Below are positions 1-64,000 of a stretch of 64,000 nt of DNA, in pieces. The notes beneath the pieces were generated by a model. It was given only the letters and a program-made list of their open reading frames with translations, ran no database searches and had not been told where the DNA came from. The translations under genes and the position numbers were made by a program. This DNA comes from Bacillus sp. EB01 (GTDB lineage Bacteria; Bacillota; Bacilli; Bacillales; Cytobacillaceae): contig NZ_HG964497.1 in the NCBI RefSeq assembly GCF_000613125.1, positions 2,490,050 through 2,554,049 on the forward strand, read 5' to 3'. Position 1 is the first letter of the stretch; each line of letters begins with the position of its first letter.

Positions 1-195
1 GTTTCCTATAAAAAGTTTTTCGATAAGGCCGAGCAGGTAGATTTCCCCGACGTTTCAGTTAGGTACTTTACATTGAGTGAAATAATCAATTCTGTTTTTC
101 AATCTGGTTTTATATTAACCAGGTTTGACGAACATCCGGGTTGGAAAGGTCAAAATATCCCTTGGGAGTTCACACTTCTGGCTTCGAAAAAATAA
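1..195 (+). CDS. C-terminal fragment of a protein cut by the window edge, possibly a SAM-dependent methyltransferase
   Basis: Frame 1 is open from the first base to a TAA at 193-195, giving 64 residues that end in FTLLASKK. The segment with FTLSEIINSVFQSGFILTRFDE followed by WEFTLLASKK resembles the last helix and strand of class I SAM-dependent methyltransferases, where a loop with acidic residues precedes the last beta strand. The start, the SAM-binding motifs and the catalytic part lie outside the window, so the family is an inference from the tail alone. No clear terminator follows before the convergent oxidoreductase gene. Confidence 0.5.
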   Translation, partial: VSYKKFFDKAEQVDFPDVSVRYFTLSEIINSVFQSGFILTRFDEHPGWKGQNIPWEFTLLASKK

Positions 196-313
196 TGGCT
201 GCAGCTGAAAAAAGTCGATTTTTTTATTTATAGGCACTTTTGGAATACAAAAAGGGGTGTTCCAGCAAAGCTGTTACTACCCCCAATAAATACCATCTCC
301 GAAAACAATTATG

Positions 314-1291
314 TTAATTAACCTTTAATATAATCTTTCCGATATTTTTATTGTTCTCCATATGTTCATGTGCTTGTTGGACTTGTTCAAGTGAGAATAC
401 ATGGTCAACAACTGGACGAAGCTTGTTATTAGTAAAGAGCTCCATGGTTTTAGCGGAAAGTTCAGATGTTAGTGCTGCCTTGTATTCATCGCTTCTTGGT
501 GTTAGAAGCGTTCCAGTCAATTGAATCCGTTTGACCATCAAGTCCATTAAATTGAATTTTTCTATTTCTGCGCCACCTAATATCCCAATCAATACCCATC
601 GGCCATCTACTTTTATGCTGGCAAGATTTTTTTTCCAATAAGATGCTCCAATGAAATCGAGAATCAAATCTACACCTTTGTTGTTGGTCGCATTAAGGAC
701 TTCCTCGTCAAAATTCTGTTCTTTATAATTTATACATACATCCGCACCTAATGACCGGCAAAAATCCAGCTTTTCTTTGGTTCCGGCGGTTGTAATGACA
801 TTTGCCTGCCCAATCTGTTTTGCAAGTTGAATCGCCGCTGTTCCAACTCCACTGCCGCCAGCATGAATAAGCACGGTTTCACCAGCACGCAATTGGCCGA
901 TCCAAAATAGCGTTTGATACGCGGTCAAAAAAACTTCAGGAATAGCCGCAGCTTCCTCGAATGTTAGGTTGTCCGGAATCACCATCGCTCTTTCAGCCGG
1001 CATAACGGCATATTCCGCATAGCCGCCTCCATTCACAAGCCCCATGACGCGCGTGCCGACAGCTATGGTTGCTCCTTTGCCCGCTTGTTCAACAATTCCA
1101 GCAACTTCAACACCTAAAATCGGGTTGCCCATATATCCCGATTTGCCTTGTCTGGTTACGATATCTGTTCGATTCACAGCTGCAGCTTTTACTTTGATTA
1201 AAACCTCACCGTCTTTTGGGGTGGGTTTATCAAACTCAACAATATGTAATTGTTCTGGACCGCCTGGTTGTTTTACACTGATTGCTATCAT
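314..1291 (-). CDS. NADPH:quinone oxidoreductase family protein (zinc-independent MDR)
   Basis: A 325-residue medium-chain dehydrogenase/reductase of the quinone oxidoreductase (PIG3-like) branch. The N-terminal GroES-like domain carries VEVAGIVEQAG, and the Rossmann part has HAGGSGVGTAAIQLAKQ as the nucleotide-binding motif. The zinc ligands of alcohol dehydrogenases are absent, as expected for quinone reductases. It should reduce quinones or reactive enones with NADPH in the cytoplasm. An upstream ATG at 1309 is in frame, but its first codons are themselves the Shine-Dalgarno AAAGGAGG, so the ATG at 1291 is chosen. It appears to be monocistronic; the neighbouring siderophore operon runs the same way but ends in its own terminator first. 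Confidence 0.85.
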   Translation of the reverse strand: MIAISVKQPGGPEQLHIVEFDKPTPKDGEVLIKVKAAAVNRTDIVTRQGKSGYMGNPILGVEVAGIVEQAGKGATIAVGTRVMGLVNGGGYAEYAVMPAERAMVIPDNLTFEEAAAIPEVFLTAYQTLFWIGQLRAGETVLIHAGGSGVGTAAIQLAKQIGQANVITTAGTKEKLDFCRSLGADVCINYKEQNFDEEVLNATNNKGVDLILDFIGASYWKKNLASIKVDGRWVLIGILGGAEIEKFNLMDLMVKRIQLTGTLLTPRSDEYKAALTSELSAKTMELFTNNKLRPVVDHVFSLEQVQQAHEHMENNKNIGKIILKVN

Positions 1292-1457
1292 TAAAGAGCC
1301 TCCTTTCATAGTAATTCTAGCTATTCTCTAGCCTTTCAGCAAAAGGTTTGATTATTCCTCTACCCACATTATTCATTCTTCACTATTGGGTTTTCTGATA
1401 CGTTTTATCTTAGCGATATAGGAACATATGCTTTTGAACTGGAAGCGTAAGGGAGAC

Positions 1458-1486
1458 GAAAAACGCCAGAGCATCAGCGCTCTGGC
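1458..1486 (-). terminator. Rho-independent terminator of the siderophore permease genes
   Basis: Perfect 8-bp arms GCCAGAGC/GCTCTGGC (1465-1472 and 1479-1486). Read on the minus strand they are followed by a short T run. It lies directly behind the stop codon of the second permease. Confidence 0.8.
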
Positions 1487-1488
1487 AT

Positions 1489-2496
1489 TTATTTTTTCAT
1501 CAATAAATAAATGAAATATGGCGCCCCGATTAGAGAGGCCATGATTCCTGCTGGTATGCCTTCAGGCTCGGCTAAGTTACGTCCGATCGTGTCCGCAAAT
1601 AGGAGCAGCCAGCCTCCGATTAGCATGGAAAGCGGCAGAAATAACTGATATCGTGGTCCAATCAAGGCTTTGGCAAGATGCGGCGCCATTAGCCCGATGA
1701 AAGCAATTCCGCCAGTAACGGAAACGGACGCCGCTGCAAGTGCAACTGCAGCAAGAAGGAGAGTAAACCGTTCCCGTTCCAGGGAGAGTCCGACACCAAT
1801 GGCAGCCGGTTCGTTCAGTGTAAGGATGTTCAACCGATTTGCTTTGAACAAGGTAAATGGAATAAGAATGGCGAGCCATGGGAGAAGAGCAAGAACGAAT
1901 GGCCAGTCGCCTCCCCAGATATTGCCGGCAAGCCAGCGCGAAATGAAATCAACTTTCTGGCGTTCAGCGGACGAAATCACGACGATCATAGCACCTGACA
2001 GAGCCATTGAAAACCCAATCCCAACAAGGATCAGCTTGGCAGGATCAAATCCAGTACCGCGATTGTATGAAAGTAGATAAATGAGCAGTGCTGTTACGAC
2101 TGCCCCGATAAATCCAATAATCGGAATCAGGTAGGCAAACGAATCTGCTTCAATCGGCATGAACAAGAAAAACACTGCAATCCCAATACCGGCACCTGAA
2201 TTTATTCCAATGATACCTGGGTCGGCAAGGTCATTTCTGGTCAGGCCCTGCAGGATTGATCCGGCAACAGCGAGTCCAACACCTGCTAAAAACGTGACAA
2301 AAATGCGGGGCAGGCGAAGTTCCATCAGGACGAACTCTTCTTTAAACGTCCCGTTCCCAAAAAGAGTAGGGAGGATACGGTCATAAGTGACTGACGAATA
2401 ACCAAGTCCCAGGCTGACAACGATGGTTGTAATGGTCAAAACAATAAGTCCGAGTAGAAGAATACGTTGTTTTTTTAGAATGGAAGGATGGATCAT
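1489..2496 (-). CDS. Iron-siderophore ABC transporter permease (FecCD family, YfhA/FhuG-like)
   Basis: A 335-residue FecCD-type inner-membrane permease with about nine or ten hydrophobic segments. The region with GLAVAGSILQGLTRNDLADPG is the conserved FecCD signature, and the loop with GLMAPHLAK is the coupling region that contacts the ATPase. The sequence resembles the B. subtilis YfhA partner of YfiZ. It starts inside the stop of the upstream permease (ATGA overlap, 2493-2496), so the two are translationally coupled and probably form the heterodimeric channel. Substrate is probably a ferric hydroxamate, judged from the binding protein in the same cluster. Confidence 0.9.
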   Translation of the reverse strand: MIHPSILKKQRILLLGLIVLTITTIVVSLGLGYSSVTYDRILPTLFGNGTFKEEFVLMELRLPRIFVTFLAGVGLAVAGSILQGLTRNDLADPGIIGINSGAGIGIAVFFLFMPIEADSFAYLIPIIGFIGAVVTALLIYLLSYNRGTGFDPAKLILVGIGFSMALSGAMIVVISSAERQKVDFISRWLAGNIWGGDWPFVLALLPWLAILIPFTLFKANRLNILTLNEPAAIGVGLSLERERFTLLLAAVALAAASVSVTGGIAFIGLMAPHLAKALIGPRYQLFLPLSMLIGGWLLLFADTIGRNLAEPEGIPAGIMASLIGAPYFIYLLMKK

Positions 2497-3497
2497 AGCG
2501 CGACTTTTCCCCCTTTCTTTACAATGAACAAGAAGAAGGGAAGTCCCAATACCGATACGATTGCATAGAGTGGTGTCTCGTATGGGGCATTGATGACTCG
2601 CGCCGCTGTATCAGCCAGCAGCATGAAGGCTGCACCGGCAATTGCGGACATTGGCAAAACATAACGATAATCAGTTCCAACCACGAGCCTGACTATATGC
2701 GGAATCATCAACCCGACAAATGCCATGTTTCCTACCAGTGCGACAGAAGCACCTGCCAACAGGACAATCGCAATAACGAGAACGGTTTTAACGAGTGCAG
2801 TTTTTTGGCCAAGGCCGACAGCCACTTCCTCACTAAGGCTGAGGATGGTAAGCTGCCTTGACAGAACCAGTGCGAGGACAATGCCGACTAGAATAAATGG
2901 AATGATTATTTTCAATTGGCTCCATGACGTACCCATCAGCCCGCCAGATGTCCAAAGTGAAACGTCCTTCGAGATTTTAAAATAAAGTCCGATTCCGTCT
3001 GCAACTCCATAAAGAAAAGCTGAGACCGCTGCCCCTGCAAGAACTATCCGAAGAGGGGAGAAGCCTCCTTTTTTAACAGTTCCCATACCCAAAACTAACA
3101 GGACTCCAATAGCGGCGCCGATAAAGCAGGCAATTGTGATTCCGAAGTAACCAACAGTTGGCAGGAGAGCAATCGTTACAGCAAGCGCTGTATTAGCACC
3201 CGCTGTCAGGCCAAGCAGACCGGGGTCGGCGAGCGGATTACGAGTCAGACCTTGCATGATTGCTCCGGCAACAGAAAATGCGGCACCAACGAAAACCGCG
3301 CCGACTTCACGAGGAAAGCGGATTTCACGAAGCATTGTCAGAGTGTCCGATTTCTGAGAGGTAAACAATGCCTGACCGACATCCTTCAGGCTCGTCTCGG
3401 CGGCACCGAATAAAAGGGCTATAGTGAATGAAACAATAAACAAAATTAGACCGCCAACAAATTTAATAGGTAATAATGATTTTTTATCAGTCGCCAT
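2493..3497 (-). CDS. Iron-siderophore ABC transporter permease (FecCD family, YfiZ/FhuB-like)
   Basis: A 334-residue FecCD permease, first of the coupled pair. It has the signature SVAGAIMQGLTRNPLADPG near residue 85, the coupling motif GLMIPHIVR near residue 265 and a string of hydrophobic helices. It resembles B. subtilis YfiZ. The Shine-Dalgarno before the ATG is weak. The gene is separated from the binding-protein gene by about 400 bp that contain a terminator hairpin and a 52-bp repeat array, so its expression relative to the rest of the cluster may be reduced or come from its own promoter. No convincing second Fur box was found directly in front of it. Confidence 0.9.
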   Translation of the reverse strand: MATDKKSLLPIKFVGGLILFIVSFTIALLFGAAETSLKDVGQALFTSQKSDTLTMLREIRFPREVGAVFVGAAFSVAGAIMQGLTRNPLADPGLLGLTAGANTALAVTIALLPTVGYFGITIACFIGAAIGVLLVLGMGTVKKGGFSPLRIVLAGAAVSAFLYGVADGIGLYFKISKDVSLWTSGGLMGTSWSQLKIIIPFILVGIVLALVLSRQLTILSLSEEVAVGLGQKTALVKTVLVIAIVLLAGASVALVGNMAFVGLMIPHIVRLVVGTDYRYVLPMSAIAGAAFMLLADTAARVINAPYETPLYAIVSVLGLPFFLFIVKKGGKVAL

Positions 3498-3566
3498 CTT
3501 ATCAACTTCATTTCTTATAAATATAATTCTATCTTTGAAGGAATCTACTTAACATGTTAGCACTAT

Positions 3567-3780
3567 GGCATTTTAGGAACAATGCTTAGGGGCACTTTAG
3601 TGGTTTGTCGTTTGTTCGTGGACATTTTAATCATTCAACTAAGGTAAATTGTACCCGAAAATGTGTTTCAAGGACATTTTGGATTTCTACCTAAGGCAAA
3701 TTGTACTTGATAGTATATTTCGAGGACATTTTAGCTAAATGGCTATGACAATATGTCCTCGACAGACTTCGGTCATTTAT
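3567..3780. repeat. 52-bp tandem array, GGACATTTT family
   Basis: Three GGACATTTT words start at 3620, 3672 and 3724, exactly 52 bp apart, with a degenerate fourth copy at 3567 (GGCATTTTAG). The second half of the units also aligns (TAAGGTAAATTGTAC and TAAGGCAAATTGTAC). The last unit has inverted arms GAGGACAT and ATGTCCTC. It lies between two genes of the same operon and is not an open frame. The same word occurs inverted at 29161. Confidence 0.85.
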
Positions 3781-3843
3781 CCTCTGCGCTTTTTCACAAT
3801 GGCGTTTTGCTTATGTACTATTGTTCAAAAATTTATATAAAAG

Positions 3844-3880
3844 AAGAGGAATTCCGGTTGCAGAATTCCTCTTTTTTACG
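3844..3880 (-). terminator. Hairpin between the binding-protein and permease genes
   Basis: Perfect 11-bp arms AAGAGGAATTC/GAATTCCTCTT (3844-3854 and 3863-3873) with an 8-nt loop. The T run is stronger on the plus strand (six T) than on the minus strand (CTTTTAT). It lies just behind the binding-protein stop, so it may attenuate transcription into the permease genes. Confidence 0.65.
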
Positions 3881-3894
3881 TCTTATTACCCAAA

Positions 3895-4824
3895 TTACTT
3901 GCCCAGGAACGCTTTCTTGAAGAATTCGAGCTGATATTCAAGTGTAAGGGGATCATTAAAGTAAAACTCTTTCGCATCAACTTCAAACACACGGTTATTT
4001 TTCACTGCTGGAATGTTCTTGTAAGTTTCAGTCTGCTGGAAGGATGTGTCGCCATCTGCATTTTTACTGAAGATGACGTAGTCGCCGGCATAGTCTGAAA
4101 GGACTTCAGGGCTGATTGCAAAGAAGCCCGGCTTAAGTGCATCCTGTTTAACTTTTTCAGGCATGTTGAGCTTCATTTCCTGGTAGAGAATTTCTGTACC
4201 GCGAGCGAAGTTGTTGCCGAATACGTAAAGCTGCTTTTCTTGGTTTTCGATAACGGAAACTGTCACATCCGCACCGATTTTTGCTTTAATTTCTTCTCCG
4301 GCAGCCTGAGCTTGTTTCTTGAAGTTATTAACCCAATCTGTTGCTTCTTTTTCTTTGTTCAAAAGTTTCCCAATTTCGATATGTTGGGTAAGGTAGTCAT
4401 TTTTGCCATACGTGTAAGTAATCGTTGGCGCGATTTCTTTTAGTCTGTCAACATCTTTGATGGAAGACAAACCTATAATTAGATCTGGCTCTAGCTCAAT
4501 AATTTTCTCCAAGTTATCTTCGGTTACCACTTCTGCATTCTTCAACCCTTCCTCAAATCGGGGATTGGCTTTTGACCAGGCATCAATTCCTACTATATTA
4601 CCGCCAAGTGCAAGCACATTACCGGAAAAAGAGAAAGAGAGTACTACAATTCGTTTTGGATTTGCTGGTACTTCAACCGGTCCGTTTTCGGATTGATACG
4701 TGATGGTTGTTGGTTCATCTTTCTTCTCAGGCTCTTTGGAAGAGCTGTTGTTGTTAGAGTTGCTGCCGCATGCACTAAGCACCAGTACCAGTGCGAGCAG
4801 GGATGGTAGAAGTTTTTTTAGCAT
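3895..4824 (-). CDS. Ferric-hydroxamate substrate-binding lipoprotein (FhuD/YxeB family)
   Basis: A 309-residue class III periplasmic-type binding protein. It has a signal peptide with lipobox LSAC (Cys19), a Ser/Asn-rich linker, then a body with VPANPKRIVVL, the usual first strand of the family. The C-terminal part (GDYVIFSKNADGD, then DPLTLEYQLEFFKKAF) is close to FhuD, which suggests hydroxamate siderophores such as ferrioxamine or ferrichrome. The Shine-Dalgarno AAAGGAGA with 8-nt spacing lies inside the ATPase gene, and the two coding regions overlap by 50 nt. It works outside the membrane with the two permeases and the ATPase of this cluster. Confidence 0.88.
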   Translation of the reverse strand: MLKKLLPSLLALVLVLSACGSNSNNNSSSKEPEKKDEPTTITYQSENGPVEVPANPKRIVVLSFSFSGNVLALGGNIVGIDAWSKANPRFEEGLKNAEVVTEDNLEKIIELEPDLIIGLSSIKDVDRLKEIAPTITYTYGKNDYLTQHIEIGKLLNKEKEATDWVNNFKKQAQAAGEEIKAKIGADVTVSVIENQEKQLYVFGNNFARGTEILYQEMKLNMPEKVKQDALKPGFFAISPEVLSDYAGDYVIFSKNADGDTSFQQTETYKNIPAVKNNRVFEVDAKEFYFNDPLTLEYQLEFFKKAFLGK

Positions 4825-5620
4825 GTTTGTTTTCTCCTTTTAGTAGGTTGTAAGTTAAAATCATTGGTTTTTTTGTATAAGGATCAACGCCGATTTCACA
4901 ATCGATGTTGAATACTTCTCTAAGTACTTTTTTATTGATAACAAAATCGCAAGTTCCAGATTTGACGATTTGCCCGTCTTTCATCGCGATGATGTGGTCA
5001 GCAAAGCGCGCAGCCTGGCTAAGGTCGTGGAGAACCATAACGATTGTACGGCCTTGTTCGCGGTTCAGGTCCTGAAGCAATTCAAGGACTTCGAGCTGAT
5101 GCGCCATGTCAAGGTATGTTGTCGGTTCATCGAGGAAAATAATATCGGTTTCCTGGGCTAATGCCATTGCGATCCAGACGCGCTGGCGCTGACCGCCTGA
5201 TAGGGCATCAATAGATTGATATTTGTAATCGATTGTTCCGGTTACTTCAAGTGCCCAGTCAATAACTTCAATGTCTTTTTTCGACAAACGGCCAAACCCT
5301 TTTTGATATGGGAAGCGGCCATATGAAACAAGTTCACCTACCGTCAAACCAGAAGAGCTTTCAGGTGTTTGGGGAAGGATCGCCATTTTCTTGGCAAGTG
5401 TTTTCGTGTCTTCGCGCTGGATGCTAACCCCATCGAGAAGGATGGAGCCGGACTGGTGCGAGATGATTCTCGACATCGCTTTTAAAAGAGTCGATTTTCC
5501 GCAGCCGTTCGGGCCGATGATCACGGTTATTTGGTTATCAGGAATCTCAACAGACAAATCTTTCACGATTGAGCGTTCTCCGTAGCCAACCTGCAAGTTT
5601 TCAGTATAAAGGCGATTCAT
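4775..5620 (-). CDS. Iron-siderophore ABC transporter ATP-binding protein (YusV/FhuC family)
   Basis: A 281-residue ABC ATPase. Walker A GPNGCGKST is at residues 36-44, followed by the Q loop, the signature LSGGQRQRV, Walker B DIIFLDEPT and the switch His in VLHDLSQ. The ATG at 5620 is preferred over 5626 because GGAGG then has normal 7-nt spacing. The C-terminal 16 or so codons overlap the binding-protein gene in another frame. The order ATPase, binding protein, permease, permease makes one minus-strand cluster that begins at the Fur box at 5656-5670, so it should be induced by iron starvation. The sequence resembles B. subtilis YusV, which serves several siderophore permeases. Confidence 0.9.
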   Translation of the reverse strand: MNRLYTENLQVGYGERSIVKDLSVEIPDNQITVIIGPNGCGKSTLLKAMSRIISHQSGSILLDGVSIQREDTKTLAKKMAILPQTPESSSGLTVGELVSYGRFPYQKGFGRLSKKDIEVIDWALEVTGTIDYKYQSIDALSGGQRQRVWIAMALAQETDIIFLDEPTTYLDMAHQLEVLELLQDLNREQGRTIVMVLHDLSQAARFADHIIAMKDGQIVKSGTCDFVINKKVLREVFNIDCEIGVDPYTKKPMILTYNLLKGENKHAKKTSTIPARTGTGA

Positions 5621-5655
5621 GATCATTCCTCCAAAACATTTACTAATTTTTCAAT

Positions 5656-5670
5656 TGATAATGATTATCA
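5656..5670. promoter_or_regulatory. Perfect 7-1-7 Fur box in a divergent promoter
   Basis: TGATAAT-G-ATTATCA is an exact match to the 7-1-7 Fur operator of Bacillus. It lies 36 bp from the ATPase start and about 110 bp from the reductase start, in the only gap between the two divergent units, so one Fur dimer pair could repress both. Confidence 0.9.
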
Positions 5671-5778
5671 GTTTCGCTTACAATTAACACTATAAAGGGA
5701 TTCGGAAATTCCGTCAATGACAAACCTGTGACAAATAACACATACATCATTAAATATGGCAAAACAAAGGAGAAACCT

Positions 5779-6828
5779 ATGAATAAAGCGGACATTTACG
5801 ATTGCATTATCATCGGAGGAGGGCCAGGCGGATTATATTCCGCTTTTTACGCAGGCCTCCGGAATATGAAAGTGAAGCTGATTGAGGCCCAGCCTGTACT
5901 TGGCGGAAAAATTAATTTGTATCAGGAAAAGCTGATATGGGATGTTGGAGGATTTGCTCCGGTAACCGGCAGGGATTTAATTGGTCATTTGGTTAAACAA
6001 GCAATGACGTTTGAACCAGAGGTGGTTTTAAATGAGAAAATCACTTCATTTTCAAGAAATGAAGAGGGAATTTTCGTGCTTGAGGGCGCCTCCGGTGAGG
6101 TTCATTTTTCAAAAACTGTCATTGTTGCTATTGGGGCAGGCATCATCACTCCGAAGAAACTTGAGCTGGAAGAGGCATCCCGGTTTGAAGCTGCCAACTT
6201 GCACTATTCGGTGGATTCAATTAGACGTTTTAAGGATAAGGTCGTTCTTATTTCCGGTGGTGGAAATTCCGCTATTGATTGGGCAAACTTGCTCGAGCCA
6301 GTTGCCAGGAAGGTGTATTTAACCTATCGGAAGGGTGCTTTTGCTGGCCATGAAGCCCAAGTCTCACAGCTGGAGAACAGCGGTGTAGAATGCCTGATGA
6401 ATACAACAATCAGCCGCCTCGTTCCTATAGGCGGGGAGGAGAGAATTGGCGAAGTTGAGCTTGTATCGAGCGAAACAGGCAGGGAGATAAGTATCGGCGT
6501 TGACGAAGTGCTTGTAACACACGGTTTTGACCAGGACGCCTCACTTTTTGCCAATAGTAAGTTAGACATTAAGACGCTTGATAATTTTTATTTGAAAAAT
6601 ACGCCAACCGGGGAAACATCAATACCAGGACTATACGGCGCAGGGGATATAGTGAAATACGATGGCAAGGTTTTCTTGATTGCGGGTGCGTTCCAAGATG
6701 CTGCAAATGCCGTGAACAGGGCTAAGAAATTCATTGAGCCTGAAGCAGGTGAAATGGCGATGGTCTCGTCCAATCACGAAGCCTTCAAACAGATGAACAG
6801 GGAGTTAGTTTTCAAGATGGTGGAATAG
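5779..6828 (+). CDS. Ferredoxin/flavodoxin--NADP+ reductase-like flavoprotein (YumC/YcgT family)
   Basis: A 349-residue thioredoxin-reductase-fold flavoprotein without the CxxC pair. It carries the FAD motif IIIGGGPGGLYS near the N-terminus, the NADPH motif VLISGGGNSAIDWA in the middle, and the late FAD motif GLYGAGDI. This pattern fits the FNR-like branch typified by B. subtilis YumC and its Fur-regulated paralogue YcgT. The start at 5779 follows AAAGGAG with good spacing; the in-frame ATG at 5728 has none. Facing a Fur box and a siderophore transporter, it may supply electrons for reductive release of iron from imported ferric hydroxamates. That role is inferred from context. Confidence 0.85.
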   Translation: MNKADIYDCIIIGGGPGGLYSAFYAGLRNMKVKLIEAQPVLGGKINLYQEKLIWDVGGFAPVTGRDLIGHLVKQAMTFEPEVVLNEKITSFSRNEEGIFVLEGASGEVHFSKTVIVAIGAGIITPKKLELEEASRFEAANLHYSVDSIRRFKDKVVLISGGGNSAIDWANLLEPVARKVYLTYRKGAFAGHEAQVSQLENSGVECLMNTTISRLVPIGGEERIGEVELVSSETGREISIGVDEVLVTHGFDQDASLFANSKLDIKTLDNFYLKNTPTGETSIPGLYGAGDIVKYDGKVFLIAGAFQDAANAVNRAKKFIEPEAGEMAMVSSNHEAFKQMNRELVFKMVE

Positions 6829-6879
6829 CAGATATAATACAAATTTTGGTTGGATGCATTCAAGATAAATAACACATAA

Positions 6880-6914
6880 AAATGACGTGGGAAATTGGAA
6901 CACGTCATTTTTAT
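6880..6914 (+). terminator. Rho-independent terminator after the reductase gene
   Basis: Arms AAATGACGTG/CACGTCATTT (6880-6889 and 6901-6910) followed by TTATT. Confidence 0.8.
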
Positions 6915-7088
6915 TATTTATAGGGTCCTTAAGCAAGTTATAAAAAGTACGGTTTCATTAAACAGGACATTATTCCAGAAGGATAACGGCCTTTTTTGTC
7001 GAATCTGTTATTCAACGCGGCTGGTTTAATATGGAATTTTAATTTATGTATTTGTTTTTATTCCAAATCAATATATGAGGTGGAAGTT

Positions 7089-7811
7089 TTGCCTAAAATA
7101 GGCCTCTTAACAGTTACTCACGATCCGGATGGAAAAAACATAAGGTTATTCAATGAACTTCAAAGAGAACTAGAAGATATTTATGAAGAATTGTTTTTAA
7201 CCATCAGTGAAGAATCTTCAATTGAGTACATCAAGGAAATGGAAAATAGCAAGTTTACTTTAAAAATTATTCCTAAAAAAGGCGCGGCCCAGGCAAGACG
7301 AGAAGTGGTGGATTTTGGGCTAAACGGAGAAAGTGACTATTACCATTACTGTGATTTTGACAGGCTTTTAACCTGGGGTGCAAATCATTTAAAAGAACTA
7401 AGAACGATTGTTTCTGCCATCCCAAATTACGATTATCTCATTTTGGGACGTACTGACAGAGCTATGAATACTCATCCGCCCGAATGGGTGGAGACTGAGA
7501 AAATAACAAACAAAATTTGTTCCCTTGAACTAGGTATGGACGTAGACATTACTGCTGGCTCCTGTTCATTTTCAAGAAAAGCCGCTGAATATATTAATAA
7601 ATATTCGTGCGAAAAAATGACTGATTCTGAATGGGCAATGATCGCTCACAGGATTGCAAAATTGAAGGTAGATTATGCTTCGGTTGAGGGTTTAGAATAT
7701 CACGAAGATATTAATGGATTAAACAGGGTTCTGAGTAATTCTGAAAAATGGTTAGGGAGATTGAGACTAGCTTTAATCATAAGCGAAACAGCAATTAAGA
7801 CAGGAAAATAA
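7089..7811 (+). CDS. Putative glycosyltransferase-like protein of unknown function
   Basis: About 240 residues starting at a TTG preceded by GAGGTGG with 4-nt spacing. The open frame continues upstream, but the extra N-terminal stretch looks non-coding and no better site is visible. The N-terminus (PKIGLLTVTHDPDGKNIR) followed about 85 residues later by YYHYCDFDRLLTW suggests a GT-A-like nucleotide-sugar fold with DFD in place of the usual DxD. Later segments include DYLILGRTDRAM and DVDITAGSCSFSRKA. No signal peptide or membrane segment is present, so it is cytoplasmic. I do not recognise a named family; the glycosyltransferase idea rests on fold-like spacing only. Confidence 0.55.
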   Translation: MPKIGLLTVTHDPDGKNIRLFNELQRELEDIYEELFLTISEESSIEYIKEMENSKFTLKIIPKKGAAQARREVVDFGLNGESDYYHYCDFDRLLTWGANHLKELRTIVSAIPNYDYLILGRTDRAMNTHPPEWVETEKITNKICSLELGMDVDITAGSCSFSRKAAEYINKYSCEKMTDSEWAMIAHRIAKLKVDYASVEGLEYHEDINGLNRVLSNSEKWLGRLRLALIISETAIKTGK

Positions 7812-7879
7812 CTTGTTTTTTTGTCCATAAAGTTGGAAAGTGTCATACGTTTGTTTAAAAGGAGAAAGGAGGGATTCTG

Positions 7880-8638
7880 TTGTTAGTAATAATTGCGGCT
7901 TTATTTTTTATTGGGATTGTTTCTATTTCTTACATACACGGAGTATTATCCTTATTTGTATTTCTCGGATTAGTGATATTGTTATTTGCTAATAAAGAGA
8001 AACGTTTCGTTACATCCGTACTGTTATCGTTTCTAATTGGTTTTGTCTTGTTTTCGTTATCGAATGAGTTCATTGGAACGATGAACATTTCAAAGGAATT
8101 TAAAATTATTTTTAATCGTCTTTCTCTTGTTTTTATTATTTTAGGAATTGTTTTTAACCATTTCTTCTTTAAGAAGAAGGTGTCTTGGTACAATCAAAAT
8201 GCTGATTGGAAAAATCCTATCGTCTTACCATTTCATAAAGTTGATATGTTTTGGTTTTGGCTAATTGGAATTGTTGTAAATGTAGTTATATATGCGATTT
8301 TTATCGTTCAAAAGGATATAGAGTTTACTCAATCTCTAGTTTTGTTTGGTATATTTTTTTCTCTTATTAATGCTGTTTTTGAGGAAGTTATTTGGAGGGG
8401 CACGCTGCTTTCGAGTCTTAAAGAATATACATCCACAGGGTATGCTATTGCCGTTACCAGTATTGGTTTTGGACTTCTTCATCTCTCAATTGGTTTTTCA
8501 CTACCTCTCAGTCTAATAATTTCATTTGCAGGGGTAATATACGCACTAATCACACTTAAAACAAACAGTGTTTATCCAAGTATTTTTTTTCATTTCGTAA
8601 TTAATATTGGAATGGTGTATAGCGGATTTATCATCTAA
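7880..8638 (+). CDS. CPBP family intramembrane metalloprotease
   Basis: A 252-residue membrane protein with about seven hydrophobic segments and the three CPBP (Abi) motifs: EEVIWRG (Glu168, Glu169 and Arg173), FGLLH further on, and HFVIN near the C-terminus. These form the metal-binding active site shared with eukaryotic type II CAAX proteases. It starts at TTG after AGGAGGG. The substrate is unknown; relatives act in bacteriocin self-immunity or in membrane-protein processing. It stands alone, with a low-GC composition compared with the genes to its right. Confidence 0.85.
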   Translation: MLVIIAALFFIGIVSISYIHGVLSLFVFLGLVILLFANKEKRFVTSVLLSFLIGFVLFSLSNEFIGTMNISKEFKIIFNRLSLVFIILGIVFNHFFFKKKVSWYNQNADWKNPIVLPFHKVDMFWFWLIGIVVNVVIYAIFIVQKDIEFTQSLVLFGIFFSLINAVFEEVIWRGTLLSSLKEYTSTGYAIAVTSIGFGLLHLSIGFSLPLSLIISFAGVIYALITLKTNSVYPSIFFHFVINIGMVYSGFII

Positions 8639-8797
8639 AACTCTAATTACTATTTTAATATACGTTGACTCAAAAGCAGTGATTTCGCCTAATGATTATC
8701 AGAAATTTACATATTTTCAAACAGGACATTTGAAGTTGAAAATTTGTTAGAGTAGAATAACTTTGTCTAGAAAATATATACATAACGGGGGATGACC

Positions 8798-9337
8798 ATG
8801 AAAATAGCAGCACTTGTAGGCAGTGTTAGAAAAGAATCCTTGAATTTGCAGCTGGTTGAAACGCTTCGCGAGCGATACAGCGATACACTAGAAATTTCTG
8901 TTGTGGAAATTGCCGGGCTGCCATTTTACGATCAAGATCAGGAACTTGAACCTAGCGACGAAGTTAAACGCTTCAAAAGAGAAATTCTAAATGCCGATGC
9001 CGTATTGATTGTTACTCCGGAATACAACTGGTCTGTGCCGGGTGTTCTGAAAAATGCTCTCGACTGGCTATCACGTGTTGATTTTGTATTGAAAAATAAG
9101 CCTGTGTTAATTGCCGGTGCAACACCTGGTGTGATGGGTACCATCCGCGCCCAGCTGCATTTGCGACAAATCCTTTCCAGCCCTGGTCTTCAGGCGCGAG
9201 TACTGCAGCCTGCAGGCAACGAGATCTTAATAACACAAGCATTTGCGAAGTTTAAGGGTGGCAGGCTGGTTGATGAAGCTACGCTAGGATTCATCGATGA
9301 AGTCGTTGAGCGATTCATTGATTTTGCAAAAGCATAG
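8798..9337 (+). CDS. NAD(P)H-dependent FMN reductase (chromate/azo-reductase-like flavodoxin fold)
   Basis: A 179-residue protein of the NADPH-dependent FMN reductase family. The phosphate loop GSVRKESLN follows the first strand, and TPEYNWSVPGVLKNALDW is the family FMN-binding segment. GATPGVMGTIRAQ forms the later flavin loop. Such enzymes are small dimers that reduce quinones, azo dyes or chromate at the expense of NAD(P)H. The start at 8798 gives 6-nt spacing from CGGGGG; the ATG at 8792 abuts the ribosome site. It is a single-gene unit ended by a strong convergent terminator. Confidence 0.88.
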   Translation: MKIAALVGSVRKESLNLQLVETLRERYSDTLEISVVEIAGLPFYDQDQELEPSDEVKRFKREILNADAVLIVTPEYNWSVPGVLKNALDWLSRVDFVLKNKPVLIAGATPGVMGTIRAQLHLRQILSSPGLQARVLQPAGNEILITQAFAKFKGGRLVDEATLGFIDEVVERFIDFAKA

Positions 9338-9343
9338 AATGGA

Positions 9344-9385
9344 AATAATCCTTCAGGACTTCGAACCTGAAGGATTATTATTTTT
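9344..9385. terminator. Bidirectional terminator between convergent genes
   Basis: Perfect 14-bp arms (9344-9357 and 9366-9379) around an 8-nt loop, followed by ATTTTTC on the plus strand. The arm overlaps the stop codon of the minus-strand HXXEE gene. Confidence 0.88.
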
Positions 9386-9914
9386 CTGGAAGAATCTTCG
9401 GCGCAATTGCATGGCCTCCAAAAAGGGCCGCGGCCTGCAATAGTCCGAATGGCAGGGAGAAGAGCAGGTCGGAGAACATTAACATGTCCTCTGAAAATAA
9501 TCGATAAAACAAGTAAAGAAAATATGGGAGTACAAGTAGCGAAGTTCCAGTCCCAAGAGCATACATACTTAAAAATATAGACTGGCCTATATGCATAAAT
9601 AAGTGCAAGAAAAACAACACAGTGAATCCAATGAACAAGCCAAACATGTTTTGTTCAGCCGCGAGATAACAGGCGGGTATATAGATGACAAGTTGGAATA
9701 GAACCGGGATGGAAAATCTAGCCGAGGTGACTGTGGACATACTCTCAAAGGTTTTTAGCATAGATGCGGGAACCCGGGGTCGGACCTTATAGTAATTTTT
9801 CTTGAACCACGACTCTACAAAAATGATTTCCTCGAAATCATGAAGCATGAAGATAACCGGAAAAAGCCAAATCAGCGTTATCATACTAATATTCTCATTT
9901 ATAAAAGATAGCAT
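9378..9914 (-). CDS. HXXEE domain-containing membrane protein
   Basis: A 178-residue membrane protein with about four or five helices. The first helix contains MLHDFEEIIF, which is the HxxEE motif that names this family, and a second His pair follows in LHLFMHIGQS. The motif suggests a metal site in the membrane, but function is unknown. The ATG at 9914 has AGGA in front of it; the TTG at 9932 would overlap the upstream gene. It lies 7 nt behind the YmcC-like gene and is probably co-transcribed with it. Confidence 0.8.
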   Translation of the reverse strand: MLSFINENISMITLIWLFPVIFMLHDFEEIIFVESWFKKNYYKVRPRVPASMLKTFESMSTVTSARFSIPVLFQLVIYIPACYLAAEQNMFGLFIGFTVLFFLHLFMHIGQSIFLSMYALGTGTSLLVLPYFLYLFYRLFSEDMLMFSDLLFSLPFGLLQAAALFGGHAIAPKILPEK

Positions 9915-9921
9915 GTTCTTC

Positions 9922-10470
9922 CTACCCCACAATCGACTTTTGATTTTTTCGAGGGAACAGGGTGTAGCTATAGGAAATAAGGAAATCGATCGCCAAGACT
10001 ACACCCCAAAGCGACATCACATTTACGAGCGCTTCGGTTTGCTTGCCTATCCCGATGAGTAGAATCATTGCGCAAAGAATGGCATTCCCAATTACCCATC
10101 CAAGTAGATGCCTATTAAACATTTGTCGCTCGTGTTTTGCATGCTCCTTACCGAACTTTGGTTTCAGTACTGGCTTTGGACCATTGGCAAACTTATAGGC
10201 AAAGCGCTCGTCGGCCCAATGTATCATTTTCTTTCCAAAAGCAATCGTCATTCCGATATAGTAGGCGGCTAGGCCATGTATGAAGGATGCTTCACTGCCG
10301 CTTTGCAGATCAATGGCGGTGGCAACGAGCAGTGCAAAATCAATTATAGGAGTCAATAACAGTAATACTGCACCCAGTTTTTTACGCTTAACTATATACC
10401 GAAAGAACAACCCCGCTACGATCATAATCCAAAACAACACTTCACAAGCAATTATCAAAAATCCAACCAT
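9922..10470 (-). CDS. Conserved membrane protein, YmcC-like
   Basis: A 182-residue protein with five predicted membrane segments. Segments such as LTPIIDFALLVATAIDL, ASFIHGLAAYYIGMT and HWADERFAYKF resemble the uncharacterised B. subtilis YmcC group. GGAGG with 7-nt spacing marks the start. The hydrophilic stretch after the third helix is rich in Lys and Pro (KPVLKPKFGKEHAKHERQ). It is the first gene of a two-gene unit with the HXXEE protein. No function can be assigned. Confidence 0.78.
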   Translation of the reverse strand: MVGFLIIACEVLFWIMIVAGLFFRYIVKRKKLGAVLLLLTPIIDFALLVATAIDLQSGSEASFIHGLAAYYIGMTIAFGKKMIHWADERFAYKFANGPKPVLKPKFGKEHAKHERQMFNRHLLGWVIGNAILCAMILLIGIGKQTEALVNVMSLWGVVLAIDFLISYSYTLFPRKNQKSIVG

Positions 10471-10489
10471 TTTTTTCCTCCGTTTTTAA

Positions 10490-10804
10490 AAATAATATAA
10501 CACAATCTGAAGGATATTGGACCTATGCAAAAATTCTTTACCAAAAAACAACGGGAAAATGACAAATTGGTCAAGTTGTTTTCTGAATACTCCGCACTTT
10601 AAGATATAATTTTAAAACCGCTGAATTACTATAAAAACTGTTCGAATTAATAAAAAAACCGCTGAATTATTTTCTGGACAGAGCAGTCACTCGCTGATTC
10701 GAATTGGTTTTTTTAATTGTATAAAAACCATTTAATTTTAAATTCCTATCGGATTAATATAATATAAAACTACTACATAGTTTTTAACCTAGGGGGATGT
10801 TGGA
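10490..10804. other. AT-rich gap between divergent genes
   Basis: About 315 bp without a gene. It holds two copies of ACCGCTGAATTA (10617 and 10658, 41 bp apart) and a TATAAT at 10758-10763 that could be the -10 box of the downstream gene, though no good -35 is seen. Confidence 0.5.
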
Positions 10805-11797
10805 ATGGAAAAATCGGCTGAGATAAGCAAGGACGGCTCATTCAAAAGACAGGGAAATAGATTTACAACTCCATTTGGCCAGGGGGAGGGGGAGCTGCCA
10901 GTTGAAGCGGGGCGGTATCGGTTGCTTTGGTCGGCAGTATGCCCATGGGCGCACCGGTCCGTCATTGTCAGAAGTGTGCTCGGGCTCGAAAATGTGATCA
11001 GTCTTGGGACTGCAAGTCCAATGAGGCCCAGGCTTCCGCATGTCGATTGGGAGTTTTCACTGGATGAAGGCGGAGTTGACCCGATTCTGGGCATCAAATA
11101 TATGAGTGAAATCTATTTGGAAACTGACCAGGATTATTCCGGAAGGCCGACTGTTCCGGTCGTAGTAGATGTCAAAGAACGGAAGGTAGTCAATAATGAT
11201 TATTTCCGGTTAACGAACTATTTTGAAACTGCCTGGGTACCTTTCCATAAGGAAAACGCACCGGATCTGTATCCAGAGCACCTGCGGGAAGATATTGATT
11301 CCCTGAACGATGTTATTTTTCATGAAGTGAACAATGGGGTTTACAAGTGCGGCTTTGCCAAGTCACAGGAGGCATATGAGCAGGCTTATGATACGTTATT
11401 TGCCCGGCTGGACGAACTTGAGGAACGATTGAGCTCGCGCCGGTTCCTATTTGGCGACTTCATAACTGATTCCGATGTCCGCCTCTATGCAACGCTGGTG
11501 CGTTTTGATGCTGCCTATTATGCCGCTTTTAAAACAAACCGCAACCGGATAGTTGATTTTCCGAATCTTTGGGGATACTTGCGCGACTTGTATCAGACTC
11601 CGGGGTTTGGCGATACGACCGATTTCCATGCTATCAAGGTACATTACCATCTTTCTAACCATATTGCGGCTGATGACCAAAAATCGAAAGGCATTTTGCC
11701 AAAAGGGCCAGATTTGAGCGGCCTGGTTACGAAGCATGGCCGTGAAGCAATCAGCGGTAAGCGTCAAAAATTTCTGGTACCGGGGAGCGAGGCCTAA
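10805..11797 (+). CDS. Glutathionyl-hydroquinone reductase-like protein (Xi-class GST family)
   Basis: A 330-residue protein with the full Xi-class layout: a thioredoxin-like N-terminal domain carrying the catalytic CPWAHR (Cys46), then an all-helical domain with RFLFGDFITDSDVRLYATL, the hallmark of the YqjG/EcfA family. These enzymes reduce S-glutathionyl-hydroquinones. Bacillaceae generally make bacillithiol rather than glutathione, so the natural thiol here is probably different. The Shine-Dalgarno GGGGG is 8 nt before the ATG. The stop overlaps the start of the acetyltransferase gene (TAATG), so the two are coupled. Confidence 0.88.
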   Translation: MEKSAEISKDGSFKRQGNRFTTPFGQGEGELPVEAGRYRLLWSAVCPWAHRSVIVRSVLGLENVISLGTASPMRPRLPHVDWEFSLDEGGVDPILGIKYMSEIYLETDQDYSGRPTVPVVVDVKERKVVNNDYFRLTNYFETAWVPFHKENAPDLYPEHLREDIDSLNDVIFHEVNNGVYKCGFAKSQEAYEQAYDTLFARLDELEERLSSRRFLFGDFITDSDVRLYATLVRFDAAYYAAFKTNRNRIVDFPNLWGYLRDLYQTPGFGDTTDFHAIKVHYHLSNHIAADDQKSKGILPKGPDLSGLVTKHGREAISGKRQKFLVPGSEA

Positions 11798-12297
11798 TGA
11801 ACATTCGTGACGCGAAAAAAGAAGAATTACCTTTGATTCGTGAACAGCGGCTGGCTTCTTATGAGGAGCATTCTGGTAAAATTCCTGCCGACCATTGGAA
11901 GGCACTGAAAAAGGCGATCTCATCTGAAGCGGACCAGCAGCAGGGAGTCGAACTGATAGTCGCTGAGCTCAATGGTGAAATTGCAGGAAGTGTCGCCTTG
12001 TTTCCTGCAAAAAGCGATGCATATGAAGGGCAGCTGGATGAACTGGAACACCCGGAAATTCGTGTGCTTGCTGTTGAAAAGGCTTTTCGTGGCAAAGGAG
12101 TTGGGAAAGCTCTAGTACTTGAATGCATCGAGCGTGCCAGAGCGAAAGGGCACGGTGCTATCGGCCTGCATACCGGATCATTCATGGGTGATGCGATGAA
12201 ACTATACGAAGGACTAGGCTTTGAGCGCCAGCCTGAATTCGATTTCGAGCCCGCCGATGACGGGATTATCGTTAAAGCATATCAATTAAAGTTGTAA
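11797..12297 (+). CDS. GNAT family N-acetyltransferase
   Basis: A 166-residue GNAT protein. The acetyl-CoA-binding motif A is visible as VLAVEKAFRGKGVGKALV, followed by the motif B region AIGLHTGSFMGDAMKLYEGLGFE. The substrate is unknown. It overlaps the hydroquinone-reductase homologue by one base of start and stop and has no promoter of its own in sight, so a joint detoxification role is possible. It is the last gene before a long convergent gap filled with repeats. Confidence 0.85.
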   Translation: MNIRDAKKEELPLIREQRLASYEEHSGKIPADHWKALKKAISSEADQQQGVELIVAELNGEIAGSVALFPAKSDAYEGQLDELEHPEIRVLAVEKAFRGKGVGKALVLECIERARAKGHGAIGLHTGSFMGDAMKLYEGLGFERQPEFDFEPADDGIIVKAYQLKL

Positions 12298-12383
12298 GGG
12301 GAGGCCGGGCATGGAATTCATGTCCGGTTTGCTAGTTGCTGTGGGGTAAGCGGAAGTCTGCCTGCAAGGAGAAGCAATATACC

Positions 12384-12549
12384 TACCATAAAACGGTACG
12401 CGAAATTATTTATCCCCTTGTCACAATTTTATCGGACGGTTTTGGAAATTTATCACCCTCTTTAAAGATTATATCGGACAGTTTTACAATTATATCGGAA
12501 GTTTTAACAATCCAGACACATTTACACCCAAGGCACAAACAACAAAAAG
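12384..12549. repeat. 21-bp-period dispersed element, copy A
   Basis: Begins ACCATAAAACGGTACGCG, runs through TTATCCCC and units TATCGGACGGTTTTGG, TATCACCCTC, TATCGGACAG and TATCGGAAG spaced 21 bp, and ends AATCCAGACACATTTACACC. The same ends and units occur at 12588 and 29388. Read on the minus strand the 21-bp units give heptads of the type DIIVKLS. Confidence 0.8.
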
Positions 12550-12587
12550 GTCGGATACCAGAGAGCTGCCTGCAGGGTAATTTGTCT

Positions 12588-12768
12588 CACCATTAAACGG
12601 TCCGCGAAATTATTTATCCCTCTGTCACAATTTTATAACCCTGTTTCACATTTTTAACGGACGGTTTAACAATTATATCGTCCTGTTTCACAATTTTATC
12701 GGACAGTTTCACAATTATATCGCCCGTATTCACAATCCAGACACATTTACACCCAAGCCAAAACCACA
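12588..12768. repeat. 21-bp-period dispersed element, copy B
   Basis: Begins CACCATTAAACGGTCCGCG and carries seven or so 21-bp units such as TATAACCCTGTTTCACA, TAACGGACGG and TATCGGACAGTTTCACAA. It ends with the same AATCCAGACACATTTACACC as copy A. The minus strand is open through the whole copy (heptads DKIVKQD, DIIVKPS), ending at a TAA that is at the same position in copies A and C. Confidence 0.8.
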
Positions 12769-12769
12769 A

Positions 12770-12804
12770 AAAAGCTGCCCAGCCACTATGGCCAGGCAGC
12801 TTTT
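12770..12804 (-). terminator. Terminator of the SASP gene
   Basis: Perfect 10-bp arms AAAAGCTGCC/GGCAGCTTTT (12770-12779 and 12795-12804), with a T run on the minus strand. Confidence 0.85.
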
Positions 12805-12827
12805 CCTGCAAAGTTCAGCTATAAGAA

Positions 12828-13022
12828 CTATTGTCCCTGCCGATTTCGCATTGCTTGTTCGCCAAGGGCGACGAGACGTTTCGTCATTTCGCCCCCAACC
12901 GAACCGTTCGCTCGTGCGGTCGTATCTGCACCAAGTTGTACTCCAAACTCATTGGCGATTTCCTCTTTCATCTGATTCAGCGCGTTCTCCGAACCAGGAA
13001 CCACTAGTTTGTTTCTAGCCAT
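12828..13022 (-). CDS. Alpha/beta-type small acid-soluble spore protein
   Basis: A 64-residue alpha/beta [24 protein letters not shown] at the start, [19 protein letters not shown] in the middle (the GPR protease site lies at the NEFG region) and GEMTKRLV at the end are diagnostic. These proteins coat spore DNA, push it towards an A-like form and give UV and heat resistance; GPR degrades them at germination. The start at 13022 has GGGGAG 8 nt upstream. Expression is expected in the forespore from a sigma-G promoter, which I did not locate. It is a monocistronic unit with its own terminator. Confidence 0.95.
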
Positions 13023-13109
13023 GATGATCACTCCCCACGAAGGAATTGGGCAAGCCGCGAAAGCTCGCCCAACCTTAGTCTTCCCAGATCAAAGCAACTG
13101 ATTCCAAAC

Positions 13110-14246
13110 TTAATCCGCATAATAATTCTGCGTAAAATACGGCTGCGACTTCTCGTTAAATGCGACACCGACACCGAGGTACTCGTACTGGCTCTTTAAA
13201 ATATTGTCTCGGTGCCCTTTGGAATTCATCAGCCCCTCATGGGCAAAAATACTGCTGAACTGGCCGTACGCCAGGTTTTCACCGGCAAGCATAAAACGTA
13301 AATTATCTTCTTCCATCCTATCGAAAGGGGATTCTCCATTAAGGTTCGTATGGCTGAAATAATTGTTCTTTGCCATGTCGGCACTATGCTTCCTCGCCGT
13401 TTCACGTACATGGTCATCCCACTCCAAGATTGGCAGTTGGTGATTGACACGGGTTGCATTCGTCAAGTCAAACAGCTGATATTCGAAGCCTTCCTTCAAT
13501 GCACCGCTCGCATGGCCGTATAAATCTGTCTTCTTTTCCTCAATATCCTGTCTGACAAGCTGCAGAGCGGTGACTGTATTGCCCTCATGCTTATCGTAAA
13601 AAACAGTCACATACGCGCCGTCCTCAAAATAGATATCATAATCTTCTTGTTGCTGCAGGCGGTAGTGGATTCCGCCTTTTTGGATCGTCCGAAGCGGAGT
13701 CCCGAGCTTTTCACGGACAGCATCCTTCGCTGTGCCACGCTCGATCCCGTTTGTTGATGCAATTAAATCCTGGCCGGAATACAACCCAGCAACCCGATCT
13801 TCCTTATCATACATAACCATCACAAACTGTTGATATTCCTTATGGTACACATTCCAATTTAAACCGTATTCGTTAAGAGTTGATCGCTTTTCGCTGCCCA
13901 GCCGCTTCTCAACATCTGCCTTCACGTCGCCGAGCTCAATATTATAAACGGAAAACAACTGCTCAGGATTCTGCAGGTCAACCTTTTCAGGAGGGGCTGA
14001 CTGTGTCTCGTCACGAACATCGTCTGTTATTTTTCCAAAAAGAACGCCGGCCTGCTCGATAAACTGCCTGAACGCTTCGGCAAATCTGTCTGCTGCATCA
14101 CGGATTTCAGGATTTTCCGCAAGAGTTGTTACTTCAGCTTGAACCCGGTTCAAAGAATCTCCAGGGTTCTTAAAGTGGCCCTCGATTGTCGGCCACGAGA
14201 AATTTATTAAAAACACAAGCCCAATCAGCATAATCAATCGGCCCAT
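13110..14246 (-). CDS. CAP (SCP/PR-1) domain protein with CAP-associated N-terminal domain, YlbC-like
   Basis: A 378-residue secreted or membrane-anchored protein. Residues 1-20 form a hydrophobic segment, a linker follows, and the middle carries the CAP-associated domain with GDVKADVEKRLGSEKRS and a second related block (AVREKLGTPLRTIQKGG). The last 120 residues are a CAP domain: FDLTNATRVNHQLPILEW, ARKHSADMAKNNYFSHTN and GENLAYG are typical, as is the closing YFTQNYY. B. subtilis YlbC has this layout. GGAGG lies 9 nt before the chosen ATG and only 3 nt before the ATG at 14252. Function is unknown. Confidence 0.85.
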   Translation of the reverse strand: MGRLIMLIGLVFLINFSWPTIEGHFKNPGDSLNRVQAEVTTLAENPEIRDAADRFAEAFRQFIEQAGVLFGKITDDVRDETQSAPPEKVDLQNPEQLFSVYNIELGDVKADVEKRLGSEKRSTLNEYGLNWNVYHKEYQQFVMVMYDKEDRVAGLYSGQDLIASTNGIERGTAKDAVREKLGTPLRTIQKGGIHYRLQQQEDYDIYFEDGAYVTVFYDKHEGNTVTALQLVRQDIEEKKTDLYGHASGALKEGFEYQLFDLTNATRVNHQLPILEWDDHVRETARKHSADMAKNNYFSHTNLNGESPFDRMEEDNLRFMLAGENLAYGQFSSIFAHEGLMNSKGHRDNILKSQYEYLGVGVAFNEKSQPYFTQNYYAD

Positions 14247-14603
14247 ACGCATCAGCCTCCATATCTTTAAAATTCTAACCAGTCCAGGAAGAATCTATAA
14301 TCATTTCAGTCAATATTCTTTACCCAGTTTTATTCTATGTTACTAACTTATTTAACTAAAAAACCCGTTGTAACGCGAATGAAACAGTCTGTAAATTATC
14401 ATCCAATTTTTAGCTAGGAAGCCTAAATCAGGGGGATTTACCGGCTCCGGAAAGATTTGGCTGGTTTTTGCAAAATTCCCGCCACAACAGAGCTCAGACG
14501 CGCCAACAGCACTTTGGCTAAAATTGGGACATGAAACGGAATGTTACAGCTGATAGCCTAGCCTTTAGAGAGCGAAACTGAAACTACTAGGAGGAAAATG
14601 AAA
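14247..14603. other. Divergent intergenic region without recognisable features
   Basis: About 357 bp between two divergent cell-surface genes. It must hold both promoters, but no convincing sigma-A or sporulation sigma pair and no long inverted repeat was found by eye. Confidence 0.4.
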
Positions 14604-15203
14604 ATGAACAAGTTTATCAAACTAGTACTTGCAGCCGGGCTCATCCTTTCGATGTCGGCTTTCACAAACGCTGCGCCAGCTGATGCAGCAGCAAACCACA
14701 GAGTACAAAAGGGCGAAACCTACTGGAAAATCGCCACGAAATACGGTGTTCCTATTAAAGAGTTAATGAAAATCAATAACGCTAATAACGCACAGCTTCC
14801 TATCGGCAAAAATCTCACAATCCCGAACTCTAGCATTACAGCAGCTGAAAAGGACCTGCTTGCCCGCCTAGTCCATGCCGAAGCAAAAGGCGAGCCTTAT
14901 GCAGGTAAAGTTGCAGTTGCAACCGTTGTCTTGAACCGTGTCGCAAGCCAAGATTTCCCTGACACGATAAAAGGTGTCATCAATGAAGTCGCCAACGGAT
15001 ATTACGCATTTTCGCCAGTCCAAGACGGCTCCATTAACAAGCCGGCAGATGCTGAAGCAAAGCGCGCCGTCAACGAAGCTCTCGCATTCCAGGGCCAGGG
15101 CAATGGCAGCCTGTTCTTCTTCAACCCGGAAACAGCCGTTTCAAAATGGGTCTTCTCCCGCGAAACGACCATTACAATCGGCAACCACCGTTTTGCAAAA
15201 TAG
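14604..15203 (+). CDS. LysM and SleB/CwlJ-type (Hydrolase_2) cell wall hydrolase, YkvT-like
   Basis: A 199-residue exported protein. A signal peptide ends near AAPADAAA, a LysM domain follows (HRVQKGETYWKIATKYGVP through LPIGKNLTIP), and the rest is a Hydrolase_2 domain with LLARLVHAEAKGEPYAGKVA, where the Glu after HA is the catalytic residue in SleB-like lytic enzymes. The same LysM-Hydrolase_2 layout occurs in B. subtilis YkvT. It should bind peptidoglycan and cut cortex or wall glycan. GGAGG is 9 nt from the ATG at 14604 and 3 nt from 14598. It is a single-gene unit. Confidence 0.88.
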   Translation: MNKFIKLVLAAGLILSMSAFTNAAPADAAANHRVQKGETYWKIATKYGVPIKELMKINNANNAQLPIGKNLTIPNSSITAAEKDLLARLVHAEAKGEPYAGKVAVATVVLNRVASQDFPDTIKGVINEVANGYYAFSPVQDGSINKPADAEAKRAVNEALAFQGQGNGSLFFFNPETAVSKWVFSRETTITIGNHRFAK

Positions 15204-15252
15204 GAGCCTTTAAGCCTATGCCATCATGAAACTATCACATTAGCTACACCCG

Positions 15253-15280
15253 AGCGCCATCCTTTTTGGATGGCGCTTTA
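15253..15280 (+). terminator. Terminator after the cortex-hydrolase gene
   Basis: Perfect 10-bp arms AGCGCCATCC/GGATGGCGCT around TTTTT, followed by TTATATTT. Confidence 0.8.
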
Positions 15281-15368
15281 TATTTGCAATTCGAAAAGCT
15301 TCGCAGGAAAAAAGGAAGATAATGGCGAAATAAGGAAGTACCCAGCTTGAAGGGAAAGGGAACAGACC

Positions 15369-16415
15369 ATGAAAAAATACCTACTGCCAGCTGTTATTCT
15401 CATTATCTCGATTCTACTTCTGAACAATCTAACGGAGCCGCCTGAGAAAGAAAAGGAGGTAATTTCCGAAACAAAACTAGATTTGCTTCCTAGCATTACG
15501 ACTTCTAGAGGATCGAAGGAAGTTTTGTTAGTGGAAAAGGAAGGCGTGGCACCCCACAGTATATCCAAACAGAAGCTTACCAAGATAATGGAAAAGGCTG
15601 AAGCCATCACGGTATCGCCATGGGAACGCCTGTCCATCACCTATCCAATTTATCCGAGTAAAGTGACATTTACAGAATTTGATCCTGAACTGGGGATAAT
15701 CGACTACGACCAAGAAGGAGACTTGTATATGGTCCCTGGGGATCCAGGGATTAGAGGGCTTATTATTACAGCCGAATGGGCGCAGGGAGGGAAAGCGACT
15801 TACTTTGCAAAAATCGATGTAGAGAGGTTGTACTCCTATCAAGAAATGATTTCAGCAAATCCTGAGAGTTTTACGGTCATTGCGTTTTCAGAAGAGGAAA
15901 CCATGCTGGATATTCCTGAAAGCGAGGATGGCACATACGTCGTCCATACCTTACAAGGTTCTCAGGAGGAATTAGAAAGAAAATTTCCGGAACTAGGACT
16001 AGCAGTACTTCCTGCATTTTTTGTCTTCCAAACCTCCAGTATGATTTTGCAAACAGTCGAGTACGACCAATTGATTTCTTTTTTGACCAAGAATGAACTA
16101 TTCGTTTATGAGGGAGAAACCGAAAATTGGAAGGTAACATTAACAATTGAACAAAAAATCGGTAATGGAACCTTCAAAACGTATCTTACTTACAAAGGGA
16201 AAAAAGGGGATGAAATTGGCCAATTTGAAACGACTGTGAATGGTCCATCATGGTCAGTAGGGGAAGGCGGACATCAACTGGATGAGAATAACCAGTCGAC
16301 CGCCGGTAATATGATTACTTGGCCAATAGAAGAAACAGGAAATGTGAACTATATAGTGAAATGGGATGGAAAGGAAGAAACAATTCCACTGATATTGAAA
16401 GAACATCACCCATAA
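15369..16415 (+). CDS. Unknown membrane-anchored or exported protein (paralogue 1 of 2)
   Basis: 348 residues with one N-terminal hydrophobic segment (LLPAVILIISILLLNN) and no lipobox, so it is either anchored by this segment or cleaved as a signal peptide. The rest is acidic and beta-rich. It shares with the next gene the N-terminal KKYxLPA, a block on presumed residues 60-80 (KLTKIMEKAEAITVSPWERL), the motif LPAFFVF near residue 215, VYEGETENWKV near 255 and a C-terminal WDGKEE. The pair is therefore a tandem duplication that has diverged widely. I do not recognise the family. Confidence 0.75.
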   Translation: MKKYLLPAVILIISILLLNNLTEPPEKEKEVISETKLDLLPSITTSRGSKEVLLVEKEGVAPHSISKQKLTKIMEKAEAITVSPWERLSITYPIYPSKVTFTEFDPELGIIDYDQEGDLYMVPGDPGIRGLIITAEWAQGGKATYFAKIDVERLYSYQEMISANPESFTVIAFSEEETMLDIPESEDGTYVVHTLQGSQEELERKFPELGLAVLPAFFVFQTSSMILQTVEYDQLISFLTKNELFVYEGETENWKVTLTIEQKIGNGTFKTYLTYKGKKGDEIGQFETTVNGPSWSVGEGGHQLDENNQSTAGNMITWPIEETGNVNYIVKWDGKEETIPLILKEHHP

Positions 16416-16488
16416 GTACGACTCATTCATAATCGATATACATAATAATGTAAACTGAGACACTCTGACCAATTGAGGGGGAAACAAG

Positions 16489-17547
16489 GTGAAAAAATAC
16501 ATACTGCCGGCGATTATCATGATTATTTCCATCTTCTTTTTGAATGTGGTAATCGACCAGCCGAAAGAGGAGAAAGCTTCCTCGAAAGAGAAAGAAACTG
16601 AGAAAAAAGCTAGTACCGAACCCACCATCCGGCTGTCGTCATCCTCCGATTCCAAGCCCATGGTACTTTTAAAGGAAGGGACAACAGACCCTTCCGGCAT
16701 CTCCGCTAAAAAGATAAAGAAGGCCATCAAAAAAGCTGAGGCCGTCGATACCAATCCCTTTGATCATCTGCTGCCGTCGTTTCCGGATGCTCCAAATAGT
16801 GTTATTTTTTATGAATGGCAGGCTCAGTCAGAGCTAATTAGTCCTCCAATTGGAGCCGAATCACTTCAGTCTCCACGATACCCGGGGGAAAAGGTGTTCA
16901 TTCTCAGTGCTGAATGGCCTGACGGGAAGAAAGGAATTTACCTGTCAAAGGTCAATGTACTACGGACATCGTCCTACCAGCAGTTGCTTGCTCCCGAAAT
17001 GGATCGATTAACTGTGCTGGGATTTTTCGAACCAGACTATGACTATGAGATCCCGGCAAGCCCCTATGAAACATATGTAAAACGTGAAGTTAAAGGTACC
17101 CCGGGAGAGCTAAAGACTGCATATCCTGATCTCCCGCTCGAGATGCTGCCTGCTTTCTTTGTCTTCAAGAATGATATGATTATGTTTCTGACTAATGATT
17201 TCACTGAACTCCAGACATTTTTAACAAAAGAAACGACGAGCGTATATGAGGGCGAGTCAGAAAATTGGCAAGTACAGTTTACAATCAAGGATAGTGTCGG
17301 ACACACAATGGCCGACGCTATGATTAAGCATAAAGGCAAGAGCACTCCACCAAAAGGTGAATTTGAGATTGACGTTATGTTCAAGGATACTTGGACATGG
17401 GGCGCTGGGGGACTTATGCTTAATGACCAAAAAGAAGCTTTAACATCAATAGGAACGTCCGAACAGCTCACGGAACTTAAAGATTTTGAAGTTATAGTAC
17501 GCTGGGATGGCAAAGAAGAAAAAGTGAAAGTGCAAAAATCAGAATGA
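16489..17547 (+). CDS. Unknown membrane-anchored or exported protein (paralogue 2 of 2)
   Basis: 352 residues, starting at GTG behind GAGGGGG with 7-nt spacing. It has an N-terminal hydrophobic segment (ILPAIIMIISIFFLNVV) followed by a Lys/Glu/Ser linker. It matches the preceding protein at KKAIKKAEAVDTNPFDHL, MLPAFFVFKND, VYEGESENWQVQF and the closing VRWDGKEEKVKV. The TWTWGAGG segment matches SWSVGEGG in the paralogue. A 73-nt gap without a terminator separates the two genes, so they are probably one transcript, closed by the terminator at 17556. Confidence 0.75.
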   Translation: MKKYILPAIIMIISIFFLNVVIDQPKEEKASSKEKETEKKASTEPTIRLSSSSDSKPMVLLKEGTTDPSGISAKKIKKAIKKAEAVDTNPFDHLLPSFPDAPNSVIFYEWQAQSELISPPIGAESLQSPRYPGEKVFILSAEWPDGKKGIYLSKVNVLRTSSYQQLLAPEMDRLTVLGFFEPDYDYEIPASPYETYVKREVKGTPGELKTAYPDLPLEMLPAFFVFKNDMIMFLTNDFTELQTFLTKETTSVYEGESENWQVQFTIKDSVGHTMADAMIKHKGKSTPPKGEFEIDVMFKDTWTWGAGGLMLNDQKEALTSIGTSEQLTELKDFEVIVRWDGKEEKVKVQKSE

Positions 17548-17555
17548 TAAGAAGG

Positions 17556-17577
17556 CCTCCTTAACCAGGAGGTTTTT
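17556..17577 (+). terminator. Terminator after the paralogue pair
   Basis: CCTCCT/AGGAGG arms with a 5-nt loop followed by five T. Confidence 0.75.
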
Positions 17578-17624
17578 GTATGGTATGATGGTAAAAGAAT
17601 TTTTCTAAGTGAGGCGTTTATAAA

Positions 17625-18332
17625 TTGAAACATTACCATACTCTGCTTTTCGATGTGGATAACACGCTGCTTGATTTTACAGCAACAGAACAAGAAGCGC
17701 TTCGTTCTCTTTTCCAATCGGAGGGCCTGTCATTTACTCCTGAATTGCTGTTTGCTTACAAGCAGCTGAACCAAAGCCTTTGGACCGCATTCGAGCAAGG
17801 AACGATTACAAGGGATGAACTTTTCTATACCCGATTCTCGCGCTTTTTCAGCGGATTGGGCAAAGATGTTGATGGTGTCCTGCTTGAATATAAATACCGC
17901 AGCCTTCTTGATGAAGGGCACCACTTAATCCCTGGGGCAATGGATCTTATCATGCGTCTCCATGAAAATCACAATCTTTATATCATCACCAACGGCATCT
18001 CGCAAACACAACACCGGCGTTTGACCGATTCCGGACTGCTGCCGTTTTTCAAAGACGTTTTCGTTTCCGAGGATACAGGCTACCAGAAGCCTATGAAGAA
18101 ATATTTTGAGTATGTGATTGAGCGGATTCCCGGTTTTGAACCCGAAAACACACTCATCATCGGCGATTCCCTAACCGCTGACATTAAGGGCGGCAACCTG
18201 GCTGGTATTGACACGTGCTGGTTTAATCCTGGAATCGAAGCCAATGAAACTGACATTCTGCCAACCTATGAAATCAGGAGCCTTGACGAACTTCATGATA
18301 TTCTTGTACCGGACCTGACTGCTGTCCGCTAA
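17625..18332 (+). CDS. HAD-superfamily hydrolase, YjjG/YfnB-type nucleotidase
   Basis: A 235-residue HAD hydrolase with all four motifs: LFDVDNTLLDF (Asp10 nucleophile, Asp12 acid/base), IITNG, the Lys in QKPMKKYF and IGDSLTADIKGG. The cap domain is C1-type. The overall sequence fits the YjjG/YfnB group, which removes phosphate from non-canonical pyrimidine nucleotides and so cleans the nucleotide pool. It starts at TTG with GAGG about 10 nt upstream, so translation may be modest. It is preceded by a terminator and stands alone. Confidence 0.85.
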   Translation: MKHYHTLLFDVDNTLLDFTATEQEALRSLFQSEGLSFTPELLFAYKQLNQSLWTAFEQGTITRDELFYTRFSRFFSGLGKDVDGVLLEYKYRSLLDEGHHLIPGAMDLIMRLHENHNLYIITNGISQTQHRRLTDSGLLPFFKDVFVSEDTGYQKPMKKYFEYVIERIPGFEPENTLIIGDSLTADIKGGNLAGIDTCWFNPGIEANETDILPTYEIRSLDELHDILVPDLTAVR

Positions 18333-18403
18333 AGAACAAAGGCGTAACCCGCTGGTTTCCCTGGCAAAAGAAAAGGCCGGCCTAAGCCAGCCTGTCATCA
18401 CAA

Positions 18404-18562
18404 TCATCCTTTTAACGACTTGTTTTCAATCGAGACAATCGTATGATCTTTTTCAATTTCGAATACCTGCTTGAAGATATCGGAAACTCGATCTCCAAGG
18501 ATTTGCTTCGATCTTGGCTTGCTTTCATCATGTTTAATAAACGTAATCACATACTGCGGCAT
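18404..18562 (-). CDS. Small unknown cytoplasmic protein (52 aa)
   Basis: A 52-residue protein, MPQYVITFIKHDESKPRS at the start and HTIVSIENKSLKG at the end, preceded by CCAGGAGGACAGCTT, a strong ribosome site with 7-nt spacing. A longer frame continues upstream of it but lacks a ribosome site and looks non-coding. Mixed charge and no membrane segment. It lies between convergent and divergent neighbours as a single gene. I do not recognise the family. Confidence 0.7.
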   Translation of the reverse strand: MPQYVITFIKHDESKPRSKQILGDRVSDIFKQVFEIEKDHTIVSIENKSLKG

Positions 18563-18677
18563 AAGCTGTCCTCCTGGTGTTGTCTGGCTTTCTACCCTTA
18601 TACCCGCATAAACTCGGGATATAACAGACTTTTGTCGAAAAAACACACATATCAAAAATATGAAAGGGGGCTGTGCG

Positions 18678-19589
18678 ATGAGGATTCGAGGCCTGTCAAT
18701 GGTTATCATCGGAGCTGCATTCTGGGGAATGACCGGCCCGCTGATGGAGTGGCTTTTAAAAGATACTGGCGTAACTGTTGCCTTTCTGCTATCAATCCGG
18801 CTCCTGATTTCGGGTGTGATGTTGTTATCAATTGTTGCGTTTTCCAACAACAAGATTTTTGGTGTCTGGAAAAGCAAGTTCTGGTGGTCCCGTCTCATCC
18901 TTTTTAGCATGGTCGGAATGCTTGGGCTTCAGTACTCGTTCGTCGCAGCCATTCATGCAAGTAACGCAATAATGGCAACACTCCTGCAATTCTCGGCCCC
19001 AATTTTTATCATCATTTTTGTTTCGGTAACAGCGAGGAAACTTCCTGGCAAGCAGCAGTTGATTGGTGTGGCCGGAACGCTAATCGGATTGTTTTTCCTT
19101 TTAACAAATGGCTCTCTTGATACACTTGTTGTTAGCCGGGAGGCACTTATTTGGGGGCTATTGCTGGGTTTAGCCTTCGCATTCTATGCCCTGTATCCGC
19201 TGCGCCTGATGAATGAATGGGGAGTCCTGACCATTGTAGGCTGGGCGATGTTTATATCCGGCTGCACACTTTCTTTGGCCACCAGGGTCTGGACCTCGCC
19301 TGGCTGGGCCGCAATCGCCAACTGGGAAACGATCGGATTGTTTTTTATCCTGATTTTGTTCGGGACAATGGCCTTCGTCCTGACACTCGGCAGCCTGAAA
19401 TACATAACACCAGTCGAAAACAGCATCCTTGGAAGTGTCGAGCCGCTAACCGCCATGGTCATTTCGGTCATCTGGTTCGGAACCATCCTCCACGGCCTGC
19501 AGCTATTTGGAGCACTCTGTATGCTCACTTTCATCATTTGGCTTTCAGTCTTGAAGGACAAACCTGCTGCAACCGCCGAACTAACCTAA
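18678..19589 (+). CDS. EamA/DMT family transporter
   Basis: A 303-residue inner-membrane protein with ten hydrophobic segments in two EamA repeats (first ending near TNGSLDTL, second from VSREALIWGLLLGLAFAFYAL). The typical end-of-repeat segments AAIHASNAIMATLLQFSAPI and LKYITPVENSILGSVEPLTA are clear. Substrate unknown; relatives export amino acids or metabolites. The ATG at 18660 overlaps the Shine-Dalgarno AAAGGGGGC, so 18678 is chosen. It has its own terminator. Confidence 0.88.
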   Translation: MRIRGLSMVIIGAAFWGMTGPLMEWLLKDTGVTVAFLLSIRLLISGVMLLSIVAFSNNKIFGVWKSKFWWSRLILFSMVGMLGLQYSFVAAIHASNAIMATLLQFSAPIFIIIFVSVTARKLPGKQQLIGVAGTLIGLFFLLTNGSLDTLVVSREALIWGLLLGLAFAFYALYPLRLMNEWGVLTIVGWAMFISGCTLSLATRVWTSPGWAAIANWETIGLFFILILFGTMAFVLTLGSLKYITPVENSILGSVEPLTAMVISVIWFGTILHGLQLFGALCMLTFIIWLSVLKDKPAATAELT

Positions 19590-19600
19590 ATACTTTTATG

Positions 19601-19621
19601 CCGCCTGCGAGGCGGTTTTTT
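19601..19621 (+). terminator. Terminator after the EamA gene
   Basis: CCGCC/GGCGG arms with loop TGCGA followed by six T. Confidence 0.75.
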
Positions 19622-19823
19622 GTTGAGCAGAATTTAGGGATAGGGAGTTTAGTTAATTATCCGAGAGGACGGTTTTCGCATCTTTCCAAGACAAATATAT
19701 CCGAAAACTCTATTGCTTAATCCGAGCCGACATATTTATTCGCCTAACCATGGCACTCTATAAGGTAAAAAAGTTCCGGCATACCCAAAAGTGTTGGAAC
19801 CAGCGTAAAATAGATTGTAGTTT

Positions 19824-19837
19824 AGGACATATGTCCT
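19824..19837. promoter_or_regulatory. Palindrome AGGACATATGTCCT upstream of the DMT-Crp-DMT genes
   Basis: A perfect 14-bp palindrome 55 bp before the first gene, with a further half-site GGACATAT at 19866-19873 just before its ribosome site. It is a candidate operator for the Crp/Fnr-type regulator encoded in the same cluster. The assignment is an inference. Confidence 0.5.
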
Positions 19838-19891
19838 TTTAACAATAAGTAATCATCCTCATAATGGACATATTGAAAGAGGAGGTAACTT

Positions 19892-20317
19892 ATGCGCGGA
19901 ATAATTTTTGCATTATTGGCCGGAGGTTTCATTACACTCCAGGGCGTTGTAAATTCAAGAATTAGTGGAGATATTGGAACATGGCAGGCAGCCACAGTCA
20001 CACAATTTACGGGTTTCATTGCAATTTTTTTAGTACTGCTGGTTATGAGGGATAAGGGCTGGAAGGGGTTTAGACAGGTAAAACCCATGTATTTGTCTGG
20101 CGGAACCTTTGGGGCAATTGTTGTTTCCACTTCAGTGGCAGCAATCCAGCTAATTGGTGTTACAGTTATGACTGCAACTTTTCTAATATCACAGCTTGCC
20201 ATTACGTTTGCCATTGATGCCAATGGCTGGTTTGGGGTTAAAAAAGAGCAGGTGAAGCTGCCGCAATTCATTGGAATTGCCCTGATGATTGTTGGAGTGC
20301 TGATTTTAAACCTATAG
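19892..20317 (+). CDS. Small DMT family transporter, YdcZ (DUF606) type
   Basis: A 141-residue protein with four or five membrane helices. GGFITLQGVVNSRISGDIG in the first helix and QLAITFAIDANGWFGV late in the protein are typical of the YdcZ/DUF606 half-size DMT proteins, which usually work as pairs. AGAGGAGG lies 7 nt before the ATG. It is the first gene of a three-gene unit whose third gene encodes a second half-size protein, so the two could form a heterodimer. Substrate unknown. Confidence 0.85.
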   Translation: MRGIIFALLAGGFITLQGVVNSRISGDIGTWQAATVTQFTGFIAIFLVLLVMRDKGWKGFRQVKPMYLSGGTFGAIVVSTSVAAIQLIGVTVMTATFLISQLAITFAIDANGWFGVKKEQVKLPQFIGIALMIVGVLILNL

Positions 20318-20330
20318 GGGTTGGAGACTA

Positions 20331-21023
20331 TTGAAAGAAGTAAGAGACCGGAAGTTGCTTGATCATTTTATAAAAAAATATCAATTTGCCTCTATTTTTC
20401 CTGAATCCTTCCTTGAGTATTTAACTCTATACTCTTTTGAGCGAGGCGAATTGATTTGCAGCCAGGGACAAGCTTCGAGCAATTTGTTCGTGCTTGTAGA
20501 GGGGAAATTTAAGGTGTATAGGACTTCACCAGAAGGAAGAACCCTCATTCTTTCGTTCGAGACACCGGTAGCCCTCATCGGAGATATTGAATTTGTACAA
20601 AACACAAATATAATAAATACCGTAGCAGCAGTATCGACTGGGTATTTATTCGGAGCCAACTATCAGGTTATAAATAGATACATGGGTAATTTCGCCCCAT
20701 TCCTTAAATATTTATTAAAGATGATTACAAAGAAGTTTTATGTTGAGGAATATTCCTTTAACTTCAATTTGATGTATCCCGTAGAAGTGCGGCTCGCCAG
20801 TTATTTACTTTCCGTATCATTCGAAGAGCCGGAAACAGAATCTGCCCAATCTATCAATATTTCTGATATAGCCAGCTTGATTGGTACAAGTTACCGCCAT
20901 ATGAATCGGGTCCTCACCAAATTTTGCGACGAAGGCCTTGTTGAGCGGAAGAGAGGACTAATCAAGATTAAGAACCGGGACGGGCTTGAGGCTTATGCAA
21001 GCCGAAGTATTTATGAACCATAA
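20331..21023 (+). CDS. Crp/Fnr family transcriptional regulator, YeiL-like
   Basis: A 230-residue protein. Residues 15-120 form a cyclic-nucleotide-binding-type beta barrel (GELICSQGQASSNLFVLVEGKFKVY), a long helix follows, and the C-terminal part is a winged helix (INISDIASLIGTSYRHMNRVLTKFCDEGLVERKRG). The recognition helix TSYRHMNRVL has the YeiL flavour. No cysteine cluster for an Fe-S centre is apparent. It starts at TTG, 13 nt behind the first transporter gene, and should control this cluster, perhaps through the palindrome at 19824. Confidence 0.85.
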   Translation: MKEVRDRKLLDHFIKKYQFASIFPESFLEYLTLYSFERGELICSQGQASSNLFVLVEGKFKVYRTSPEGRTLILSFETPVALIGDIEFVQNTNIINTVAAVSTGYLFGANYQVINRYMGNFAPFLKYLLKMITKKFYVEEYSFNFNLMYPVEVRLASYLLSVSFEEPETESAQSINISDIASLIGTSYRHMNRVLTKFCDEGLVERKRGLIKIKNRDGLEAYASRSIYEP

Positions 21024-21057
21024 TTAAGATAGCAAGCGATAGAAGGGAGATATCATT

Positions 21058-21516
21058 ATGCTAGCAGGCCTTATAATAGCCATTATTGGCGGTGCATTTG
21101 TTGGTATTCAAAACATTTTTAATAGCAGAGTTAATGAAAAAGCCGGAACCATCTCTACGACAACATTGGTATTGGGCCTTGGTTGCTTCGCTTCATTTAT
21201 CATCGGCATTTTTGTTGAAGGAACTGCAATGTTCAACTTGGAGAATATGGAGACATGGTATTGGTTTGGAGGACTAACAGGCATTGGCGTGGTAGCGTGT
21301 ATAGTTCAAAGTTTTAAATACTTGCGGCCAACATACGCCATGTCCATCGTCCTTGTCGCACAATTAGCAATAGCCATATTGTTTGACACCCAGGGCTGGC
21401 TAGGCCTGGAAAAGCTGGACTTGACACCTAACAAGTTGATAGGAGCGCTTGTCATTGTTGCAGGAATCCTCGTTTTCAAGTTTGCAGGGCAAGACAAGGA
21501 ATTAGCCAAAGAGTGA
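21058..21516 (+). CDS. Small DMT family transporter, YdcZ (DUF606) type, second subunit
   Basis: A 152-residue half-size DMT protein with five hydrophobic segments. It is clearly related to the first gene of the cluster: GGAFVGIQNIFNSRVNEKAG matches the first helix and QLAIAILFDTQGWLGL the late motif. AGAAGGGAGA lies before the ATG. The pair flanking a regulator suggests a heterodimeric importer or exporter whose expression follows its substrate. Confidence 0.85.
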   Translation: MLAGLIIAIIGGAFVGIQNIFNSRVNEKAGTISTTTLVLGLGCFASFIIGIFVEGTAMFNLENMETWYWFGGLTGIGVVACIVQSFKYLRPTYAMSIVLVAQLAIAILFDTQGWLGLEKLDLTPNKLIGALVIVAGILVFKFAGQDKELAKE

Positions 21517-21553
21517 AGTTTCTGATGAAGAAAAGTGTTAGTTATATATATCC

Positions 21554-21812
21554 GATGAATGACAACTCAGGCAGTCCATTGAAGCAAAATGTCATTCATT
21601 AAGCTAATGAATGACAACTCGGGCAGCCCATTGAAGCCAAATGTCATTCATTAAGCCGATGAATGACAACTCGAGCAGCCCGCTGAAGCCAAATGTCAGT
21701 CATAAAGACGATGAATGACAACTCAGGCAGTCCCAGGAAGACAGATGTCATTCATAAAGACGATGAATGACATCTCGGGTTTGGTGAGGCAGCGAACTGT
21801 CATTCATTAACT
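21554..21812. repeat. 52-bp tandem hairpin array, ATGAATGACA family, five units
   Basis: Units start at 21554, 21606, 21658, 21710 and 21762, each exactly 52 bp. Every unit begins with ATGAATGACA and has the inverted arm TGTCATTCAT about 36 nt further (one unit with a single mismatch). The centre varies (CTCAGGCAGTCC, CTCGGGCAGCCC and so on). As 52 is not a multiple of three it cannot encode a periodic protein. Confidence 0.92.
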
Positions 21813-21852
21813 TCATGGGTGAAAAATAGGGAGTAGATTGAATCAAAGTGAA

Positions 21853-21885
21853 AAGCCGCTCATACAGACATAGTATGAGCGGCTT
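21853..21885 (-). terminator. Terminator of the metI-metC operon
   Basis: Perfect 13-bp arms AAGCCGCTCATAC/GTATGAGCGGCTT around a 7-nt loop, followed by TTTTC on the minus strand. Confidence 0.85.
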
Positions 21886-21996
21886 GCGAGGAACACTTTT
21901 CCCATGCTTTTATCGAAGGGTTTACACATAATTGCAGTCTAATTGGGCCTCCTCACGGAAGAGGTCCATTTTTGTGGTGAAACACAGTCAAAAGGT

Positions 21997-23190
21997 TCAG
22001 CCTATTTTCACCTTTAAACTGCCTCTGTTAGCCCTTGACGCTATGCTAAGTGCATTTTCAAAGTCGATCAGGATATCGTCACAGTCCTCAAGTCCAACCG
22101 AGAAGCGGAGCAGTCCGTCGGTGATGCCGCGTTTCTCCCTTTCGTCAGTTGGTATTGCAGCATGTGACATGGTTGCTGGATAGGAGAGGATTGATTCGAC
22201 GGCTCCAAGGCTGACTGCAAATACAGGTATTTGCAAGTTTTCCACGACCGATCTGGCAATGTCCCGATTTGGAAGGCGGAAGGAAAGGACCGCCCCTGCA
22301 CCTGTTGCCTGGCTGAAGTGGACAGAATGGCCGGGATGGTCAGAGAGCCCTGGATAAAATACTCCCTCAACCAAAGGGTGCTGCTTCAAATATTTCGCAA
22401 TCCGCTCAGCTGACCGAGTGGAAGACCCAAGCCGTACACTTAAAGTCTTCATTCCTTTTAGAAGCTCGTAGCAATCCGGCACACCTAAAATAGCTCCAAA
22501 CGAATTTTGGATAAAATAAAGCTCATTCGCAAGTTCTTCATCCTTGGCAACTGCAAGTCCTGCAACAACATCGCTATGACCGGACAGGAACTTTGTTGCA
22601 CTGTGGAGAACGAGGTCTGCTCCAAGTTCCAATGGCTTTTGATAAAGAGGCGTCAAAAACGTATTATCTACGTAAAGACGACATCGGTGCAGTTTCGAAA
22701 GCTCTGCCACTTTTTTAATATTGGTAATCTGAAGAAGAGGGTTGGACGGTGTTTCTACATAAACAACTTTTGTATTCGGTTTGAATGAGCTGGACACCTC
22801 AGTTAAATTTGTCATATCGACAACCGTATGTTCAATCTGGAATTTAGTTAATACTTGGGTCACCAACCTGAAGGTGCCGCCATACACGTCCTTAGAAATC
22901 AGCACATGGTCGCCTGCCGATAAAAGCATAAATGCCGATGAAATGGCCGCCATCCCAGATGCAAATGCGAAGCCTTTCACTCCGCCTTCAAGAGCTGCAA
23001 TTGTTTCTTCAAGCACTTGACGGGTTGGATTTCCGGATCTGCTGTAATCGTAGTCTCCAAACGAATCGAACTTGTTTTGGTGAAAGGTTGATGAATAGTA
23101 AAGAGGTGGATTGACCGCTCCGTTTTTCTCTTCCTTGAATGCGTGCTGATTCACGACTTTCGTGTTAAATGAGTACGTTTGCTTTGTCAT
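21997..23190 (-). CDS. metC: Cystathionine beta-lyase (MetC)
   Basis: A 397-residue PLP enzyme of the Cys/Met metabolism family. It shows the tetramer motif YDYSRSGNPTR, FASGMAAIS, YGGTFRLV, the substrate Asp/Thr block VETPSNPL, and the PLP lysine in HSATKFLSGHSDV. C-terminal SLGAVESILSYPATMSHA is typical. In Bacillus the second gene of this operon splits cystathionine to homocysteine. The gene overlaps metI by 26 nt and shares its SAM riboswitch. The C-terminal tail RANRGSLKVKIG extends slightly beyond the family core. Confidence 0.92.
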   Translation of the reverse strand: MTKQTYSFNTKVVNQHAFKEEKNGAVNPPLYYSSTFHQNKFDSFGDYDYSRSGNPTRQVLEETIAALEGGVKGFAFASGMAAISSAFMLLSAGDHVLISKDVYGGTFRLVTQVLTKFQIEHTVVDMTNLTEVSSSFKPNTKVVYVETPSNPLLQITNIKKVAELSKLHRCRLYVDNTFLTPLYQKPLELGADLVLHSATKFLSGHSDVVAGLAVAKDEELANELYFIQNSFGAILGVPDCYELLKGMKTLSVRLGSSTRSAERIAKYLKQHPLVEGVFYPGLSDHPGHSVHFSQATGAGAVLSFRLPNRDIARSVVENLQIPVFAVSLGAVESILSYPATMSHAAIPTDEREKRGITDGLLRFSVGLEDCDDILIDFENALSIASRANRGSLKVKIG

Positions 23191-24307
23191 GTCCTTTTTC
23201 CTCCTCAGCTATTTTTATAAAAGCCTGATCCAAGTCCGCTTTCAAGTCATCAATATATTCAACTCCGACTGCAAACCGGAGCAGGCAATTATCAATACCG
23301 TTTTTCAAACGAATCTCTTCGGGGATGTCTGCGTGTGTTTGCGTTGCTGGATAGGTAATAAAACTTTCAACGCCTCCAAGGCTTTCAGCAAATGAGATGA
23401 GTTTTAAATTCCGCAGAAGAGGGGCAACCCATTCCTCCTTATGAACACGGAACGACACCATGCCGCCTTTGCCAGGATAAAGGACATCCCTTACTTCGTG
23501 ACGCACCTTTAGGTAGCCCACAATGTCGGATGCATTTTGCTGATGGCGTTCCATCCTTAAACCAAGCGTTTTGAGACCGCGAATTAAAAGCCAGCTATCG
23601 AATGGAGATAAAACAGCCCCAATACTGTTGTGATTTGTTGCAAGCCTTTCACAAAGTTCAGCACCCTTGGCAATCACCAATCCCGCAAGCACATCATTAT
23701 GGCCGCCAATGTATTTTGTGGCACTATGAATGACAATGTCTGCTCCAAGTCCAATTGGTTTTTGCAAAAAAGGAGTGAGGAAGGTGTTGTCAACGATCAG
23801 CAAAAGCCCATATTTCCTTGCAACTTTCGATACCTTTTCAATATCAATTTCCTGCATAAGAGGATTGGTTGGTGTTTCGATAAAGATGGCTTTCGTGTTT
23901 TCATTTAACACTTTTTCAATTTCCGAGGTTTCATTACAGTTAACATAATGGGGTCTGACCCCGTATAATTCCGAATAGTTAGCGAAGAGACGGAAGGTGC
24001 CACCATAAAGATCAGTCGAGGCAATCAGTTCGTCACCAGTTTTAAAGAGGGAGAGGACGAGCTGGACTGCGGCCATTCCGGAACTGCAGGCAAATCCCTG
24101 GTCGCCTTTTTCAAGGTGGGCAACATTCTCTTCGAGCAGAGCACGGGTAGGGTTTTTTGTTCTTGTATAATCGTAGCCTGTCGATAAGCCAAGTCCATCA
24201 TGACGGTAAGCAGTGGAGAGATAGATAGGCGGATTAACAGCTCCAGTAGTGTTTTCACTACGGTTTCCGATTTGGACTAAATCAGTCTGGATATGGTGGT
24301 TTTTCAC
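23165..24307 (-). CDS. metI: Cystathionine gamma-synthase / O-acetylhomoserine thiolyase (MetI)
   Basis: A 380-residue PLP enzyme with GYDYTRTKNPTR, SSGMAAVQLV, YGGTFRLF, FIETPTNPLMQ and the PLP lysine in HSATKYIGGHNDV. It joins an activated homoserine ester with cysteine (or sulfide) in methionine synthesis. It is the first gene behind an S-box leader, as in B. subtilis metIC. A short palindrome GGGGTCAGACCCC sits inside the codons for the segment around YGVRPHY (about 23949-23961); the same word forms a long palindrome at the end of the VanZ-like gene. Confidence 0.92.
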   Translation of the reverse strand: MKNHHIQTDLVQIGNRSENTTGAVNPPIYLSTAYRHDGLGLSTGYDYTRTKNPTRALLEENVAHLEKGDQGFACSSGMAAVQLVLSLFKTGDELIASTDLYGGTFRLFANYSELYGVRPHYVNCNETSEIEKVLNENTKAIFIETPTNPLMQEIDIEKVSKVARKYGLLLIVDNTFLTPFLQKPIGLGADIVIHSATKYIGGHNDVLAGLVIAKGAELCERLATNHNSIGAVLSPFDSWLLIRGLKTLGLRMERHQQNASDIVGYLKVRHEVRDVLYPGKGGMVSFRVHKEEWVAPLLRNLKLISFAESLGGVESFITYPATQTHADIPEEIRLKNGIDNCLLRFAVGVEYIDDLKADLDQAFIKIAEEEKGHDKANVLI

Positions 24308-24351
24308 AGTATTTCCTCCTTAATGAGTAGTATGAGGAGAAAGGTTAGAGG

Positions 24352-24513
24352 ACAAAAATAAAAGGACTTCCATAAGAAGAAGTCCCGAAATGTCATCCGT
24401 TTCCTCTTATCTGTCAGGCTTTTAACCTGCTGGAGTTAGCACCATCGCTGATAAAAATCAGCCGGTTGCTGAGGCTTCATAGGGCCAGTCCCTCTGCCTC
24501 TCTGGATAAGAAC
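24352..24513 (-). promoter_or_regulatory. SAM-I (S-box) riboswitch with terminator
   Basis: On the minus strand the aptamer runs from about 24513 to 24403: TTCTTATCCAGAGAGG at the 5' side, CAGAGGGACTGGCCC, ATGAAGCCTCAGCAACC, GGTGCTAACTCCAGC, and the closing GACAGATAAGA. A terminator hairpin GGACTTC/GAAGTCC (24364-24385) with a T run follows. High SAM should stabilise the aptamer and end transcription before metI. Confidence 0.95.
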
Positions 24514-24682
24514 AGTTATGAAATTATTTGAAATATTAAAACTACATTAACTTATAAAAAAAGATTTAGCAAGCGAAAACATAATTAAATGCTTAACACT
24601 TATAGATTTAAGTCGGTAAAGACTACGCTTAAACATCATTTGAATCAAGGATCTAAGCGTTTAAATTTTATGCATAGAAACC

Positions 24683-25696
24683 TCACTTAAAATACTGAAT
24701 AACCGTTCCGCTGCCATTCTCATAACGAACCTCGCCAAAGGCACCATTAATAAACGTTATCTGCGGCGGCATATGTCCGCAGTCAATATCATATACGATT
24801 GGCACGCTTAATTCTTCGGCTAAATCGCTGTATACATCCTCGGCAGTATAGCCTTCTACCGGGTGGTTGGCGTCGCTTCTTCCAAACAAAAGCCCGCTGC
24901 AATTTTCGAACCAACCGGCAAGCTTCAATTGCACGAGTGACCTGCGCAGGTCGGTTGCAGACAAGTCACAGTTCTCAAAATACCAAATGACCGGTTCACC
25001 CGGAATGTAAGTTTCCCTAAAGGCTTTGACGTCCCCGAACGGAGTGCCTGCAGCATGGTGGATTATATCAATACAGCCTCCCAACAGACGTCCAGCCATT
25101 CGTTCACTGCCGCCTGAAACAGATTTCCATTCCGTTTGCTCTGTTAAATGGAACAAGCAAGGAGTAGGAGTGTCATGGGACCATTTTAGCTGGAATTTTT
25201 TCGATGATGTCTGTGTAACGCTTCCACTGTTTTTGGTTTTTAGGACTGTTTCCCACATCGCTGTCGTTGGATCTGAAAATACGCCACGCAAATCGACGAG
25301 ATTTGTACCGTGCGCTGTTGCAATGCCTGTTTTCAAGGTGATTGCAAATAGGAGTAGGCTAGTATCTGAATAACCAAGTATCCACTTGGCTGGGATATTT
25401 TTATAATCAATCAAATCCAGTATTTCTATTAGAAGCTCGCCACCCCAAGGGGGGATGATGATGTCTACTTCCGGGTCGGCCAACATGCTATTTAATTCAT
25501 CGGCACGTTGCTTTGCCGGTGCCGATTTGGCCTTATAATCGGTCCAAACAGTTTCTCCAATAGAAATATTATAACCTTTTTCCTCCAGCCGCTTCCTTGC
25601 CTGCTTCACAATTCCATGCAATTCTTCCGGGACACCCGATGAAGGTGCAGTCACCCCGATTGTTGCTCTTTCTTTTAAAAGCGGATACCTAATCAT
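24683..25696 (-). CDS. LD-carboxypeptidase / MccF-like peptidase (S66 family)
   Basis: About 337 residues. The nucleophile lies in ILGYSDTSLL (Ser110 from the chosen start), within the flavodoxin-like N-terminal domain that starts with GVTAPSSGVPEEL. The C-terminal domain contains GRLLGGCIDII and the late His in YDIDCGHMPPQITFINGA, giving the Ser-Glu-His set of S66. S66 enzymes trim D-Ala from murein tetrapeptides or cleave microcin C-type nucleotide peptides. Several Met codons precede the chosen ATG and the ribosome site is weak (GGGA), so the start is uncertain. Single gene. Confidence 0.85.
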   Translation of the reverse strand: MIRYPLLKERATIGVTAPSSGVPEELHGIVKQARKRLEEKGYNISIGETVWTDYKAKSAPAKQRADELNSMLADPEVDIIIPPWGGELLIEILDLIDYKNIPAKWILGYSDTSLLLFAITLKTGIATAHGTNLVDLRGVFSDPTTAMWETVLKTKNSGSVTQTSSKKFQLKWSHDTPTPCLFHLTEQTEWKSVSGGSERMAGRLLGGCIDIIHHAAGTPFGDVKAFRETYIPGEPVIWYFENCDLSATDLRRSLVQLKLAGWFENCSGLLFGRSDANHPVEGYTAEDVYSDLAEELSVPIVYDIDCGHMPPQITFINGAFGEVRYENGSGTVIQYFK

Positions 25697-25807
25697 CAGC
25701 ATCATTCCCATCTAACTTTTTACCGATATACTTTTCGCTATAAAAAATAATAATCCTTCTTTTTGCAGACACTAAATGAAAGCAGAAAAGTAAAAGGGGG
25801 TGCCGAA

Positions 25808-25927
25808 ATGGCAAAGAACAAAAACAAGGAAAGCAAGCGTGCCATGCCAAAGACCGATGTCGAGTTTGCCAACAATGGGCTGGAACGAATTGCACTAAAA
25901 GCGCAGAAAACAAAACAGGACAAGTAA
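25808..25927 (+). CDS. Very small basic protein (39 aa), possibly spore-related
   Basis: A 39-residue frame reading MAKNKNKESKRAMPK at the start, then a segment with VEFANNGLERIA, and a basic end. The ribosome site AAAGGGGG is followed by 8 nt and ATG. It is highly charged, without cysteine or membrane segment. The size, Lys richness and the EFA-like tripeptide recall minor small acid-soluble spore proteins, but I do not recognise a named family. A 52-bp repeat array and a terminator follow it. Confidence 0.65.
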   Translation: MAKNKNKESKRAMPKTDVEFANNGLERIALKAQKTKQDK

Positions 25928-25935
25928 ATGTACTA

Positions 25936-26250
25936 GGTTCGTGGTGGAAAAATCTTGTCCCGTGCCGCTACGATTAATCCACTAAATGTGGTTTCGTGGA
26001 AAAATCTTGTCCCGTGCGGCTACGATTAAACCACTAAATGTGGTTTCGTGGAAAAATCTTATCTCGGATCACTACTATTAATCCACTAAATGCGGTTTCG
26101 TGGAAAAATCTTGTATCGTATCACTACGATTAATCCACTAAATACAGTTTCGTAGAAAAATCTTGTATCGTATCACTACGATTAATCCACTAAATACGGT
26201 TTCATGGAAAAATCTCTTATCATGCCACCAGGATTGATCCAATAAAAATG
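25936..26250. repeat. 52-bp tandem array, GGTTTCGTGGAAAAATC family, six units
   Basis: Units start at 25990, 26042, 26094, 26146 and 26198, each exactly 52 bp, with a first unit at about 25936. The core GTTTCGTGGAAAAATCTTG is strongly kept; the centre varies (TCCCGTGCGGCTAC versus TATCGTATCACTAC) and ACGATTAATCCACTAAAT closes the unit. Arms GTGGA and TCCAC are inverted, and CCAC-TAAAT-GTGG spans unit borders. Confidence 0.92.
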
Positions 26251-26253
26251 GAA

Positions 26254-26287
26254 AGAAGAAGACTGCAGCATTGCAGCCTTCTTTTTT
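26254..26287 (+). terminator. Terminator downstream of the 52-bp array
   Basis: Arms AAGAAG-A-CTGCA and TGCAG-C-CTTCTT followed by TTTTCC. It probably ends the transcript of the 39-residue gene, which would then include the whole array. Confidence 0.75.
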
Positions 26288-26359
26288 CCTTTCACCCTCT
26301 TTAAAGAGTGTTCTTCTTGTTATATTCTGTAAATAAAGGAAACCTAAGGAGGTTTAGGG

Positions 26360-26626
26360 ATGGGTTCTATTGTACGTGTGATTTGGATTATTCTTCTACT
26401 TATTTTCGGCGCTTTGTTTTTTGTAAAGGGAATACAACTTTGGAAGAGTATTGCGACAGTCGATGGGAATGGAATTGGACTGACTTTTCTAGGTTTTGAG
26501 GTATCCGATTCTGTGAAACTTGATGAGATTCGCTATTATGCGGGAATCTTTATTTCAGGAGGAATTGCTTCCTTTATTCTTGCTGTTTCTCAATATGGGA
26601 GGGCCTATATTGCCTACTATAGATAA
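26360..26626 (+). CDS. Small membrane protein of unknown function (88 aa)
   Basis: 88 residues with two membrane helices, VRVIWIILLLIFGALFFV at the N-terminus and AGIFISGGIASFILAVS near the C-terminus, separated by a loop of about 35 residues. GGAGG lies 9 nt before the ATG. It overlaps the acetyltransferase gene by 17 nt, so the two are likely coupled. I do not recognise the family. Confidence 0.7.
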   Translation: MGSIVRVIWIILLLIFGALFFVKGIQLWKSIATVDGNGIGLTFLGFEVSDSVKLDEIRYYAGIFISGGIASFILAVSQYGRAYIAYYR

Positions 26627-27137
26627 GGAATCATACATAGTAGAAACGAATCGTTTACGGTTGAGAAAAATGACAAGGGAGGATACCGACCATCTCATGT
26701 CCATTTTTTCCGATCCCATTGCCATGCAATTTTACCCATCAACCAAAACGACAGAGGATGCTGAGAAGTGGATTTCCTGGAACTTAGATCTATATCAGAA
26801 ATACAGTACAGGGCTTTGGATTTGTGAGCGGAAGGAAGACGGGGCTTTTGTAGGCCAATGCGGAATCGTTCCACAAATTGTAGATGGTGTAAATGAGATG
26901 GAAATCGGCTATCTATTTGTAAGAAAGAATTGGGGCAAAGGTTATGCAACAGAGGCAGCACTTGCTGTGAAGGATTATGGATTCGATAAGTTAGGATTAA
27001 ACAGGATTATATCTATGATTTTTTATAAAAATGAGCCTTCGATACGTGTTGCCGAACGGATTGGCATGGTGCTCGAGAAACGAACGATCGTAAAAGGCCG
27101 GGAAACGCTGATATATTTTACTACTAGGAGGAATTAA
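26610..27137 (+). CDS. GNAT family N-acetyltransferase (RimJ/RimL type)
   Basis: About 175 residues. The N-terminal block (VETNRLRLRKMTRED) and the acetyl-CoA loop GYLFVRKNWGKGYATEAALA are typical of the RimJ/RimL branch, as is GLNRIISMIFYKNEPSIRVAERIGM. The chosen start is a TTG with GGGAGGG 6 nt upstream, inside the end of the preceding gene; longer in-frame starts run far into that gene and lack a ribosome site. Substrates of this branch range from ribosomal N-termini to antibiotics. It is followed after 3 nt by a phosphatase gene. Confidence 0.8.
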   Translation: MPTIDKESYIVETNRLRLRKMTREDTDHLMSIFSDPIAMQFYPSTKTTEDAEKWISWNLDLYQKYSTGLWICERKEDGAFVGQCGIVPQIVDGVNEMEIGYLFVRKNWGKGYATEAALAVKDYGFDKLGLNRIISMIFYKNEPSIRVAERIGMVLEKRTIVKGRETLIYFTTRRN

Positions 27138-27140
27138 ATT

Positions 27141-27740
27141 TTGGAATTATTGCTTATTCGCCACGGCGAATCAGAGGCTGACCTGTTAGGCGTACATGAA
27201 GGGCGAGCGGATTTTCCCCTGACAGAGCTTGGCCATGATCAGGCTGCAAAACTAGCAGGCTATCTTTCTGCAACCCTTAAACCGGACATCATTCTGGCAA
27301 GTCCGCTAAAACGCGCGCACCAAACGGCACAAACGCTGCAAGAGGCGGCTGGCTGCGGGCTACTAACGGATGAACTGCTAATGGAGTGGAATAATGGGGT
27401 CCTTGCGGGTATTCCTTTTGAAGTTGCCGCCACAAGGTATCCGCTGCCGGAGGGCGGCCGGCCACCTTATGTGGCGATAGAAGGCGGGGAATCTGACCTC
27501 GAGTTTCGGTTCCGTGCTGAGGTTTTTCTGCAAAAAGTTATTCATGAATTTGCCGATTTAGACAGGGTTGCTGTTGTTTCACATGGAGGGATGATATCGA
27601 ACCTGATTCAGGCTTACTTGAAACTTCCAACGGTTAATGAATTTATTTTTCCAACAGGTGATACAGGCTTTCACAGGCTTGAAGACAGGAACGGGACCAA
27701 AGTCATCAGAATCCTTAATAGCCAGGTGCATTTGCTCTGA
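27141..27740 (+). CDS. Histidine phosphatase family protein
   Basis: A 199-residue branch-1 histidine phosphatase. LLIRHGESEAD gives the phospho-acceptor His, LASPLKRAHQTA the second Arg, and VVSHGGMI the second catalytic His. The gene starts at TTG with GGAGG 9 nt upstream and lies 3 nt behind the acetyltransferase, so small membrane protein, acetyltransferase and phosphatase form one unit. The substrate cannot be told from sequence; relatives act on phosphoglycerate, alpha-ribazole phosphate or broad phosphomonoesters. Confidence 0.85.
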   Translation: MELLLIRHGESEADLLGVHEGRADFPLTELGHDQAAKLAGYLSATLKPDIILASPLKRAHQTAQTLQEAAGCGLLTDELLMEWNNGVLAGIPFEVAATRYPLPEGGRPPYVAIEGGESDLEFRFRAEVFLQKVIHEFADLDRVAVVSHGGMISNLIQAYLKLPTVNEFIFPTGDTGFHRLEDRNGTKVIRILNSQVHLL

Positions 27741-27863
27741 AATAAGATATTGCACATCCGTTACTTGGGATAGATACATTGTGACCACAGGTTATTAGGG
27801 CATTGCTCATTTTGGGATATCCATTACCTTTGGTAGATTCTTGAGATTTTTTTCAAACCAAAT

Positions 27864-27893
27864 AAAAGGCCCGGTGCATAACTGCAACCGGGC
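27864..27893 (-). terminator. Terminator of the small minus-strand membrane protein gene
   Basis: Arms GCCCGGT/ACCGGGC (27869-27875 and 27887-27893), with CCTTTTATTT behind it on the minus strand. Confidence 0.75.
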
Positions 27894-27899
27894 ATCTTG

Positions 27900-28088
27900 C
27901 TATTTCTTGTTCAGTATCGCTTTAACTGCCAGGAAAATCAGATATAGTGAGACTATAAGGATGGCGATAATTGCGATAAAGTCAATGATTGGATTAATAG
28001 GATTGAATATAGGCCCAATTAAAGGTAGGCGAAGTAATGAGAAACCGGCTACTATAGTAGCAAGCATCAATAGGATAAGACGATCCAT
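27900..28088 (-). CDS. Small membrane protein of unknown function (62 aa)
   Basis: 62 residues with two hydrophobic segments, LILLMLATIVAGFSLL and IIDFIAIIAILIVSLYLIFL, joined by a short Pro/Asn turn, ending in a basic NKK. The start at 28088 has GAGGAGGG 8 nt upstream; the longer frame to 28154 has no such site. It has its own terminator. I do not recognise the family. Confidence 0.7.
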   Translation of the reverse strand: MDRLILLMLATIVAGFSLLRLPLIGPIFNPINPIIDFIAIIAILIVSLYLIFLAVKAILNKK

Positions 28089-28226
28089 TGAGTTATCCCT
28101 CCTCTCATTAACACTATATGTATGATGAAAATAGATGTATAGGTGAATGTCCATATGCTATGCAAGAATAGTGATTTGCCACCTGGGGATACTAAACGAC
28201 GACAAATATGCAAAAGGAGGGTCTTA

Positions 28227-28385
28227 ATGGCTGCTAAACGAACTGATCGAAATATTGGCACCGATAAAATGAGCGGTGGGCCAGTTGGGAATGAATTTAC
28301 AAGCGACAATGCATTCAGCGACCACGGACTTGATAACGAGGAACGTCTAAACAAAGCACTTCAAAAAGGCAGGAAAACAAAATAG
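28227..28385 (+). CDS. Small hydrophilic protein of unknown function (52 aa)
   Basis: 52 residues, AAKRTDRNIGTDKMSGG at the start and a basic end, with no hydrophobic segment. AGGAGGG with 6-nt spacing is a strong ribosome site, and a strong terminator follows, so it is very probably a real monocistronic gene. The composition (Asp, Asn, Gly, Lys) recalls small spore proteins, but no family is recognised. Confidence 0.65.
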   Translation: MAAKRTDRNIGTDKMSGGPVGNEFTSDNAFSDHGLDNEERLNKALQKGRKTK

Positions 28386-28402
28386 TCAATTAGAATACCC
28401 AT

Positions 28403-28434
28403 GGACGGTACGCACTTTGTACCGTCCTTTTTTT
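28403..28434 (+). terminator. Terminator after the 52-residue gene
   Basis: Perfect 9-bp arms GGACGGTAC/GTACCGTCC with a 7-nt loop and seven T. Confidence 0.88.
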
Positions 28435-28512
28435 ATATTAATTGGAAGATAGCAGGAAACTATGAAGCCAGTACGAAATAAGTAACGTATCGTTTTATTA
28501 GGAGGGAATTTA

Positions 28513-29151
28513 ATGAGGAACTGGGAGAAAGCCTTAGTAAAAGTTCAGAAGCTAGTTACGGATGCTGGGTCTGATTTGGAATGGATCCTTGTCGGTTCAG
28601 TCGGTTCGGTCCTTCAGGGAGCGGAGATGGAGCCTGGGGATATTGACGTATATGTCAGGCACCAGGAGGACGTAAGCCGTTTTGCCGAGTTGTTTAGATC
28701 GTACTCACGGGAATCAAGTACGGAAGGGGAACCTGGTGCCGACTGGTATTCGTCCAGGGACGTTCCGATTTTCACACAAACATTTCCGTCCGGTTTTTCC
28801 TGGACAAAAGGCCGCTGGGTAATTGAAGGATGTGAAGTTGAAGCCGTACATATTGGTAATTCGGCAGGCATTTCAGATAACCTCACAGGTGATGGGATAT
28901 GGGAAGGCGGAAAATACATTTGGGACATGTACAAGGAAGTCGCGTTTCAAGGATATAAGTTTCGTGTTGTGCCGCTAGAAATCCAGCTGGAATCGAATTT
29001 GCGGCGCGGCAGGCAAGACAGAGCGGAAGCAATCTTGGATGCCCTGCGAACGAATGGTTATGATTCTGAGCTGCTAAGTAAAGCACTCTCCGCAAAACAT
29101 CTCGAATCAATTGATTTAATGAAGAAAGTTCAAGGACAATTTGAGGTGTAA
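28513..29151 (+). CDS. Nucleotidyltransferase-fold protein
   Basis: A 212-residue protein with the pol-beta nucleotidyltransferase signature: GSVGSVLQGAEM followed by GDIDVYV, giving the Gly-Ser and the Asp-x-Asp metal site, and a third acidic position in CEVEAVHIG. The C-terminal half is helical (LESNLRRGRQDRAEAILDAL). Such proteins include antibiotic adenylyltransferases and MNT-type toxin-antitoxin enzymes; no HEPN partner is adjacent. AGGAGG lies 8 nt before the ATG. Two different 52-bp repeat arrays follow it directly. Confidence 0.8.
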   Translation: MRNWEKALVKVQKLVTDAGSDLEWILVGSVGSVLQGAEMEPGDIDVYVRHQEDVSRFAELFRSYSRESSTEGEPGADWYSSRDVPIFTQTFPSGFSWTKGRWVIEGCEVEAVHIGNSAGISDNLTGDGIWEGGKYIWDMYKEVAFQGYKFRVVPLEIQLESNLRRGRQDRAEAILDALRTNGYDSELLSKALSAKHLESIDLMKKVQGQFEV

Positions 29152-29160
29152 CGGATAGGA

Positions 29161-29266
29161 AAATGTTCTCGAAATCGTCTTTGAAGGACAATTTGGTATG
29201 TCTACATATTTGAAATGTCCTCGAAACCACATATTGGGTTTCTTGCTTACTGAAAATGTCCTTTGC
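29161..29266. repeat. 52-bp array, inverted copy of the GGACATTTT family
   Basis: AAATGTTCTCGAAATC at 29161 and AAATGTCCTCGAAACC at 29213 are exactly 52 bp apart; a shortened third AAATGTCC follows at about 29254. The word is the reverse complement of the 3620-3724 array. Within the first unit GGACAATTT is inverted relative to the AAATGTTC start. Confidence 0.75.
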
Positions 29267-29304
29267 TACGTAAAAATAGTTAGATTTCTTCATCCTTAAA
29301 TAGA

Positions 29305-29408
29305 CTTGATTGGAACTGTTTCGAGCTTCCCGGCAGGTCAAAATGTAACCAATAGGCTTGATCGGAACCGTTTTGAGGTGATTTTTTCCACCATTGGTGG
29401 GTTCCCGA
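29305..29408. repeat. 52-bp repeat pair, CTTGATYGGAACYGTTT family
   Basis: CTTGATTGGAACTGTTTCGAG at 29305 and CTTGATCGGAACCGTTTTGAG at 29357 are exactly 52 bp apart. It directly follows an array with an unrelated word and runs into element C of the 21-bp family. Confidence 0.7.
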
Positions 29409-29575
29409 AATTATTTATCCCCATGTCACAATTTTATAACCCTGTTTCACATTTTTATCGGACGGTTTTGGAAATTTATCACCCTTTTTAAAGATTATAT
29501 CGGACAGTTTCACAATTATATCGGACGTATTCACAATCTAGACACATTTACACCCAGGCACAAACAACAAAAAGT
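29388..29575. repeat. 21-bp-period dispersed element, copy C
   Basis: Shares GAAATTATTTATCCCC, the 21-bp units (TATAACCCTGTTTCACA, TATCGGACGGTTTTGG, TATCACCC, TATCGGACAGTTTCACAA) and the end AGACACATTTACACCC with copies A and B at 12384 and 12588. The minus-strand frame that is open in copy B has a TAG here, so it is not a maintained gene. Confidence 0.8.
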
Positions 29576-29690
29576 TAATGTCGGTAATCACCAATTATTC
29601 AGAAAATTTTACTCTATAAGATGCATGATGCCTTTTCTTTTTAAAAAAGTATGATAAGATACTTTTTAAAGAAGAGGGGGCTGTGTTAAG

Positions 29691-30203
29691 GTGTCACTGC
29701 AAAGCGTTAAAGAACATTTGAAACAATATAATCGCGACAATGATATTTTGGAGTTTGATACATCGAGTGCAACCGTCGATTTGGCTGCAGAAGCAATCGG
29801 GGTTATCCCGGCGCGTATTGCCAAGACGCTTTCCTTCAGAGGGGATGGGGATACAGCAATCCTCATAGTGGCGGCTGGCGATGCAAAGATCGATAACAAA
29901 AAATTTCGGCATGCATTCGGATTCAAGGCGCGCATGCTCTCCGCAGAAGAGGTGCTAGAGCAAACCGGTCACGCGGTTGGTGGTGTCTGTCCGTTCGGCC
30001 TTAAACATGACCTTGATATTTTCCTTGATGAATCAATGAAGCGTTTCACAACTTTATTTCCGGCATGCGGAAGCTCGAACTCCGCAATTGAGGTTTCCCT
30101 CGAGGAGCTGCAGCAGTATTCATCAGCGAAAGGCTGGGTAAATGTTTGTAAAGGATCGCAAGAGGAGCCACAGCAGCAACTTCAGGAAGCAGGGACAAAG
30201 TAG
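29691..30203 (+). CDS. YbaK/EbsC-type aminoacyl-tRNA deacylase
   Basis: A 170-residue YbaK/EbsC-family protein. The pattern AAEAIGVIPARIAKTLSF, then AGDAKIDNKKFRHAFG and GHAVGGVCPFGL, with the closing FPACGSSNSAIEVS, matches the Cys-tRNA(Pro)/Pro-tRNA editing deacylases. The Lys in AKTL and the GGVCPFG loop belong to the active site. It hydrolyses mischarged tRNA in trans. It starts at GTG; the ribosome site AGAGGGGG is rather far (about 12 nt), so translation may be weak. Single gene with a strong terminator. Confidence 0.88.
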   Translation: MSLQSVKEHLKQYNRDNDILEFDTSSATVDLAAEAIGVIPARIAKTLSFRGDGDTAILIVAAGDAKIDNKKFRHAFGFKARMLSAEEVLEQTGHAVGGVCPFGLKHDLDIFLDESMKRFTTLFPACGSSNSAIEVSLEELQQYSSAKGWVNVCKGSQEEPQQQLQEAGTK

Positions 30204-30219
30204 GCATCACTAAACGAAA

Positions 30220-30264
30220 AAGATCAGTCCATTTCACTGGTAAAATGGACTGATCTTAATTTTT
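30220..30264 (+). terminator. Terminator after the EbsC-like gene
   Basis: Perfect 15-bp arms (30220-30234 and 30243-30257) followed by AATTTTTT. Confidence 0.9.
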
Positions 30265-30378
30265 TCAGCTCACAAGGTCTATTCTCTTCAAGTTACAAAA
30301 GATGATAGTATATAACGGGAATTGTTGAATCTCTTTTTTTAATCTGTCAAACAGTATTCACGCAGGAGCAGTAACTTA

Positions 30379-30561
30379 ATGAAAATATATAAACTAAAGA
30401 ATCATTTTAAAGGTATTAAGAAGGGAACACACTTCTACTTAATCGCAGAATCAGAATTTATTGGCGTTAAAGAATTTGTTTTACAATCGGAAGATTTATC
30501 GTTAAGATTATCTCTGAACGAACAGGAATTTCAAAAAAACTTCCGTTTAATCTTTAAGTAA
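30379..30561 (+). CDS. Small protein of unknown function (60 aa)
   Basis: 60 residues, basic N-terminal half (MKIYKLKNHFKGIKKG) and an acidic, beta-like middle (FVLQSEDLSLRLSL). CAGGAGC lies about 9 nt upstream of the ATG. No membrane segment, cysteine or motif is seen. I do not recognise the family. Confidence 0.55.
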   Translation: MKIYKLKNHFKGIKKGTHFYLIAESEFIGVKEFVLQSEDLSLRLSLNEQEFQKNFRLIFK

Positions 30562-30803
30562 AATCCAATCCTGTCATTATCATTATTTTCAGTACGGCAG
30601 GAACCATTCCCTCTGTTTTTTTTCACCATCAACCTTCTTCGCAATACTCCAAAACTCCTAAAGACTCAATTATTCCTCCCGAAAACCATACATAAAAGGT
30701 AAATTGTGGGGCAGATTATATACCGGCAGTTGACCGCCATTTTCTTCGTAAAAGTTGTTGGGTCTAACTCATAATTCGGGATTGTGGAACAAAGGGGAAG
30801 GGA

Positions 30804-31316
30804 TTGGAATGTATGCATATTGGCATTGCCCTCTTTACGGTTTTAGCCTCGATAAAATGGGCTGATTGGAAGCGCTGGAGGCAATTCCATGCAAGCATGA
30901 TTTTCATAGCAGCCGGCGGTTTTCTTTATGAATATATTGTGGGGGATCATACTCTTTGGAAGTTCTATCCCAGTTTACTTTTAAGTGAAAGGATGACAGT
31001 TATTCTCTATGCTGTTTTGACGATGCCCATTAGCGTTCTTCTTTTCCTACAGCACTTTCCCGAAACGATTTGGAGGCAGCTACGGTATATCCTTATGTGG
31101 TCTTTGATATATATTAGCGGAGAGGCTATTCTTCTTTTTACTAACAGTATAGCTTATGAACACGGATGGCATTTTTGGTATTCACTCATGTTTGATATTG
31201 TATTGTTCACCGTTATTGCCATTCATCATACACATCCGGCCAGGGCTTACCTGCTGTCAATCCCAATCATTATCTTCCTGATCCACTACTTTAATGTTCC
31301 TTTCGATGCATTCTAA
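30804..31316 (+). CDS. CBO0543-type membrane protein
   Basis: 170 residues with about five hydrophobic helices. Tryptophan-rich loops such as KWADWKRWRQF, GDHTLWKFYPS and HGWHFWYSLM resemble the uncharacterised CBO0543 group of Bacilli and Clostridia. The TTG start has AAAGGGG in good position; the ATG at 30813 is an alternative. A related protein is encoded at 39949. The next gene starts 19 nt downstream. Function unknown. Confidence 0.7.
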   Translation: MECMHIGIALFTVLASIKWADWKRWRQFHASMIFIAAGGFLYEYIVGDHTLWKFYPSLLLSERMTVILYAVLTMPISVLLFLQHFPETIWRQLRYILMWSLIYISGEAILLFTNSIAYEHGWHFWYSLMFDIVLFTVIAIHHTHPARAYLLSIPIIIFLIHYFNVPFDAF

Positions 31317-31334
31317 TAAAAGCGGGGTACTAAG

Positions 31335-31529
31335 ATGGATTTTTCTAAAGAAATGGCCTTGGAGCTAGAAAATATGGTTCGCAACGATGAGGTGGAGGCA
31401 GGGCTTGTAAATGAAATTATTGATGGCCTTCGCAACGGGACAAAGTCACTGGAGGATTTCTATACTGCCAGTGCCCCTCACAGGTTACTCGAAGTTTTGG
31501 ACGAAGTAAGCGAGAGAATTAAGCGTTAG
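31335..31529 (+). CDS. Small helical protein of unknown function (64 aa)
   Basis: 64 residues, acidic and almost entirely helical (MALELENMVRNDEVEAGLVN, then LLEVLDEVSERIKR). A GGGG ribosome site lies about 8 nt before the ATG. It is 19 nt behind the CBO0543-type gene and may share its transcript. No motif is recognised. Confidence 0.65.
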   Translation: MDFSKEMALELENMVRNDEVEAGLVNEIIDGLRNGTKSLEDFYTASAPHRLLEVLDEVSERIKR

Positions 31530-31631
31530 TTCCTGAACCACTTCGCAAGCCCTCATTGTATCTTGATAGGGGCCTTTATTCATTTAGATATGATATGGTA
31601 ATGGAAAAGCTCAACGCTGGGAGTGAAGAAA

Positions 31632-32396
31632 ATGGAGAAAAACTTAAGCAAAGTGGCCGAAATCATACAAACTTCAACCAACATCGTCGTATTGACAGGC
31701 GCTGGGATAAGTACAGAGTCGGGCATTAAGGACTTCCGGTCACGGACGGGACTTTATCAGGAAGCACCGGAATACATCCTTTCATTGAACTACTTTTTTG
31801 ACCAGCCCCGCAAATTTTATCAATTTGCACTCGAAAACCTGTACCATCCTGATGCAAGGCCAAATCAGGGACATGAGATCCTCGCAAAGTGGGAGAGTGA
31901 GGGACGGGTAGCCCATATCATTACACAAAATATCGATGGCCTTCACCAAAAAGCCGGGAGTCACAATGTAATCGAATTTCACGGGACAATGAATACGGCA
32001 GCGTGCGTAAACTGCGGAGCAAGTTATTCTGCTGAGGAAATGTTTCACCGATATAATACTATAGAAGATTTTTATGTGTGCGGCCAATGTGAAACGAGAA
32101 AAGAACGGGACAGATACATCAAGCCTGACGTTGTTCTGTTCGGAGATGCAGGCGAATGGTTCACACCAGATGGCTTCCAGACTATCCTCGGTCATATCGG
32201 GACAGCGGATTGCATACTCGTACTTGGTTCCAGCCTAAAGGTTGTTCCGTTTGCGTCATTTCCTCAATACCGGGGAAGGGATGTCCCGTTCGTCATCATC
32301 AACCTGGACCAAACCCCATACGACCGGGAGAAGGACACATTTCCCATCTATGATTCAATCGGCAAGACTTTAAAGAAAATTGATCAAATGCTTTAG
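31632..32396 (+). CDS. NAD-dependent protein deacylase, sirtuin (Sir2) family
   Basis: A 254-residue sirtuin. It has the NAD loop TGAGISTESGIKDFRS, the catalytic block TQNIDGLHQKAGS and EFHGTM (His as base), a zinc ribbon from CVNCGASY and CGQCE, and LGSSLKVVPFASFP. It removes acetyl or longer acyl groups from lysine while consuming NAD. The ATG at 31632 has GGGAG 8 nt upstream and is preferred over the GTG at 31623. It sits just before the des locus; an AT-rich palindrome follows. Confidence 0.9.
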   Translation: MEKNLSKVAEIIQTSTNIVVLTGAGISTESGIKDFRSRTGLYQEAPEYILSLNYFFDQPRKFYQFALENLYHPDARPNQGHEILAKWESEGRVAHIITQNIDGLHQKAGSHNVIEFHGTMNTAACVNCGASYSAEEMFHRYNTIEDFYVCGQCETRKERDRYIKPDVVLFGDAGEWFTPDGFQTILGHIGTADCILVLGSSLKVVPFASFPQYRGRDVPFVIINLDQTPYDREKDTFPIYDSIGKTLKKIDQML

Positions 32397-32441
32397 TTTT
32401 TTTAAAAAAGAACTAATTTTTTTAAAAAAACTCGTCTATTT

Positions 32442-32507
32442 ATGACATTTGTCATATTCGTCACATGACAGGTGCTACTGCACAACACTTTTCATTTCTA
32501 ATATAAT
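32442..32507 (+). promoter_or_regulatory. des promoter with probable DesR operator
   Basis: ATGACATTTGTCAT (32442-32455) is a palindrome and GTCA-CA-TGAC (32460-32468... read from G32460) a second dyad. They lie just upstream of a promoter-like TGCACA-17 nt-TATAAT (32479-32507). In B. subtilis DesR binds tandem dyads directly upstream of the des -35 box, so these are the likely DesR sites. Confidence 0.6.
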
Positions 32508-32547
32508 CAAAGTACTAAGATTGGAATGAAAGGGGCCTTTTACAAAC

Positions 32548-33585
32548 ATGTCTGTTAAAATCCAGCAAAAAGAGCTCAAGAAACAAGTTGCTCCTTATGA
32601 AAAATCAGAGACAACCAAGAGTATTATCCAACTTGCAAATACCATCATCCCTTATTTTGTGACATGGTATCTTGCCTACAAGGCACTATCATTTAGTTAT
32701 CTGCTTTCTCTCGTTTTATGTATTATTACAGCAGGGTTCATGATTCGTACGTTCATCATTTTCCATGATTGTACCCATCACTCCTTTTTCAAGAGCAGGA
32801 AGTGGAACAAGATTGTTGGTACTTTCACCGGTATCCTGACGATGTTCCCTTATGCACAATGGGGACGCGACCACAATATCCACCATGCTTCCAGCGGTAA
32901 CTTGGACAAGCGTGGAACAGGTGATATTTGGGTGATGACTGTTGAAGAATATGCAAAAGCTTCCTCTTTAGATAAGTTTAAATACAGAATGTATCGTAAC
33001 CCGCTCGTTATGTTCGGTTTAGGGCCAATCTGGCTTGTTATTATTAAAAGCCGTTTCAATCGCAAAGGGGCAAGGATGCCAGAAAAAATGAACACTTGGA
33101 TCACAAATGCAGGAATCATTGCGATTAGTGCTTTATTGATTTGGGCCATTGGCTGGAAGGCGTTCGTGATGATCGAATTCCCAATCCTGTTCATTGCAGG
33201 CTCACTTGGAATCTGGCTATTTTATATCCAGCATACGTTCGAGGATTCGTATTTCGAGCATGATAAAGAATGGGAATACGTACAAGCTGCTGTTGAAGGA
33301 AGCTCGTTTTATAAGCTGCCAAAAATCCTCCAGTGGGTTACTGGCAATATTGGTTTCCACCACGTTCACCATTTGGCGCCACGGGTGCCGAACTATAAGC
33401 TTGAAGAAGTGCACAAAAACACAAAACCGCTTCAGCATGTACCAACCGTCACGCTATCTACAAGCCTTGAGTCCTTGAAGTTCCGCCTTTGGGACGAAGA
33501 GAAGAAGCGCTTTGTTGGCTATTCAGAAGCTAAGAAATTTCTTAAAGAACGTTCTGGTGTCTCAATGAACCCGAAAACAGAGTAG
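32548..33585 (+). CDS. des: Membrane fatty acid desaturase (Des)
   Basis: A 345-residue membrane desaturase with the three His boxes: HDCTHHSFF, HNIHHASSG and HHVHHLAPR. Four or more membrane helices flank them. It inserts a cis double bond into acyl chains of membrane lipids (delta-5 in B. subtilis), raising fluidity after cold shock. It is followed by a terminator and then by desK-desR, the usual Bacillus arrangement. Confidence 0.93.
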   Translation: MSVKIQQKELKKQVAPYEKSETTKSIIQLANTIIPYFVTWYLAYKALSFSYLLSLVLCIITAGFMIRTFIIFHDCTHHSFFKSRKWNKIVGTFTGILTMFPYAQWGRDHNIHHASSGNLDKRGTGDIWVMTVEEYAKASSLDKFKYRMYRNPLVMFGLGPIWLVIIKSRFNRKGARMPEKMNTWITNAGIIAISALLIWAIGWKAFVMIEFPILFIAGSLGIWLFYIQHTFEDSYFEHDKEWEYVQAAVEGSSFYKLPKILQWVTGNIGFHHVHHLAPRVPNYKLEEVHKNTKPLQHVPTVTLSTSLESLKFRLWDEEKKRFVGYSEAKKFLKERSGVSMNPKTE

Positions 33586-33592
33586 CAAACAA

Positions 33593-33622
33593 ACTCCCCT
33601 TCAATTAAGAAGGGGAGTCTTC
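33593..33622 (+). terminator. Terminator between des and desK
   Basis: Perfect 10-bp arms ACTCCCCTTC/GAAGGGGAGT with a 6-nt loop, followed by CTTCTATTT. It would allow des to be made in excess over desKR. Confidence 0.75.
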
Positions 33623-33675
33623 TATTTCTCTATGGTAAACTAATGGTAGGAAAACAGGCAGAATGGGGTCGGTAT

Positions 33676-34809
33676 ATGTTTAAACGTTATTGGTCTTTAT
33701 TGGGAAGGACGGGCATATCTCCATATATATGGACGATTCTTGGGATATTGCCATTTTATTTTATTTCCTTATCTCCTTCAACGGTGAGGATTGTTGAAGG
33801 TGTCATTTTGATTCTTTCATTTTTTGCGATTTATCGCCTCGCTTTCCTGTCAAAAGGGTGGACAGTTTACTTATGGGCATTACTGCTCATCGGCATCTCG
33901 ATCGCGCTGACAAGTCTTTATAGCTACGTATATTTTGCCTTTTTTATCGCCTACTTTATTGGAAATATAAAAACAAAAATACCTTTTTTGACACTTTATA
34001 TAATCCATCTTGTTGGAATGGTCATAGCTGTTACGACAAAAATCATTCTCCAGGATGCGTTTTTGCTGAAGCAGCTGCCGCTTGTAGCGATTGTGATTAT
34101 AAGTTTGATTCTCCTGCCATTCAGTCTCAGGCACCGGAACGAGAAAGAGAAATTGGAAGAAAAGCTGGAGGTGGCAAACCAGCGGATTGCGGAATTGATC
34201 AAGATAGAAGAACGACAGAGGATTGCCCGCGACCTTCATGATACATTAGGACAAAAACTATCATTAATTGGCCTAAAAAGTGACCTGGCCAGAAGGCTGA
34301 TCCTTAAGGACAGTGATCGGGCAATCACGGAAATGAGGGACGTCCAGCAAACTGCGCGGACAGCACTGAATGAGGTCAGGAATATGGTAACACAAATGCG
34401 CGGGATTCGCTTGAATGAAGAAATTGTCCGTGTAAAAGAAATGCTGAAGGCAGCCGAAATTGAATTTACAGGCAGCAGCACCTGGTCGCTGCCGAATGTA
34501 CCGCTCCTTGTCGAGAATATCTTAAGTATGTGCCTGAAGGAAGCAGTCACTAATGTTGTCCGGCATAGCAAGGCAACCCACTGTGACATTAGACTGGCAT
34601 ACACGGCAAAGGATATTACCCTCATTGTCAGTGATAACGGGACAGGAAACGTTAGCGAGAACAATTTTTCAAAAGGGAGCGGCCTTGCTGGTATGAAGGA
34701 GCGCCTGGATTTCCTGAACGGGACACTCGAAATTCTGAATGGGGAAGGAACGAAACTGGTTATGAAAGTGCCAAAAGTTGAGATTGTAAAGGAGGAAGGG
34801 TTGCGATGA
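33676..34809 (+). CDS. desK: Cold-sensing histidine kinase DesK
   Basis: A 377-residue kinase with about five membrane helices in the first 150 residues, a coiled region (EKEKLEEKLEVANQRIAEL), a HisKA_3 domain with ARDLHDTLGQ and a HATPase domain (VTNVVRHSKA, VSDNGTG, GLAGMKERL). With the chosen ATG the phosphorylated His is residue 188, the same number as in B. subtilis DesK, which supports this start over 33643. It senses membrane thickness or order and phosphorylates DesR in the cold. It overlaps desR by ATGA. Confidence 0.93.
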   Translation: MFKRYWSLLGRTGISPYIWTILGILPFYFISLSPSTVRIVEGVILILSFFAIYRLAFLSKGWTVYLWALLLIGISIALTSLYSYVYFAFFIAYFIGNIKTKIPFLTLYIIHLVGMVIAVTTKIILQDAFLLKQLPLVAIVIISLILLPFSLRHRNEKEKLEEKLEVANQRIAELIKIEERQRIARDLHDTLGQKLSLIGLKSDLARRLILKDSDRAITEMRDVQQTARTALNEVRNMVTQMRGIRLNEEIVRVKEMLKAAEIEFTGSSTWSLPNVPLLVENILSMCLKEAVTNVVRHSKATHCDIRLAYTAKDITLIVSDNGTGNVSENNFSKGSGLAGMKERLDFLNGTLEILNGEGTKLVMKVPKVEIVKEEGLR

Positions 34810-35405
34810 TCCGCATCGTTATTGCTGAAGACCAGCGGATGCTTTTAGGTGCATTCGGGTCGCTCTTGAATCTTGAGGACGATATGGAAGTGGTCGGGAT
34901 GGCGGCAAATGGGGAGGAAGCTGTACAGCTCGTCCGGAAACACACGCCGGATGTGTGCATTATGGATATTGAAATGCCGGGAAAAACCGGTCTGGAAGCG
35001 GCTGAAGAATTAAAGGATTCCGGCTGCAAGATGATGATCCTGACAACCTTTGCCCGTCCTGGATACTTCAAGCGGGCCCTGAAAGCCGGGGTTAGCGCGT
35101 ATTTATTGAAGGATAGCCCAAGCGAAGAGCTCGCAAGCTCAATTCGGAGTGTTGTGTCCGGCAAACGAATTTACGCACCTGAGCTTATGGATGATTTGTA
35201 CAGCGAGGACAATCCTCTTACAGAACGGGAAATGGACGTATTGGGCTTGATCGCCGACGGCAAGAACACAAAGGAAATTGCCAGCGAGCTGACTCTGTCC
35301 CACGGCACGGTACGAAACTACATCTCGGCAATTCTTGACAAGCTGCATGTCACTAACCGGATTGAAGCGATCACCCAGTCGAAGGAGAAGGGCTGGTTTA
35401 AATAA
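34806..35405 (+). CDS. desR: Response regulator DesR
   Basis: A 199-residue NarL-type regulator. The receiver has DQ at residues 9-10, the phosphorylated Asp54 in CIMDIEMPGK and Lys in LLKDSP. The LuxR-type helix-turn-helix runs LTEREMDVLGLIADGKNTKE to GTVRNYISAILDKL. Asp54 matches the phosphosite of B. subtilis DesR. Phosphorylated DesR activates des. A strong terminator closes the operon. Confidence 0.95.
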   Translation: MIRIVIAEDQRMLLGAFGSLLNLEDDMEVVGMAANGEEAVQLVRKHTPDVCIMDIEMPGKTGLEAAEELKDSGCKMMILTTFARPGYFKRALKAGVSAYLLKDSPSEELASSIRSVVSGKRIYAPELMDDLYSEDNPLTEREMDVLGLIADGKNTKEIASELTLSHGTVRNYISAILDKLHVTNRIEAITQSKEKGWFK

Positions 35406-35409
35406 TAAC

Positions 35410-35444
35410 AAAGCTGCCCTGAATTTTAAGGGGCAGCTTTTTTT
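35410..35444 (+). terminator. Terminator of the desKR operon
   Basis: Arms AAGCTGCCC/GGGGCAGCTT region with loop TGAATTTTAA, followed by seven T. Confidence 0.88.
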
Positions 35445-35521
35445 CGGGAAATAGCAGGTTTTAATCGAGGGGGTTTAAAGAAATGGTCTGACTTTCTACA
35501 AAACATTTTATTCTTCCCGGT

Positions 35522-35812
35522 TTAGGTAAGAGTAACACGATGCCTCGTATAGTAGGTAGCATACCGATAATAAATGCTGCATCGAATTGTATAATTATGA
35601 TGCTTGGCTATATAAACTGTTTCATGTGGGGTGCATTGTTTTTCAAAAGAAACGGAATGCTGATTTGCCGCGCCCTCGAGGTAAGGCTCCAGTTCCCCTT
35701 TTTTTAAGGGAGTTGGGGTGGAGGAATGACTGTGCGGATTTAATTGTTTTTGCTTAATTAACATGTTTAGACATTCAATAATTTCTTCTTCTTTATTCTC
35801 ATCATTATTCAT
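35522..35812 (-). CDS. Doubtful hypothetical gene (96 aa)
   Basis: A 96-residue frame. Its first 60 residues (acidic start with ENKEEEIIECLNMLIKQKQ) look protein-like, but the tail is Tyr/His/Thr-rich and less so, and no Shine-Dalgarno precedes the ATG. No neighbour suggests a function. It may be a remnant or a chance frame. Confidence 0.3.
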   Translation of the reverse strand: MNNDENKEEEIIECLNMLIKQKQLNPHSHSSTPTPLKKGELEPYLEGAANQHSVSFEKQCTPHETVYIAKHHNYTIRCSIYYRYATYYTRHRVTLT

Positions 35813-36055
35813 CTAGTGGGGACCCAGCCTTTCTTCAATGAGACTGAACCAAAAATAAAAAGCCAGAAAAAGAGAAGCCTAAAAGCATCCCTCTTTCTGA
35901 CTTATGTTTGGCGCTAGTCCATTCATTGCTATCAGAATTATATAAATGTATTCGAATCGTTCATAGTTTATAAGGTGGTTATGATTTTTGTCATAACCTT
36001 CATTCATTATACCATTGGAAAGGACAAAAATTCAATAAAAATTCACATATACCGT

Positions 36056-36739
36056 TTATCCAAGGTAAAAAAGGGTATATCCTATATCGTTTTGATAATC
36101 CCAATCCACAAAATAGTCTTTTATATGGGCTTCCAATAATGATTCAATTTTTGGCATATGCTTTTCCAAAGCCTTTTTTTCCAGGCTCCTCTTCGATATA
36201 CGCAGCGTTTCCTCAAAGTCAAAGAGAACCAATTCTTTTTCTATCGGTACCAGAATACCAGCCCTTGCAATGAGAAGGGTAGTTGGAGATAGCATTTGGG
36301 AATAAACCTTATCGGGGTTTCTTTGAACTTCAGCGCTAAATAGACTTATTTCGGTGTGAAGTTTTTCTTTATTCCGATACTCCTTGGAAAGCAAGGTATG
36401 ATCAAAAGGAGAAAGCAGGAAGAGAAATGCTCCCGATTGTGTTTCTAAGTTCCAATCATAATAAAAATCATGAACAGGTTTTCCAAAGTACTGTTCAATA
36501 TATAAATTCATATCAATCATTAACTTTTCCATTAGAAGATCACGTGTTTTTTGAACGTAAACAGCATGATCTCTTTCCATCAATGATTTTTCCATTGGCG
36601 ACATGAAATTAGTAATATGAACAACGATTAAAGTGTCAGCGATAACGCACTGAACCGAGCCAGGGCCACGGCCAAAATTTTCCCGAAGCAAACGTCCGAT
36701 AAAGCCGCCCATCTCTTTTTCCATTGACAAAGTTTCCAT
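36056..36739 (-). CDS. DUF2294 (Na-translocating-decarboxylase-unrelated) two-domain protein
   Basis: About 227 residues made of two DUF2294-like halves. The first starts GGFIGRLLRENFGRGP and contains YVQKTRDLLMEKL and FYYDWNLETQSGAFLF; the second repeats the pattern with ISKRSLEKKALEKHMP and YFVDWDYQNDIGYTLFYLG. No signal peptide or membrane segment. The start at 36739 has GGAG 9 nt upstream; the TTG further up is part of that ribosome site. The biochemical role of DUF2294 is not known to me. It stands alone. Confidence 0.75.
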   Translation of the reverse strand: METLSMEKEMGGFIGRLLRENFGRGPGSVQCVIADTLIVVHITNFMSPMEKSLMERDHAVYVQKTRDLLMEKLMIDMNLYIEQYFGKPVHDFYYDWNLETQSGAFLFLLSPFDHTLLSKEYRNKEKLHTEISLFSAEVQRNPDKVYSQMLSPTTLLIARAGILVPIEKELVLFDFEETLRISKRSLEKKALEKHMPKIESLLEAHIKDYFVDWDYQNDIGYTLFYLG

Positions 36740-37039
36740 TAATATCCACTCCAAACAGTATTTACCCAGTTATTTTTCCGTTAAAGTGATTTTTTAAACC
36801 CTTAAGATATTCCGGTTAACAAGGATCCCCACTTTCTTGTAAGATAGATACCCTTTTTCCGGTAAAAATCAACACCTACACACCTCCGCCTGAACACCAC
36901 TTCCAGACGAATGGAAACCAAATACCGCCGCACCTCTTATAAGGGTGCAGCGTCATTTGGTTATTTTCATTAGCTATACAATTAAACAATCAAAGCATAG
37001 CCACTGAAATGCATTCCTGCACAATTCAGCCAGAGTGAC

Positions 37040-37873
37040 TCAAAGTTTTATAGTATTATAGCTTCCAAGCACTTCAACTTCATGGCCAAATGCACGCAGG
37101 ATTGTCAGTGCTTTGGATGTACGGGTTGGATCAAAACCAGTTTCAGCCTCAACAAAAAAGTGATAGGTTCCCAATTTCTTTTTGGTCGGGCGGGATTCAA
37201 TCCACGTAAGGTTGATAGAGAGAGCAGAAAAAACGTTCAATATTGCCGATAGGACACCAGATTGTTCTAGTGATGGTTCAATAAGAAGCATCATCTTTGA
37301 CTTCAGATGGCAATCCGGAGCGGGAAGTTCATCCTTTTTCCGAACAACTATAAACCGGGTGTGGTTTTCAAGGTGATCTTGAACCGTGTCCAGGCTGGCA
37401 TTCAACCCAAATAAGTTCGCTGCAGATCTTGATGCTATTGCTGCGACATCAGTCCTTCCACTTTCTTTAACCGCTTTGGCAGCTGAAGACGTGCTGTCAA
37501 AATCCCTCGTTTTAACTTTTGTTTCTCTTATGTATTTTTTACATTGGGCAAGCGCAGGGGGGATGGACCAAACTTCACGAATATCGGAGGATAACGTGCC
37601 CTTATTGGTTAGTAAATGCAAGGAAACCGGAAAAATGATTTCCGATTCTATAAACAAACCGTTTGAAAGAAGTCCGTCTGCTGTAATATTAATCGTTCCT
37701 TCTATCGAATTTTCAATGGGGACAAAGCCCCTGTCTACTTCCTTGTCCCCGACTGCTTCAAGCACTTCTAAAATTGAACTGCATAAATGCCAATCTACAT
37801 CACTTTGGCCGAAGGTTTGCAATGCTGCTTCTTCTGAAAAACTGCCATGTGGCCCTAAATACGCTGCTTTCAT
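37040..37873 (-). CDS. pheA: Prephenate dehydratase (PheA)
   Basis: A 277-residue monofunctional prephenate dehydratase. It starts KAAYLGPHGSFSEEAA, contains VPIENSIEGTIN and the catalytic HTRFIVV (TRF), and ends with an ACT domain (GVLSAILNVFSALSINLTWI then ESRPTKKKLGTYHFFVE), where ESRP is the phenylalanine-binding motif. It makes phenylpyruvate and is fed back by Phe. GGAG lies 8 nt before the ATG at 37873. Single gene here, unlike the obg-pheB-pheA order of many bacilli. Confidence 0.93.
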   Translation of the reverse strand: MKAAYLGPHGSFSEEAALQTFGQSDVDWHLCSSILEVLEAVGDKEVDRGFVPIENSIEGTINITADGLLSNGLFIESEIIFPVSLHLLTNKGTLSSDIREVWSIPPALAQCKKYIRETKVKTRDFDSTSSAAKAVKESGRTDVAAIASRSAANLFGLNASLDTVQDHLENHTRFIVVRKKDELPAPDCHLKSKMMLLIEPSLEQSGVLSAILNVFSALSINLTWIESRPTKKKLGTYHFFVEAETGFDPTRTSKALTILRAFGHEVEVLGSYNTIKL

Positions 37874-38038
37874 CTTGCACACTCCTTTTCAATGCTACTA
37901 GTATACACGTTTAACCCATAAGGTGTAATATATTTTGATTTTTCAGAAGTGTAGATTGTTAAAAGCCCGTAAAACTGAACTTCAAAAAAATAATAAAAGC
38001 ATGGCCTGGACCATGCAGTAAAAGCTTAGAAACCTCGG

Positions 38039-38260
38039 TTATTCGAGTATTACTCCGTGCTGGTAGCCTGCCATAAAACTGCCGAGCGCTTCTTCAAGCC
38101 CATCATTCGCTTCCGGAACCTGGACAATTAATTCATTCCGCCTATCGACAGCAGTAATTTGGACATCACGGTACCGGTTGACATCCAGTTGAAGACGCAA
38201 GGCTTCAGCAATTTCTTCTGCTTCGAATTCATCATTTATTAAGTAACGCACATTTCTCAC
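38039..38260 (-). CDS. Small conserved-looking protein of unknown function (73 aa)
   Basis: 73 residues with a ferredoxin-like alternation: VRYLINDEFEAEEIAEALRL then VQITAVDRRNELIVQVPE and a Gly-rich end (GSFMAGYQHG). It starts at GTG behind GGAGGG with about 9-10 nt. It lies 54 nt downstream of the endonuclease IV gene on the same strand and may be co-transcribed. I do not recognise the family. Confidence 0.65.
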   Translation of the reverse strand: MRNVRYLINDEFEAEEIAEALRLQLDVNRYRDVQITAVDRRNELIVQVPEANDGLEEALGSFMAGYQHGVILE

Positions 38261-38314
38261 TGTTTATCACCCTCCAAAAAACTCATATTCGACATTAGTC
38301 TCTGCGGGTACTTA

Positions 38315-39142
38315 CTAATTTAACCCTCTAAGCTGTGCAATTTCTTCCTCATGAGAAATGCCAAATTCATGCGGTGTCTCTAACACGAAAGGCACATCCT
38401 TAAAGGCATCCATCAAATCTTCAAGATGTGTGGGCCTGATATAGCCACCCTTGTAAATATTGGCATGGCGATCTTTGCGGGAACCATATGGGTGCATGGA
38501 ATTATTTAGATGTATGGCAACAAGGTGTTCCCGATAACCTAGTTCTTTCGCTTTTTTCACCAAAATCTCGGTATCATTGCCGTTCCATAACCCGCTTGCA
38601 AATGCATGGCAGGTGTCGAGGCAAAAACCGATTTTTTCCGGGTAGTCAGATAGATTACGTATTTGTACAAGTTCCTCAAGGGTTGTTCCTAATGCAGCCT
38701 GTTTACCCGCATTATTTTCGAGCAAAATTTTACAGGCACCATCCCATTGGGACAGAACTTGGTTAAGCATTTCAAGCATCAGGTGGTAGCTTGCGAGCGG
38801 GTCCGTCTCGCTTATTTTGTTCCCGAAATGAACAACGACTCCCGCCGACCCGCATGTATCGGCTATCAGAAGGTCATTAAGAAGGGAAGAGATGGTCATA
38901 TCCTTTTTATCATCGTGAGGTGTGATACTTGTTGGGTAAGGAGTATGCGCGATAGTAAAAAGTCCATTTTCCTCGCAAAAGTGTTTGCATTGTTCTGCAT
39001 CAGCCCTGTCAAACTCTTTGACCGATAGGCTGCGCGGATTTTTAGGGAAAAATTGAAATGCATCGGCGCCAATAGCCAAGGCGTGTTTTGCCGCTGCTAA
39101 ATAGCCTCCCCTGATGCTGACATGACAGCCGAATTTCTTCAT
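38315..39142 (-). CDS. Endonuclease IV-type AP endonuclease (deoxyribonuclease IV)
   Basis: A 275-residue TIM-barrel enzyme. FGCHVSIRGGYLAAAKHA, FQFFPKNPRS, HTPYPTSITP, VVHFGNK, LLENNAG, GFCLDTCHAFASG, HLNNSMHPYGSRKDRHANI and LETPHE carry the zinc-binding His, Asp and Glu residues of endonuclease IV. It cuts DNA 5' to abasic sites in base-excision repair. The length and motifs fit the shorter branch of the family. The start at 39142 has GAGGGG 7 nt upstream; the longer frame to 39166 has none. Confidence 0.9.
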   Translation of the reverse strand: MKKFGCHVSIRGGYLAAAKHALAIGADAFQFFPKNPRSLSVKEFDRADAEQCKHFCEENGLFTIAHTPYPTSITPHDDKKDMTISSLLNDLLIADTCGSAGVVVHFGNKISETDPLASYHLMLEMLNQVLSQWDGACKILLENNAGKQAALGTTLEELVQIRNLSDYPEKIGFCLDTCHAFASGLWNGNDTEILVKKAKELGYREHLVAIHLNNSMHPYGSRKDRHANIYKGGYIRPTHLEDLMDAFKDVPFVLETPHEFGISHEEEIAQLRGLN

Positions 39143-39268
39143 AAAAAAACCCCTCGGTGTTTTCATTTAGGGTTCGTATCCGTACGATTTCCTATTCGTC
39201 CTGGGAATAACGCCTTAGATGAACGGACAAAATACGGTGGGACTCAAACTGATAAAGGAGTGGATAGC

Positions 39269-39562
39269 ATGAAGGAAGTTCTGCAACAGGTAAAAGATGA
39301 ATTAGAAAAGGCATTTGATCATCCGGAACGCCATAACTTGGATGAAAGCATTGCGAAACTCCACGCTGCACTTGAACAATATGGCGACAAAGGTACGATG
39401 GTTAAGGATTGCATCACCGCTCTTGAACAAGCAAGGAATTCGGTACCAGAGCTTGAGCACGCGGGTACAGTTTCCTCAGCAGGTGCTTTCGGGGAAGCGT
39501 TTAATGCACTTGATCAAGCAATCGAATCCTACGTGGATCCTAATAATGACCCCTATCAGTAA
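39269..39562 (+). CDS. Small helical protein of unknown function (97 aa)
   Basis: 97 residues, mostly amphipathic helices (EVLQQVKDELEKAF, ESIAKLHAALEQYG), acidic, no membrane segment. AAAGGAG with 8-nt spacing marks the start; the longer upstream frame overlaps the divergent endonuclease gene and looks non-coding. I do not recognise the family. Confidence 0.65.
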   Translation: MKEVLQQVKDELEKAFDHPERHNLDESIAKLHAALEQYGDKGTMVKDCITALEQARNSVPELEHAGTVSSAGAFGEAFNALDQAIESYVDPNNDPYQ

Positions 39563-39948
39563 AAAGGCGCAAACGCCTTATTAATCACTTCCTTGTACAG
39601 GGATAAATGAACTGTCATGAACAGGTGTAACGATGACCGGTTCGGATACCTATTGCTAAAAGATAGATTGCAGAATGCATACGTTATTGGATTTAATAAT
39701 GCGAATTAATTTTCAGGGCCAAATTGCTAAGAAAGCGATTTGGCCCTTTTGATTACCGACCTTCTTTGTGGAATTTCCTTATTAAACAAATGGGAAGTTG
39801 AAGAAAAGAAATAACAGGGGAACTCTTTACTAAAAGCAAGACGTTTAAAAGTGTCCTACATAAGGTATTTTGCGAACCCATAAAAATGTGTAGCCGAATA
39901 ATTTTAATGTGAAGAAGAAAGCTAATTGTTAAAAAGGAGCCTTCTATA
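39563..39948. other. Intergenic region with a terminator
   Basis: About 385 bp without a gene. It contains a weak AAGGCG/CGCCTT hairpin just behind the preceding stop and a strong terminator at 39716. The distance of the strong terminator from the nearest stop (150 nt) leaves room for a small transcript, but nothing specific is recognised. Confidence 0.45.
39716..39750 (+). terminator. Terminator in the 39.6-39.9 kb gap
   Basis: Arms GGGCCAAAT-T-GCT / AGC-G-ATTTGGCCC followed by TTTT. Confidence 0.75.
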
Positions 39949-40425
39949 ATGATTGGACTAATTATTGCAATTGTCCTTTTTAACCTGATTGCATTTATAA
40001 CGAATAAGCGACTGACAAAAAATCAAATAGTTCATATCTGGACGTTTACAATTGCTTTTCAGGCAGTTGCGGAGACTTTTATAGACTTTAAATATCATGG
40101 TTACTCGTACTTTTATAAAGAAATTAACTGGGGAGTACTTCCCGCTCTAACAATATTGATTCCTCCCGTTAATGTGATGTTTCTAAATTGGTACCCGTTT
40201 GAACAACGGTTTTATAAACGATTATTGTATATTGCTATATGGGTTTTAGCCATTACTTTATATGAAGTAGTCACCTTATTACCCGAACCTTGGGGGTATT
40301 TTAATCATGGATGGTGGGAGCTATGGTATTCAGCAATCGTTAACCCATTCTTACTCAGCTTTGTATTATTGTATTATAAGTGGATTTGCAAAATTGAGAA
40401 GTTATCCACAAGTAGACTTGGGTGA
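39949..40425 (+). CDS. CBO0543-type membrane protein
   Basis: 158 residues with about five membrane helices and aromatic loops (FIDFKYHGYSYFYKEINW, PWGYFNHGWWELWYS). It is related in layout and in the HGWxxWYS motif to the protein at 30804. AAAGGAG precedes the ATG at good distance. Low GC compared with neighbours. Function unknown. Confidence 0.7.
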   Translation: MIGLIIAIVLFNLIAFITNKRLTKNQIVHIWTFTIAFQAVAETFIDFKYHGYSYFYKEINWGVLPALTILIPPVNVMFLNWYPFEQRFYKRLLYIAIWVLAITLYEVVTLLPEPWGYFNHGWWELWYSAIVNPFLLSFVLLYYKWICKIEKLSTSRLG

Positions 40426-40648
40426 TGTAACAATCTTCTGGTGACTGGCAGTTTTAATCAGAAGTTGTATTTTGCCGGTGCTGTCTTGAATGGTACAAAA
40501 GTAGGTTAAATGAACTAAATGTAATGAATGATTATTCCTAATTGAACTATCAGGGCAGGTTAGCTTTTAAAATATCAAATTTGATTTTACAGAATTACCC
40601 AAAGTGGGTTATTATTAATTTTATATATGGAATAAAGTGGGTGTAAAA

Positions 40649-40790
40649 ATGGATTTACTAATTGGATTCTTAGTATTTGAGGGGATTTGCGGTTTATGAT
40701 GCTTTAAGAAAAGTGAATAATAATATCTTGTACCAAACTGAAAACATAAAAAGATTACGTAAAGAATTAACCAAAGGTACTACAAACTAG
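40649..40790 (+). pseudogene. Small gene interrupted by a +1 frameshift in a G run
   Basis: A start ATG at 40649 behind AAGTGGG opens a frame with one hydrophobic helix (MDLLIGFLVFEG) that stops after 16 codons. After the GGGG at 40681-40684 the next frame is open as FAVYDALRKVNNN and on to a TAG at 40788. Removing one G joins the two into a 46-residue membrane-anchored, basic, helical protein. It may be a real frameshift or a homopolymer sequencing error. Confidence 0.6.
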
Positions 40791-40922
40791 AATATCCTCT
40801 CAACGAAATTACTTAACGATAGGGTTAAGCGATTTTTATCCGTTTTTTAATTTTGTAAGCTAAACTGCTGGCTAAAATACACCTTAATTTGAAGAAAAAA
40901 AGCGATTGAAAGGGGCTGCCAA

Positions 40923-41204
40923 ATGGCAACAATTCAATTACTAAATTCTGATCCTTTGAAAAAAGGGGCAGTCGTAGAAGAACAAAAATATAAAATTGCA
41001 AAAGAAACCATCCTGTCGATTGTTGAGGAACAGGGGACTATTGGTTTCAAGGATTTGCTGTCAGAGGTTGTCGGAAGGCTAAAAGAAAGTTTTGATGGTT
41101 CTCCATCCTGGTATTGTACTGCAGTAAAGCTGGATCTTGAATCGAGAGGAATTCTGGAGCGGATGGGAGGCAGGGGGCCGCAGCAATTCCGATTAAAAAG
41201 GTGA
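40923..41204 (+). CDS. Small winged-helix-like protein of unknown function (93 aa)
   Basis: 93 residues. The order helix (KIAKETILSIVEEQG), helix (IGFKDLLSEVVGRL), helix (YCTAVKLDLESRGI) and a basic hairpin (RMGGRGPQQFRLKR) has the look of a winged-helix domain. AAAGGGG lies 8 nt before the ATG. It is 7 nt ahead of the next gene, so the two are co-transcribed. No named family is recognised. Confidence 0.7.
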   Translation: MATIQLLNSDPLKKGAVVEEQKYKIAKETILSIVEEQGTIGFKDLLSEVVGRLKESFDGSPSWYCTAVKLDLESRGILERMGGRGPQQFRLKR

Positions 41205-41211
41205 GCAGCAT

Positions 41212-41661
41212 ATGAGAACTAACCTTTATTTTTCTATTCCTACGATAACAGATGAACACTCAACCTCCATAATGCCTTATACTCTAAAGTACGATTACTG
41301 GCAGCCACTAGTAAATTTTTTTATACCCAAAGCAGATACTATTGAAATTCATTGCTGGAATGAAGAAGAACAAATCCTGACCAAGCTAAAGAATTTTTTT
41401 CTTGATGGCAAGATTGAGTACCAGGAGAATTTAACGATATTTAAGGGGAATCTCGACCCCGGGCTGGAAGAATTAGTGGTCAACCACTTTTCAGGAACTG
41501 ATTCTACTTTAAAATGGTTCACTCTGAATCTATTACACAGTGAGACTTTAGTTTTTCATTCTGGCCATTGGGCGACGGAATTTTTCGTATCTGAGGCAAA
41601 TGATAAAGATATGGAACCGCTTGTACGAATTATGCCAAAAGGAACAGATTGGCTTCGGTAA
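41212..41661 (+). CDS. Unknown cytoplasmic protein (149 aa)
   Basis: 149 residues, mixed alpha/beta with many aromatics (YDYWQPLVNFFIP, IEIHCWNEEEQIL, LKWFTLNLLHSETLVFHSGHWATEFFV). No signal peptide or membrane segment. The ribosome site AAAAGGTGAG overlaps the end of the preceding winged-helix-like gene. The pair could be a regulator and its partner, but this is only context. Confidence 0.6.
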   Translation: MRTNLYFSIPTITDEHSTSIMPYTLKYDYWQPLVNFFIPKADTIEIHCWNEEEQILTKLKNFFLDGKIEYQENLTIFKGNLDPGLEELVVNHFSGTDSTLKWFTLNLLHSETLVFHSGHWATEFFVSEANDKDMEPLVRIMPKGTDWLR

Positions 41662-41687
41662 CAATCAATCGCTTGCCCCATAAATAA

Positions 41688-41721
41688 AGAAAAGGACTCC
41701 AGTAATCTGGGGTCCTTTTTT
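41688..41721. terminator. Bidirectional terminator between convergent genes
   Basis: AAAAGGACTCCAG and CTGGGGTCCTTTT arms with loop TAAT, followed by T on the plus strand and close to the uppP stop on the minus strand. Confidence 0.8.
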
Positions 41722-41729
41722 AGAGTTTG

Positions 41730-42560
41730 TTAAAAATATAGCACATAGATGAGTCCCGCCAAGACAATTCGATAAATGGCGAACGGGACGAGTTTGATTC
41801 GATTAATCAGTTTCAGGAAAAACCGAATCGAAATCAACGCAACAATGAAAGCCGCGATGAAACCGGTAGCCATAAACGGAAGAACATCAACGCTGAAGTA
41901 TTCCCAGTTCTTTAAGAGTGAGAGGCCGCTAGCTCCGGCCATTATCGGAATAGCCATAATAAACGTAAAGTCGGAAGCAGCACGGTGGCTCATGCCAAGC
42001 AGGACACCGCCGGCAATTGTCGAACCAGACCGGGAGAATCCTGGCCATAAACCAAGGCATTGAAAAGATCCAATTGCTAAAGCCTGAAGGTATGTGATTT
42101 CATCAACAGTATTAACTTTTGGCGTTTTAGGACGCATATAGTCAGCCACAATCATCAGGATAGCTCCAAGTACAAGGCCAATGACAACCGTATTGACTGA
42201 GAAAAGATATTCATCAATATAATCCTCAAACAGCACGCCGAGCAACCCCGCAGGTAAAATACCGACAAACAGCTTTTTTAAGCCAAGCTGGTCTTTTGCC
42301 TCAGTGGTGCCAATATCTTTCTTGGTTAGCCCAAGCAAGTTGAGAATCCGGTCCTTAAACACAATGACGACAGCAAGGATGGAACCAAGCTGGATGACAA
42401 CCTTGAATGTGTTGGCAACAGGTTCATTGAAAAGTTCCTTGGACTGCAAAAGCAAATCATCGACTATAATCATGTGCCCGGTGGACGAGACAGGGGCAAA
42501 CTCGGTCAAACCTTCAACAATCCCAAGTATAAGCGCGACAAAAAATTCCCATAAACTCAT
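41730..42560 (-). CDS. uppP: Undecaprenyl-diphosphate phosphatase (UppP/BacA)
   Basis: A 276-residue membrane enzyme with eight or so helices. The two active-site regions are GLTEFAPVSSTGHMI near the N-terminus and PGFSRSGSTIAGG in the second half. It recycles the lipid carrier undecaprenyl diphosphate for peptidoglycan and gives bacitracin tolerance. GGAG lies 8 nt before the ATG. Single gene. Confidence 0.95.
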   Translation of the reverse strand: MSLWEFFVALILGIVEGLTEFAPVSSTGHMIIVDDLLLQSKELFNEPVANTFKVVIQLGSILAVVIVFKDRILNLLGLTKKDIGTTEAKDQLGLKKLFVGILPAGLLGVLFEDYIDEYLFSVNTVVIGLVLGAILMIVADYMRPKTPKVNTVDEITYLQALAIGSFQCLGLWPGFSRSGSTIAGGVLLGMSHRAASDFTFIMAIPIMAGASGLSLLKNWEYFSVDVLPFMATGFIAAFIVALISIRFFLKLINRIKLVPFAIYRIVLAGLIYVLYF

Positions 42561-42758
42561 TTCAAAACTCCAATTCTAGCTGTTTTTGTTCAAATGTATA
42601 TGATATATGAAAATAGTGAATGTAACAAGTATTATAATTGTTTACATAACATAACTATCGTAAACAAAATCGAATTTCTGAAAATAAAGGTTAATTTTCC
42701 CACATGCTTATGGTACATTTTATTTAAAGAGAGAGTTAATTTTTAGGAGGATAGTTTT

Positions 42759-43352
42759 ATGCTTCTTTGGTATGTTGCTTTGTTATTTATTGCATTTATT
42801 CTAGGTTATTTTGATGTTTCTGTACTGGTGTCGTTTCTTGTAGTGTCGGCTTATATTGTACTTACATTTCCATTGGCTATGCCTCTTTTTTGGAGCAAGA
42901 ATACAAACAGGATGATGAATTACCTAAAGAAATCCCATAACGCTTATTATAGGTTCCTTTATAGGTTTTTAAATGGCGAACAGGAAGAAGCCGAAAAGAT
43001 CGTTGGGGATATGCGAAAGGGGAAAATCAAGAATCTTGCAAAGGTCATGCTGTTAATCAAGCAGGAGCATTACAGCGAAGCACGCAAACTTCTCGAGACG
43101 ATACGAAATGGTTCATTTAAGGACTATTATCTCGCAGCTGCAGCACATGGCGAAGGCAAGATTGAAGACTATCATACATATAAAGATAAAGTGAAGGATG
43201 CTGATTTTAAAAAATGGCTGGAAATTGAGGAATTGGTTCACGCGGGAAGAAAGGCAGAGGCAAGAGAATTGCTGGATGAGCAAATTGGCAGGCTTCGGGG
43301 CGTGAAACTGCTTTCGGCAGTCCATTATCGACAAGAAATGGAAAATCGTTAA
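42759..43352 (+). CDS. Membrane protein with TPR-like cytoplasmic part, unknown function
   Basis: 197 residues: two N-terminal membrane helices (LWYVALLFIAFILGYF and VLVSFLVVSAYIVLTF) followed by a helical, TPR-like soluble part (LIKQEHYSEARKLLETIRNG, WLEIEELVHAGRKAEARELL). AGGAGG lies 8 nt before the ATG. The soluble part should face the cytoplasm and bind a partner. It is 14 nt ahead of the DUF2500 gene, so the two may work together at the membrane. Confidence 0.7.
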   Translation: MLLWYVALLFIAFILGYFDVSVLVSFLVVSAYIVLTFPLAMPLFWSKNTNRMMNYLKKSHNAYYRFLYRFLNGEQEEAEKIVGDMRKGKIKNLAKVMLLIKQEHYSEARKLLETIRNGSFKDYYLAAAAHGEGKIEDYHTYKDKVKDADFKKWLEIEELVHAGRKAEARELLDEQIGRLRGVKLLSAVHYRQEMENR

Positions 43353-43366
43353 GGAGGGAATAACAC

Positions 43367-43771
43367 ATGGGTGGCTTTGAACAGGAAATGGGTGGCTTTG
43401 AACAGGAATTTGTCATGTTCGATATGTTGTCAGTTATCGTTCCACTATTCTTTGTATTAGTATTCGGTATTATCATATTCTCATTTGTTAAAGGGGCCAA
43501 AGAATGGTCGGATAATAACAAACAGCCGCGGCTGATTGTGCCGGCAAAGGTTGTATCCAAACGGACTCAGGTGCGCGGTGGCCACAATGATACCTCTGCC
43601 CACACGTCTTATTTTGTAACCTTTGAAGTTGAAAGTGGCGACCGGATGGAAATGCACATCAATGGTAATGAATTCGGATTGCTGGCGGAGGGGGATTACG
43701 GCGAGTTGAGCTTCCAGGGCACCCGTTATCTTGGATTTTCGAGGAGTACATCTTTCACTCAAACAATATGA
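43367..43771 (+). CDS. DUF2500 membrane protein with duplicated N-terminus
   Basis: 134 residues. One membrane helix (VIVPLFFVLVFGIIIFSFV) is followed by a beta-rich DUF2500 domain (VPAKVVSKRTQVRGG, YFVTFEVESGDRMEMH, LLAEGDYGELSFQGTRYLGF). The first 21 bp, coding MGGFEQE, are perfectly repeated, so the protein begins with this heptapeptide twice. Both copies carry an ATG; AAGGAGGG is correctly spaced to the first. Function unknown; co-transcribed with the preceding gene. Confidence 0.8.
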   Translation: MGGFEQEMGGFEQEFVMFDMLSVIVPLFFVLVFGIIIFSFVKGAKEWSDNNKQPRLIVPAKVVSKRTQVRGGHNDTSAHTSYFVTFEVESGDRMEMHINGNEFGLLAEGDYGELSFQGTRYLGFSRSTSFTQTI

Positions 43772-43776
43772 AAAAG

Positions 43777-43812
43777 AACCAAGCCCCGCACATTAAGGGC
43801 TTGGTTTTTACT
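43777..43812 (+). terminator. Terminator after the DUF2500 gene
   Basis: Perfect 10-bp arms AACCAAGCCC/GGGCTTGGTT followed by TTTACTTTT. Confidence 0.85.
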
Positions 43813-43918
43813 TTTATTCAGATAGTCCGATTAGCATGTTGGTAATGTGACTTTAGCAGGGATTATCGTTTTGAGCGGGTAGAGCACGATTCTGTCAACA
43901 TGTAAATTGCCTTGCCAT

Positions 43919-45181
43919 TTAGTCTTCAACATTAAACAATTTCCTTGCAACCCTCATGTAATCGCTGCGGACCTTTTCCTCGTCGATTGTCTGGATGACC
44001 CTGTCTTTCATGACCCAGTTTCCGTCTACCATGACGTGGTGGACTAGGCTGTCCTTGCCGTGCATGAGCAAATTGTGGGCATAGGTGGAGAAGGTGCCGG
44101 TGTTAATCAGCGGGTGTAGGCCAGGGTCTTTTTTTACAAAAATAAGGTCTGCTTTAAAGCCATCTGCGATCGTGCCGATTTCACCTTCAAGCTGGTAAGC
44201 TTTGGCGCCGTTGACGGTTGCCATTTTGAATATATCTTCCGCAGAAAATTGGCCGACTCCTGCGTTCAGCTTGAGGAGCAGGTAGGCTGTTCTCATGTCT
44301 TCCCAAATGTCGGTACTCCCAAAGTCGGTGCCGATGCATACGTTCACTCCAGCTTGAAGCATTCCCGAAATATTCGCGGCTCCGGCTCCGCTCCATAGGT
44401 TTGAGACCGGGCAGTGGACGACTGAAGCTCCGCTATTAGCAATTAGGTCGATGTCGCGGTCGGAGAGATGGACACCGTGATAGAGGACGGTCTTGTTGTC
44501 GAGGAGTCCTTTTTCCTCATAGAGTTCTACGCTGGATTTGTCATAAGCTTGATGAATGAGATCATGACGCCATTGGTTTTCCATGCAATGCGTCATCATC
44601 AGCGGATCAAAATTGGTTTTCATCTGGACGCATTGTTGCAGTGTCTCATCGTTGATGTCTTCCTCCTCAAGCAGGTGGGTAGCAAAGCTGAAATTGCCTA
44701 CACGTCGTTCGTAATAGTCTGGATAGTCCGCATATGCATCTATGACACCACGCATTCCAAGCCGTCCCACAGTATCGGCAAAGCTTTTGGGTGAATCACT
44801 GGGATCAGCTTCGCTGACAAAGGTGATGCCTTGCTTAATCATTTCTACATAACTATAAAGTGCTATTGAAAGGAAATCCTCTTCAGTAATGATGTTGTCC
44901 GGATTTTCAAAAAAAATCGCAATCAGCCGTCCCCGTTCTGACTCATCAAGCCATTCCTGGATTGGGACTTCATTGACAAGTCCTTTGGCCAAGGGAGAAT
45001 AACTATGAAAGTGGCTGTTCATCAAACCCGGTAGGACAATATACCCGCCTGCATCAAATACATCATGGCCTGAAGGAATGAAATTAGGATCTGTAATCGA
45101 AATTCTTCCATCCTCTACCACTATGCCGCCCTGGCAAAATTGCATCTGATTGTTTAAATACGTTGCATCTTTTATATACAT
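43919..45181 (-). CDS. Amidohydrolase / cytosine-deaminase-like metal hydrolase
   Basis: A 420-residue amidohydrolase with the metal sites of the deaminase branch: GLMNSHFHSYSPLAKG (HxH), YHGVHLSDRD for the later His, and CIGTDFGSTDIWEDM for the Asp. VHCPVSNLWSGAG is typical of the ATZ/TRZ-type deaminases, which act on purine, pyrimidine or triazine rings or on S-adenosylhomocysteine and thio-adenosine. The actual substrate cannot be told. GGGGATGGGG precedes the ATG at 45181; the longer frame to 45223 lacks a site. Single gene. Confidence 0.85.
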   Translation of the reverse strand: MYIKDATYLNNQMQFCQGGIVVEDGRISITDPNFIPSGHDVFDAGGYIVLPGLMNSHFHSYSPLAKGLVNEVPIQEWLDESERGRLIAIFFENPDNIITEEDFLSIALYSYVEMIKQGITFVSEADPSDSPKSFADTVGRLGMRGVIDAYADYPDYYERRVGNFSFATHLLEEEDINDETLQQCVQMKTNFDPLMMTHCMENQWRHDLIHQAYDKSSVELYEEKGLLDNKTVLYHGVHLSDRDIDLIANSGASVVHCPVSNLWSGAGAANISGMLQAGVNVCIGTDFGSTDIWEDMRTAYLLLKLNAGVGQFSAEDIFKMATVNGAKAYQLEGEIGTIADGFKADLIFVKKDPGLHPLINTGTFSTYAHNLLMHGKDSLVHHVMVDGNWVMKDRVIQTIDEEKVRSDYMRVARKLFNVED

Positions 45182-45473
45182 ATATCCCCATCCCCATATT
45201 GAAAAATTATACATCTCACCCAATCATATCAAATACAGGAAATTAGGCCTAGTTTTGATAGGAAAGCCGTTTATTAATTTTTGCTGGACTATAGATAAAA
45301 GACCCTTTTTATAGTATGCTGAATAGTAAGAATATTGGAAAATGCAGTGGTTTATCCAAGGTGAATTAAAACTTTGTCATCATGGAAAGATAGGAAAAGC
45401 GAGAGCACCCGATCCCGCCATATTCAGCAGGATTTCAAGGGTGTAATAGTATCCGAAATAGGAGGAACTCACC

Positions 45474-45632
45474 ATGGAACAACAAAAACCTTTACACTTT
45501 GACGGGAGCGTACACCCGGAAGCTGCATCTGATGACATAACACTTTCTCAGCCTATTTTGACTGAGGATGCCAGGCTAAACATTGGCAAAAACCCTTATG
45601 CTCTTGACCAAGGGAGTAAATTGAATTTCTGA
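45474..45632 (+). CDS. Small acidic protein of unknown function (52 aa)
   Basis: 52 residues starting MEQQKPLHFDGSVHPEA and ending DQGSKLNF, hydrophilic and acidic, without cysteine. AGGAGG with 9-nt spacing is an excellent ribosome site. It ends 56 nt before the helicase-loader-like gene on the same strand. No family is recognised. Confidence 0.65.
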   Translation: MEQQKPLHFDGSVHPEAASDDITLSQPILTEDARLNIGKNPYALDQGSKLNF

Positions 45633-45688
45633 CAAGTTAGAAGAGGGCGACCAAATTATAATGGTGGTTTTGCGGGAGGTAGATGTGG

Positions 45689-46015
45689 ATGGAGAAGCAT
45701 GAAGTAACAAGAATTCTTGTGCTGATTGAATCTGTTTATCCTGATTTTAAGATTAGGAATGAGACAGTCGACAACTGGTTTGCCGTTTGCCGTGAGCTTG
45801 ATTATCATTTGGTCATGAAAAATCTGACCGATCATATCAGGAGAAGCCCATACCCGCCGCTCATGGCCGAACTCGCCGCTTATTCCATGAAAGAAGAGCC
45901 GAATTACCGGTATGGCATCCAGGCTGATGAGGAGGGCTGGGTACAAATCCATCATGACAGCCTGCTGCCAAAGCGCTCGAATTCATTGCCGTGGCAAACG
46001 GAGTATTTGGCATAA
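45689..46015 (+). CDS. Stand-alone replicative helicase loader/inhibitor-like protein (G39P-type domain)
   Basis: 108 residues. HEVTRILVLIESVYPDFKI then DNWFAVCRELDYHLVMKNL and HIRRSPYPPLMAELAAY follow the pattern of the SPP1 G39P helicase loader/inhibitor N-terminal domain, which binds the replicative helicase. The C-terminal 35 residues are short and probably unstructured. GGGAGG is 9 nt from the chosen ATG. No other phage gene is nearby, so it is either a phage relic in use or a resident regulator of DnaB-type helicase. Confidence 0.65.
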   Translation: MEKHEVTRILVLIESVYPDFKIRNETVDNWFAVCRELDYHLVMKNLTDHIRRSPYPPLMAELAAYSMKEEPNYRYGIQADEEGWVQIHHDSLLPKRSNSLPWQTEYLA

Positions 46016-46059
46016 ACCGATATATGTGTTTTTTAGCTTTTTAAAAGAATCGATTACAA

Positions 46060-46091
46060 AAAAAGCTCCTTTTACCATTGAGGAGCTTTTT
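46060..46091 (+). terminator. Terminator after the helicase-loader-like gene
   Basis: AAAAAGCTCCT and AGGAGCTTTT arms with a 10-nt loop. Confidence 0.85.
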
Positions 46092-46113
46092 CATATGGGA
46101 AGGCGGGGGCAGC

Positions 46114-46644
46114 ATGGACCGAGTAGTCGTGACGGATGATTATCGTAACTGGGGAAGGGTTGAGGCGCTTTATAAAGCGGCTTTTGGCTCGTCAGCAAAG
46201 CCTGCGTGGGTTATTGAGAATATGTTTAAGAAACAGATGTGCAGCCTTTACATTCTTGAAGAAGACAGAGAAGCTCTGGCTGCAGGAAGGTTGGGGGAGA
46301 ATAAGCTTTTGCTGATTGATTATCTGGCAGTCGATCCCCTATCGCAAGGGAAGGGACTCGGATATAAGCTGACTCAGTTTATTATGGCGGAAGCCAAAAA
46401 GGATAATGAACTGGAAGGGGTTGTACTCGAAGCAGCCGCCGATGATGAAGGGGCCATTTCCTTTTGGCAAAAATACAGTTTCACGAGGACAAGCTATGTT
46501 CATCAATATAAATGGGTTCCAGAACCATACATTGCTTTAGTTCACAAATTCAAATCCGGTATCTTATCTGAGGTAAGTCCACAGTTCCTCTTCGAATTGA
46601 TAAGCAAATTCCATGCCAATTCGTTCAAAAGACAGAAGAAGTGA
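46114..46644 (+). CDS. GNAT family N-acetyltransferase
   Basis: A 176-residue GNAT protein. LLIDYLAVDPLSQGKGLGYKLTQ gives the acetyl-CoA loop (QGKGLG), and LEGVVLEAAADDEGAISFWQKYSF the following strand and helix. The C-terminal 45 residues extend beyond the core. The start at 46114 has CGGGGG 4-5 nt upstream; the longer frame lies in the terminator of the previous gene. Substrate unknown. Confidence 0.85.
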   Translation: MDRVVVTDDYRNWGRVEALYKAAFGSSAKPAWVIENMFKKQMCSLYILEEDREALAAGRLGENKLLLIDYLAVDPLSQGKGLGYKLTQFIMAEAKKDNELEGVVLEAAADDEGAISFWQKYSFTRTSYVHQYKWVPEPYIALVHKFKSGILSEVSPQFLFELISKFHANSFKRQKK

Positions 46645-46892
46645 CAGTATATTGTTTCCTTTTACAGCATTTTTCAGATAAAATAAAATGAACCTTCCAT
46701 CAGTGGGGTTGTTTTCCCCAACTTATGGTTAGCGCACTACGACCGATTAAGGGCTAATGCCAAAGACACAATCGGACCTATTATGGGCAGTAGATTCCCA
46801 CTAAAATTCCTCGTACCCTCTAAAATTTGAAGTGGGGTCTTACTGCCCGGTAGAGTGGGATAAACGAAATGGAAACAAGTGGGGGAACGCAT

Positions 46893-47732
46893 ATGAATTT
46901 GAACCAGGAATTGTATGATTTTTTTATGAAACAGACATGGCAGCTCTCCGAGGATTGGTACTCCCTCGTAAACGATCAAGACCCTTCATCTGTCTACTCA
47001 ACCAAAAATCCAGAAATAATCGCCGAACTAAAAAGGCAAAACCAGGATTACTTCCTTCATTTTTACAAGGCATTTATCGAAGACGATACATATATTCAAG
47101 GAGAGTTCAAAAGATGGTCTGTGGAGATCGCCAAGGATTCGAAGCATCTTGATACACCTATGCACTATGTAGTTAGGGAATTCATGAATTCCCAGAAGGT
47201 TGCGTTGAAATACATAAGTAAATTCATCACTGAGAACGAACGCAATGTTAGCCTTGAGCAGGCCGGTGCATGGTATGAGAAGACAATCGAAATTTTCAAC
47301 CTGTCGATTTCTTCTTTTGTTGAAGCTTATCATACTAACACAATGATCCGGCTCCGTTCGCAAAATGAATTAATCAATGAGCTTAGCTCACCGGTCATCA
47401 AGCTTCAGGGAGATTCCGCGCTGCTGCCGCTTATTGGTGACATTGACACGGCTCGCGCAAAAATCATTCTTGAAAATACACTTGCTCAATGTGCGGAACA
47501 GGGAGTCTCGACGCTATGCATCGACCTCTCCGGTGTAGCCATCATCGATACGATGGTCGCGAATGAACTATTCGGCCTGATTAAGGCGTTACGCCTGATT
47601 GGAGTTAAATCGACACTGTCCGGAATCCGTCCGGAAATCGCCCAGACAGCCGTACAGCTTGGCTTGAACTTTGACGGAGTCGCCATTCTGCCGTCACTTT
47701 CCCAGGCTTTGGATACGATTAAAACATATTAA
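46893..47732 (+). CDS. RsbR-type stressosome co-antagonist (non-heme globin-like plus STAS)
   Basis: A 279-residue RsbR paralogue. Residues 1-155 form the variable sensor half, and residues 160-279 a STAS domain (LSSPVIKLQGDSALLPLIGDID, LCIDLSGVAIIDTMVAN, GVKSTLSGIRPEIAQTAVQLG). In RsbRA the STAS phosphosites are threonines; here the equivalent positions are serines (Ser165/166 and Ser213). With RsbS it would build the stressosome that holds RsbT and gates sigma-B. No rsb gene is adjacent, as is common for RsbR paralogues. GGGGG lies 7-8 nt before the chosen ATG. Confidence 0.87.
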   Translation: MNLNQELYDFFMKQTWQLSEDWYSLVNDQDPSSVYSTKNPEIIAELKRQNQDYFLHFYKAFIEDDTYIQGEFKRWSVEIAKDSKHLDTPMHYVVREFMNSQKVALKYISKFITENERNVSLEQAGAWYEKTIEIFNLSISSFVEAYHTNTMIRLRSQNELINELSSPVIKLQGDSALLPLIGDIDTARAKIILENTLAQCAEQGVSTLCIDLSGVAIIDTMVANELFGLIKALRLIGVKSTLSGIRPEIAQTAVQLGLNFDGVAILPSLSQALDTIKTY

Positions 47733-47880
47733 GCGGAAATTTTCTTGAACGGCTGGGCATCGTTTAACGTCCGTCCTAAAGAGAATGAAGGTCTCAGGCG
47801 AGGGCAGGAGCCGGCACACGATCAATTGTAAATGAGGAACCGAACCCGTATTTTCAATTCTAATATCCGTTCCCTAACGC

Positions 47881-47923
47881 AAAAGCAGCCACTTTACATT
47901 TTGGTAAAAGTGGCTGCTTTTTC
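47881..47923. terminator. Bidirectional terminator between rsbR-like and DUF4236 genes
   Basis: Long arms AAAAGCAGCCACTTTAC and GTAAAAGTGGCTGCTTTT with T runs on both strands. Confidence 0.88.
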
Positions 47924-47958
47924 GCATTTTTAGTCTTCTGAAGTTCTAGATTCGCCAG

Positions 47959-49053
47959 TTAATAATCAACCGGCTCGATTTCTTCAAATCCCTTGGTTTT
48001 CTTAAATTTCATATGATGGGGGAAGTTAACGAGCGCATCAGAAGGATCTAGCATTTCAAAGTTAAGTCTCTCAGCCATGCCCCGGTCATAGCGGACAGAC
48101 AAAATCAACAGTCTTTCCTTGTGGCCGGTTGCTGGATTTAGCTGCTCTTCATATGCATGCACATATACATACTTGACAGGCAGCAGGGCGAACATGTCGC
48201 GGGCGATTCTCAGCGCGCAGCTGCAAACATAATCCTGACAGAGATCAAAAAACATTGTTTTCGTCATTTGTTTTTGAGAAAGTTTTCCAGTCTTTGTTAG
48301 TGAAAGCTGCTTGTCAGGGATGACTTTTTCGGCATTCACATCAAATGAAACATGAATCTCCTCAGGGCTGTCTGTCCCAAATTCAAATCCGCTACCAAAT
48401 TCAACAAGATCATCAAGCGGCGCAAAGTCATCAATTACCTCAAAGTACGCATCAATGTCACCCTGCAGCATCCGCTTTGCGACCGTATTCATCCTCGCCC
48501 AATCATGGTATAGTTCCTCATCCTGTTCCCTGGCAGAATCGACGTTAGCAGCAAGCACGGCTCGTTTCTTTTCAGCACGGCCAAACAGCCTATCGAAAAA
48601 GCCAGGCTGGAAATTGCCGAGAATCCTGGCAGCTTCAAACTCATTCGGGCCAACCGCGCCTTTTTGAAATGGAGGCTCTCTCCTGGACACTTCCTCCCAA
48701 TCAATATGATCATCACTTTCATGGTGAATTGATTTCAACAGCAACAGCTTGTTTTCATAAAGGTCAACCTGATAACGGGCAAAATCTAGTTCTTCCAGTT
48801 TACGCTGTTGGCGTTCCATTTTAGCGAGCTCACTCCGCCTACGGTAAGCATCCGATTTATACTGCTTTCCTCCACTGGTCGTTGAATATGATAGTCCGCT
48901 TCCCGGAATTCCAATTGTTGATGTCCTGCGGCCGCTGCTATGCACCGAATAGCGAAGGCCTTTCCCGCCAACACTGACCCCAACCCCTTTTTTACCAACC
49001 GTCATCCGTACACCAGGCGCAATCTTAAAGCTCTTCCGAAACCGCAAAGCCAT
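47959..49053 (-). CDS. DUF4236 domain-containing protein
   Basis: 364 residues. The N-terminal 55 residues are a DUF4236 domain: LRFRKSFKIAPGVRMTVGKK, GVSVGGKGLRYSVHSSGRR and GIPGSGLSYS. A charged coiled part and a mixed alpha/beta C-terminal region follow (LPVKYVYVHAYEEQLNPATG, LLILSVRYDRGMAE). No signal peptide or membrane segment. The start at 49053 has AAAGGATGGG upstream; the ATG at 49062 is part of it. The role of DUF4236 proteins is not known to me; a 52-bp repeat array lies in the promoter region. Confidence 0.8.
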   Translation of the reverse strand: MALRFRKSFKIAPGVRMTVGKKGVGVSVGGKGLRYSVHSSGRRTSTIGIPGSGLSYSTTSGGKQYKSDAYRRRSELAKMERQQRKLEELDFARYQVDLYENKLLLLKSIHHESDDHIDWEEVSRREPPFQKGAVGPNEFEAARILGNFQPGFFDRLFGRAEKKRAVLAANVDSAREQDEELYHDWARMNTVAKRMLQGDIDAYFEVIDDFAPLDDLVEFGSGFEFGTDSPEEIHVSFDVNAEKVIPDKQLSLTKTGKLSQKQMTKTMFFDLCQDYVCSCALRIARDMFALLPVKYVYVHAYEEQLNPATGHKERLLILSVRYDRGMAERLNFEMLDPSDALVNFPHHMKFKKTKGFEEIEPVDY

Positions 49054-49182
49054 GATTCCCATCCTTTCAAAAAGTGTTAACTACAAAATTAAATAATTCC
49101 ACTATGTACTTTCTTACCAGAAATAATACGAAGCATGTATTCTTTCATTACTAAATTTGTTCCGGTCGAAATGACTTAGTCT

Positions 49183-49442
49183 ATTGGATACGTTTCATCC
49201 CAGGTTACGACTCAAAATGTCCCCAATAGAGTTTATTGAACATGTTTCAACCTAAAATTCACCTCAAAATGTCTCCAATACCGTTCATTGGATACGTTTC
49301 AGCCCAAGCTGCACATCAAAACGTGACCAATGTGATTCAATGGACACGTTTCATCCCAGGTTGCACCACAAAACGCGTCCAATGTGATTCAATGGACACG
49401 TTTCATCCCAGGTTGCGGGTGAAATGTTACCGATAGACTGAA
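49183..49442. repeat. 52-bp tandem hairpin array, ATTGGACACGTTTCA family, five units
   Basis: Units start at 49183, 49235, 49287, 49339 and 49391, each exactly 52 bp. The opening ATTGGACACGTTTCA is inverted in the same unit as AAACGCGTCCAAT about 32 nt further, so each unit is a long dyad; the fourth unit has 12 of 13 pairs. It lies between two divergent genes. Confidence 0.92.
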
Positions 49443-49548
49443 CTCCTTTTTTTCTTGATTGAACGCAAAAAACGCTCAAAGCGATAAATCTATTAAAACT
49501 ATTATCACATTCACCTAAATCATTTACAATGAACAAAGGGGGCAGAGC

Positions 49549-49995
49549 ATGAAGACATTCTATAGGAAACTCATTTACATAGCACTTTTTGCATACCTAG
49601 CTGTATTATTTTATTTGCTGTTTTTCTCCTCTTACCGGAATGGAGTCAGGGGCATAATCGACTATAACCTTATTCCATTTACAACAATCGGGAGATACTT
49701 CAGCAACTATCATGGCATGTCCGCCACCGACCAGTTTGCCGGAAACATCCTAGCATTTGTCCCTTTAGGGATTTTTATCACACTTCTTTTTGAAAAATGG
49801 GTCGACACGCTTCGGGTCGCAGCTCTATCATTCAGCCTGTCCATGCTCGCAGAACTCGCACAATTTACCTTCCGCGTCGGAGCCTTTGACGTAGACGACC
49901 TAATCCTTAACACGCTTGGCGGCATCCTCGGATGTCTGATCGCAAAAATGCTTTTCCGCCGAAAAAGGGGTCAGACCCTTACCCCCGGGGGGTAA
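49549..49995 (+). CDS. VanZ-like membrane protein
   Basis: A 148-residue VanZ-family protein with four membrane helices. FSSYRNGVRGIIDYNLIPF, GNILAFVPLGIF, LAELAQFTFRVGAFDVDDLI and NTLGGILGCLIAK carry the family pattern, including the buried Glu and Asp pair. It starts after AAAGGGGGC. The last ten residues (RGQTLTPGG) are encoded by one arm of a 43-bp palindrome at 49966-50008 and are probably not ancestral. VanZ itself lowers teicoplanin binding; most relatives have no assigned role. Confidence 0.87.
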   Translation: MKTFYRKLIYIALFAYLAVLFYLLFFSSYRNGVRGIIDYNLIPFTTIGRYFSNYHGMSATDQFAGNILAFVPLGIFITLLFEKWVDTLRVAALSFSLSMLAELAQFTFRVGAFDVDDLILNTLGGILGCLIAKMLFRRKRGQTLTPGG

Positions 49996-50009
49996 GGGTC
50001 TGACCCCTA
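49965..50009. repeat. Long palindrome with GGGGTCAGACCC overlapping the end of the VanZ-like gene
   Basis: AGGGGTCAGACCCTTACCCC and its complement GGGGTAAGGGTCTGACCCCT face each other with almost no loop. It overlaps the last codons and the stop of the VanZ-like gene. A 13-bp GGGGTCWGACCCC occurs also inside metI at about 23949. Confidence 0.85.
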
Positions 50010-50105
50010 AAAACGAATCCATTAAAAAACTAATAAATGCTTTACTTTTGTTTTCATTAGTTGTAGAGTATCTATATACCTAATAAACCTAGGTAGGTGA
50101 TGATG

Positions 50106-50438
50106 ATGTTTAATCGTGAGCTTGTAAAGGGAAGTACGTCTTTGCTTTTGCTTCAGCTGCTGGATGACCGGGATATGTACGGGTATGAGCTGGTAAAGGA
50201 ACTCGAGGCGCGGAGCGGGAATGGCTTTACCGTTAAAGAAGGCACTCTTTATCCGGCTCTCCATAAGCTTGAAAAGCAGGAATATATCGAATTCTATTGG
50301 CAGGAGCAGGAAAAGGGGCCAGCCCGTAAATATTACCGGATCACTGAAGCCGGCCGCGAATTGCTGCTAGAAAAGACCCGTGAATGGCAAAGCTTTGTCA
50401 AAGTCATGAACAAGATGATTGGAACTGCAGAAGACTAA
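50106..50438 (+). CDS. PadR family transcriptional regulator
   Basis: A 110-residue PadR regulator with winged helix: [21 protein letters not shown], then the wing with [21 protein letters not shown] and the acidic-basic [14 protein letters not shown], and a C-terminal dimer helix. Four Met/Val codons lie in a row; the ATG at 50106 is best spaced from AGGTAGG. PadR proteins repress their own operon. The following HAAS protein and DUF4173 gene form the usual PadR-HAAS arrangement. Confidence 0.9.
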
Positions 50439-50605
50439 GATAAACTTTCAACAGTGGGGCTCCCACGCTGGGGATTGTCCCGCGATGCCCAAGTGATTCG
50501 AAGAAATTTTTAATTCACATATCGTACCTTTAGGGGGACAATGGCTGCATTGTTGGCATTCCCCTATAGGTAAGATAAAATGACTTATTTTCAGGAGACG
50601 GACGA

Positions 50606-51292
50606 ATGGAACGGTTAAAGGATGACAGAAGTGTCCGTGAACAAAATGATACATATTTGGCGCGTCTTAAGAAGGATTTTTTGTCTGAACTGTCGCACCG
50701 GCTTGGTACCATACCAGAAAAGGATGCTATCCTCGCCGACTATGAAAGCCACCTTGATGACATGCTTATTGAGATGATGGACACCGCTGAGGCCAAAGTG
50801 AAAGAAGCCATTTATTCGAGACTGGGATCACCCGAAGAAATTGCGGAGATGTGGAGAGACGAGGTAACCGTCACTCCAAGCAAAATGAAATGGCTGTTTG
50901 TGCTCCTGAATGTACTCTTATTCATCGGAGGCGCAATGTTAACAGCAGCCCACAACCTGTTTGAATGGGGCTGGCTTCGAACGATCTGGGGGTATCTCAC
51001 TTCAATCCCAGTTGTTATTTCATTCGTATACATGTTTTTTTGGGCGCTGCTTGGTTATGAAATCGGCCGCAGCTTCGGTCATAAAGGGAAGAGACTTGTC
51101 CGGAAAACCTTCCTGTTGGCATTGATACCGAACCTGACGATGATGGTGCTGACGGTGTTTGGAATTATCCCGCATGAATGGTTTGAACCGCTGTTGACGA
51201 ATCAATTCATTACAGCTTGCATCGCCTTTACAGCCCTGCTTTACCCGGTTTCAATACTAGGCTACTACTGGGGTAAACGCGCCTCTGTATGA
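50606..51292 (+). CDS. HAAS-domain membrane protein (DUF1700-like)
   Basis: A 228-residue protein. The N-terminal 80 residues are a HAAS domain (ARLKKDFLSELSHRLG, ILADYESHLDDMLIEMMD, RLGSPEEIAEMW), which typically pairs with PadR regulators. Four or more helices follow (LFVLLNVLLFIGGAMLTA, YLTSIPVVISFVYMFFWALL and others). GAGACGGACGA precedes the ATG with a weak ribosome site. It is 168 nt behind padR; it may sense the membrane and pass the signal to PadR. Confidence 0.85.
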   Translation: MERLKDDRSVREQNDTYLARLKKDFLSELSHRLGTIPEKDAILADYESHLDDMLIEMMDTAEAKVKEAIYSRLGSPEEIAEMWRDEVTVTPSKMKWLFVLLNVLLFIGGAMLTAAHNLFEWGWLRTIWGYLTSIPVVISFVYMFFWALLGYEIGRSFGHKGKRLVRKTFLLALIPNLTMMVLTVFGIIPHEWFEPLLTNQFITACIAFTALLYPVSILGYYWGKRASV

Positions 51293-51352
51293 GCTTTTTT
51301 TTGCACAACTACCTAGAATTTCTATATAGATAGAAAAGGGAGGATGATAAAC

Positions 51353-52810
51353 ATGCAACTACGAATGAGGAAAGAGGATTGGCTGTTTTTGTTGCTTTGC
51401 CTGGGACTGGGAATTCTAGCAGAGGAAGCGTTCTTATGGTCCCAGCTTGGGATATCGCATTTCATTTTTATTGGTGCATTTTACAGTTTGTTTTTCTGGA
51501 GATTCAGAGGCTTCCCATTCCGGAATCAACGCCTCGGCTGGCTCGTGCTCGGTGCAATCTGGATTCTTTCGGCCAGCTATTTCCTATACGATATAGACGT
51601 TTTTTACGCCTTAAATCTGCTGGCAATCCCGGCACTGGTAGTTTTCCATATTTCACTCATAACCGGGCCAAAACAGGCCGACTGGGCAAAACCCGCATTC
51701 CTAATCCATATCATTAAGCGGCTCTTTGATAGCATCGCCTATAATGTTGGATTTGCCCGCCTGCTTGGCCGGATAGCTCAGCACAGGGCGAAGGGAAAGA
51801 ATACCGCTGTGGCAACAAAAATACTGATTGGAATCGGAATTTCCATCCCGGTATTATTTGTGGTCTTAAACCTGCTCATTTCCGCCGACAGCCAGTTCGA
51901 ACGCATAATCACAACCGTTCCCGACTGGTTCAGCTTTGATGGCGAAATACTCTTCCGTATCATCGCCATCTTAATCTTTACGTTCTCATTCTTTGGTTTT
52001 ATGCAAGTTCATTTGAAAAATAGAGCGGAAATTAAAACAATCCAAATCGGCGAACAGGCCTGGGGGTTCGACCCAGTCATTATACTCACGGTCTTGTTGC
52101 TGTTGGACGCGGTCTATATGCTGTTTGTCGGCGTGCAGTTTACTTATTTCTTCAGTGGAACGCTTGGAGAAGGCTACACTTATGCTGAATATGCGCGACG
52201 GGGCTTCTTTGAATTAGTTTTCGTATCGCTAATCAATTTAACGGCAACCGTAACCTTCCTTTCTATTTTGAAAAAAAGAGAAGGGGGGCTGTGGAAGGCA
52301 ATTCAGTTGGGCCTTTCTGTACTGGTTCTTTCATCCGGCGTCATTCTCGCATCAGCATTCATGAGGATGATGATGTACGAGGAGGCGTACGGGTTTACGA
52401 TTTTAAGGGTGCTCGTGCATTCCTTCATGGTATTCCTGCTTATCATTTTCGCCTACACGCTTTTGAAAGTTTGGCTTAACCGTCTGTCGCTGATTCATTT
52501 TTATTTCATCGCCGCACTTGTGTATTATACTGTCCTGAATGTCATTGGCATTGACAGGATTGTAGCTGATCGGAACCTTGAACGATTTGAACAAACGGGG
52601 AAAATTGATGTTGCCTACCTTGGTTATATGTCGGATACGGGGCTTCTGACGCTAATCGATTTGTATAAGATTCAACCAAATCTCCCAGGTCTAAAGGAAG
52701 AATTGAAGAATCATTTGGCTGAAGCCGAAACGAGGGAGGAGCACTGGCAGGCGTATAACCTTACCCGTGAACGCGCCAGGGAAAAACTCATGGAGCTCGA
52801 TTTAAAGTGA
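51353..52810 (+). CDS. DUF4173 multi-spanning membrane protein
   Basis: 485 residues with about twelve membrane helices and a soluble C-terminal tail. The region FVLNLLISADSQFERII with the following VPDWF, the GFDPVIILTVLLLLDAVYMLFVGVQFTYFFSG segment (given here in parts) and YTYAEYARRGFFELVFVS are typical of DUF4173. GGGAGG lies 9 nt before the chosen ATG; the ATG at 51344 abuts it. TCTATATAGA occurs just upstream, resembling TATCTATATACC before padR, so PadR may control it too. Confidence 0.85.
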   Translation: MQLRMRKEDWLFLLLCLGLGILAEEAFLWSQLGISHFIFIGAFYSLFFWRFRGFPFRNQRLGWLVLGAIWILSASYFLYDIDVFYALNLLAIPALVVFHISLITGPKQADWAKPAFLIHIIKRLFDSIAYNVGFARLLGRIAQHRAKGKNTAVATKILIGIGISIPVLFVVLNLLISADSQFERIITTVPDWFSFDGEILFRIIAILIFTFSFFGFMQVHLKNRAEIKTIQIGEQAWGFDPVIILTVLLLLDAVYMLFVGVQFTYFFSGTLGEGYTYAEYARRGFFELVFVSLINLTATVTFLSILKKREGGLWKAIQLGLSVLVLSSGVILASAFMRMMMYEEAYGFTILRVLVHSFMVFLLIIFAYTLLKVWLNRLSLIHFYFIAALVYYTVLNVIGIDRIVADRNLERFEQTGKIDVAYLGYMSDTGLLTLIDLYKIQPNLPGLKEELKNHLAEAETREEHWQAYNLTRERAREKLMELDLK

Positions 52811-52819
52811 TTAAATACT

Positions 52820-52850
52820 AACGGCCTCCCGAAAAGGAGGCCGTTTTGTT
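52820..52850. terminator. Bidirectional terminator between convergent genes
   Basis: Perfect 10-bp arms AACGGCCTCC/GGAGGCCGTT around CGAAAA, then TTGTTTT. Confidence 0.88.
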
Positions 52851-53519
52851 TTATATGCTCATAGTTGACTCATGGCGATGTTGGATAAGGCTCTGATAAA
52901 AAGAAGCCATTGTTGCAGTAAAGTATGGAACAAGCCAGATAAAACCAATTCCGAGAGTCAAAACTGACAGGAAAGCCCAGCCTAAAAAGCTAAGCGTCAT
53001 CAAGAAATACTTGCCTTTGTAGCCGTCCATCAGCTTACGGCTTTCAGTAATCGCATCGTTGACGACCATATCCGGGTTGTCCTTCAGAATGAAATAAGCC
53101 TGGGAATATGCGATTCCTTTTATAATTCCCGGCACAATCAAAAGAAGCATCCAAAGGAAAGTATAGATAAGCGTCAGCAAGTACAGGCCCAATGTTTTAA
53201 AATAGATGCCGGCCTTTGAAACTGTGCTGAACAAACTTCCAATACTGACAGGGTTGCCTCTCCGTATGTCAAGAAATGCCCAGTAGTAGCTGTAAAGAAT
53301 TGGGCTAAGAGCTATTGTTGCAATCCAGGATAAAGTAGACGCTTCGGCGGACGGCACATCGGCATTGTACCACGCCTCAAAACCACCACTTCCCAAAATT
53401 TCAATAAACATAGGAATAAAATTAAACAGTCCAAATGTAATGATGGACAGTACAATCGCCGTTCCCCATCTGCCTTTCAGGGCAGCAAGCGCATCCCTCT
53501 TAATCTCTTTAATTATCAA
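52851..53519 (-). CDS. DUF975 family membrane protein
   Basis: A 222-residue protein with five or six membrane helices. IKRDALAALKGRWGTAI at the N-terminus, LPxxGxxK-like VPGIIKGIAYSQAYFILKDNP and ITESRKLMDGYKGKYFLM are diagnostic of DUF975. It has GGGGGAA before the ATG. Function unknown; not obviously linked to the convergent PadR unit. Confidence 0.88.
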   Translation of the reverse strand: MIIKEIKRDALAALKGRWGTAIVLSIITFGLFNFIPMFIEILGSGGFEAWYNADVPSAEASTLSWIATIALSPILYSYYWAFLDIRRGNPVSIGSLFSTVSKAGIYFKTLGLYLLTLIYTFLWMLLLIVPGIIKGIAYSQAYFILKDNPDMVVNDAITESRKLMDGYKGKYFLMTLSFLGWAFLSVLTLGIGFIWLVPYFTATMASFYQSLIQHRHESTMSI

Positions 53520-53690
53520 ACTCGATTCCCCCTAACTTTTTCTCTTTGTAAAGTATATATCAAAAGTTCCGGGTCTACCTCTATAAAATTTATGGAAAAA
53601 ACAGGTGGTTGTTAAATGTGAAGCTTATTAAAAAATGATTTGGAACCCAGGCTTTGGGATGAGTGGAAGCAGCATTTTTAGTAAATAAAT

Positions 53691-53717
53691 CATCCTCCCA
53701 AGAAGTTTGGGAGGATG
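53691..53717 (-). terminator. Terminator of the monooxygenase-like gene
   Basis: Perfect 10-bp arms CATCCTCCCA/TGGGAGGATG (53691-53700 and 53708-53717). Confidence 0.8.
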
Positions 53718-53723
53718 CAAGTG

Positions 53724-54752
53724 CTAGTCATTCAATTCCTTCATGATCATGGCAGCATACTCGAATGATTTAAGGCGCTCGTCGTGGTCAAAGATTTGTG
53801 CGTTGATGATGACCTCATCCGCTGAGGTTTCTTCAAGGAATTCCTGCAAACGGGTTTTAACGATTTCCTTAGTTCCTGTAAAGGTAGAATTGGTGCGGCC
53901 CTCAAGCAGCAGCAGTTCGTAATCACTCGCCAGGTGTTTCAAACTTTCCACAGGCGGCTGAAGCTTGCCAGGGCGGTTTCTTATTAGCTGAAGGAATTGC
54001 TGCTGCATCGAAGTAGCCAGCCAGTTTGCCTTTTCCTCTGTATCAGAGGCGATAATATTTACGCCCACCATTGCGTATGGCTCATCCAGTACGTCTGATG
54101 GCCGGAAAGATTGCCGGTAAATATTCAAAGCGGCAAGAGTATTTTCCGGTGCAAAATGGCTTGCAAATGCAAAAGGCAGGCCCAGCTTTCCTGCAAGTTC
54201 GGCACTGAAGCCGCTTGAACCGAGCAGCCAGACTGGTACATTCAGCCCTTCACCCGGGATGGCACGAACATGGATGACGCCTTCCCGCCTCGAAGGATCA
54301 AAATAAGCCCGCAGTTCCTCTACCTGATTCGGGAAATCTTCAGCACCTGTTCGCCAGTCACGTCTCAGTGCCGAAGCGGTTAGCTGGTCGGTACCGGGGG
54401 CCCGTCCAAGACCTAAGTCAATTCTGCCTGGAAAAAGCGATTCCAATGTCCCGAATTGCTCAGCGATAACAAGCGGGGAGTGGTTCGGCAACATAATCCC
54501 ACCGGACCCAACACGGATAGAAGCCGTATGGGCGGCCACTTGCCCGATAACGACTGCAGTCGCTGAACTCGCAATCCCCGGCATATTGTGGTGCTCGGCA
54601 AGCCAAAAGCGATGATAGCCCCACTTTTCGGCATGCTGTGCAAGGTCAACTGTGTTTTTCAACGACTCCGCCGGTGTGCTTCCCTGTGTTACCGGGGACA
54701 AATCCAGAACCGAGTAACGGACACTTTTTTTATCTATAGACACATCAATCAC
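53724..54752 (-). CDS. LLM class flavin-dependent oxidoreductase (luciferase-like monooxygenase)
   Basis: A 342-residue TIM-barrel flavoprotein of the MsnO8/YceB-like branch. Features are [58 protein letters not shown] (in parts) and [33 protein letters not shown] is the typical later loop. It uses reduced FMN and oxygen; the substrate is unknown. The promoter with a palindromic spacer lies at 54779-54806. Single gene. Confidence 0.9.
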
Positions 54753-55110
54753 TTCTTTCTAAAGACTTCTTCACTCGGATTGTATCAATTTAACACGTGT
54801 TCTCAAAATAGATTGACTTAATTATACCTGGTTTTGCGGGCACCGGAACAGGTCTTAGAGGGATATTTAAAAGGTACTACGATACGGTGCAATTCTTTAT
54901 AACTATTAGGTGGGGTTTCATAGTTATTTTTCTCTAGTGATACTCGAAAGATTCACTAGTCAAGTATATAGCCGAATTCTGAACTGCACTTGAAGCTATC
55001 ATATTTAGAAGTTCCCCTTTTGAAAATAAATTGTTCAACGAGTAATCCGATACCAGTTTCTTGCAACTTCGTCCTTGAATCAATAATATGGAGAAAAAAG
55101 CAGAGGAAGG
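54753..55110. other. Divergent intergenic region
   Basis: Besides the promoter at 54779, it has an AT-rich hairpin ATAACTAT/ATAGTTAT (54899-54927) followed by four T, of unclear role. No gene is seen. Confidence 0.45.
54779..54806 (-). promoter_or_regulatory. Promoter with a palindromic spacer for the monooxygenase-like gene
   Basis: On the minus strand TTGAGA, 16 nt, TACAAT. The spacer contains the perfect palindrome AACACGTGTT (54792-54801), a candidate repressor site. Confidence 0.6.
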
Positions 55111-55710
55111 ATGAGCAACTTGACCAACGTATTGCCACCAGGCCAATTTGAAACAGGAAAATGGGCGATCCTCCATCAAGGCGAAGTATACAAATTTAAT
55201 GAAGAAACTTGGCGGTTCCGCCTTTTTGGAGAGGTTGAACAACAACAGACTCTTACCTACAAACAGGTGATGGAGCTGCCAAAAACCACCTCGACGATTG
55301 ATATGCATTGTGTAACAACCTGGTCGAAGTTCGCAACTACATTTGAAGGAGTTTCCCTTAGGGATCTCTTAAAGCTAGTGAAAGTAAAGGAAGATGCAAA
55401 GTACATAAAAATATATGGTTATTTAGACGGCGATCCGGAAGGTTATTCTGCGAATTTGCCGCTTGCCCCACTGATGGGGGATGATTCACTTTTCGTTTAT
55501 CGCTGGAAGGATGAGCATCATGGCTGGCAGGACGTCGATCCGAAACATGGGTATCCTCTGAGATTTATTCCACCTGCAACCTTTTATCTTTGGAAAGGGA
55601 CAAAATGGGCAACAGGAATTGAATTTTTAAAAGAAGACGAAGCTGGATTTTGGGAACAGCTCGGTTACTCCATGTCTGCCAATCCATTCAAAGAGGAACG
55701 TTATCGCTGA
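55111..55710 (+). CDS. Molybdopterin-dependent oxidoreductase, sulfite-oxidase fold (YuiH-like)
   Basis: A 199-residue protein of the sulfite oxidase molybdopterin domain family, about the length of B. subtilis YuiH. The molybdenum ligand is Cys67 in IDMHCVTTWSKF. YSANLPLAPLMGDDSLFVY, HGYPLRFIPPATFYLWKG and KWATGIEFL complete the fold. No signal peptide and no heme domain, so it is cytoplasmic and its electron partner is unknown. The ribosome site overlaps the start closely (GAGGAAGG ATG). No other molybdenum gene lies in the window. Confidence 0.87.
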   Translation: MSNLTNVLPPGQFETGKWAILHQGEVYKFNEETWRFRLFGEVEQQQTLTYKQVMELPKTTSTIDMHCVTTWSKFATTFEGVSLRDLLKLVKVKEDAKYIKIYGYLDGDPEGYSANLPLAPLMGDDSLFVYRWKDEHHGWQDVDPKHGYPLRFIPPATFYLWKGTKWATGIEFLKEDEAGFWEQLGYSMSANPFKEERYR

Positions 55711-55738
55711 TAATAAGAGCTCCGGACAGCTATGAAAC

Positions 55739-56140
55739 CGAATTACGCGGCTAAATTGTTGGTTCCGAATCTCTTGAAACCAGATTATGACAAGCTAGCA
55801 ATGATTCCGAATTCCTCGGAACCTAGTTACGAGGCCAAATTTTTGGTTCCGAATTTCTCGGAACCAGGTTATGACATCCAAGCAAATGATTCTGAATTCT
55901 TCGGAACCAAGTTGCGGGGCCAATTGTTGATTCCGAATTGCTCGAAACCCAGTTATGCCAAGCTAGCATATGATTCCGAAATCTTCGAAACCGAGTTGCT
56001 TGGCCAATTGTTGGCTCCGAATTCCTCGAAATCAGGTTAGGGCAATCTAGCATATGGTAAAGAATCATAACTGGCATCCGGTTACCTGCAATGAAAAGCT
56101 TGCCCTTGGCAGGTTCCGAACGATTCGGAACCTGACTTCG
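55739..56140. repeat. 84-bp higher-order hairpin array (two about 42-bp halves)
   Basis: TTCCGAATT-type words start at 55763, 55847, 55931 and 56015 (exactly 84 bp apart), with a second word halfway in each. Half A continues with GGCCAATTGTTGG-like, half B with CAAGCTAGCATATGA-like sequence. Several words form hairpins GGTTCCGA...TCGGAACC. The array ends at 56111-56133 with a perfect 10-bp hairpin AGGTTCCGAA/TTCGGAACCT. It is open in one frame from 55732 to 56040 but without a ribosome site. Confidence 0.9.
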
Positions 56141-56171
56141 AACTAGACCAATTACTGAATAGGGGAAAACT

Positions 56172-57542
56172 ATGAACACTTATGAAGCACTTGTACAAAA
56201 ACAAAGAGTTTTTTTTGCAACGGGAAAAACGAAGGATGTCGGATTCCGAAAGCAGGCATTGGTAAAGCTGAGACAAATTATTCAGGAAAATGAAAAAAGG
56301 TTTCTTGAGGCACTCAAACAGGATTTAAATAAGAGTGAATTTGAATCGTATTTAACAGAAGTGGGTATTGTCCTAAGTGAGCTTAAGTTTACTGAAAAAA
56401 ATGTAGGGAAATGGGCCAAGCCTCGGAAAGTGAAAGGAACCATGGTTCTAGCTGGCTCGAAAAGCTATATCTATCCGGAGCCCTATGGGGTTTCCTTGAT
56501 AATCTCTCCTTGGAATTATCCGTTTCAGTTAGCTTTCGCCCCATTAATTGGATCAATAGCTGCTGGAAATTGTGCCATTTTAAAACCTTCAGAGCTTACT
56601 CCAGCCACATCAACGCTTTTGGGAGAAGTGGTAAAAAATGCTTTTCCTGAAGAATATATAGCCGTTGTAGAAGGTGGCGTCGAGGCAAGCCAGGGTTTAT
56701 TGAAAGCAAAGGTCGACTACATCTTTTTTACCGGAAGCGTTCCGGTTGGCCGGATCATTATGGAAGCAGCTGCAAAAAATCTTACACCGGTCACTTTGGA
56801 GCTTGGTGGGAAAAGTCCATGCATCGTGCACAGCGATGCGAATCTGAAGCTTGCCGCCAAGCGGATTGCCTGGGGGAAATTCATTAATGCAGGCCAGACA
56901 TGCGTAGCACCGGATTATTTGTATATCCATAAGTCAGTAAAAGGCGAGTTCTTAAATCTTTTAAAAGACGCTGTCACCGAAATTTATGGAGTATCTCCGC
57001 ATGAAAGCGGTACTTTTACAAGAGTTGTAAGCAAACGGCATTTTGACAGGCTTGCTGCGTTTTTACAAGATGGGGAAATTGTATTCGGAGGACAGACAAA
57101 TCCGGAAAAACTGTCAGTTGAACCGACTGTACTTGAAGGCGTGAGTTGGGAGTCACCGGTTATGCAGGATGAAATATTCGGGCCAATTCTGCCGGTTTTG
57201 GTGTTCGATGATGTATCAGAGGTTGTAGAAGAAGTAACTGCCCGACCTAAACCGCTGGCTCTGTATGTTTTTTCCGAAAGTAAAAATTTCCAGGAAGACA
57301 TTCTTGGTAAAATCTCTTTCGGCGGCGGCTGTGTCAATGATACAGTCATGCATTTGGCATCTCCATACCTTCCATTTGGCGGAGTAGGGGAGAGTGGGAT
57401 GGGCGCCTATCACGGAAAAGGAAGTTTTGATGTATTTTCACATGAAAAGAGTATCATGAAGCAGTCCACCAAATTCGATTTGCCTTTCCGTTACCAGAAT
57501 ACAAAGGACGGCCTGAAGAAAATAAAGATGTTCTTAAAATAG
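56172..57542 (+). CDS. Aldehyde dehydrogenase, class 3 type (YwdH-like)
   Basis: A 456-residue ALDH without an N-terminal extension, the length of class 3 enzymes. ISPWNYPFQLAFAPLIGSIA, FFTGSVPVGR (NAD loop), LELGGKSPCIV (Glu) and GQTCVAPDY (catalytic Cys) are all present, and the membrane-type C-terminus YQNTKDGLKKIKMFLK is basic. It oxidises medium or long aldehydes. AGGGG lies 6 nt before the ATG. It is transcribed behind the 84-bp array and YuiH-like gene. Confidence 0.9.
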   Translation: MNTYEALVQKQRVFFATGKTKDVGFRKQALVKLRQIIQENEKRFLEALKQDLNKSEFESYLTEVGIVLSELKFTEKNVGKWAKPRKVKGTMVLAGSKSYIYPEPYGVSLIISPWNYPFQLAFAPLIGSIAAGNCAILKPSELTPATSTLLGEVVKNAFPEEYIAVVEGGVEASQGLLKAKVDYIFFTGSVPVGRIIMEAAAKNLTPVTLELGGKSPCIVHSDANLKLAAKRIAWGKFINAGQTCVAPDYLYIHKSVKGEFLNLLKDAVTEIYGVSPHESGTFTRVVSKRHFDRLAAFLQDGEIVFGGQTNPEKLSVEPTVLEGVSWESPVMQDEIFGPILPVLVFDDVSEVVEEVTARPKPLALYVFSESKNFQEDILGKISFGGGCVNDTVMHLASPYLPFGGVGESGMGAYHGKGSFDVFSHEKSIMKQSTKFDLPFRYQNTKDGLKKIKMFLK

Positions 57543-57616
57543 ATAGCCTGGGTGCAAGTGCACCCAGGTGTTTTTGCTGTTTAGGAAGCTAAAGAGTTCT
57601 CAACAGTGGATTAACC

Positions 57617-57888
57617 GCGCTTCCGCTTTTGTTCCGTCTAGCTACAGCGCCTAGCGCCTAGCGTACTTCGGTCCCCTCGTTACGATAAGTCAACATCGAT
57701 TCGCATTCGCTCATCGTGTTTCCTTTATCCCACACTTAAGGCTCAGTAAGTCTCCATGGGAGACAACTGAGCCTAAAGGTCCGATTCGTTCAACTAACCA
57801 TCAGCAAAGAACGCTGATGGAAGTTTCACTTTATCTCCTTCGAGGCCCTGCAGTCCATACGGCGCTGGTCAAGGCGCTTCCGCTTTTG
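57617..57888. repeat. Structured intergenic repeat of the Bacillaceae GCGCTTCCGCTTTTG type
   Basis: About 270 bp bounded by direct copies of GCGCTTCCGCTTTTG (57617 and 57874). Inside are CTAGCTACAGCGCCTAGCGC, a nested hairpin AGGCTCAGT..GTCTCC..GAGAC.ACTGAGCCT (57739-57774) and a second hairpin CCATCAGC/GCTGATGG (57798-57820). I remember similar elements from many Bacillaceae genomes. It fills the gap between convergent aldehyde dehydrogenase and racA genes. Confidence 0.7.
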
Positions 57889-57891
57889 CTT

Positions 57892-58416
57892 CTAAAATCC
57901 AAAAAACAGTGTGAAAAAATTCCGCTTCTTTTTTCTTTTAACCGGCACGCCTGTATCAAATACGAGAGGTGCATCTTTTATTGAAGAATCCTTTTTAGTC
58001 TGAGCCTGGCTTTGAAGAGTGGTAATGGTTGCGGCAAGCTCTGCAACTGTTTTTTGTAATTCCTCTATTTCCCGGCGGTGCTGGAGAAGCTGATAGGAGG
58101 TTACCGAGTCCGCTTTCCCGTCAAGGCGGCGTTCCATGTCATTAAATTTCATTAGCAATTCCTCAACATCCGGGTGGATCTCTACTGCTTTTACAGTTCC
58201 TTTGCGCGGGCTTGGGTCTTTAAATGGTGCAATATCCTGGAGTAATGCGCCACTCTGGATCTTGTCCCGGATTTCCTCCAGGAGAGGGAGATCGGCTTCC
58301 TTGAAAGTGTAATGGCCGCGCTCATTTCGTTCCATAGGCAAATTCAGCTGTTTAACCCAGCGCTGTACTGTGCTTGTCGACACTCCTAGATGTTTGGCAA
58401 CTTCGCTTGAATTCAT
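57892..58416 (-). CDS. racA: Chromosome-anchoring protein RacA
   Basis: A 174-residue protein. The N-terminal MerR-like helix-turn-helix (VAKHLGVSTSTVQRWVKQLN, then ERNERGHYTF) and the linker with GALLQDI match RacA; a coiled coil follows (EIEELQKTVAELAATITTLQ), and the basic-aromatic tail RKKKRNFFTLFFGF would sit on the membrane or DivIVA. In sporulating Bacillus RacA binds sites near the origin and pins them to the cell pole. GGGGG lies 7 nt before the ATG. Confidence 0.9.
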   Translation of the reverse strand: MNSSEVAKHLGVSTSTVQRWVKQLNLPMERNERGHYTFKEADLPLLEEIRDKIQSGALLQDIAPFKDPSPRKGTVKAVEIHPDVEELLMKFNDMERRLDGKADSVTSYQLLQHRREIEELQKTVAELAATITTLQSQAQTKKDSSIKDAPLVFDTGVPVKRKKKRNFFTLFFGF

Positions 58417-58501
58417 TTCAATTCCCCCTAAATAATTTTTCCATAGCGGGCAATCCTCTTGTTTTACTACCTTTAGTCAAGGAATAGAGGCTGCTTGGCG
58501 A

Positions 58502-59464
58502 TCACCCCCAAAATTTCCACCATTTTTTCTCTTTGGCTGCGGCTGCATCGCGGAAGCTTGTGACGATTTCTTGCAGCAGCTCTTCACGGCGGTCCATTTC
58601 CTGGCTATGGATCATTCGCTCCATATGCAGAGTTTCCATGTAAAATTCGCGGTCCTTAATAAGCGTATCGTTAAAGCTTTCAACCACATTCTCAGTCACT
58701 ACATTTGAATCGGACATCGATTTTATCAAGGCTTTCAATTCCTTTGATGAACGTTCGGAAGACTGGGCCATCCTCTTGTTCAAGGAAGAAATTTGTTCGG
58801 AGGTGCTTTTTGAAACGTTCGAAATGCTGCTTGAAAGGAAGCGTGCAGTTTCGGAGGCTTGTTCTGAAGACTTCGAAACTACCTCGGTGAGTTCGGCTAC
58901 TTCAGCTAGAGTTCGTTCTCCGGACTTATAAATTGAATCTGACAGGGATTTTACAGTGTGAAACGAACCTTTCGAAACTTCCTTTTTAACCTCTTCAATC
59001 ACTTCCTTTTTCATTGTTGTCCGGATTTCCTCTCGGACGCCAGCGAGAAAATCCTGTTTATATGCTTCCATTGCGGCGAAAAAGGCTTCGGAATCAAAAG
59101 CAGGCACTAAAGGGGCTTCGGAAGGTACAGCCACTTCCTGTTTCACTGGCACTGGCTTCATTTCCTTGACTACTTTCACAGTGGTTCCGATAGATTCGGA
59201 AGCAGCCTCCGAGCTTTGCCGGAAGTGTTGCTGGATAAGCTCTCTAATCATTTCTTTCCCTAAATTTTTTTCGCGCATTTGCTTGATTTTCACTAGGAGC
59301 GCAATTTCCGTATCTGTATAAAAACGAGATCCCTGCCTGGTGCGCGGTATTACCACAAGGCCGCTAAAATCCCGTTCCCACTGACGAATTGTCCCCTGTG
59401 GAACACTAATCATTTTTGATACTTCCTGAATCGTATAAGCTTTCATTACTTGTCCGTCTTTCAT
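58502..59464 (-). CDS. MerR-type DNA-binding protein with long coiled coil and aromatic C-terminal tip
   Basis: 320 residues. A MerR-type helix-turn-helix (YTIQEVSKMISVPQGTIRQW, then TRQGSRFYTDTEIALL) is followed by a linker rich in Pro/Val, a helical region (KEVIEEVKKEVSK) and a long Ser/Ala-rich coiled coil (SEQASETARFLSSSISNVSK). The C-terminus ends KEKKWWKFWG, an amphipathic aromatic tip like that of the adjacent RacA. It may be a second DNA-membrane tether. AAAGGATG precedes the ATG at 59464; ATG 59446 is an alternative. It lies 85 nt ahead of racA on the same strand. Confidence 0.8.
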   Translation of the reverse strand: MKDGQVMKAYTIQEVSKMISVPQGTIRQWERDFSGLVVIPRTRQGSRFYTDTEIALLVKIKQMREKNLGKEMIRELIQQHFRQSSEAASESIGTTVKVVKEMKPVPVKQEVAVPSEAPLVPAFDSEAFFAAMEAYKQDFLAGVREEIRTTMKKEVIEEVKKEVSKGSFHTVKSLSDSIYKSGERTLAEVAELTEVVSKSSEQASETARFLSSSISNVSKSTSEQISSLNKRMAQSSERSSKELKALIKSMSDSNVVTENVVESFNDTLIKDREFYMETLHMERMIHSQEMDRREELLQEIVTSFRDAAAAKEKKWWKFWG

Positions 59465-60004
59465 TTGGATGCATCCTTTCTGCTCAGAAAATTTCTGCAT
59501 TGGAGTTTTTTTCTAACGGTACTATCTATGTTTTTGCCGCGGAGGGAGCTTTTTCCTGCACCATGACAAAAGCTATCAAAACTAGTGGTTTTACGTTGAA
59601 TAAAAACAATTTACGATAGTTTACCGGCTGAATTTTCCAGGCAAAGGGGCGAATGAGGGAGAATGATTAGCCGGCTTTAGGAGAATAGGGTGGACGTGTC
59701 GATATCTGTTTAGTATCCTGGGAAAAATCTGCTAAAAAGAGAGAAAGCTAGCATCCAATTAAAGATTCGAAGGAAGGAGGAAGCGGGCTGAAGTTTGAAT
59801 CATTTGGTGAAACAAGGCTTTAAACAATTGCCATTGAGATTTGAAGGGATGCTTTGATCCTAAGTTTTGGAACAGTGAAGATTTCGGTGCAGAAAGAATG
59901 AATGGTACGAATCCTAGTGAACCCATTGGAAAGAATCAAGCATTTAAATTACCAGGCAACAGGCCAGCCTATCGAGAATATGCTGTGAAAAAGGCGTGAG
60001 TCCA
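59465..60004. other. Gap with a possible broken small gene
   Basis: About 540 bp between divergent units. The part 59800-59999 may be a frameshifted small gene (separate entry); the part 59500-59790 shows no gene and no clear hairpin beyond promoter needs. Confidence 0.4.
59802..59999 (+). pseudogene. Possible frameshifted small gene upstream of the L,D-transpeptidase
   Basis: GGAGGAAGC at 59776 is followed by a frame giving NHLVKQGFKQLPLRFEGML, which stops at a TGA near 59858. One base shift away the frame is open as DPKFWNSEDFGAERMNGT and on through [17 protein letters not shown] to a TGA at 59997. Deleting one T in the CTTT at about 59855 would join them. No family is recognised, so the call is weak. 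Confidence 0.35.
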
Positions 60005-60496
60005 ATGATTCATATAGTTAAAAAAGGCGAAACGCTTGCCATCATCGCAGTGAATTACAGGGTAAGCCTCTCACGGTTAATGAGGGCAAACCCGGGTATC
60101 GGGGAGAGGATTCAAGTTGGGCAAAGGATTACAGTTCCTGGATTGCCTAATCCGGCCACGATTCCGTATAGAATAGATGTATCGGTGAAAGGCAGGAAGC
60201 TTACGTTATTTAGAAACGGCCGGGTAGAAAAAACTTATCCGATTGCAGTGGGAAAGATGCTTACAACTACCCCGCTCGGAGAATATGTCATAGTTAATCG
60301 AGAACCGAATCCAGGTGGCCCGTACGGTGTAATGTGGCTTTCCTTATCCAGGGCGGGGTATGGCATACATGGCACGAATAATCCCTCCTCGATAGGCAAG
60401 GCAGTTTCCAGGGGATGTATCAGAATGTATAATCGCGATGTGCTGGAGCTTGCCGCCAAGGTTCCTAATGGAACTCGCGTCGTAATTCATAATTGA
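60005..60496 (+). CDS. L,D-transpeptidase (YkuD) with N-terminal LysM
   Basis: A 163-residue protein, close to B. subtilis YkuD in layout. Lys[20 protein letters not shown] to [11 protein letters not shown]. YkuD domain: [18 protein letters not shown], then [20 protein letters not shown], where His, Ser and Cys of the HGT and SRGCIRM motifs form the active site. It links meso-Dap residues or anchors proteins in the wall. No signal peptide is apparent, as for YkuD, which is found in spores. The ATG at 60005 follows AAAGGCG; the GTG at 59996 is an alternative. Confidence 0.9.
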
Positions 60497-60500
60497 CTTC

Positions 60501-60530
60501 AAAACAGGCAGCAGCGGCTGCCTGTTTTCT
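60501..60530 (+). terminator. Terminator after the L,D-transpeptidase gene
   Basis: Perfect 11-bp arms AAAACAGGCAG/CTGCCTGTTTT with a 6-nt loop. Confidence 0.85.
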
Positions 60531-60755
60531 ATAAAAAACTTTTTTATCAGCAAAAAATGGGTAATGAGAAAAGCATCAGCACTACAAAACCTATACGGAA
60601 CACCGTAAAGTATTTCTGCCGACAACAAACTACTAACAATTTAATCAACAATTCCCCACTTTTATTAAAAAACGAAGAAAGATATCAAAGTTTGCAGGAA
60701 TAAAGCTGGAAATGTCGAATTACAGACAATATACTTCAAGCAGACGGGGTGTCCC

Positions 60756-61964
60756 ATGAAAATAACAGGTCAAGTGACACTTTTGGCTTTATCTCTAATT
60801 TATTTAATTATTGAATTTATATATTACGGAGAAAAGGCTCTTACATTTGAAACAGTTCTGCCAGTCTTATTGGCTTTGGTGGTTGGCTGGCAATATGACA
60901 GCTACCGTTATTACATAAAAGTATCCCGTGAAAATGAACAGAGCTACCGGTCTTTAATTGATTCGCTGCCTGAGTCAGTCATTATTCACCATAATAATGA
61001 AATCCTTTATGTAAATGATGCAGCAGTTACTATGATGCACGCAAAGGATAGGGATGAACTTTTAGGTCACGACATCTTTGAATTTATCGATCCTGAATAT
61101 TATGAGAGAACAATTGAAAGAATGCGTATCGCAAAGTCCAAGGGGAAAGCGCTTCCAAATCTGGAGCATAAAATTTTTCGTGTTGATGGCGTTCCTATTT
61201 TTTTTGAAGTATCGACAATGTGTATTTCTTATGGGGGTAAAAAGTGCCTTCTGACAATTGGCAAGGATATTACGAACCGCAGGGAAGAAACAGAAAGGCT
61301 GCTTCAAAAATCGGATAAGCTTGCATTACTAGGCCAAATGGCTGCAGGAATTGCCCACGAGATACGAAATCCACTAACCTCTATTAAAGGCTTCGTTCAA
61401 CTATTCAAGGCCGATAATGATAAAAAAGAATACTATGACATTGTTTTATCGGAGCTCGAACGAATCAATACTATTGTCAGCGAGTTCCTTGTCTTGGCAA
61501 AGCCTTCTGCGGTTGTTTTCAAGGAAAAAGAAATTACTGGAGTTCTCAATGATGTCGTAACACTGATCAACACCCAGTCAATCCTAAACAATGTTGAGAT
61601 TGTTACCGACTTCGAACCTAAGATGCCCACTATTATTTGTGAAGAAAATCAGTTGAAACAGGTCTTTATTAACCTGCTTAAAAATTCCATTGAGGCCATG
61701 CCCGATGGAGGAAAAATCCATATTAGTTCACGTAATGTCAAAGACGGTGAAATCATGGTAAAAATAACTGATGAAGGAGTCGGCATACCCGAGGAACGCA
61801 TGGAAACCCTTGGTGAACCTTTTTATACAACAAAGGAAAAAGGAACAGGCCTTGGCCTGATGACCTGTTTCAAAATCATTGAAGGCCATAACGGCAAACT
61901 CATCATTTCGAGTCATGTAGGAGAAGGGACTTCCATTGTCATTTTATTGCCATCGCTGCAGTAA
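60756..61964 (+). CDS. PAS-domain sporulation-type sensor histidine kinase (KinC-like)
   Basis: A 402-residue kinase. Two membrane helices (residues 5-25 and 33-50), a PAS domain (SYRSLIDSLPESVIIHHNNE to CLLTIGKDITNRREE, residues 62-178), HisKA with MAAGIAHEIRNPLTSIKGF (His201), and HATPase with LKQVFINLLKNSIEAMP, DEGVGIP and KGTGLGL. Bacillus KinC has two membrane helices, a PAS-PAC module and a very similar HisKA, so this kinase probably feeds the Spo0F/Spo0A phosphorelay. No response regulator is adjacent, as expected for an orphan phosphorelay kinase. Confidence 0.85.
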   Translation: MKITGQVTLLALSLIYLIIEFIYYGEKALTFETVLPVLLALVVGWQYDSYRYYIKVSRENEQSYRSLIDSLPESVIIHHNNEILYVNDAAVTMMHAKDRDELLGHDIFEFIDPEYYERTIERMRIAKSKGKALPNLEHKIFRVDGVPIFFEVSTMCISYGGKKCLLTIGKDITNRREETERLLQKSDKLALLGQMAAGIAHEIRNPLTSIKGFVQLFKADNDKKEYYDIVLSELERINTIVSEFLVLAKPSAVVFKEKEITGVLNDVVTLINTQSILNNVEIVTDFEPKMPTIICEENQLKQVFINLLKNSIEAMPDGGKIHISSRNVKDGEIMVKITDEGVGIPEERMETLGEPFYTTKEKGTGLGLMTCFKIIEGHNGKLIISSHVGEGTSIVILLPSLQ

Positions 61965-62723
61965 GTCCTTTAAAAATAGGAGATCACTTATTTTTTCGCC
62001 AAAAGGCTGTCCGAAAAGTCATTAAGAATGGCTTCCTGGGGCAGCTATTTTTTATAAGAAGCTTTTGCGGTATACCTGAGGATTGGTTACGTAAACATCC
62101 TTAAATACCAGGAGGGTGGTGGATTAACTTATGTACGAGGATGAGGCGGTGCTTGAACTAAAGTCAGTTAGATTATTTTTCTTACGCAAGCTTCGGCCGC
62201 ACCACAAAGTTACCTAGAGCCTCTATTTAGTTACCTTTTGCTAACCTTGGTCGGACACAAAGTCACTTTGACCTTTAATTTAGCGCAAAAAAACCCCGTC
62301 TAAAGAAAGCCCGGGGGAGTTGGGCTTTGCATTTTAAAACGGGGTTTTTAAAAGTATTGCCAAAGTGCTTTATGTTTATGCAACATGTTCAGCATTGATT
62401 TTATTTTTGAAAAGGTTTTTACGTATCCACGGAATTATCCAGCGGTCAAGTCCATATCGCATGCATTGTATCCTGCGAACAATATGAGCGTTCCGAAGAA
62501 AATATCTGTCGGGTTATGTGGTAGAGCACTCCTTTATGTTTTAAGAACAAAAGTGCATCCCTTGGCTGGCTCGACACTCAATAGCTGCTGTTGTATTATT
62601 CGATACCCATACTCACCTAACGAAAACCTTTTTTGACAAAAAGCTGTTTCATTGCCGAATAGGACACATTCCTATTCATTTGTTAAAATAAGTGAAGATA
62701 GTAGAAATGTGGTGATACAACCA
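61965..62723. other. Long gap without a supportable gene
   Basis: About 760 bp. It contains two loose repeats CACAAAGTTAC and CACAAAGTCAC (53 bp apart, near 62200), the nested terminator-like structure at 62287, and 62390-62640, whose minus strand reads in pieces as peptide-like segments (DRWIIPWIRKN, PTDIFFGTLILFAGYNACD) with stops between. It may be a decayed gene. Confidence 0.4.
62287..62350. terminator. Nested bidirectional terminator structure
   Basis: Outer arms AAAAAACCCCGT/ACGGGGTTTTT (62288-62299 and 62339-62349) enclose an inner hairpin AAAGCCC/GGGCTTT (62306-62312 and 62322-62328). T-rich ends occur on both strands. Confidence 0.75.
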
Positions 62724-63461
62724 ATGCTTTTAAATTGGATGAAGAAATTCGTTCTTATCTTTTCAATAACTTTTTTATTAACAGGCTGTACAGCATTAAC
62801 TGACTCGAATCAAAGCAAGAATGGCCTGCTGCCTGCGGAAATTGTCAAAAACATTGACGGGGATACGGTTACGGTGAAGGTGAGAGGGAAGGAAGAAACA
62901 ATCCGGCTTTTACTGGTTGATACACCTGAAACTCAGCATCCTCGGCTGGGAGTCCAGCCCTTTGGACCGGAAGCTTCAGATTTTGCCAAAGAAATCCTAT
63001 ACCCGGGAAGGAAAGTAGAAATTGAGCCGGGTATCAACTATGGTAGGGATAAATACGGAAGGCTTCTCGCTTATATTTATGTTGATGGAGAAATGTTCAA
63101 TGAACGCCTGCTTGAAGAAGGACTGGCAAGGGTTGCATACGTATACCCGCCGAACACTAAATATGTTGACGTTTTTTATGACATTCAGGACGAAGCGAAG
63201 AAAAAGGAAAAGGGCATTTGGTCCATAGAGAATTACTCAACAGACGAAGGCTTTCAATCTGACAAAGCTGCTCAGTCAGGGTATAAATCGGGTATAGAAG
63301 GCGGGGAAGCAGCCTGTAGAGGAAAAATAAAGGGCAACAAGAATTCCATGATTTATCACGTTCCCGAAGGTTCCTATTATAACAGTGATATAAAAAAGAT
63401 AGAATGGTTCTGTACGGAAAAAGAAGCAAAGGAAGCAGGCTACCGAAAAGCAAAGCGTTAA
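62724..63461 (+). CDS. Staphylococcal-nuclease-like lipoprotein
   Basis: 245 residues with a lipobox (LLTGC, Cys22), then a SNase domain: IVKNIDGDTVTVKV, RLLLVDTPETQHPRLG (catalytic Arg), YGRDKYGRLLAYIYVDG, and WSIENY. The C-terminal 45 residues have two cysteines (AACRGKIKGN, EWFCTEKEAKEAGYRKAKR), a small domain often seen at the end of such exported nucleases. It should degrade DNA or RNA outside the cell. The start at 62724 follows GTGGTGAT, which pairs with the end of 16S rRNA; the longer frame has no such site. Confidence 0.87.
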   Translation: MLLNWMKKFVLIFSITFLLTGCTALTDSNQSKNGLLPAEIVKNIDGDTVTVKVRGKEETIRLLLVDTPETQHPRLGVQPFGPEASDFAKEILYPGRKVEIEPGINYGRDKYGRLLAYIYVDGEMFNERLLEEGLARVAYVYPPNTKYVDVFYDIQDEAKKKEKGIWSIENYSTDEGFQSDKAAQSGYKSGIEGGEAACRGKIKGNKNSMIYHVPEGSYYNSDIKKIEWFCTEKEAKEAGYRKAKR

Positions 63462-63479
63462 TCTTATTTCTTTTAAAAA

Positions 63480-63513
63480 AAGTAAGCTGTCCTTTTCGCA
63501 GCTTACTTTTTCC
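63480..63513. terminator. Bidirectional terminator between the nuclease and mntR genes
   Basis: Perfect 10-bp arms AAGTAAGCTG/CAGCTTACTT with T runs on both strands. Confidence 0.88.
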
Positions 63514-63936
63514 TCATTCATCATCGGTTTTTTCTTGTAATTCTCGCAGCCTTTTAACAATGGAGCTGTCATCCTGAAGGAGTTGGACAAGGTCTCCAAT
63601 TCGGTCAATGGCGTTCCAGCTGAGGTGGTGCTCTATTCCTTCAACATCCTTATAGATGTTGTCGTTTTCCACCCCAATCAAAGCAAGAAATTGTTCGAGG
63701 AGGTCGTGCCTTTCAACAAGGCGTTTTCCTATTTTTTTACCTTTAGATGTAAGGACAAGGCCCCTGTATTTTTCATAAACAAGATAATTATCCTTATCAA
63801 GCTTTTGAACCATTTTTGTAACAGAAGAAGGCTGGACAGACAGGTTGTCCGCAATATCCGAGACCCGTGCATAGCCTTTTTGCTCTATAAGCAGATAAAT
63901 TTGTTCTATGTAATCTTCCATACTAGGTGTTGGCAT
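63514..63936 (-). CDS. mntR: Manganese-dependent regulator MntR
   Basis: A 140-residue DtxR-family regulator, nearly collinear with B. subtilis MntR. The winged helix runs [22 protein letters not shown]; the Mn ligands Asp8, Glu11, His77, Glu99, Glu102 and His103 are all at the same residue numbers. It represses manganese uptake genes when Mn is plentiful. No target operon is inside the window. The promoter at 63970-63998 lies just upstream. Confidence 0.95.
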
Positions 63937-63969
63937 CTTTTTCCCACTTTCCCGGCATTCTCGCTTCTA

Positions 63970-63998
63970 ATTATATAAAACAAGCCCGCTGGTTACAA
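63970..63998 (-). promoter_or_regulatory. Sigma-A type promoter of mntR
   Basis: On the minus strand TTGTAA, exactly 17 nt, TATAAT, ending 34 nt before the mntR ATG. Confidence 0.7.
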
Positions 63999-64000
63999 GG

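What the first reader, a model, noticed from the sequence alone, without database searches (positions are those of the whole stretch)
3567..56140. A common architecture of helically phased intergenic repeats with different sequence words
Seen: arrays at 3567, 21554, 25936, 29161, 29305 and 49183 all have a unit of exactly 52 bp (unit starts checked base by base), yet they use at least five unrelated words (GGACATTTT, ATGAATGACA, GGTTTCGTGG, CTTGATYGGAAC, ATTGGACACG). A seventh locus has an 84-bp unit of two about 42-bp halves, and three more elements have 21-bp units. Most units contain an inverted repeat. Inference: 21, 42, 52 and 84 bp are close to 2, 4, 5 and 8 helical turns (10.4-10.5 bp each), so successive dyads would face the same side of DNA. 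Spacing is conserved while sequence is not. This fits a protein that recognises shape or spacing, a hairpin array in RNA, or a copying process that measures length. I know of no described family with this rule.
Basis: partly seen in the sequence, partly recalled or inferred. Interest (0 to 1): 0.88.

Follow-up and report, generated by a model that had tools for sequence, protein, structure and literature searches.

The report
Fixed-ruler inverted-repeat arrays in Bacillaceae
Scattered between the genes of these Bacillus-type bacteria are tandem arrays of paired mirror-image DNA sites whose letters differ from family to family and species to species while their spacing (31 bases inside a unit, 52 bases per unit) stays fixed, which suggests selected docking arrays for an unidentified DNA-binding system.

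Summary
In 2.064 Mb of the 5.28-Mb genome, 68 loci repeat at exactly 52 bp; the median over lags 20-160 is 1. Each unit is an imperfect palindrome: two inverted ~15-bp half-sites whose cores span 31 bp, with 21 bp to the next unit (227 of 249 and 190 of 210 steps). Six word classes fit this in one genome. Relatives use other words with the same ruler: TTGGGACA (108 and 31 units in two species); TTCTGACA, where 71 of 78 listed sites, from four genera, are exactly 41 bp although 31-56 were allowed. Outside the family lengths scatter (2 of 25 are 41 bp). Between close species arrays change by whole units, loops change twice as fast as half-sites, and other indels inside units are rare. Polarity shows no clear relation to genes, divergent gaps are avoided, and no gene family recurs beside arrays. 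Best reading: selected DNA-binding-site arrays resembling parS-F or BIME-2, reader unknown; a REPIN-like mobile hairpin is the main rival. The 'whole helical turns' rule is not established.

The parts
3609..3768 (.). 52-bp array, class C (TTTCRAGGACATTTT..AATTGTACTCGAAA), three units, between Peripla_BP_2 and FecCD genes
   Evidence: Pfam; near-identical in relative G007
21550..21810 (.). 52-bp array, class D (GATGAATGACA..TGTCATTCAT), five units, between DMT_YdcZ and Cys_Met_Meta_PP genes
   Evidence: Pfam
25936..26248 (.). 52-bp array, class A (GGAAAAATC/GATTAATCCAC), six units; two units in G007, none in G005
29129..29228 (.). 52-bp array, class C, two units
29304..29380 (.). one and a half class-B units (TTGGAACTGTTTC..AAAATGTAACCAA), three half-sites; not seen at this place in G007
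49178..49438 (.). 52-bp array, class B (TATTGGNNACRTTTY..RAAAYGTNNCCAATA), five units, between DUF4236 and VanZ genes; same class at the same place in G007 (four units) and G005 (three), absent in G004 and G006
   Evidence: Pfam
55754..56056 (.). 84-bp array of two ~42-bp halves, GGTTCCGAATTCCTCGGAACC-type palindromes; another family, kept in G007 and as a short 41-bp array in G005
12461..12736 (.). 21/42-bp repeats (TTATATCGGACAGTTTCACAA); another family
29494..29537 (.). 21-bp repeats of the same TATATCGGAC family
10614..10669 (.). 21-bp repeats (AAAACCGCTGAATTAATAAA); another family

Best explanation
Each 52-bp unit is a ~47-bp binding site plus a 5-bp linker. The site has two inverted, slightly different ~15-bp half-sites with their cores 31 bp apart. 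A sequence-specific DNA-binding protein (or a small paralogous family, one member per word class) would bind each site as a dimer or tetramer, and neighbouring complexes, 52 bp (about five turns) apart on one face, would assemble cooperatively into a nucleoprotein array placed between genes all over the chromosome. The geometry is set by the protein scaffold; the words drift with its recognition surface, so species and paralogues differ in word but not in ruler. Arrays grow and shrink by whole units through slippage or unequal recombination and occasionally seed new loci. Shown: geometry, its constancy across words and genera, slower change of half-sites than loops, rarity of length changes inside units, whole-unit turnover, under-representation between divergent genes. 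Inferred: that a protein reads them, cooperative assembly, and any cellular role (chromosome organisation or topology is my guess).
For: Core distance 31 in 227 of 249 and 21 in 190 of 210 steps (the walk allowed only +-1). Sharp gap peaks in six classes (the near-palindromic half-site of class A also gives peaks at 19 and 44). Mean loop pairing (1-8 from the dyad) equals its null in class B and lies below it in C, D, F, A and G, and arms disagree more than chance at fixed positions, as for two distinct half-sites. G000/G007 orthologues, nine array pairs: substitutions 93/574 in loops, 78/1010 in half-sites, 23/171 in linkers. The class-B array at 49178 is kept in G005 although flanks are only 75-77% identical and loops have diverged. 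Arrays begin and end as whole 31-bp pairs in 41 of 71 chains, the opposite phase in 2, an odd number of half-sites in 28. Convergent gaps 24 of 79 (base 18.3%), divergent 8 of 79 (base 22.9%). Polarity against co-directional genes by class: B 6 of 13, C 4 of 8, D 2 of 4, F 3 of 11, A 6 of 10, G 1 of 4 (the sign is arbitrary in each class).
Against: No reading protein was identified and none was tested. Some arm positions do change together more than chance (A at 20 and 22, D at 17 and 20, F at 19), which a hairpin predicts too. Rarity in divergent gaps and copy-number variation also fit a tolerated mobile repeat. Constraint on half-sites could in part come from gene conversion between arrays. 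Class F disagrees with the G-rich strand in 13 of 16 arrays. A weak tendency for the transcript strand to fold better (23 of 35, p=0.09; Wilcoxon p=0.025) leaves an RNA role open. Some 52-bp arrays have another sub-geometry.
Confidence: 0.43

Rival explanations
1. Non-autonomous mobile hairpins (REPIN-like): a transposase acting in trans recognises the two ends and a fixed length, excises or copies units, and makes the arrays; words follow the transposase.
For: Chains end as whole hairpins 41 to 2 over the opposite phase; units have a conserved polarity, are extragenic, disperse (31 of 647 same-class locus pairs share a loop at >=80%) and vary in copy number; some arm positions covary; REPINs also keep spacer length (passages of PMC3116915).
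Against: RAYT genes of this genome: no 52-bp array found by TRF in their ~1.5-kb flanks; one of four intact genes has two class-C-like half-sites 52 bp apart about 400 bp away (L074:1030-1095), a number of matches not above shuffles; the nearby repeats seen are CTAG-type. No gene family recurs beside arrays. Old copies at fixed loci change less in half-sites than in loops. REPIN spacings differ by class (71 and 110 bp); here the classes share one ruler.
Confidence: 0.3
2. RNA hairpin arrays in 3' untranslated regions that stabilise or terminate transcripts.
For: Long imperfect stems; 40 of 57 lag-52 regions fold better than shuffles by two standard deviations on at least one strand (my count); enrichment between convergent genes and slightly more stable transcript strand; some arm positions covary.
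Against: Loops do not covary and several arm positions disagree by rule; polarity shows no clear relation to genes; 8 of 79 arrays lie in divergent gaps; no Rfam family matches them.
Confidence: 0.12
3. Functionless satellites: one ancestral 52-bp unit spread and diverged, and length persists by descent because units are copied whole.
For: Three classes share ACATTT and another GACGAA/GACGGAA; copy number changes in whole units.
Against: Loops differ at 16% of positions between G000 and G007, yet of 13 gaps inside array bounds only two (1 bp each) fall inside units away from array ends, against 194 substitutions; flanks have 40 gaps against 241. Half-sites change half as fast as loops; the ruler holds across genera.
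Confidence: 0.12

Closest known systems
BIME / REP arrays of proteobacteria (PMC2817692, listing and passages seen)
   Same: Intergenic, many copies, imperfect palindromic units in alternating orientation at regular spacing, species-specific words; BIME-2 is reported there to bind DNA gyrase.
   Different: Inter-REP segments of Stenotrophomonas BIMEs are said to vary substantially in length; here one ruler serves many words. The half-sites here are mostly not hairpins themselves, and no RAYT of this genome was found to be flanked by them.
REPINs of Pseudomonas (PMC3116915, passages seen)
   Same: Two inverted conserved ends with a length-constrained, less conserved spacer; extragenic; sometimes tandem.
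   Different: Mostly single elements, spacing differs by class (71, 110 bp), compensatory changes said to be common, linked to RAYTs.
parS-F (sopC) of plasmid F (PMC6238139, passages seen)
   Same: Tandem units (twelve of 43 bp) holding inverted repeats bound by a ParB protein.
   Different: One plasmid locus and one word, against many chromosomal loci with many words.
bcr1 and other stem-loop families of Bacillus (PMC2267715, passages seen)
   Same: Repeated stem-loop elements in Bacillus genomes.
   Different: Its table gives Bcr1 167 bp, Bant-1 72 bp, Bhal-1 74 bp; the word 'tandem' does not occur in its text.
BOX elements of Streptococcus pneumoniae (PMC3049150, only search listing seen; modular boxA/B/C structure recalled)
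   Same: Intergenic, stem-loop, variable number of tandem modules (recalled).
   Different: One sequence family; no shared ruler across words known to me.

Membership tests
BIME/REPIN with RAYT | RAYT gene flanked by the cognate repeat | tested here: not met
   Own genome: PF01797 hits include four intact genes of RAYT length (188-202 aa) and one broken. TRF lists no 52-bp array in their ~1.5-kb flanks. L074 has two class-C-like half-sites 52 bp apart (1030-1095) with no right arm at the 31-bp place; matches in L074 are not above shuffles. By eye, three of the four printed gene flanks carry CTAG-type repeats. Flanks beyond 1.5 kb were not seen.
BIME/REPIN with RAYT | Regularly spaced palindromic units in alternating orientation, extragenic | tested here: met
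REP (GTAG or CGTC tagged) | 20-40-bp palindrome with an unpaired GTAG or CGTC tag | tested here: not met
   Oriented consensuses of six classes show no unpaired GTAG; CGTC occurs in some classes only and inside the paired arm (tag definition from passages of PMC3733652)
REPIN | Compensatory changes on the two sides of the hairpin | tested here: inconclusive
   Loops: mean pairing at or below null in six classes, with isolated positions above it (B 2, A 7, F 3); arms: concerted change at A 20 and 22, D 17 and 20, F 19, disagreement by rule at B 9 and 13, C 12, 16, 19, F 10, 12, 17, 20
parS-F-like centromere | Bound by ParB, with a parAB operon beside it | not tested
   168 flanking proteins were compared with each other only; no binding data
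Known RNA families (Rfam 15) | Match to a covariance model at its gathering score | tested here: not met
   Only a SAM riboswitch in the window, not at an array
BOX elements | boxA-boxB-boxC modules | not tested
   No BOX sequence was compared

The most novel reading that the evidence does not exclude
A chromosome-wide site system specified mainly by a ruler and only loosely by sequence: one scaffold (31/21-bp alternation, 52-bp repeat) is read in many interchangeable 'languages', several at once in one genome, switched between species of a genus, with arrays of one word able to stand in for arrays of another at the same gap. It would be a distinct kind of bacterial repeat whose conserved property is geometry.
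Probability: 0.3. Interest if true: 0.88.

Novelty: new variant of a known kind. Interest (0 to 1): 0.74.

Why it matters
Searches for bacterial repeats cluster by sequence and would split this system into many small unrelated families; sorted by geometry it becomes one family over several genera of Bacillaceae. A fixed ruler with drifting words is the pattern expected when a DNA-binding scaffold is conserved and its recognition surface is not, so the arrays offer a way to find that protein and to watch recognition change between close species. If it organises the chromosome, it would be a dispersed-array counterpart of BIME-2 or parS in Gram-positive bacteria.

Tried and rejected
RAYT as the engine: genes are present but the nearby repeats seen are of another type (for the weak class-C remnant beside one of them); RAYT-length genes also occur in G003 and G006. 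A link with one gene family: 168 flanking proteins compared with each other, 24 pairs listed at E<=1e-5 (some twice under two class labels), all of low identity (22-38%), and no family recurring at many arrays. Orientation by transcription or replication strand: no clear relation, except class F against the G-rich strand in 13 of 16 arrays. The one-contig genome appears to be a wrongly ordered pseudo-molecule (GC skew changes sign many times), so distance from the origin could not be tested. I first took G003 as free of arrays (100 kb sampled); one search shows ten TTCTGACA units there, so that was a sampling miss. G012 and G024 (20 kb each) showed no 52-bp array, too little to say they have none. 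Paper searches for a description: the titles and abstract starts listed show none of such arrays in Bacillaceae; lists are capped and the library holds open-licence papers only.

Rows dropped: 7 of 64 lag-52 regions were runs of N. Of 115 regions (own and relatives), 71 went into the dyad table and 44 were left out for weak or off-phase dyads. Of the 71, 40 have AC and GT at the 31-bp places, 13 one of the two, 18 neither (most of these are class A, whose core is AT/AT). The choice between the two dyads of an array used the AC/GT position itself, so that table alone does not prove the rule, which rests. In one search one of ten array pairs could not be aligned. Of 18 own/G007 array loci looked at, 15 keep their class (one of these, L139 at 17360, by the match table only), one is switched, one is absent, one was not resolved. 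Controls that count against single hits: the reversed TTCTGACA pattern also matches in about 60 of the 193 family genomes (my count), up to 4 times, so genomes with one match prove nothing.
Full report
WHAT WAS CHECKED. TRF and base-by-base reading confirm the 52-bp arrays of the window. The array given as 29305 is only one and a half units. The 21-bp, 42-bp and 84-bp repeats are other families.

MORE THAN CHANCE. I took 100 further 20-kb stretches spread over the genome, 2.064 Mb in all with the window. In the first 1.264 Mb the intergenic autocorrelation is 95 runs at lag 52, 53 at 104 and 30 at 156; the median over lags is 0 and shuffled intergenic DNA gives 0.4 at lag 52. Over 2.064 Mb, counting loci at an exact lag: 68 at 52, 47 at 104, 29 at 156, 19 at 51, 16 at 21, 10 at 42, 8 at 53, 7 at 37; median 1. 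Scaled up, that is roughly 170 loci in the genome (inference). The 100 stretches hold 0.64 loci on average with variance 0.80, so the arrays are spread nearly at random.

ANATOMY. Centred on their dyads, arrays of quite different wording fall into one register: outer word, core AC (often GAC; AT in the GGATTAATC class), an unconserved middle, core GT, outer word inverted; 40 of the 71 arrays in that table have both AC and GT in place, 13 one, 18 neither (mostly the AT class). The gap between converging half-sites is sharply fixed in six classes: B 65 pairs at 19 bp, C 37 at 19, D 18 at 19, F 54 at 17, A 63 at 17, G 12 at 25; with the half-site lengths used, all equal a core span of 31 bp. The half-site of class A is nearly a palindrome, so it matches on both strands and also gives peaks at 19 (42 pairs) and 44 (82). 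Walking along the arrays of five classes, the span is 31 in 227 of 249 steps and the bases to the next unit 21 in 190 of 210 (only +-1 was allowed). 41 of 71 chains of three or more half-sites start with a left arm and end with a right arm, 2 have the opposite phase, 28 have an odd number. So the unit is the 31-bp-core pair, not just any 52 bases. A second geometry keeps 52 with the dyad between two bases (for example G001 TTCGGGCACTAAG..CTTTAGTGACCGAA), and class H (ATGAAGGACGG..CCGTCTTCAT) has a longer core span (about 33 by hand).

ARMS. Averaged over positions 1-8 from the dyad, loops pair as often as their null in class B (0.316 against 0.314) and less often in C, D, F, A and G; single positions exceed it (B 2, A 7, F 3). 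In the arms both things occur: some positions change together more than chance (A 20 and 22, D 17 and 20, F 19), others disagree more than chance (B 9 and 13; C 12, 16, 19; F 10, 12, 17, 20). After orienting units, each class shows two somewhat different half-sites. I read this as two recognition half-sites that stay roughly symmetrical while the word changes; a hairpin with fixed mismatches is not excluded. Loops have 48-55% G+C in five of six classes against 31-38% in their arms; class G is the reverse.

CONTEXT. Among 79 arrays with both neighbours called (crude ORF calls), 24 lie between convergent genes (18.3% expected from gaps of at least 150 bp, p=0.0085) and 8 between divergent genes (22.9% expected, p=0.0048). 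Class polarity agrees with co-directional genes in B 6 of 13, C 4 of 8, D 2 of 4, F 3 of 11, A 6 of 10, G 1 of 4 (the sign is arbitrary in each class). Class F disagrees with the G-rich strand in 13 of 16. The transcript strand folds better in 23 of 35 (p=0.09; Wilcoxon p=0.025). The 168 flanking proteins show no family recurring at many arrays; in the window they are transporters, a peptidase, a Cys/Met enzyme, VanZ and the like.

RELATIVES. Seven other genomes of the genus were returned. The class-B pattern, with a free gap of 8-22, occurs 26, 28 and 28 times in the own genome, G005 and G007 and in none of 78 others, reversed control 0 in these; of the 75 forward sites listed 73 are exactly 43 bp and two 42 (my count). 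G001 and G004 have instead TTGGGACA (108 and 31 units), the own genome none; of the 30 forward sites listed for them 28 are exactly 41 bp. In other genera this pattern gives a few sites only, nearly all 31 bp long and of another make. G006 has GAGTGACAT..ATGTCATGC, and G010, of another genus, TTCGGACAAG..CTGTCAGAA, both 31/52. TTCTGACA with a free gap of 15-40 matches in 31 of 193 family genomes, 8 of 25 genera; 18 genomes have two or more matches (up to 72), where the reversed control reaches at most 4. In the order-wide sample, 25 forward sites listed outside the family have scattered lengths; two are 41 bp, both in family f9, one of them beside a 40-bp site 51 bp away, while the 7 in-family sites listed there are all 41. 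This is a built-in negative control and a hint that f9 has the system too.

EVOLUTION. Close relative G007 (flanks mostly 90-99% identical) keeps the class in 15 of 18 array loci examined; copy number differs by whole units (6 against 2 at 25936, 2 against 6 at L121:12929, 4 against 2 whole units at L058:14521); one locus has no array there; one was not resolved. At L058:7046 the own genome has a GGTAACAGAG array and G007 five units of a different class (ATGAAGGATGG..CCGCCTTCAT) in the same gap, whose whole intergenic DNA differs: one case of replacement, suggestive only. Over nine aligned array pairs, loops differ at 93/574 positions, half-sites at 78/1010, linkers at 23/171, flanks (partly coding) at 241/4365 with 40 gaps. 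Of the 13 gaps inside array bounds four make up three whole units, one is a 207-bp insertion at an edge, six lie at array ends or in a degraded first unit, and two are single bases inside units (the sorting is mine). The class-B array at 49178 persists in G005 with loops fully changed, while G004 and G006 have short gaps without an array; 25936 has none in G005.

EXPLANATION AND RIVALS. Old arrays at fixed loci keep half-sites and length better than loops. That argues for a function at the locus read in double-stranded DNA, and against decayed copies of a mobile element or a satellite. I therefore put a DNA-binding scaffold first (0.43), a REPIN-like mobile hairpin second (0.30), RNA hairpins (0.12) and functionless satellites (0.12) after it. 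The cognate protein is unknown.

COMPARISON. The nearest known things are BIMEs and REPINs; parS-F shows how a tandem inverted-repeat array can work. Passages read say that inter-REP segments of Stenotrophomonas BIMEs vary in length and that REPIN spacing differs by class, with compensatory changes. RAYT linkage was tested and not met within 1.5 kb. In the passages seen, CGTC REPs are listed from five phyla without Firmicutes, and the word Firmicutes does not occur in that paper. I therefore file it as a new variant of a known kind, dispersed palindromic arrays, and keep 'a ruler-defined family' as the novel case.

Noticed in passing
L009:178-248, L010:9249-9324, L033:16151-16233, L050:14667-14774, L055:19054-19124, L063:3179-3254, L064:15271-15346: A 37-bp tandem family (TGTCCCTGCGATGATAATTCACAGAAGCTTTCCTTTG), seven arrays; also in G001 (L107:15961-16036). 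37 bp is 3.5 helical turns, against the whole-turn rule.
   Followed up: no
window 12461-12736 and 29494-29537: A 20-21-bp family built on TATATCGGAC; look-alikes of 20-21 bp (TATATCC.., ATATCGCC..) occur in G001, G003, G004 and G005, so a second theme runs through the genus.
   Followed up: no
L071:2100-2616 (RAYT gene at 1501-1830): A RAYT gene beside 130-bp tandem repeats rich in ACTAGT; L049:12048-12408 holds a similar 117-bp array. Probably the true RAYT-cognate repeats of this clade.
   Followed up: partly
L058:14775-15103 and G007:C1 near 2284176-2284380: A ~150-200-bp interspersed element (CTGCCCATTAAGAGTGGGATAAAG..): tandem and 97% alike beside a class-F array here; a related 207-bp insertion sits at the edge of a class-B array in G007.
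   Followed up: partly
L139 about 17685-17930: A ~220-bp element matching about 35 places in G007, directly beside a class-B array.
   Followed up: no
window 55754-56056: 84-bp array of GGTTCCGAATTCCTCGGAACC palindromes every ~42 bp, of nearly the same length in G007 (462 against 461 bp of gap) and kept as a short 41-bp array in G005.
   Followed up: partly
L074:1030-1095: Two class-C-like half-sites 52 bp apart about 400 bp from an intact RAYT gene, without a proper right arm; matches in this locus are not above shuffles.
   Followed up: partly
window 24404-24512 (-): SAM riboswitch upstream of the Cys/Met metabolism genes.
   Followed up: no
window 43367-43408: A perfect 21-bp direct repeat that contains the start codon of the ORF 43367-43771; also in G007.
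   Followed up: no
G000:C1, sampled stretches: GC skew changes sign many times along the single contig, so it is probably a pseudo-molecule of unordered scaffolds.
   Followed up: partly
L014:8394-8700 and L104:5551-6542 (G005): 52-bp arrays with little palindromic content (GGCACTGACAAGGC..CTGTTACC; TATCAACGACC..GGGCGTTGAT, about 18 units 97% alike): same period without the clear 31-bp pair.
   Followed up: partly
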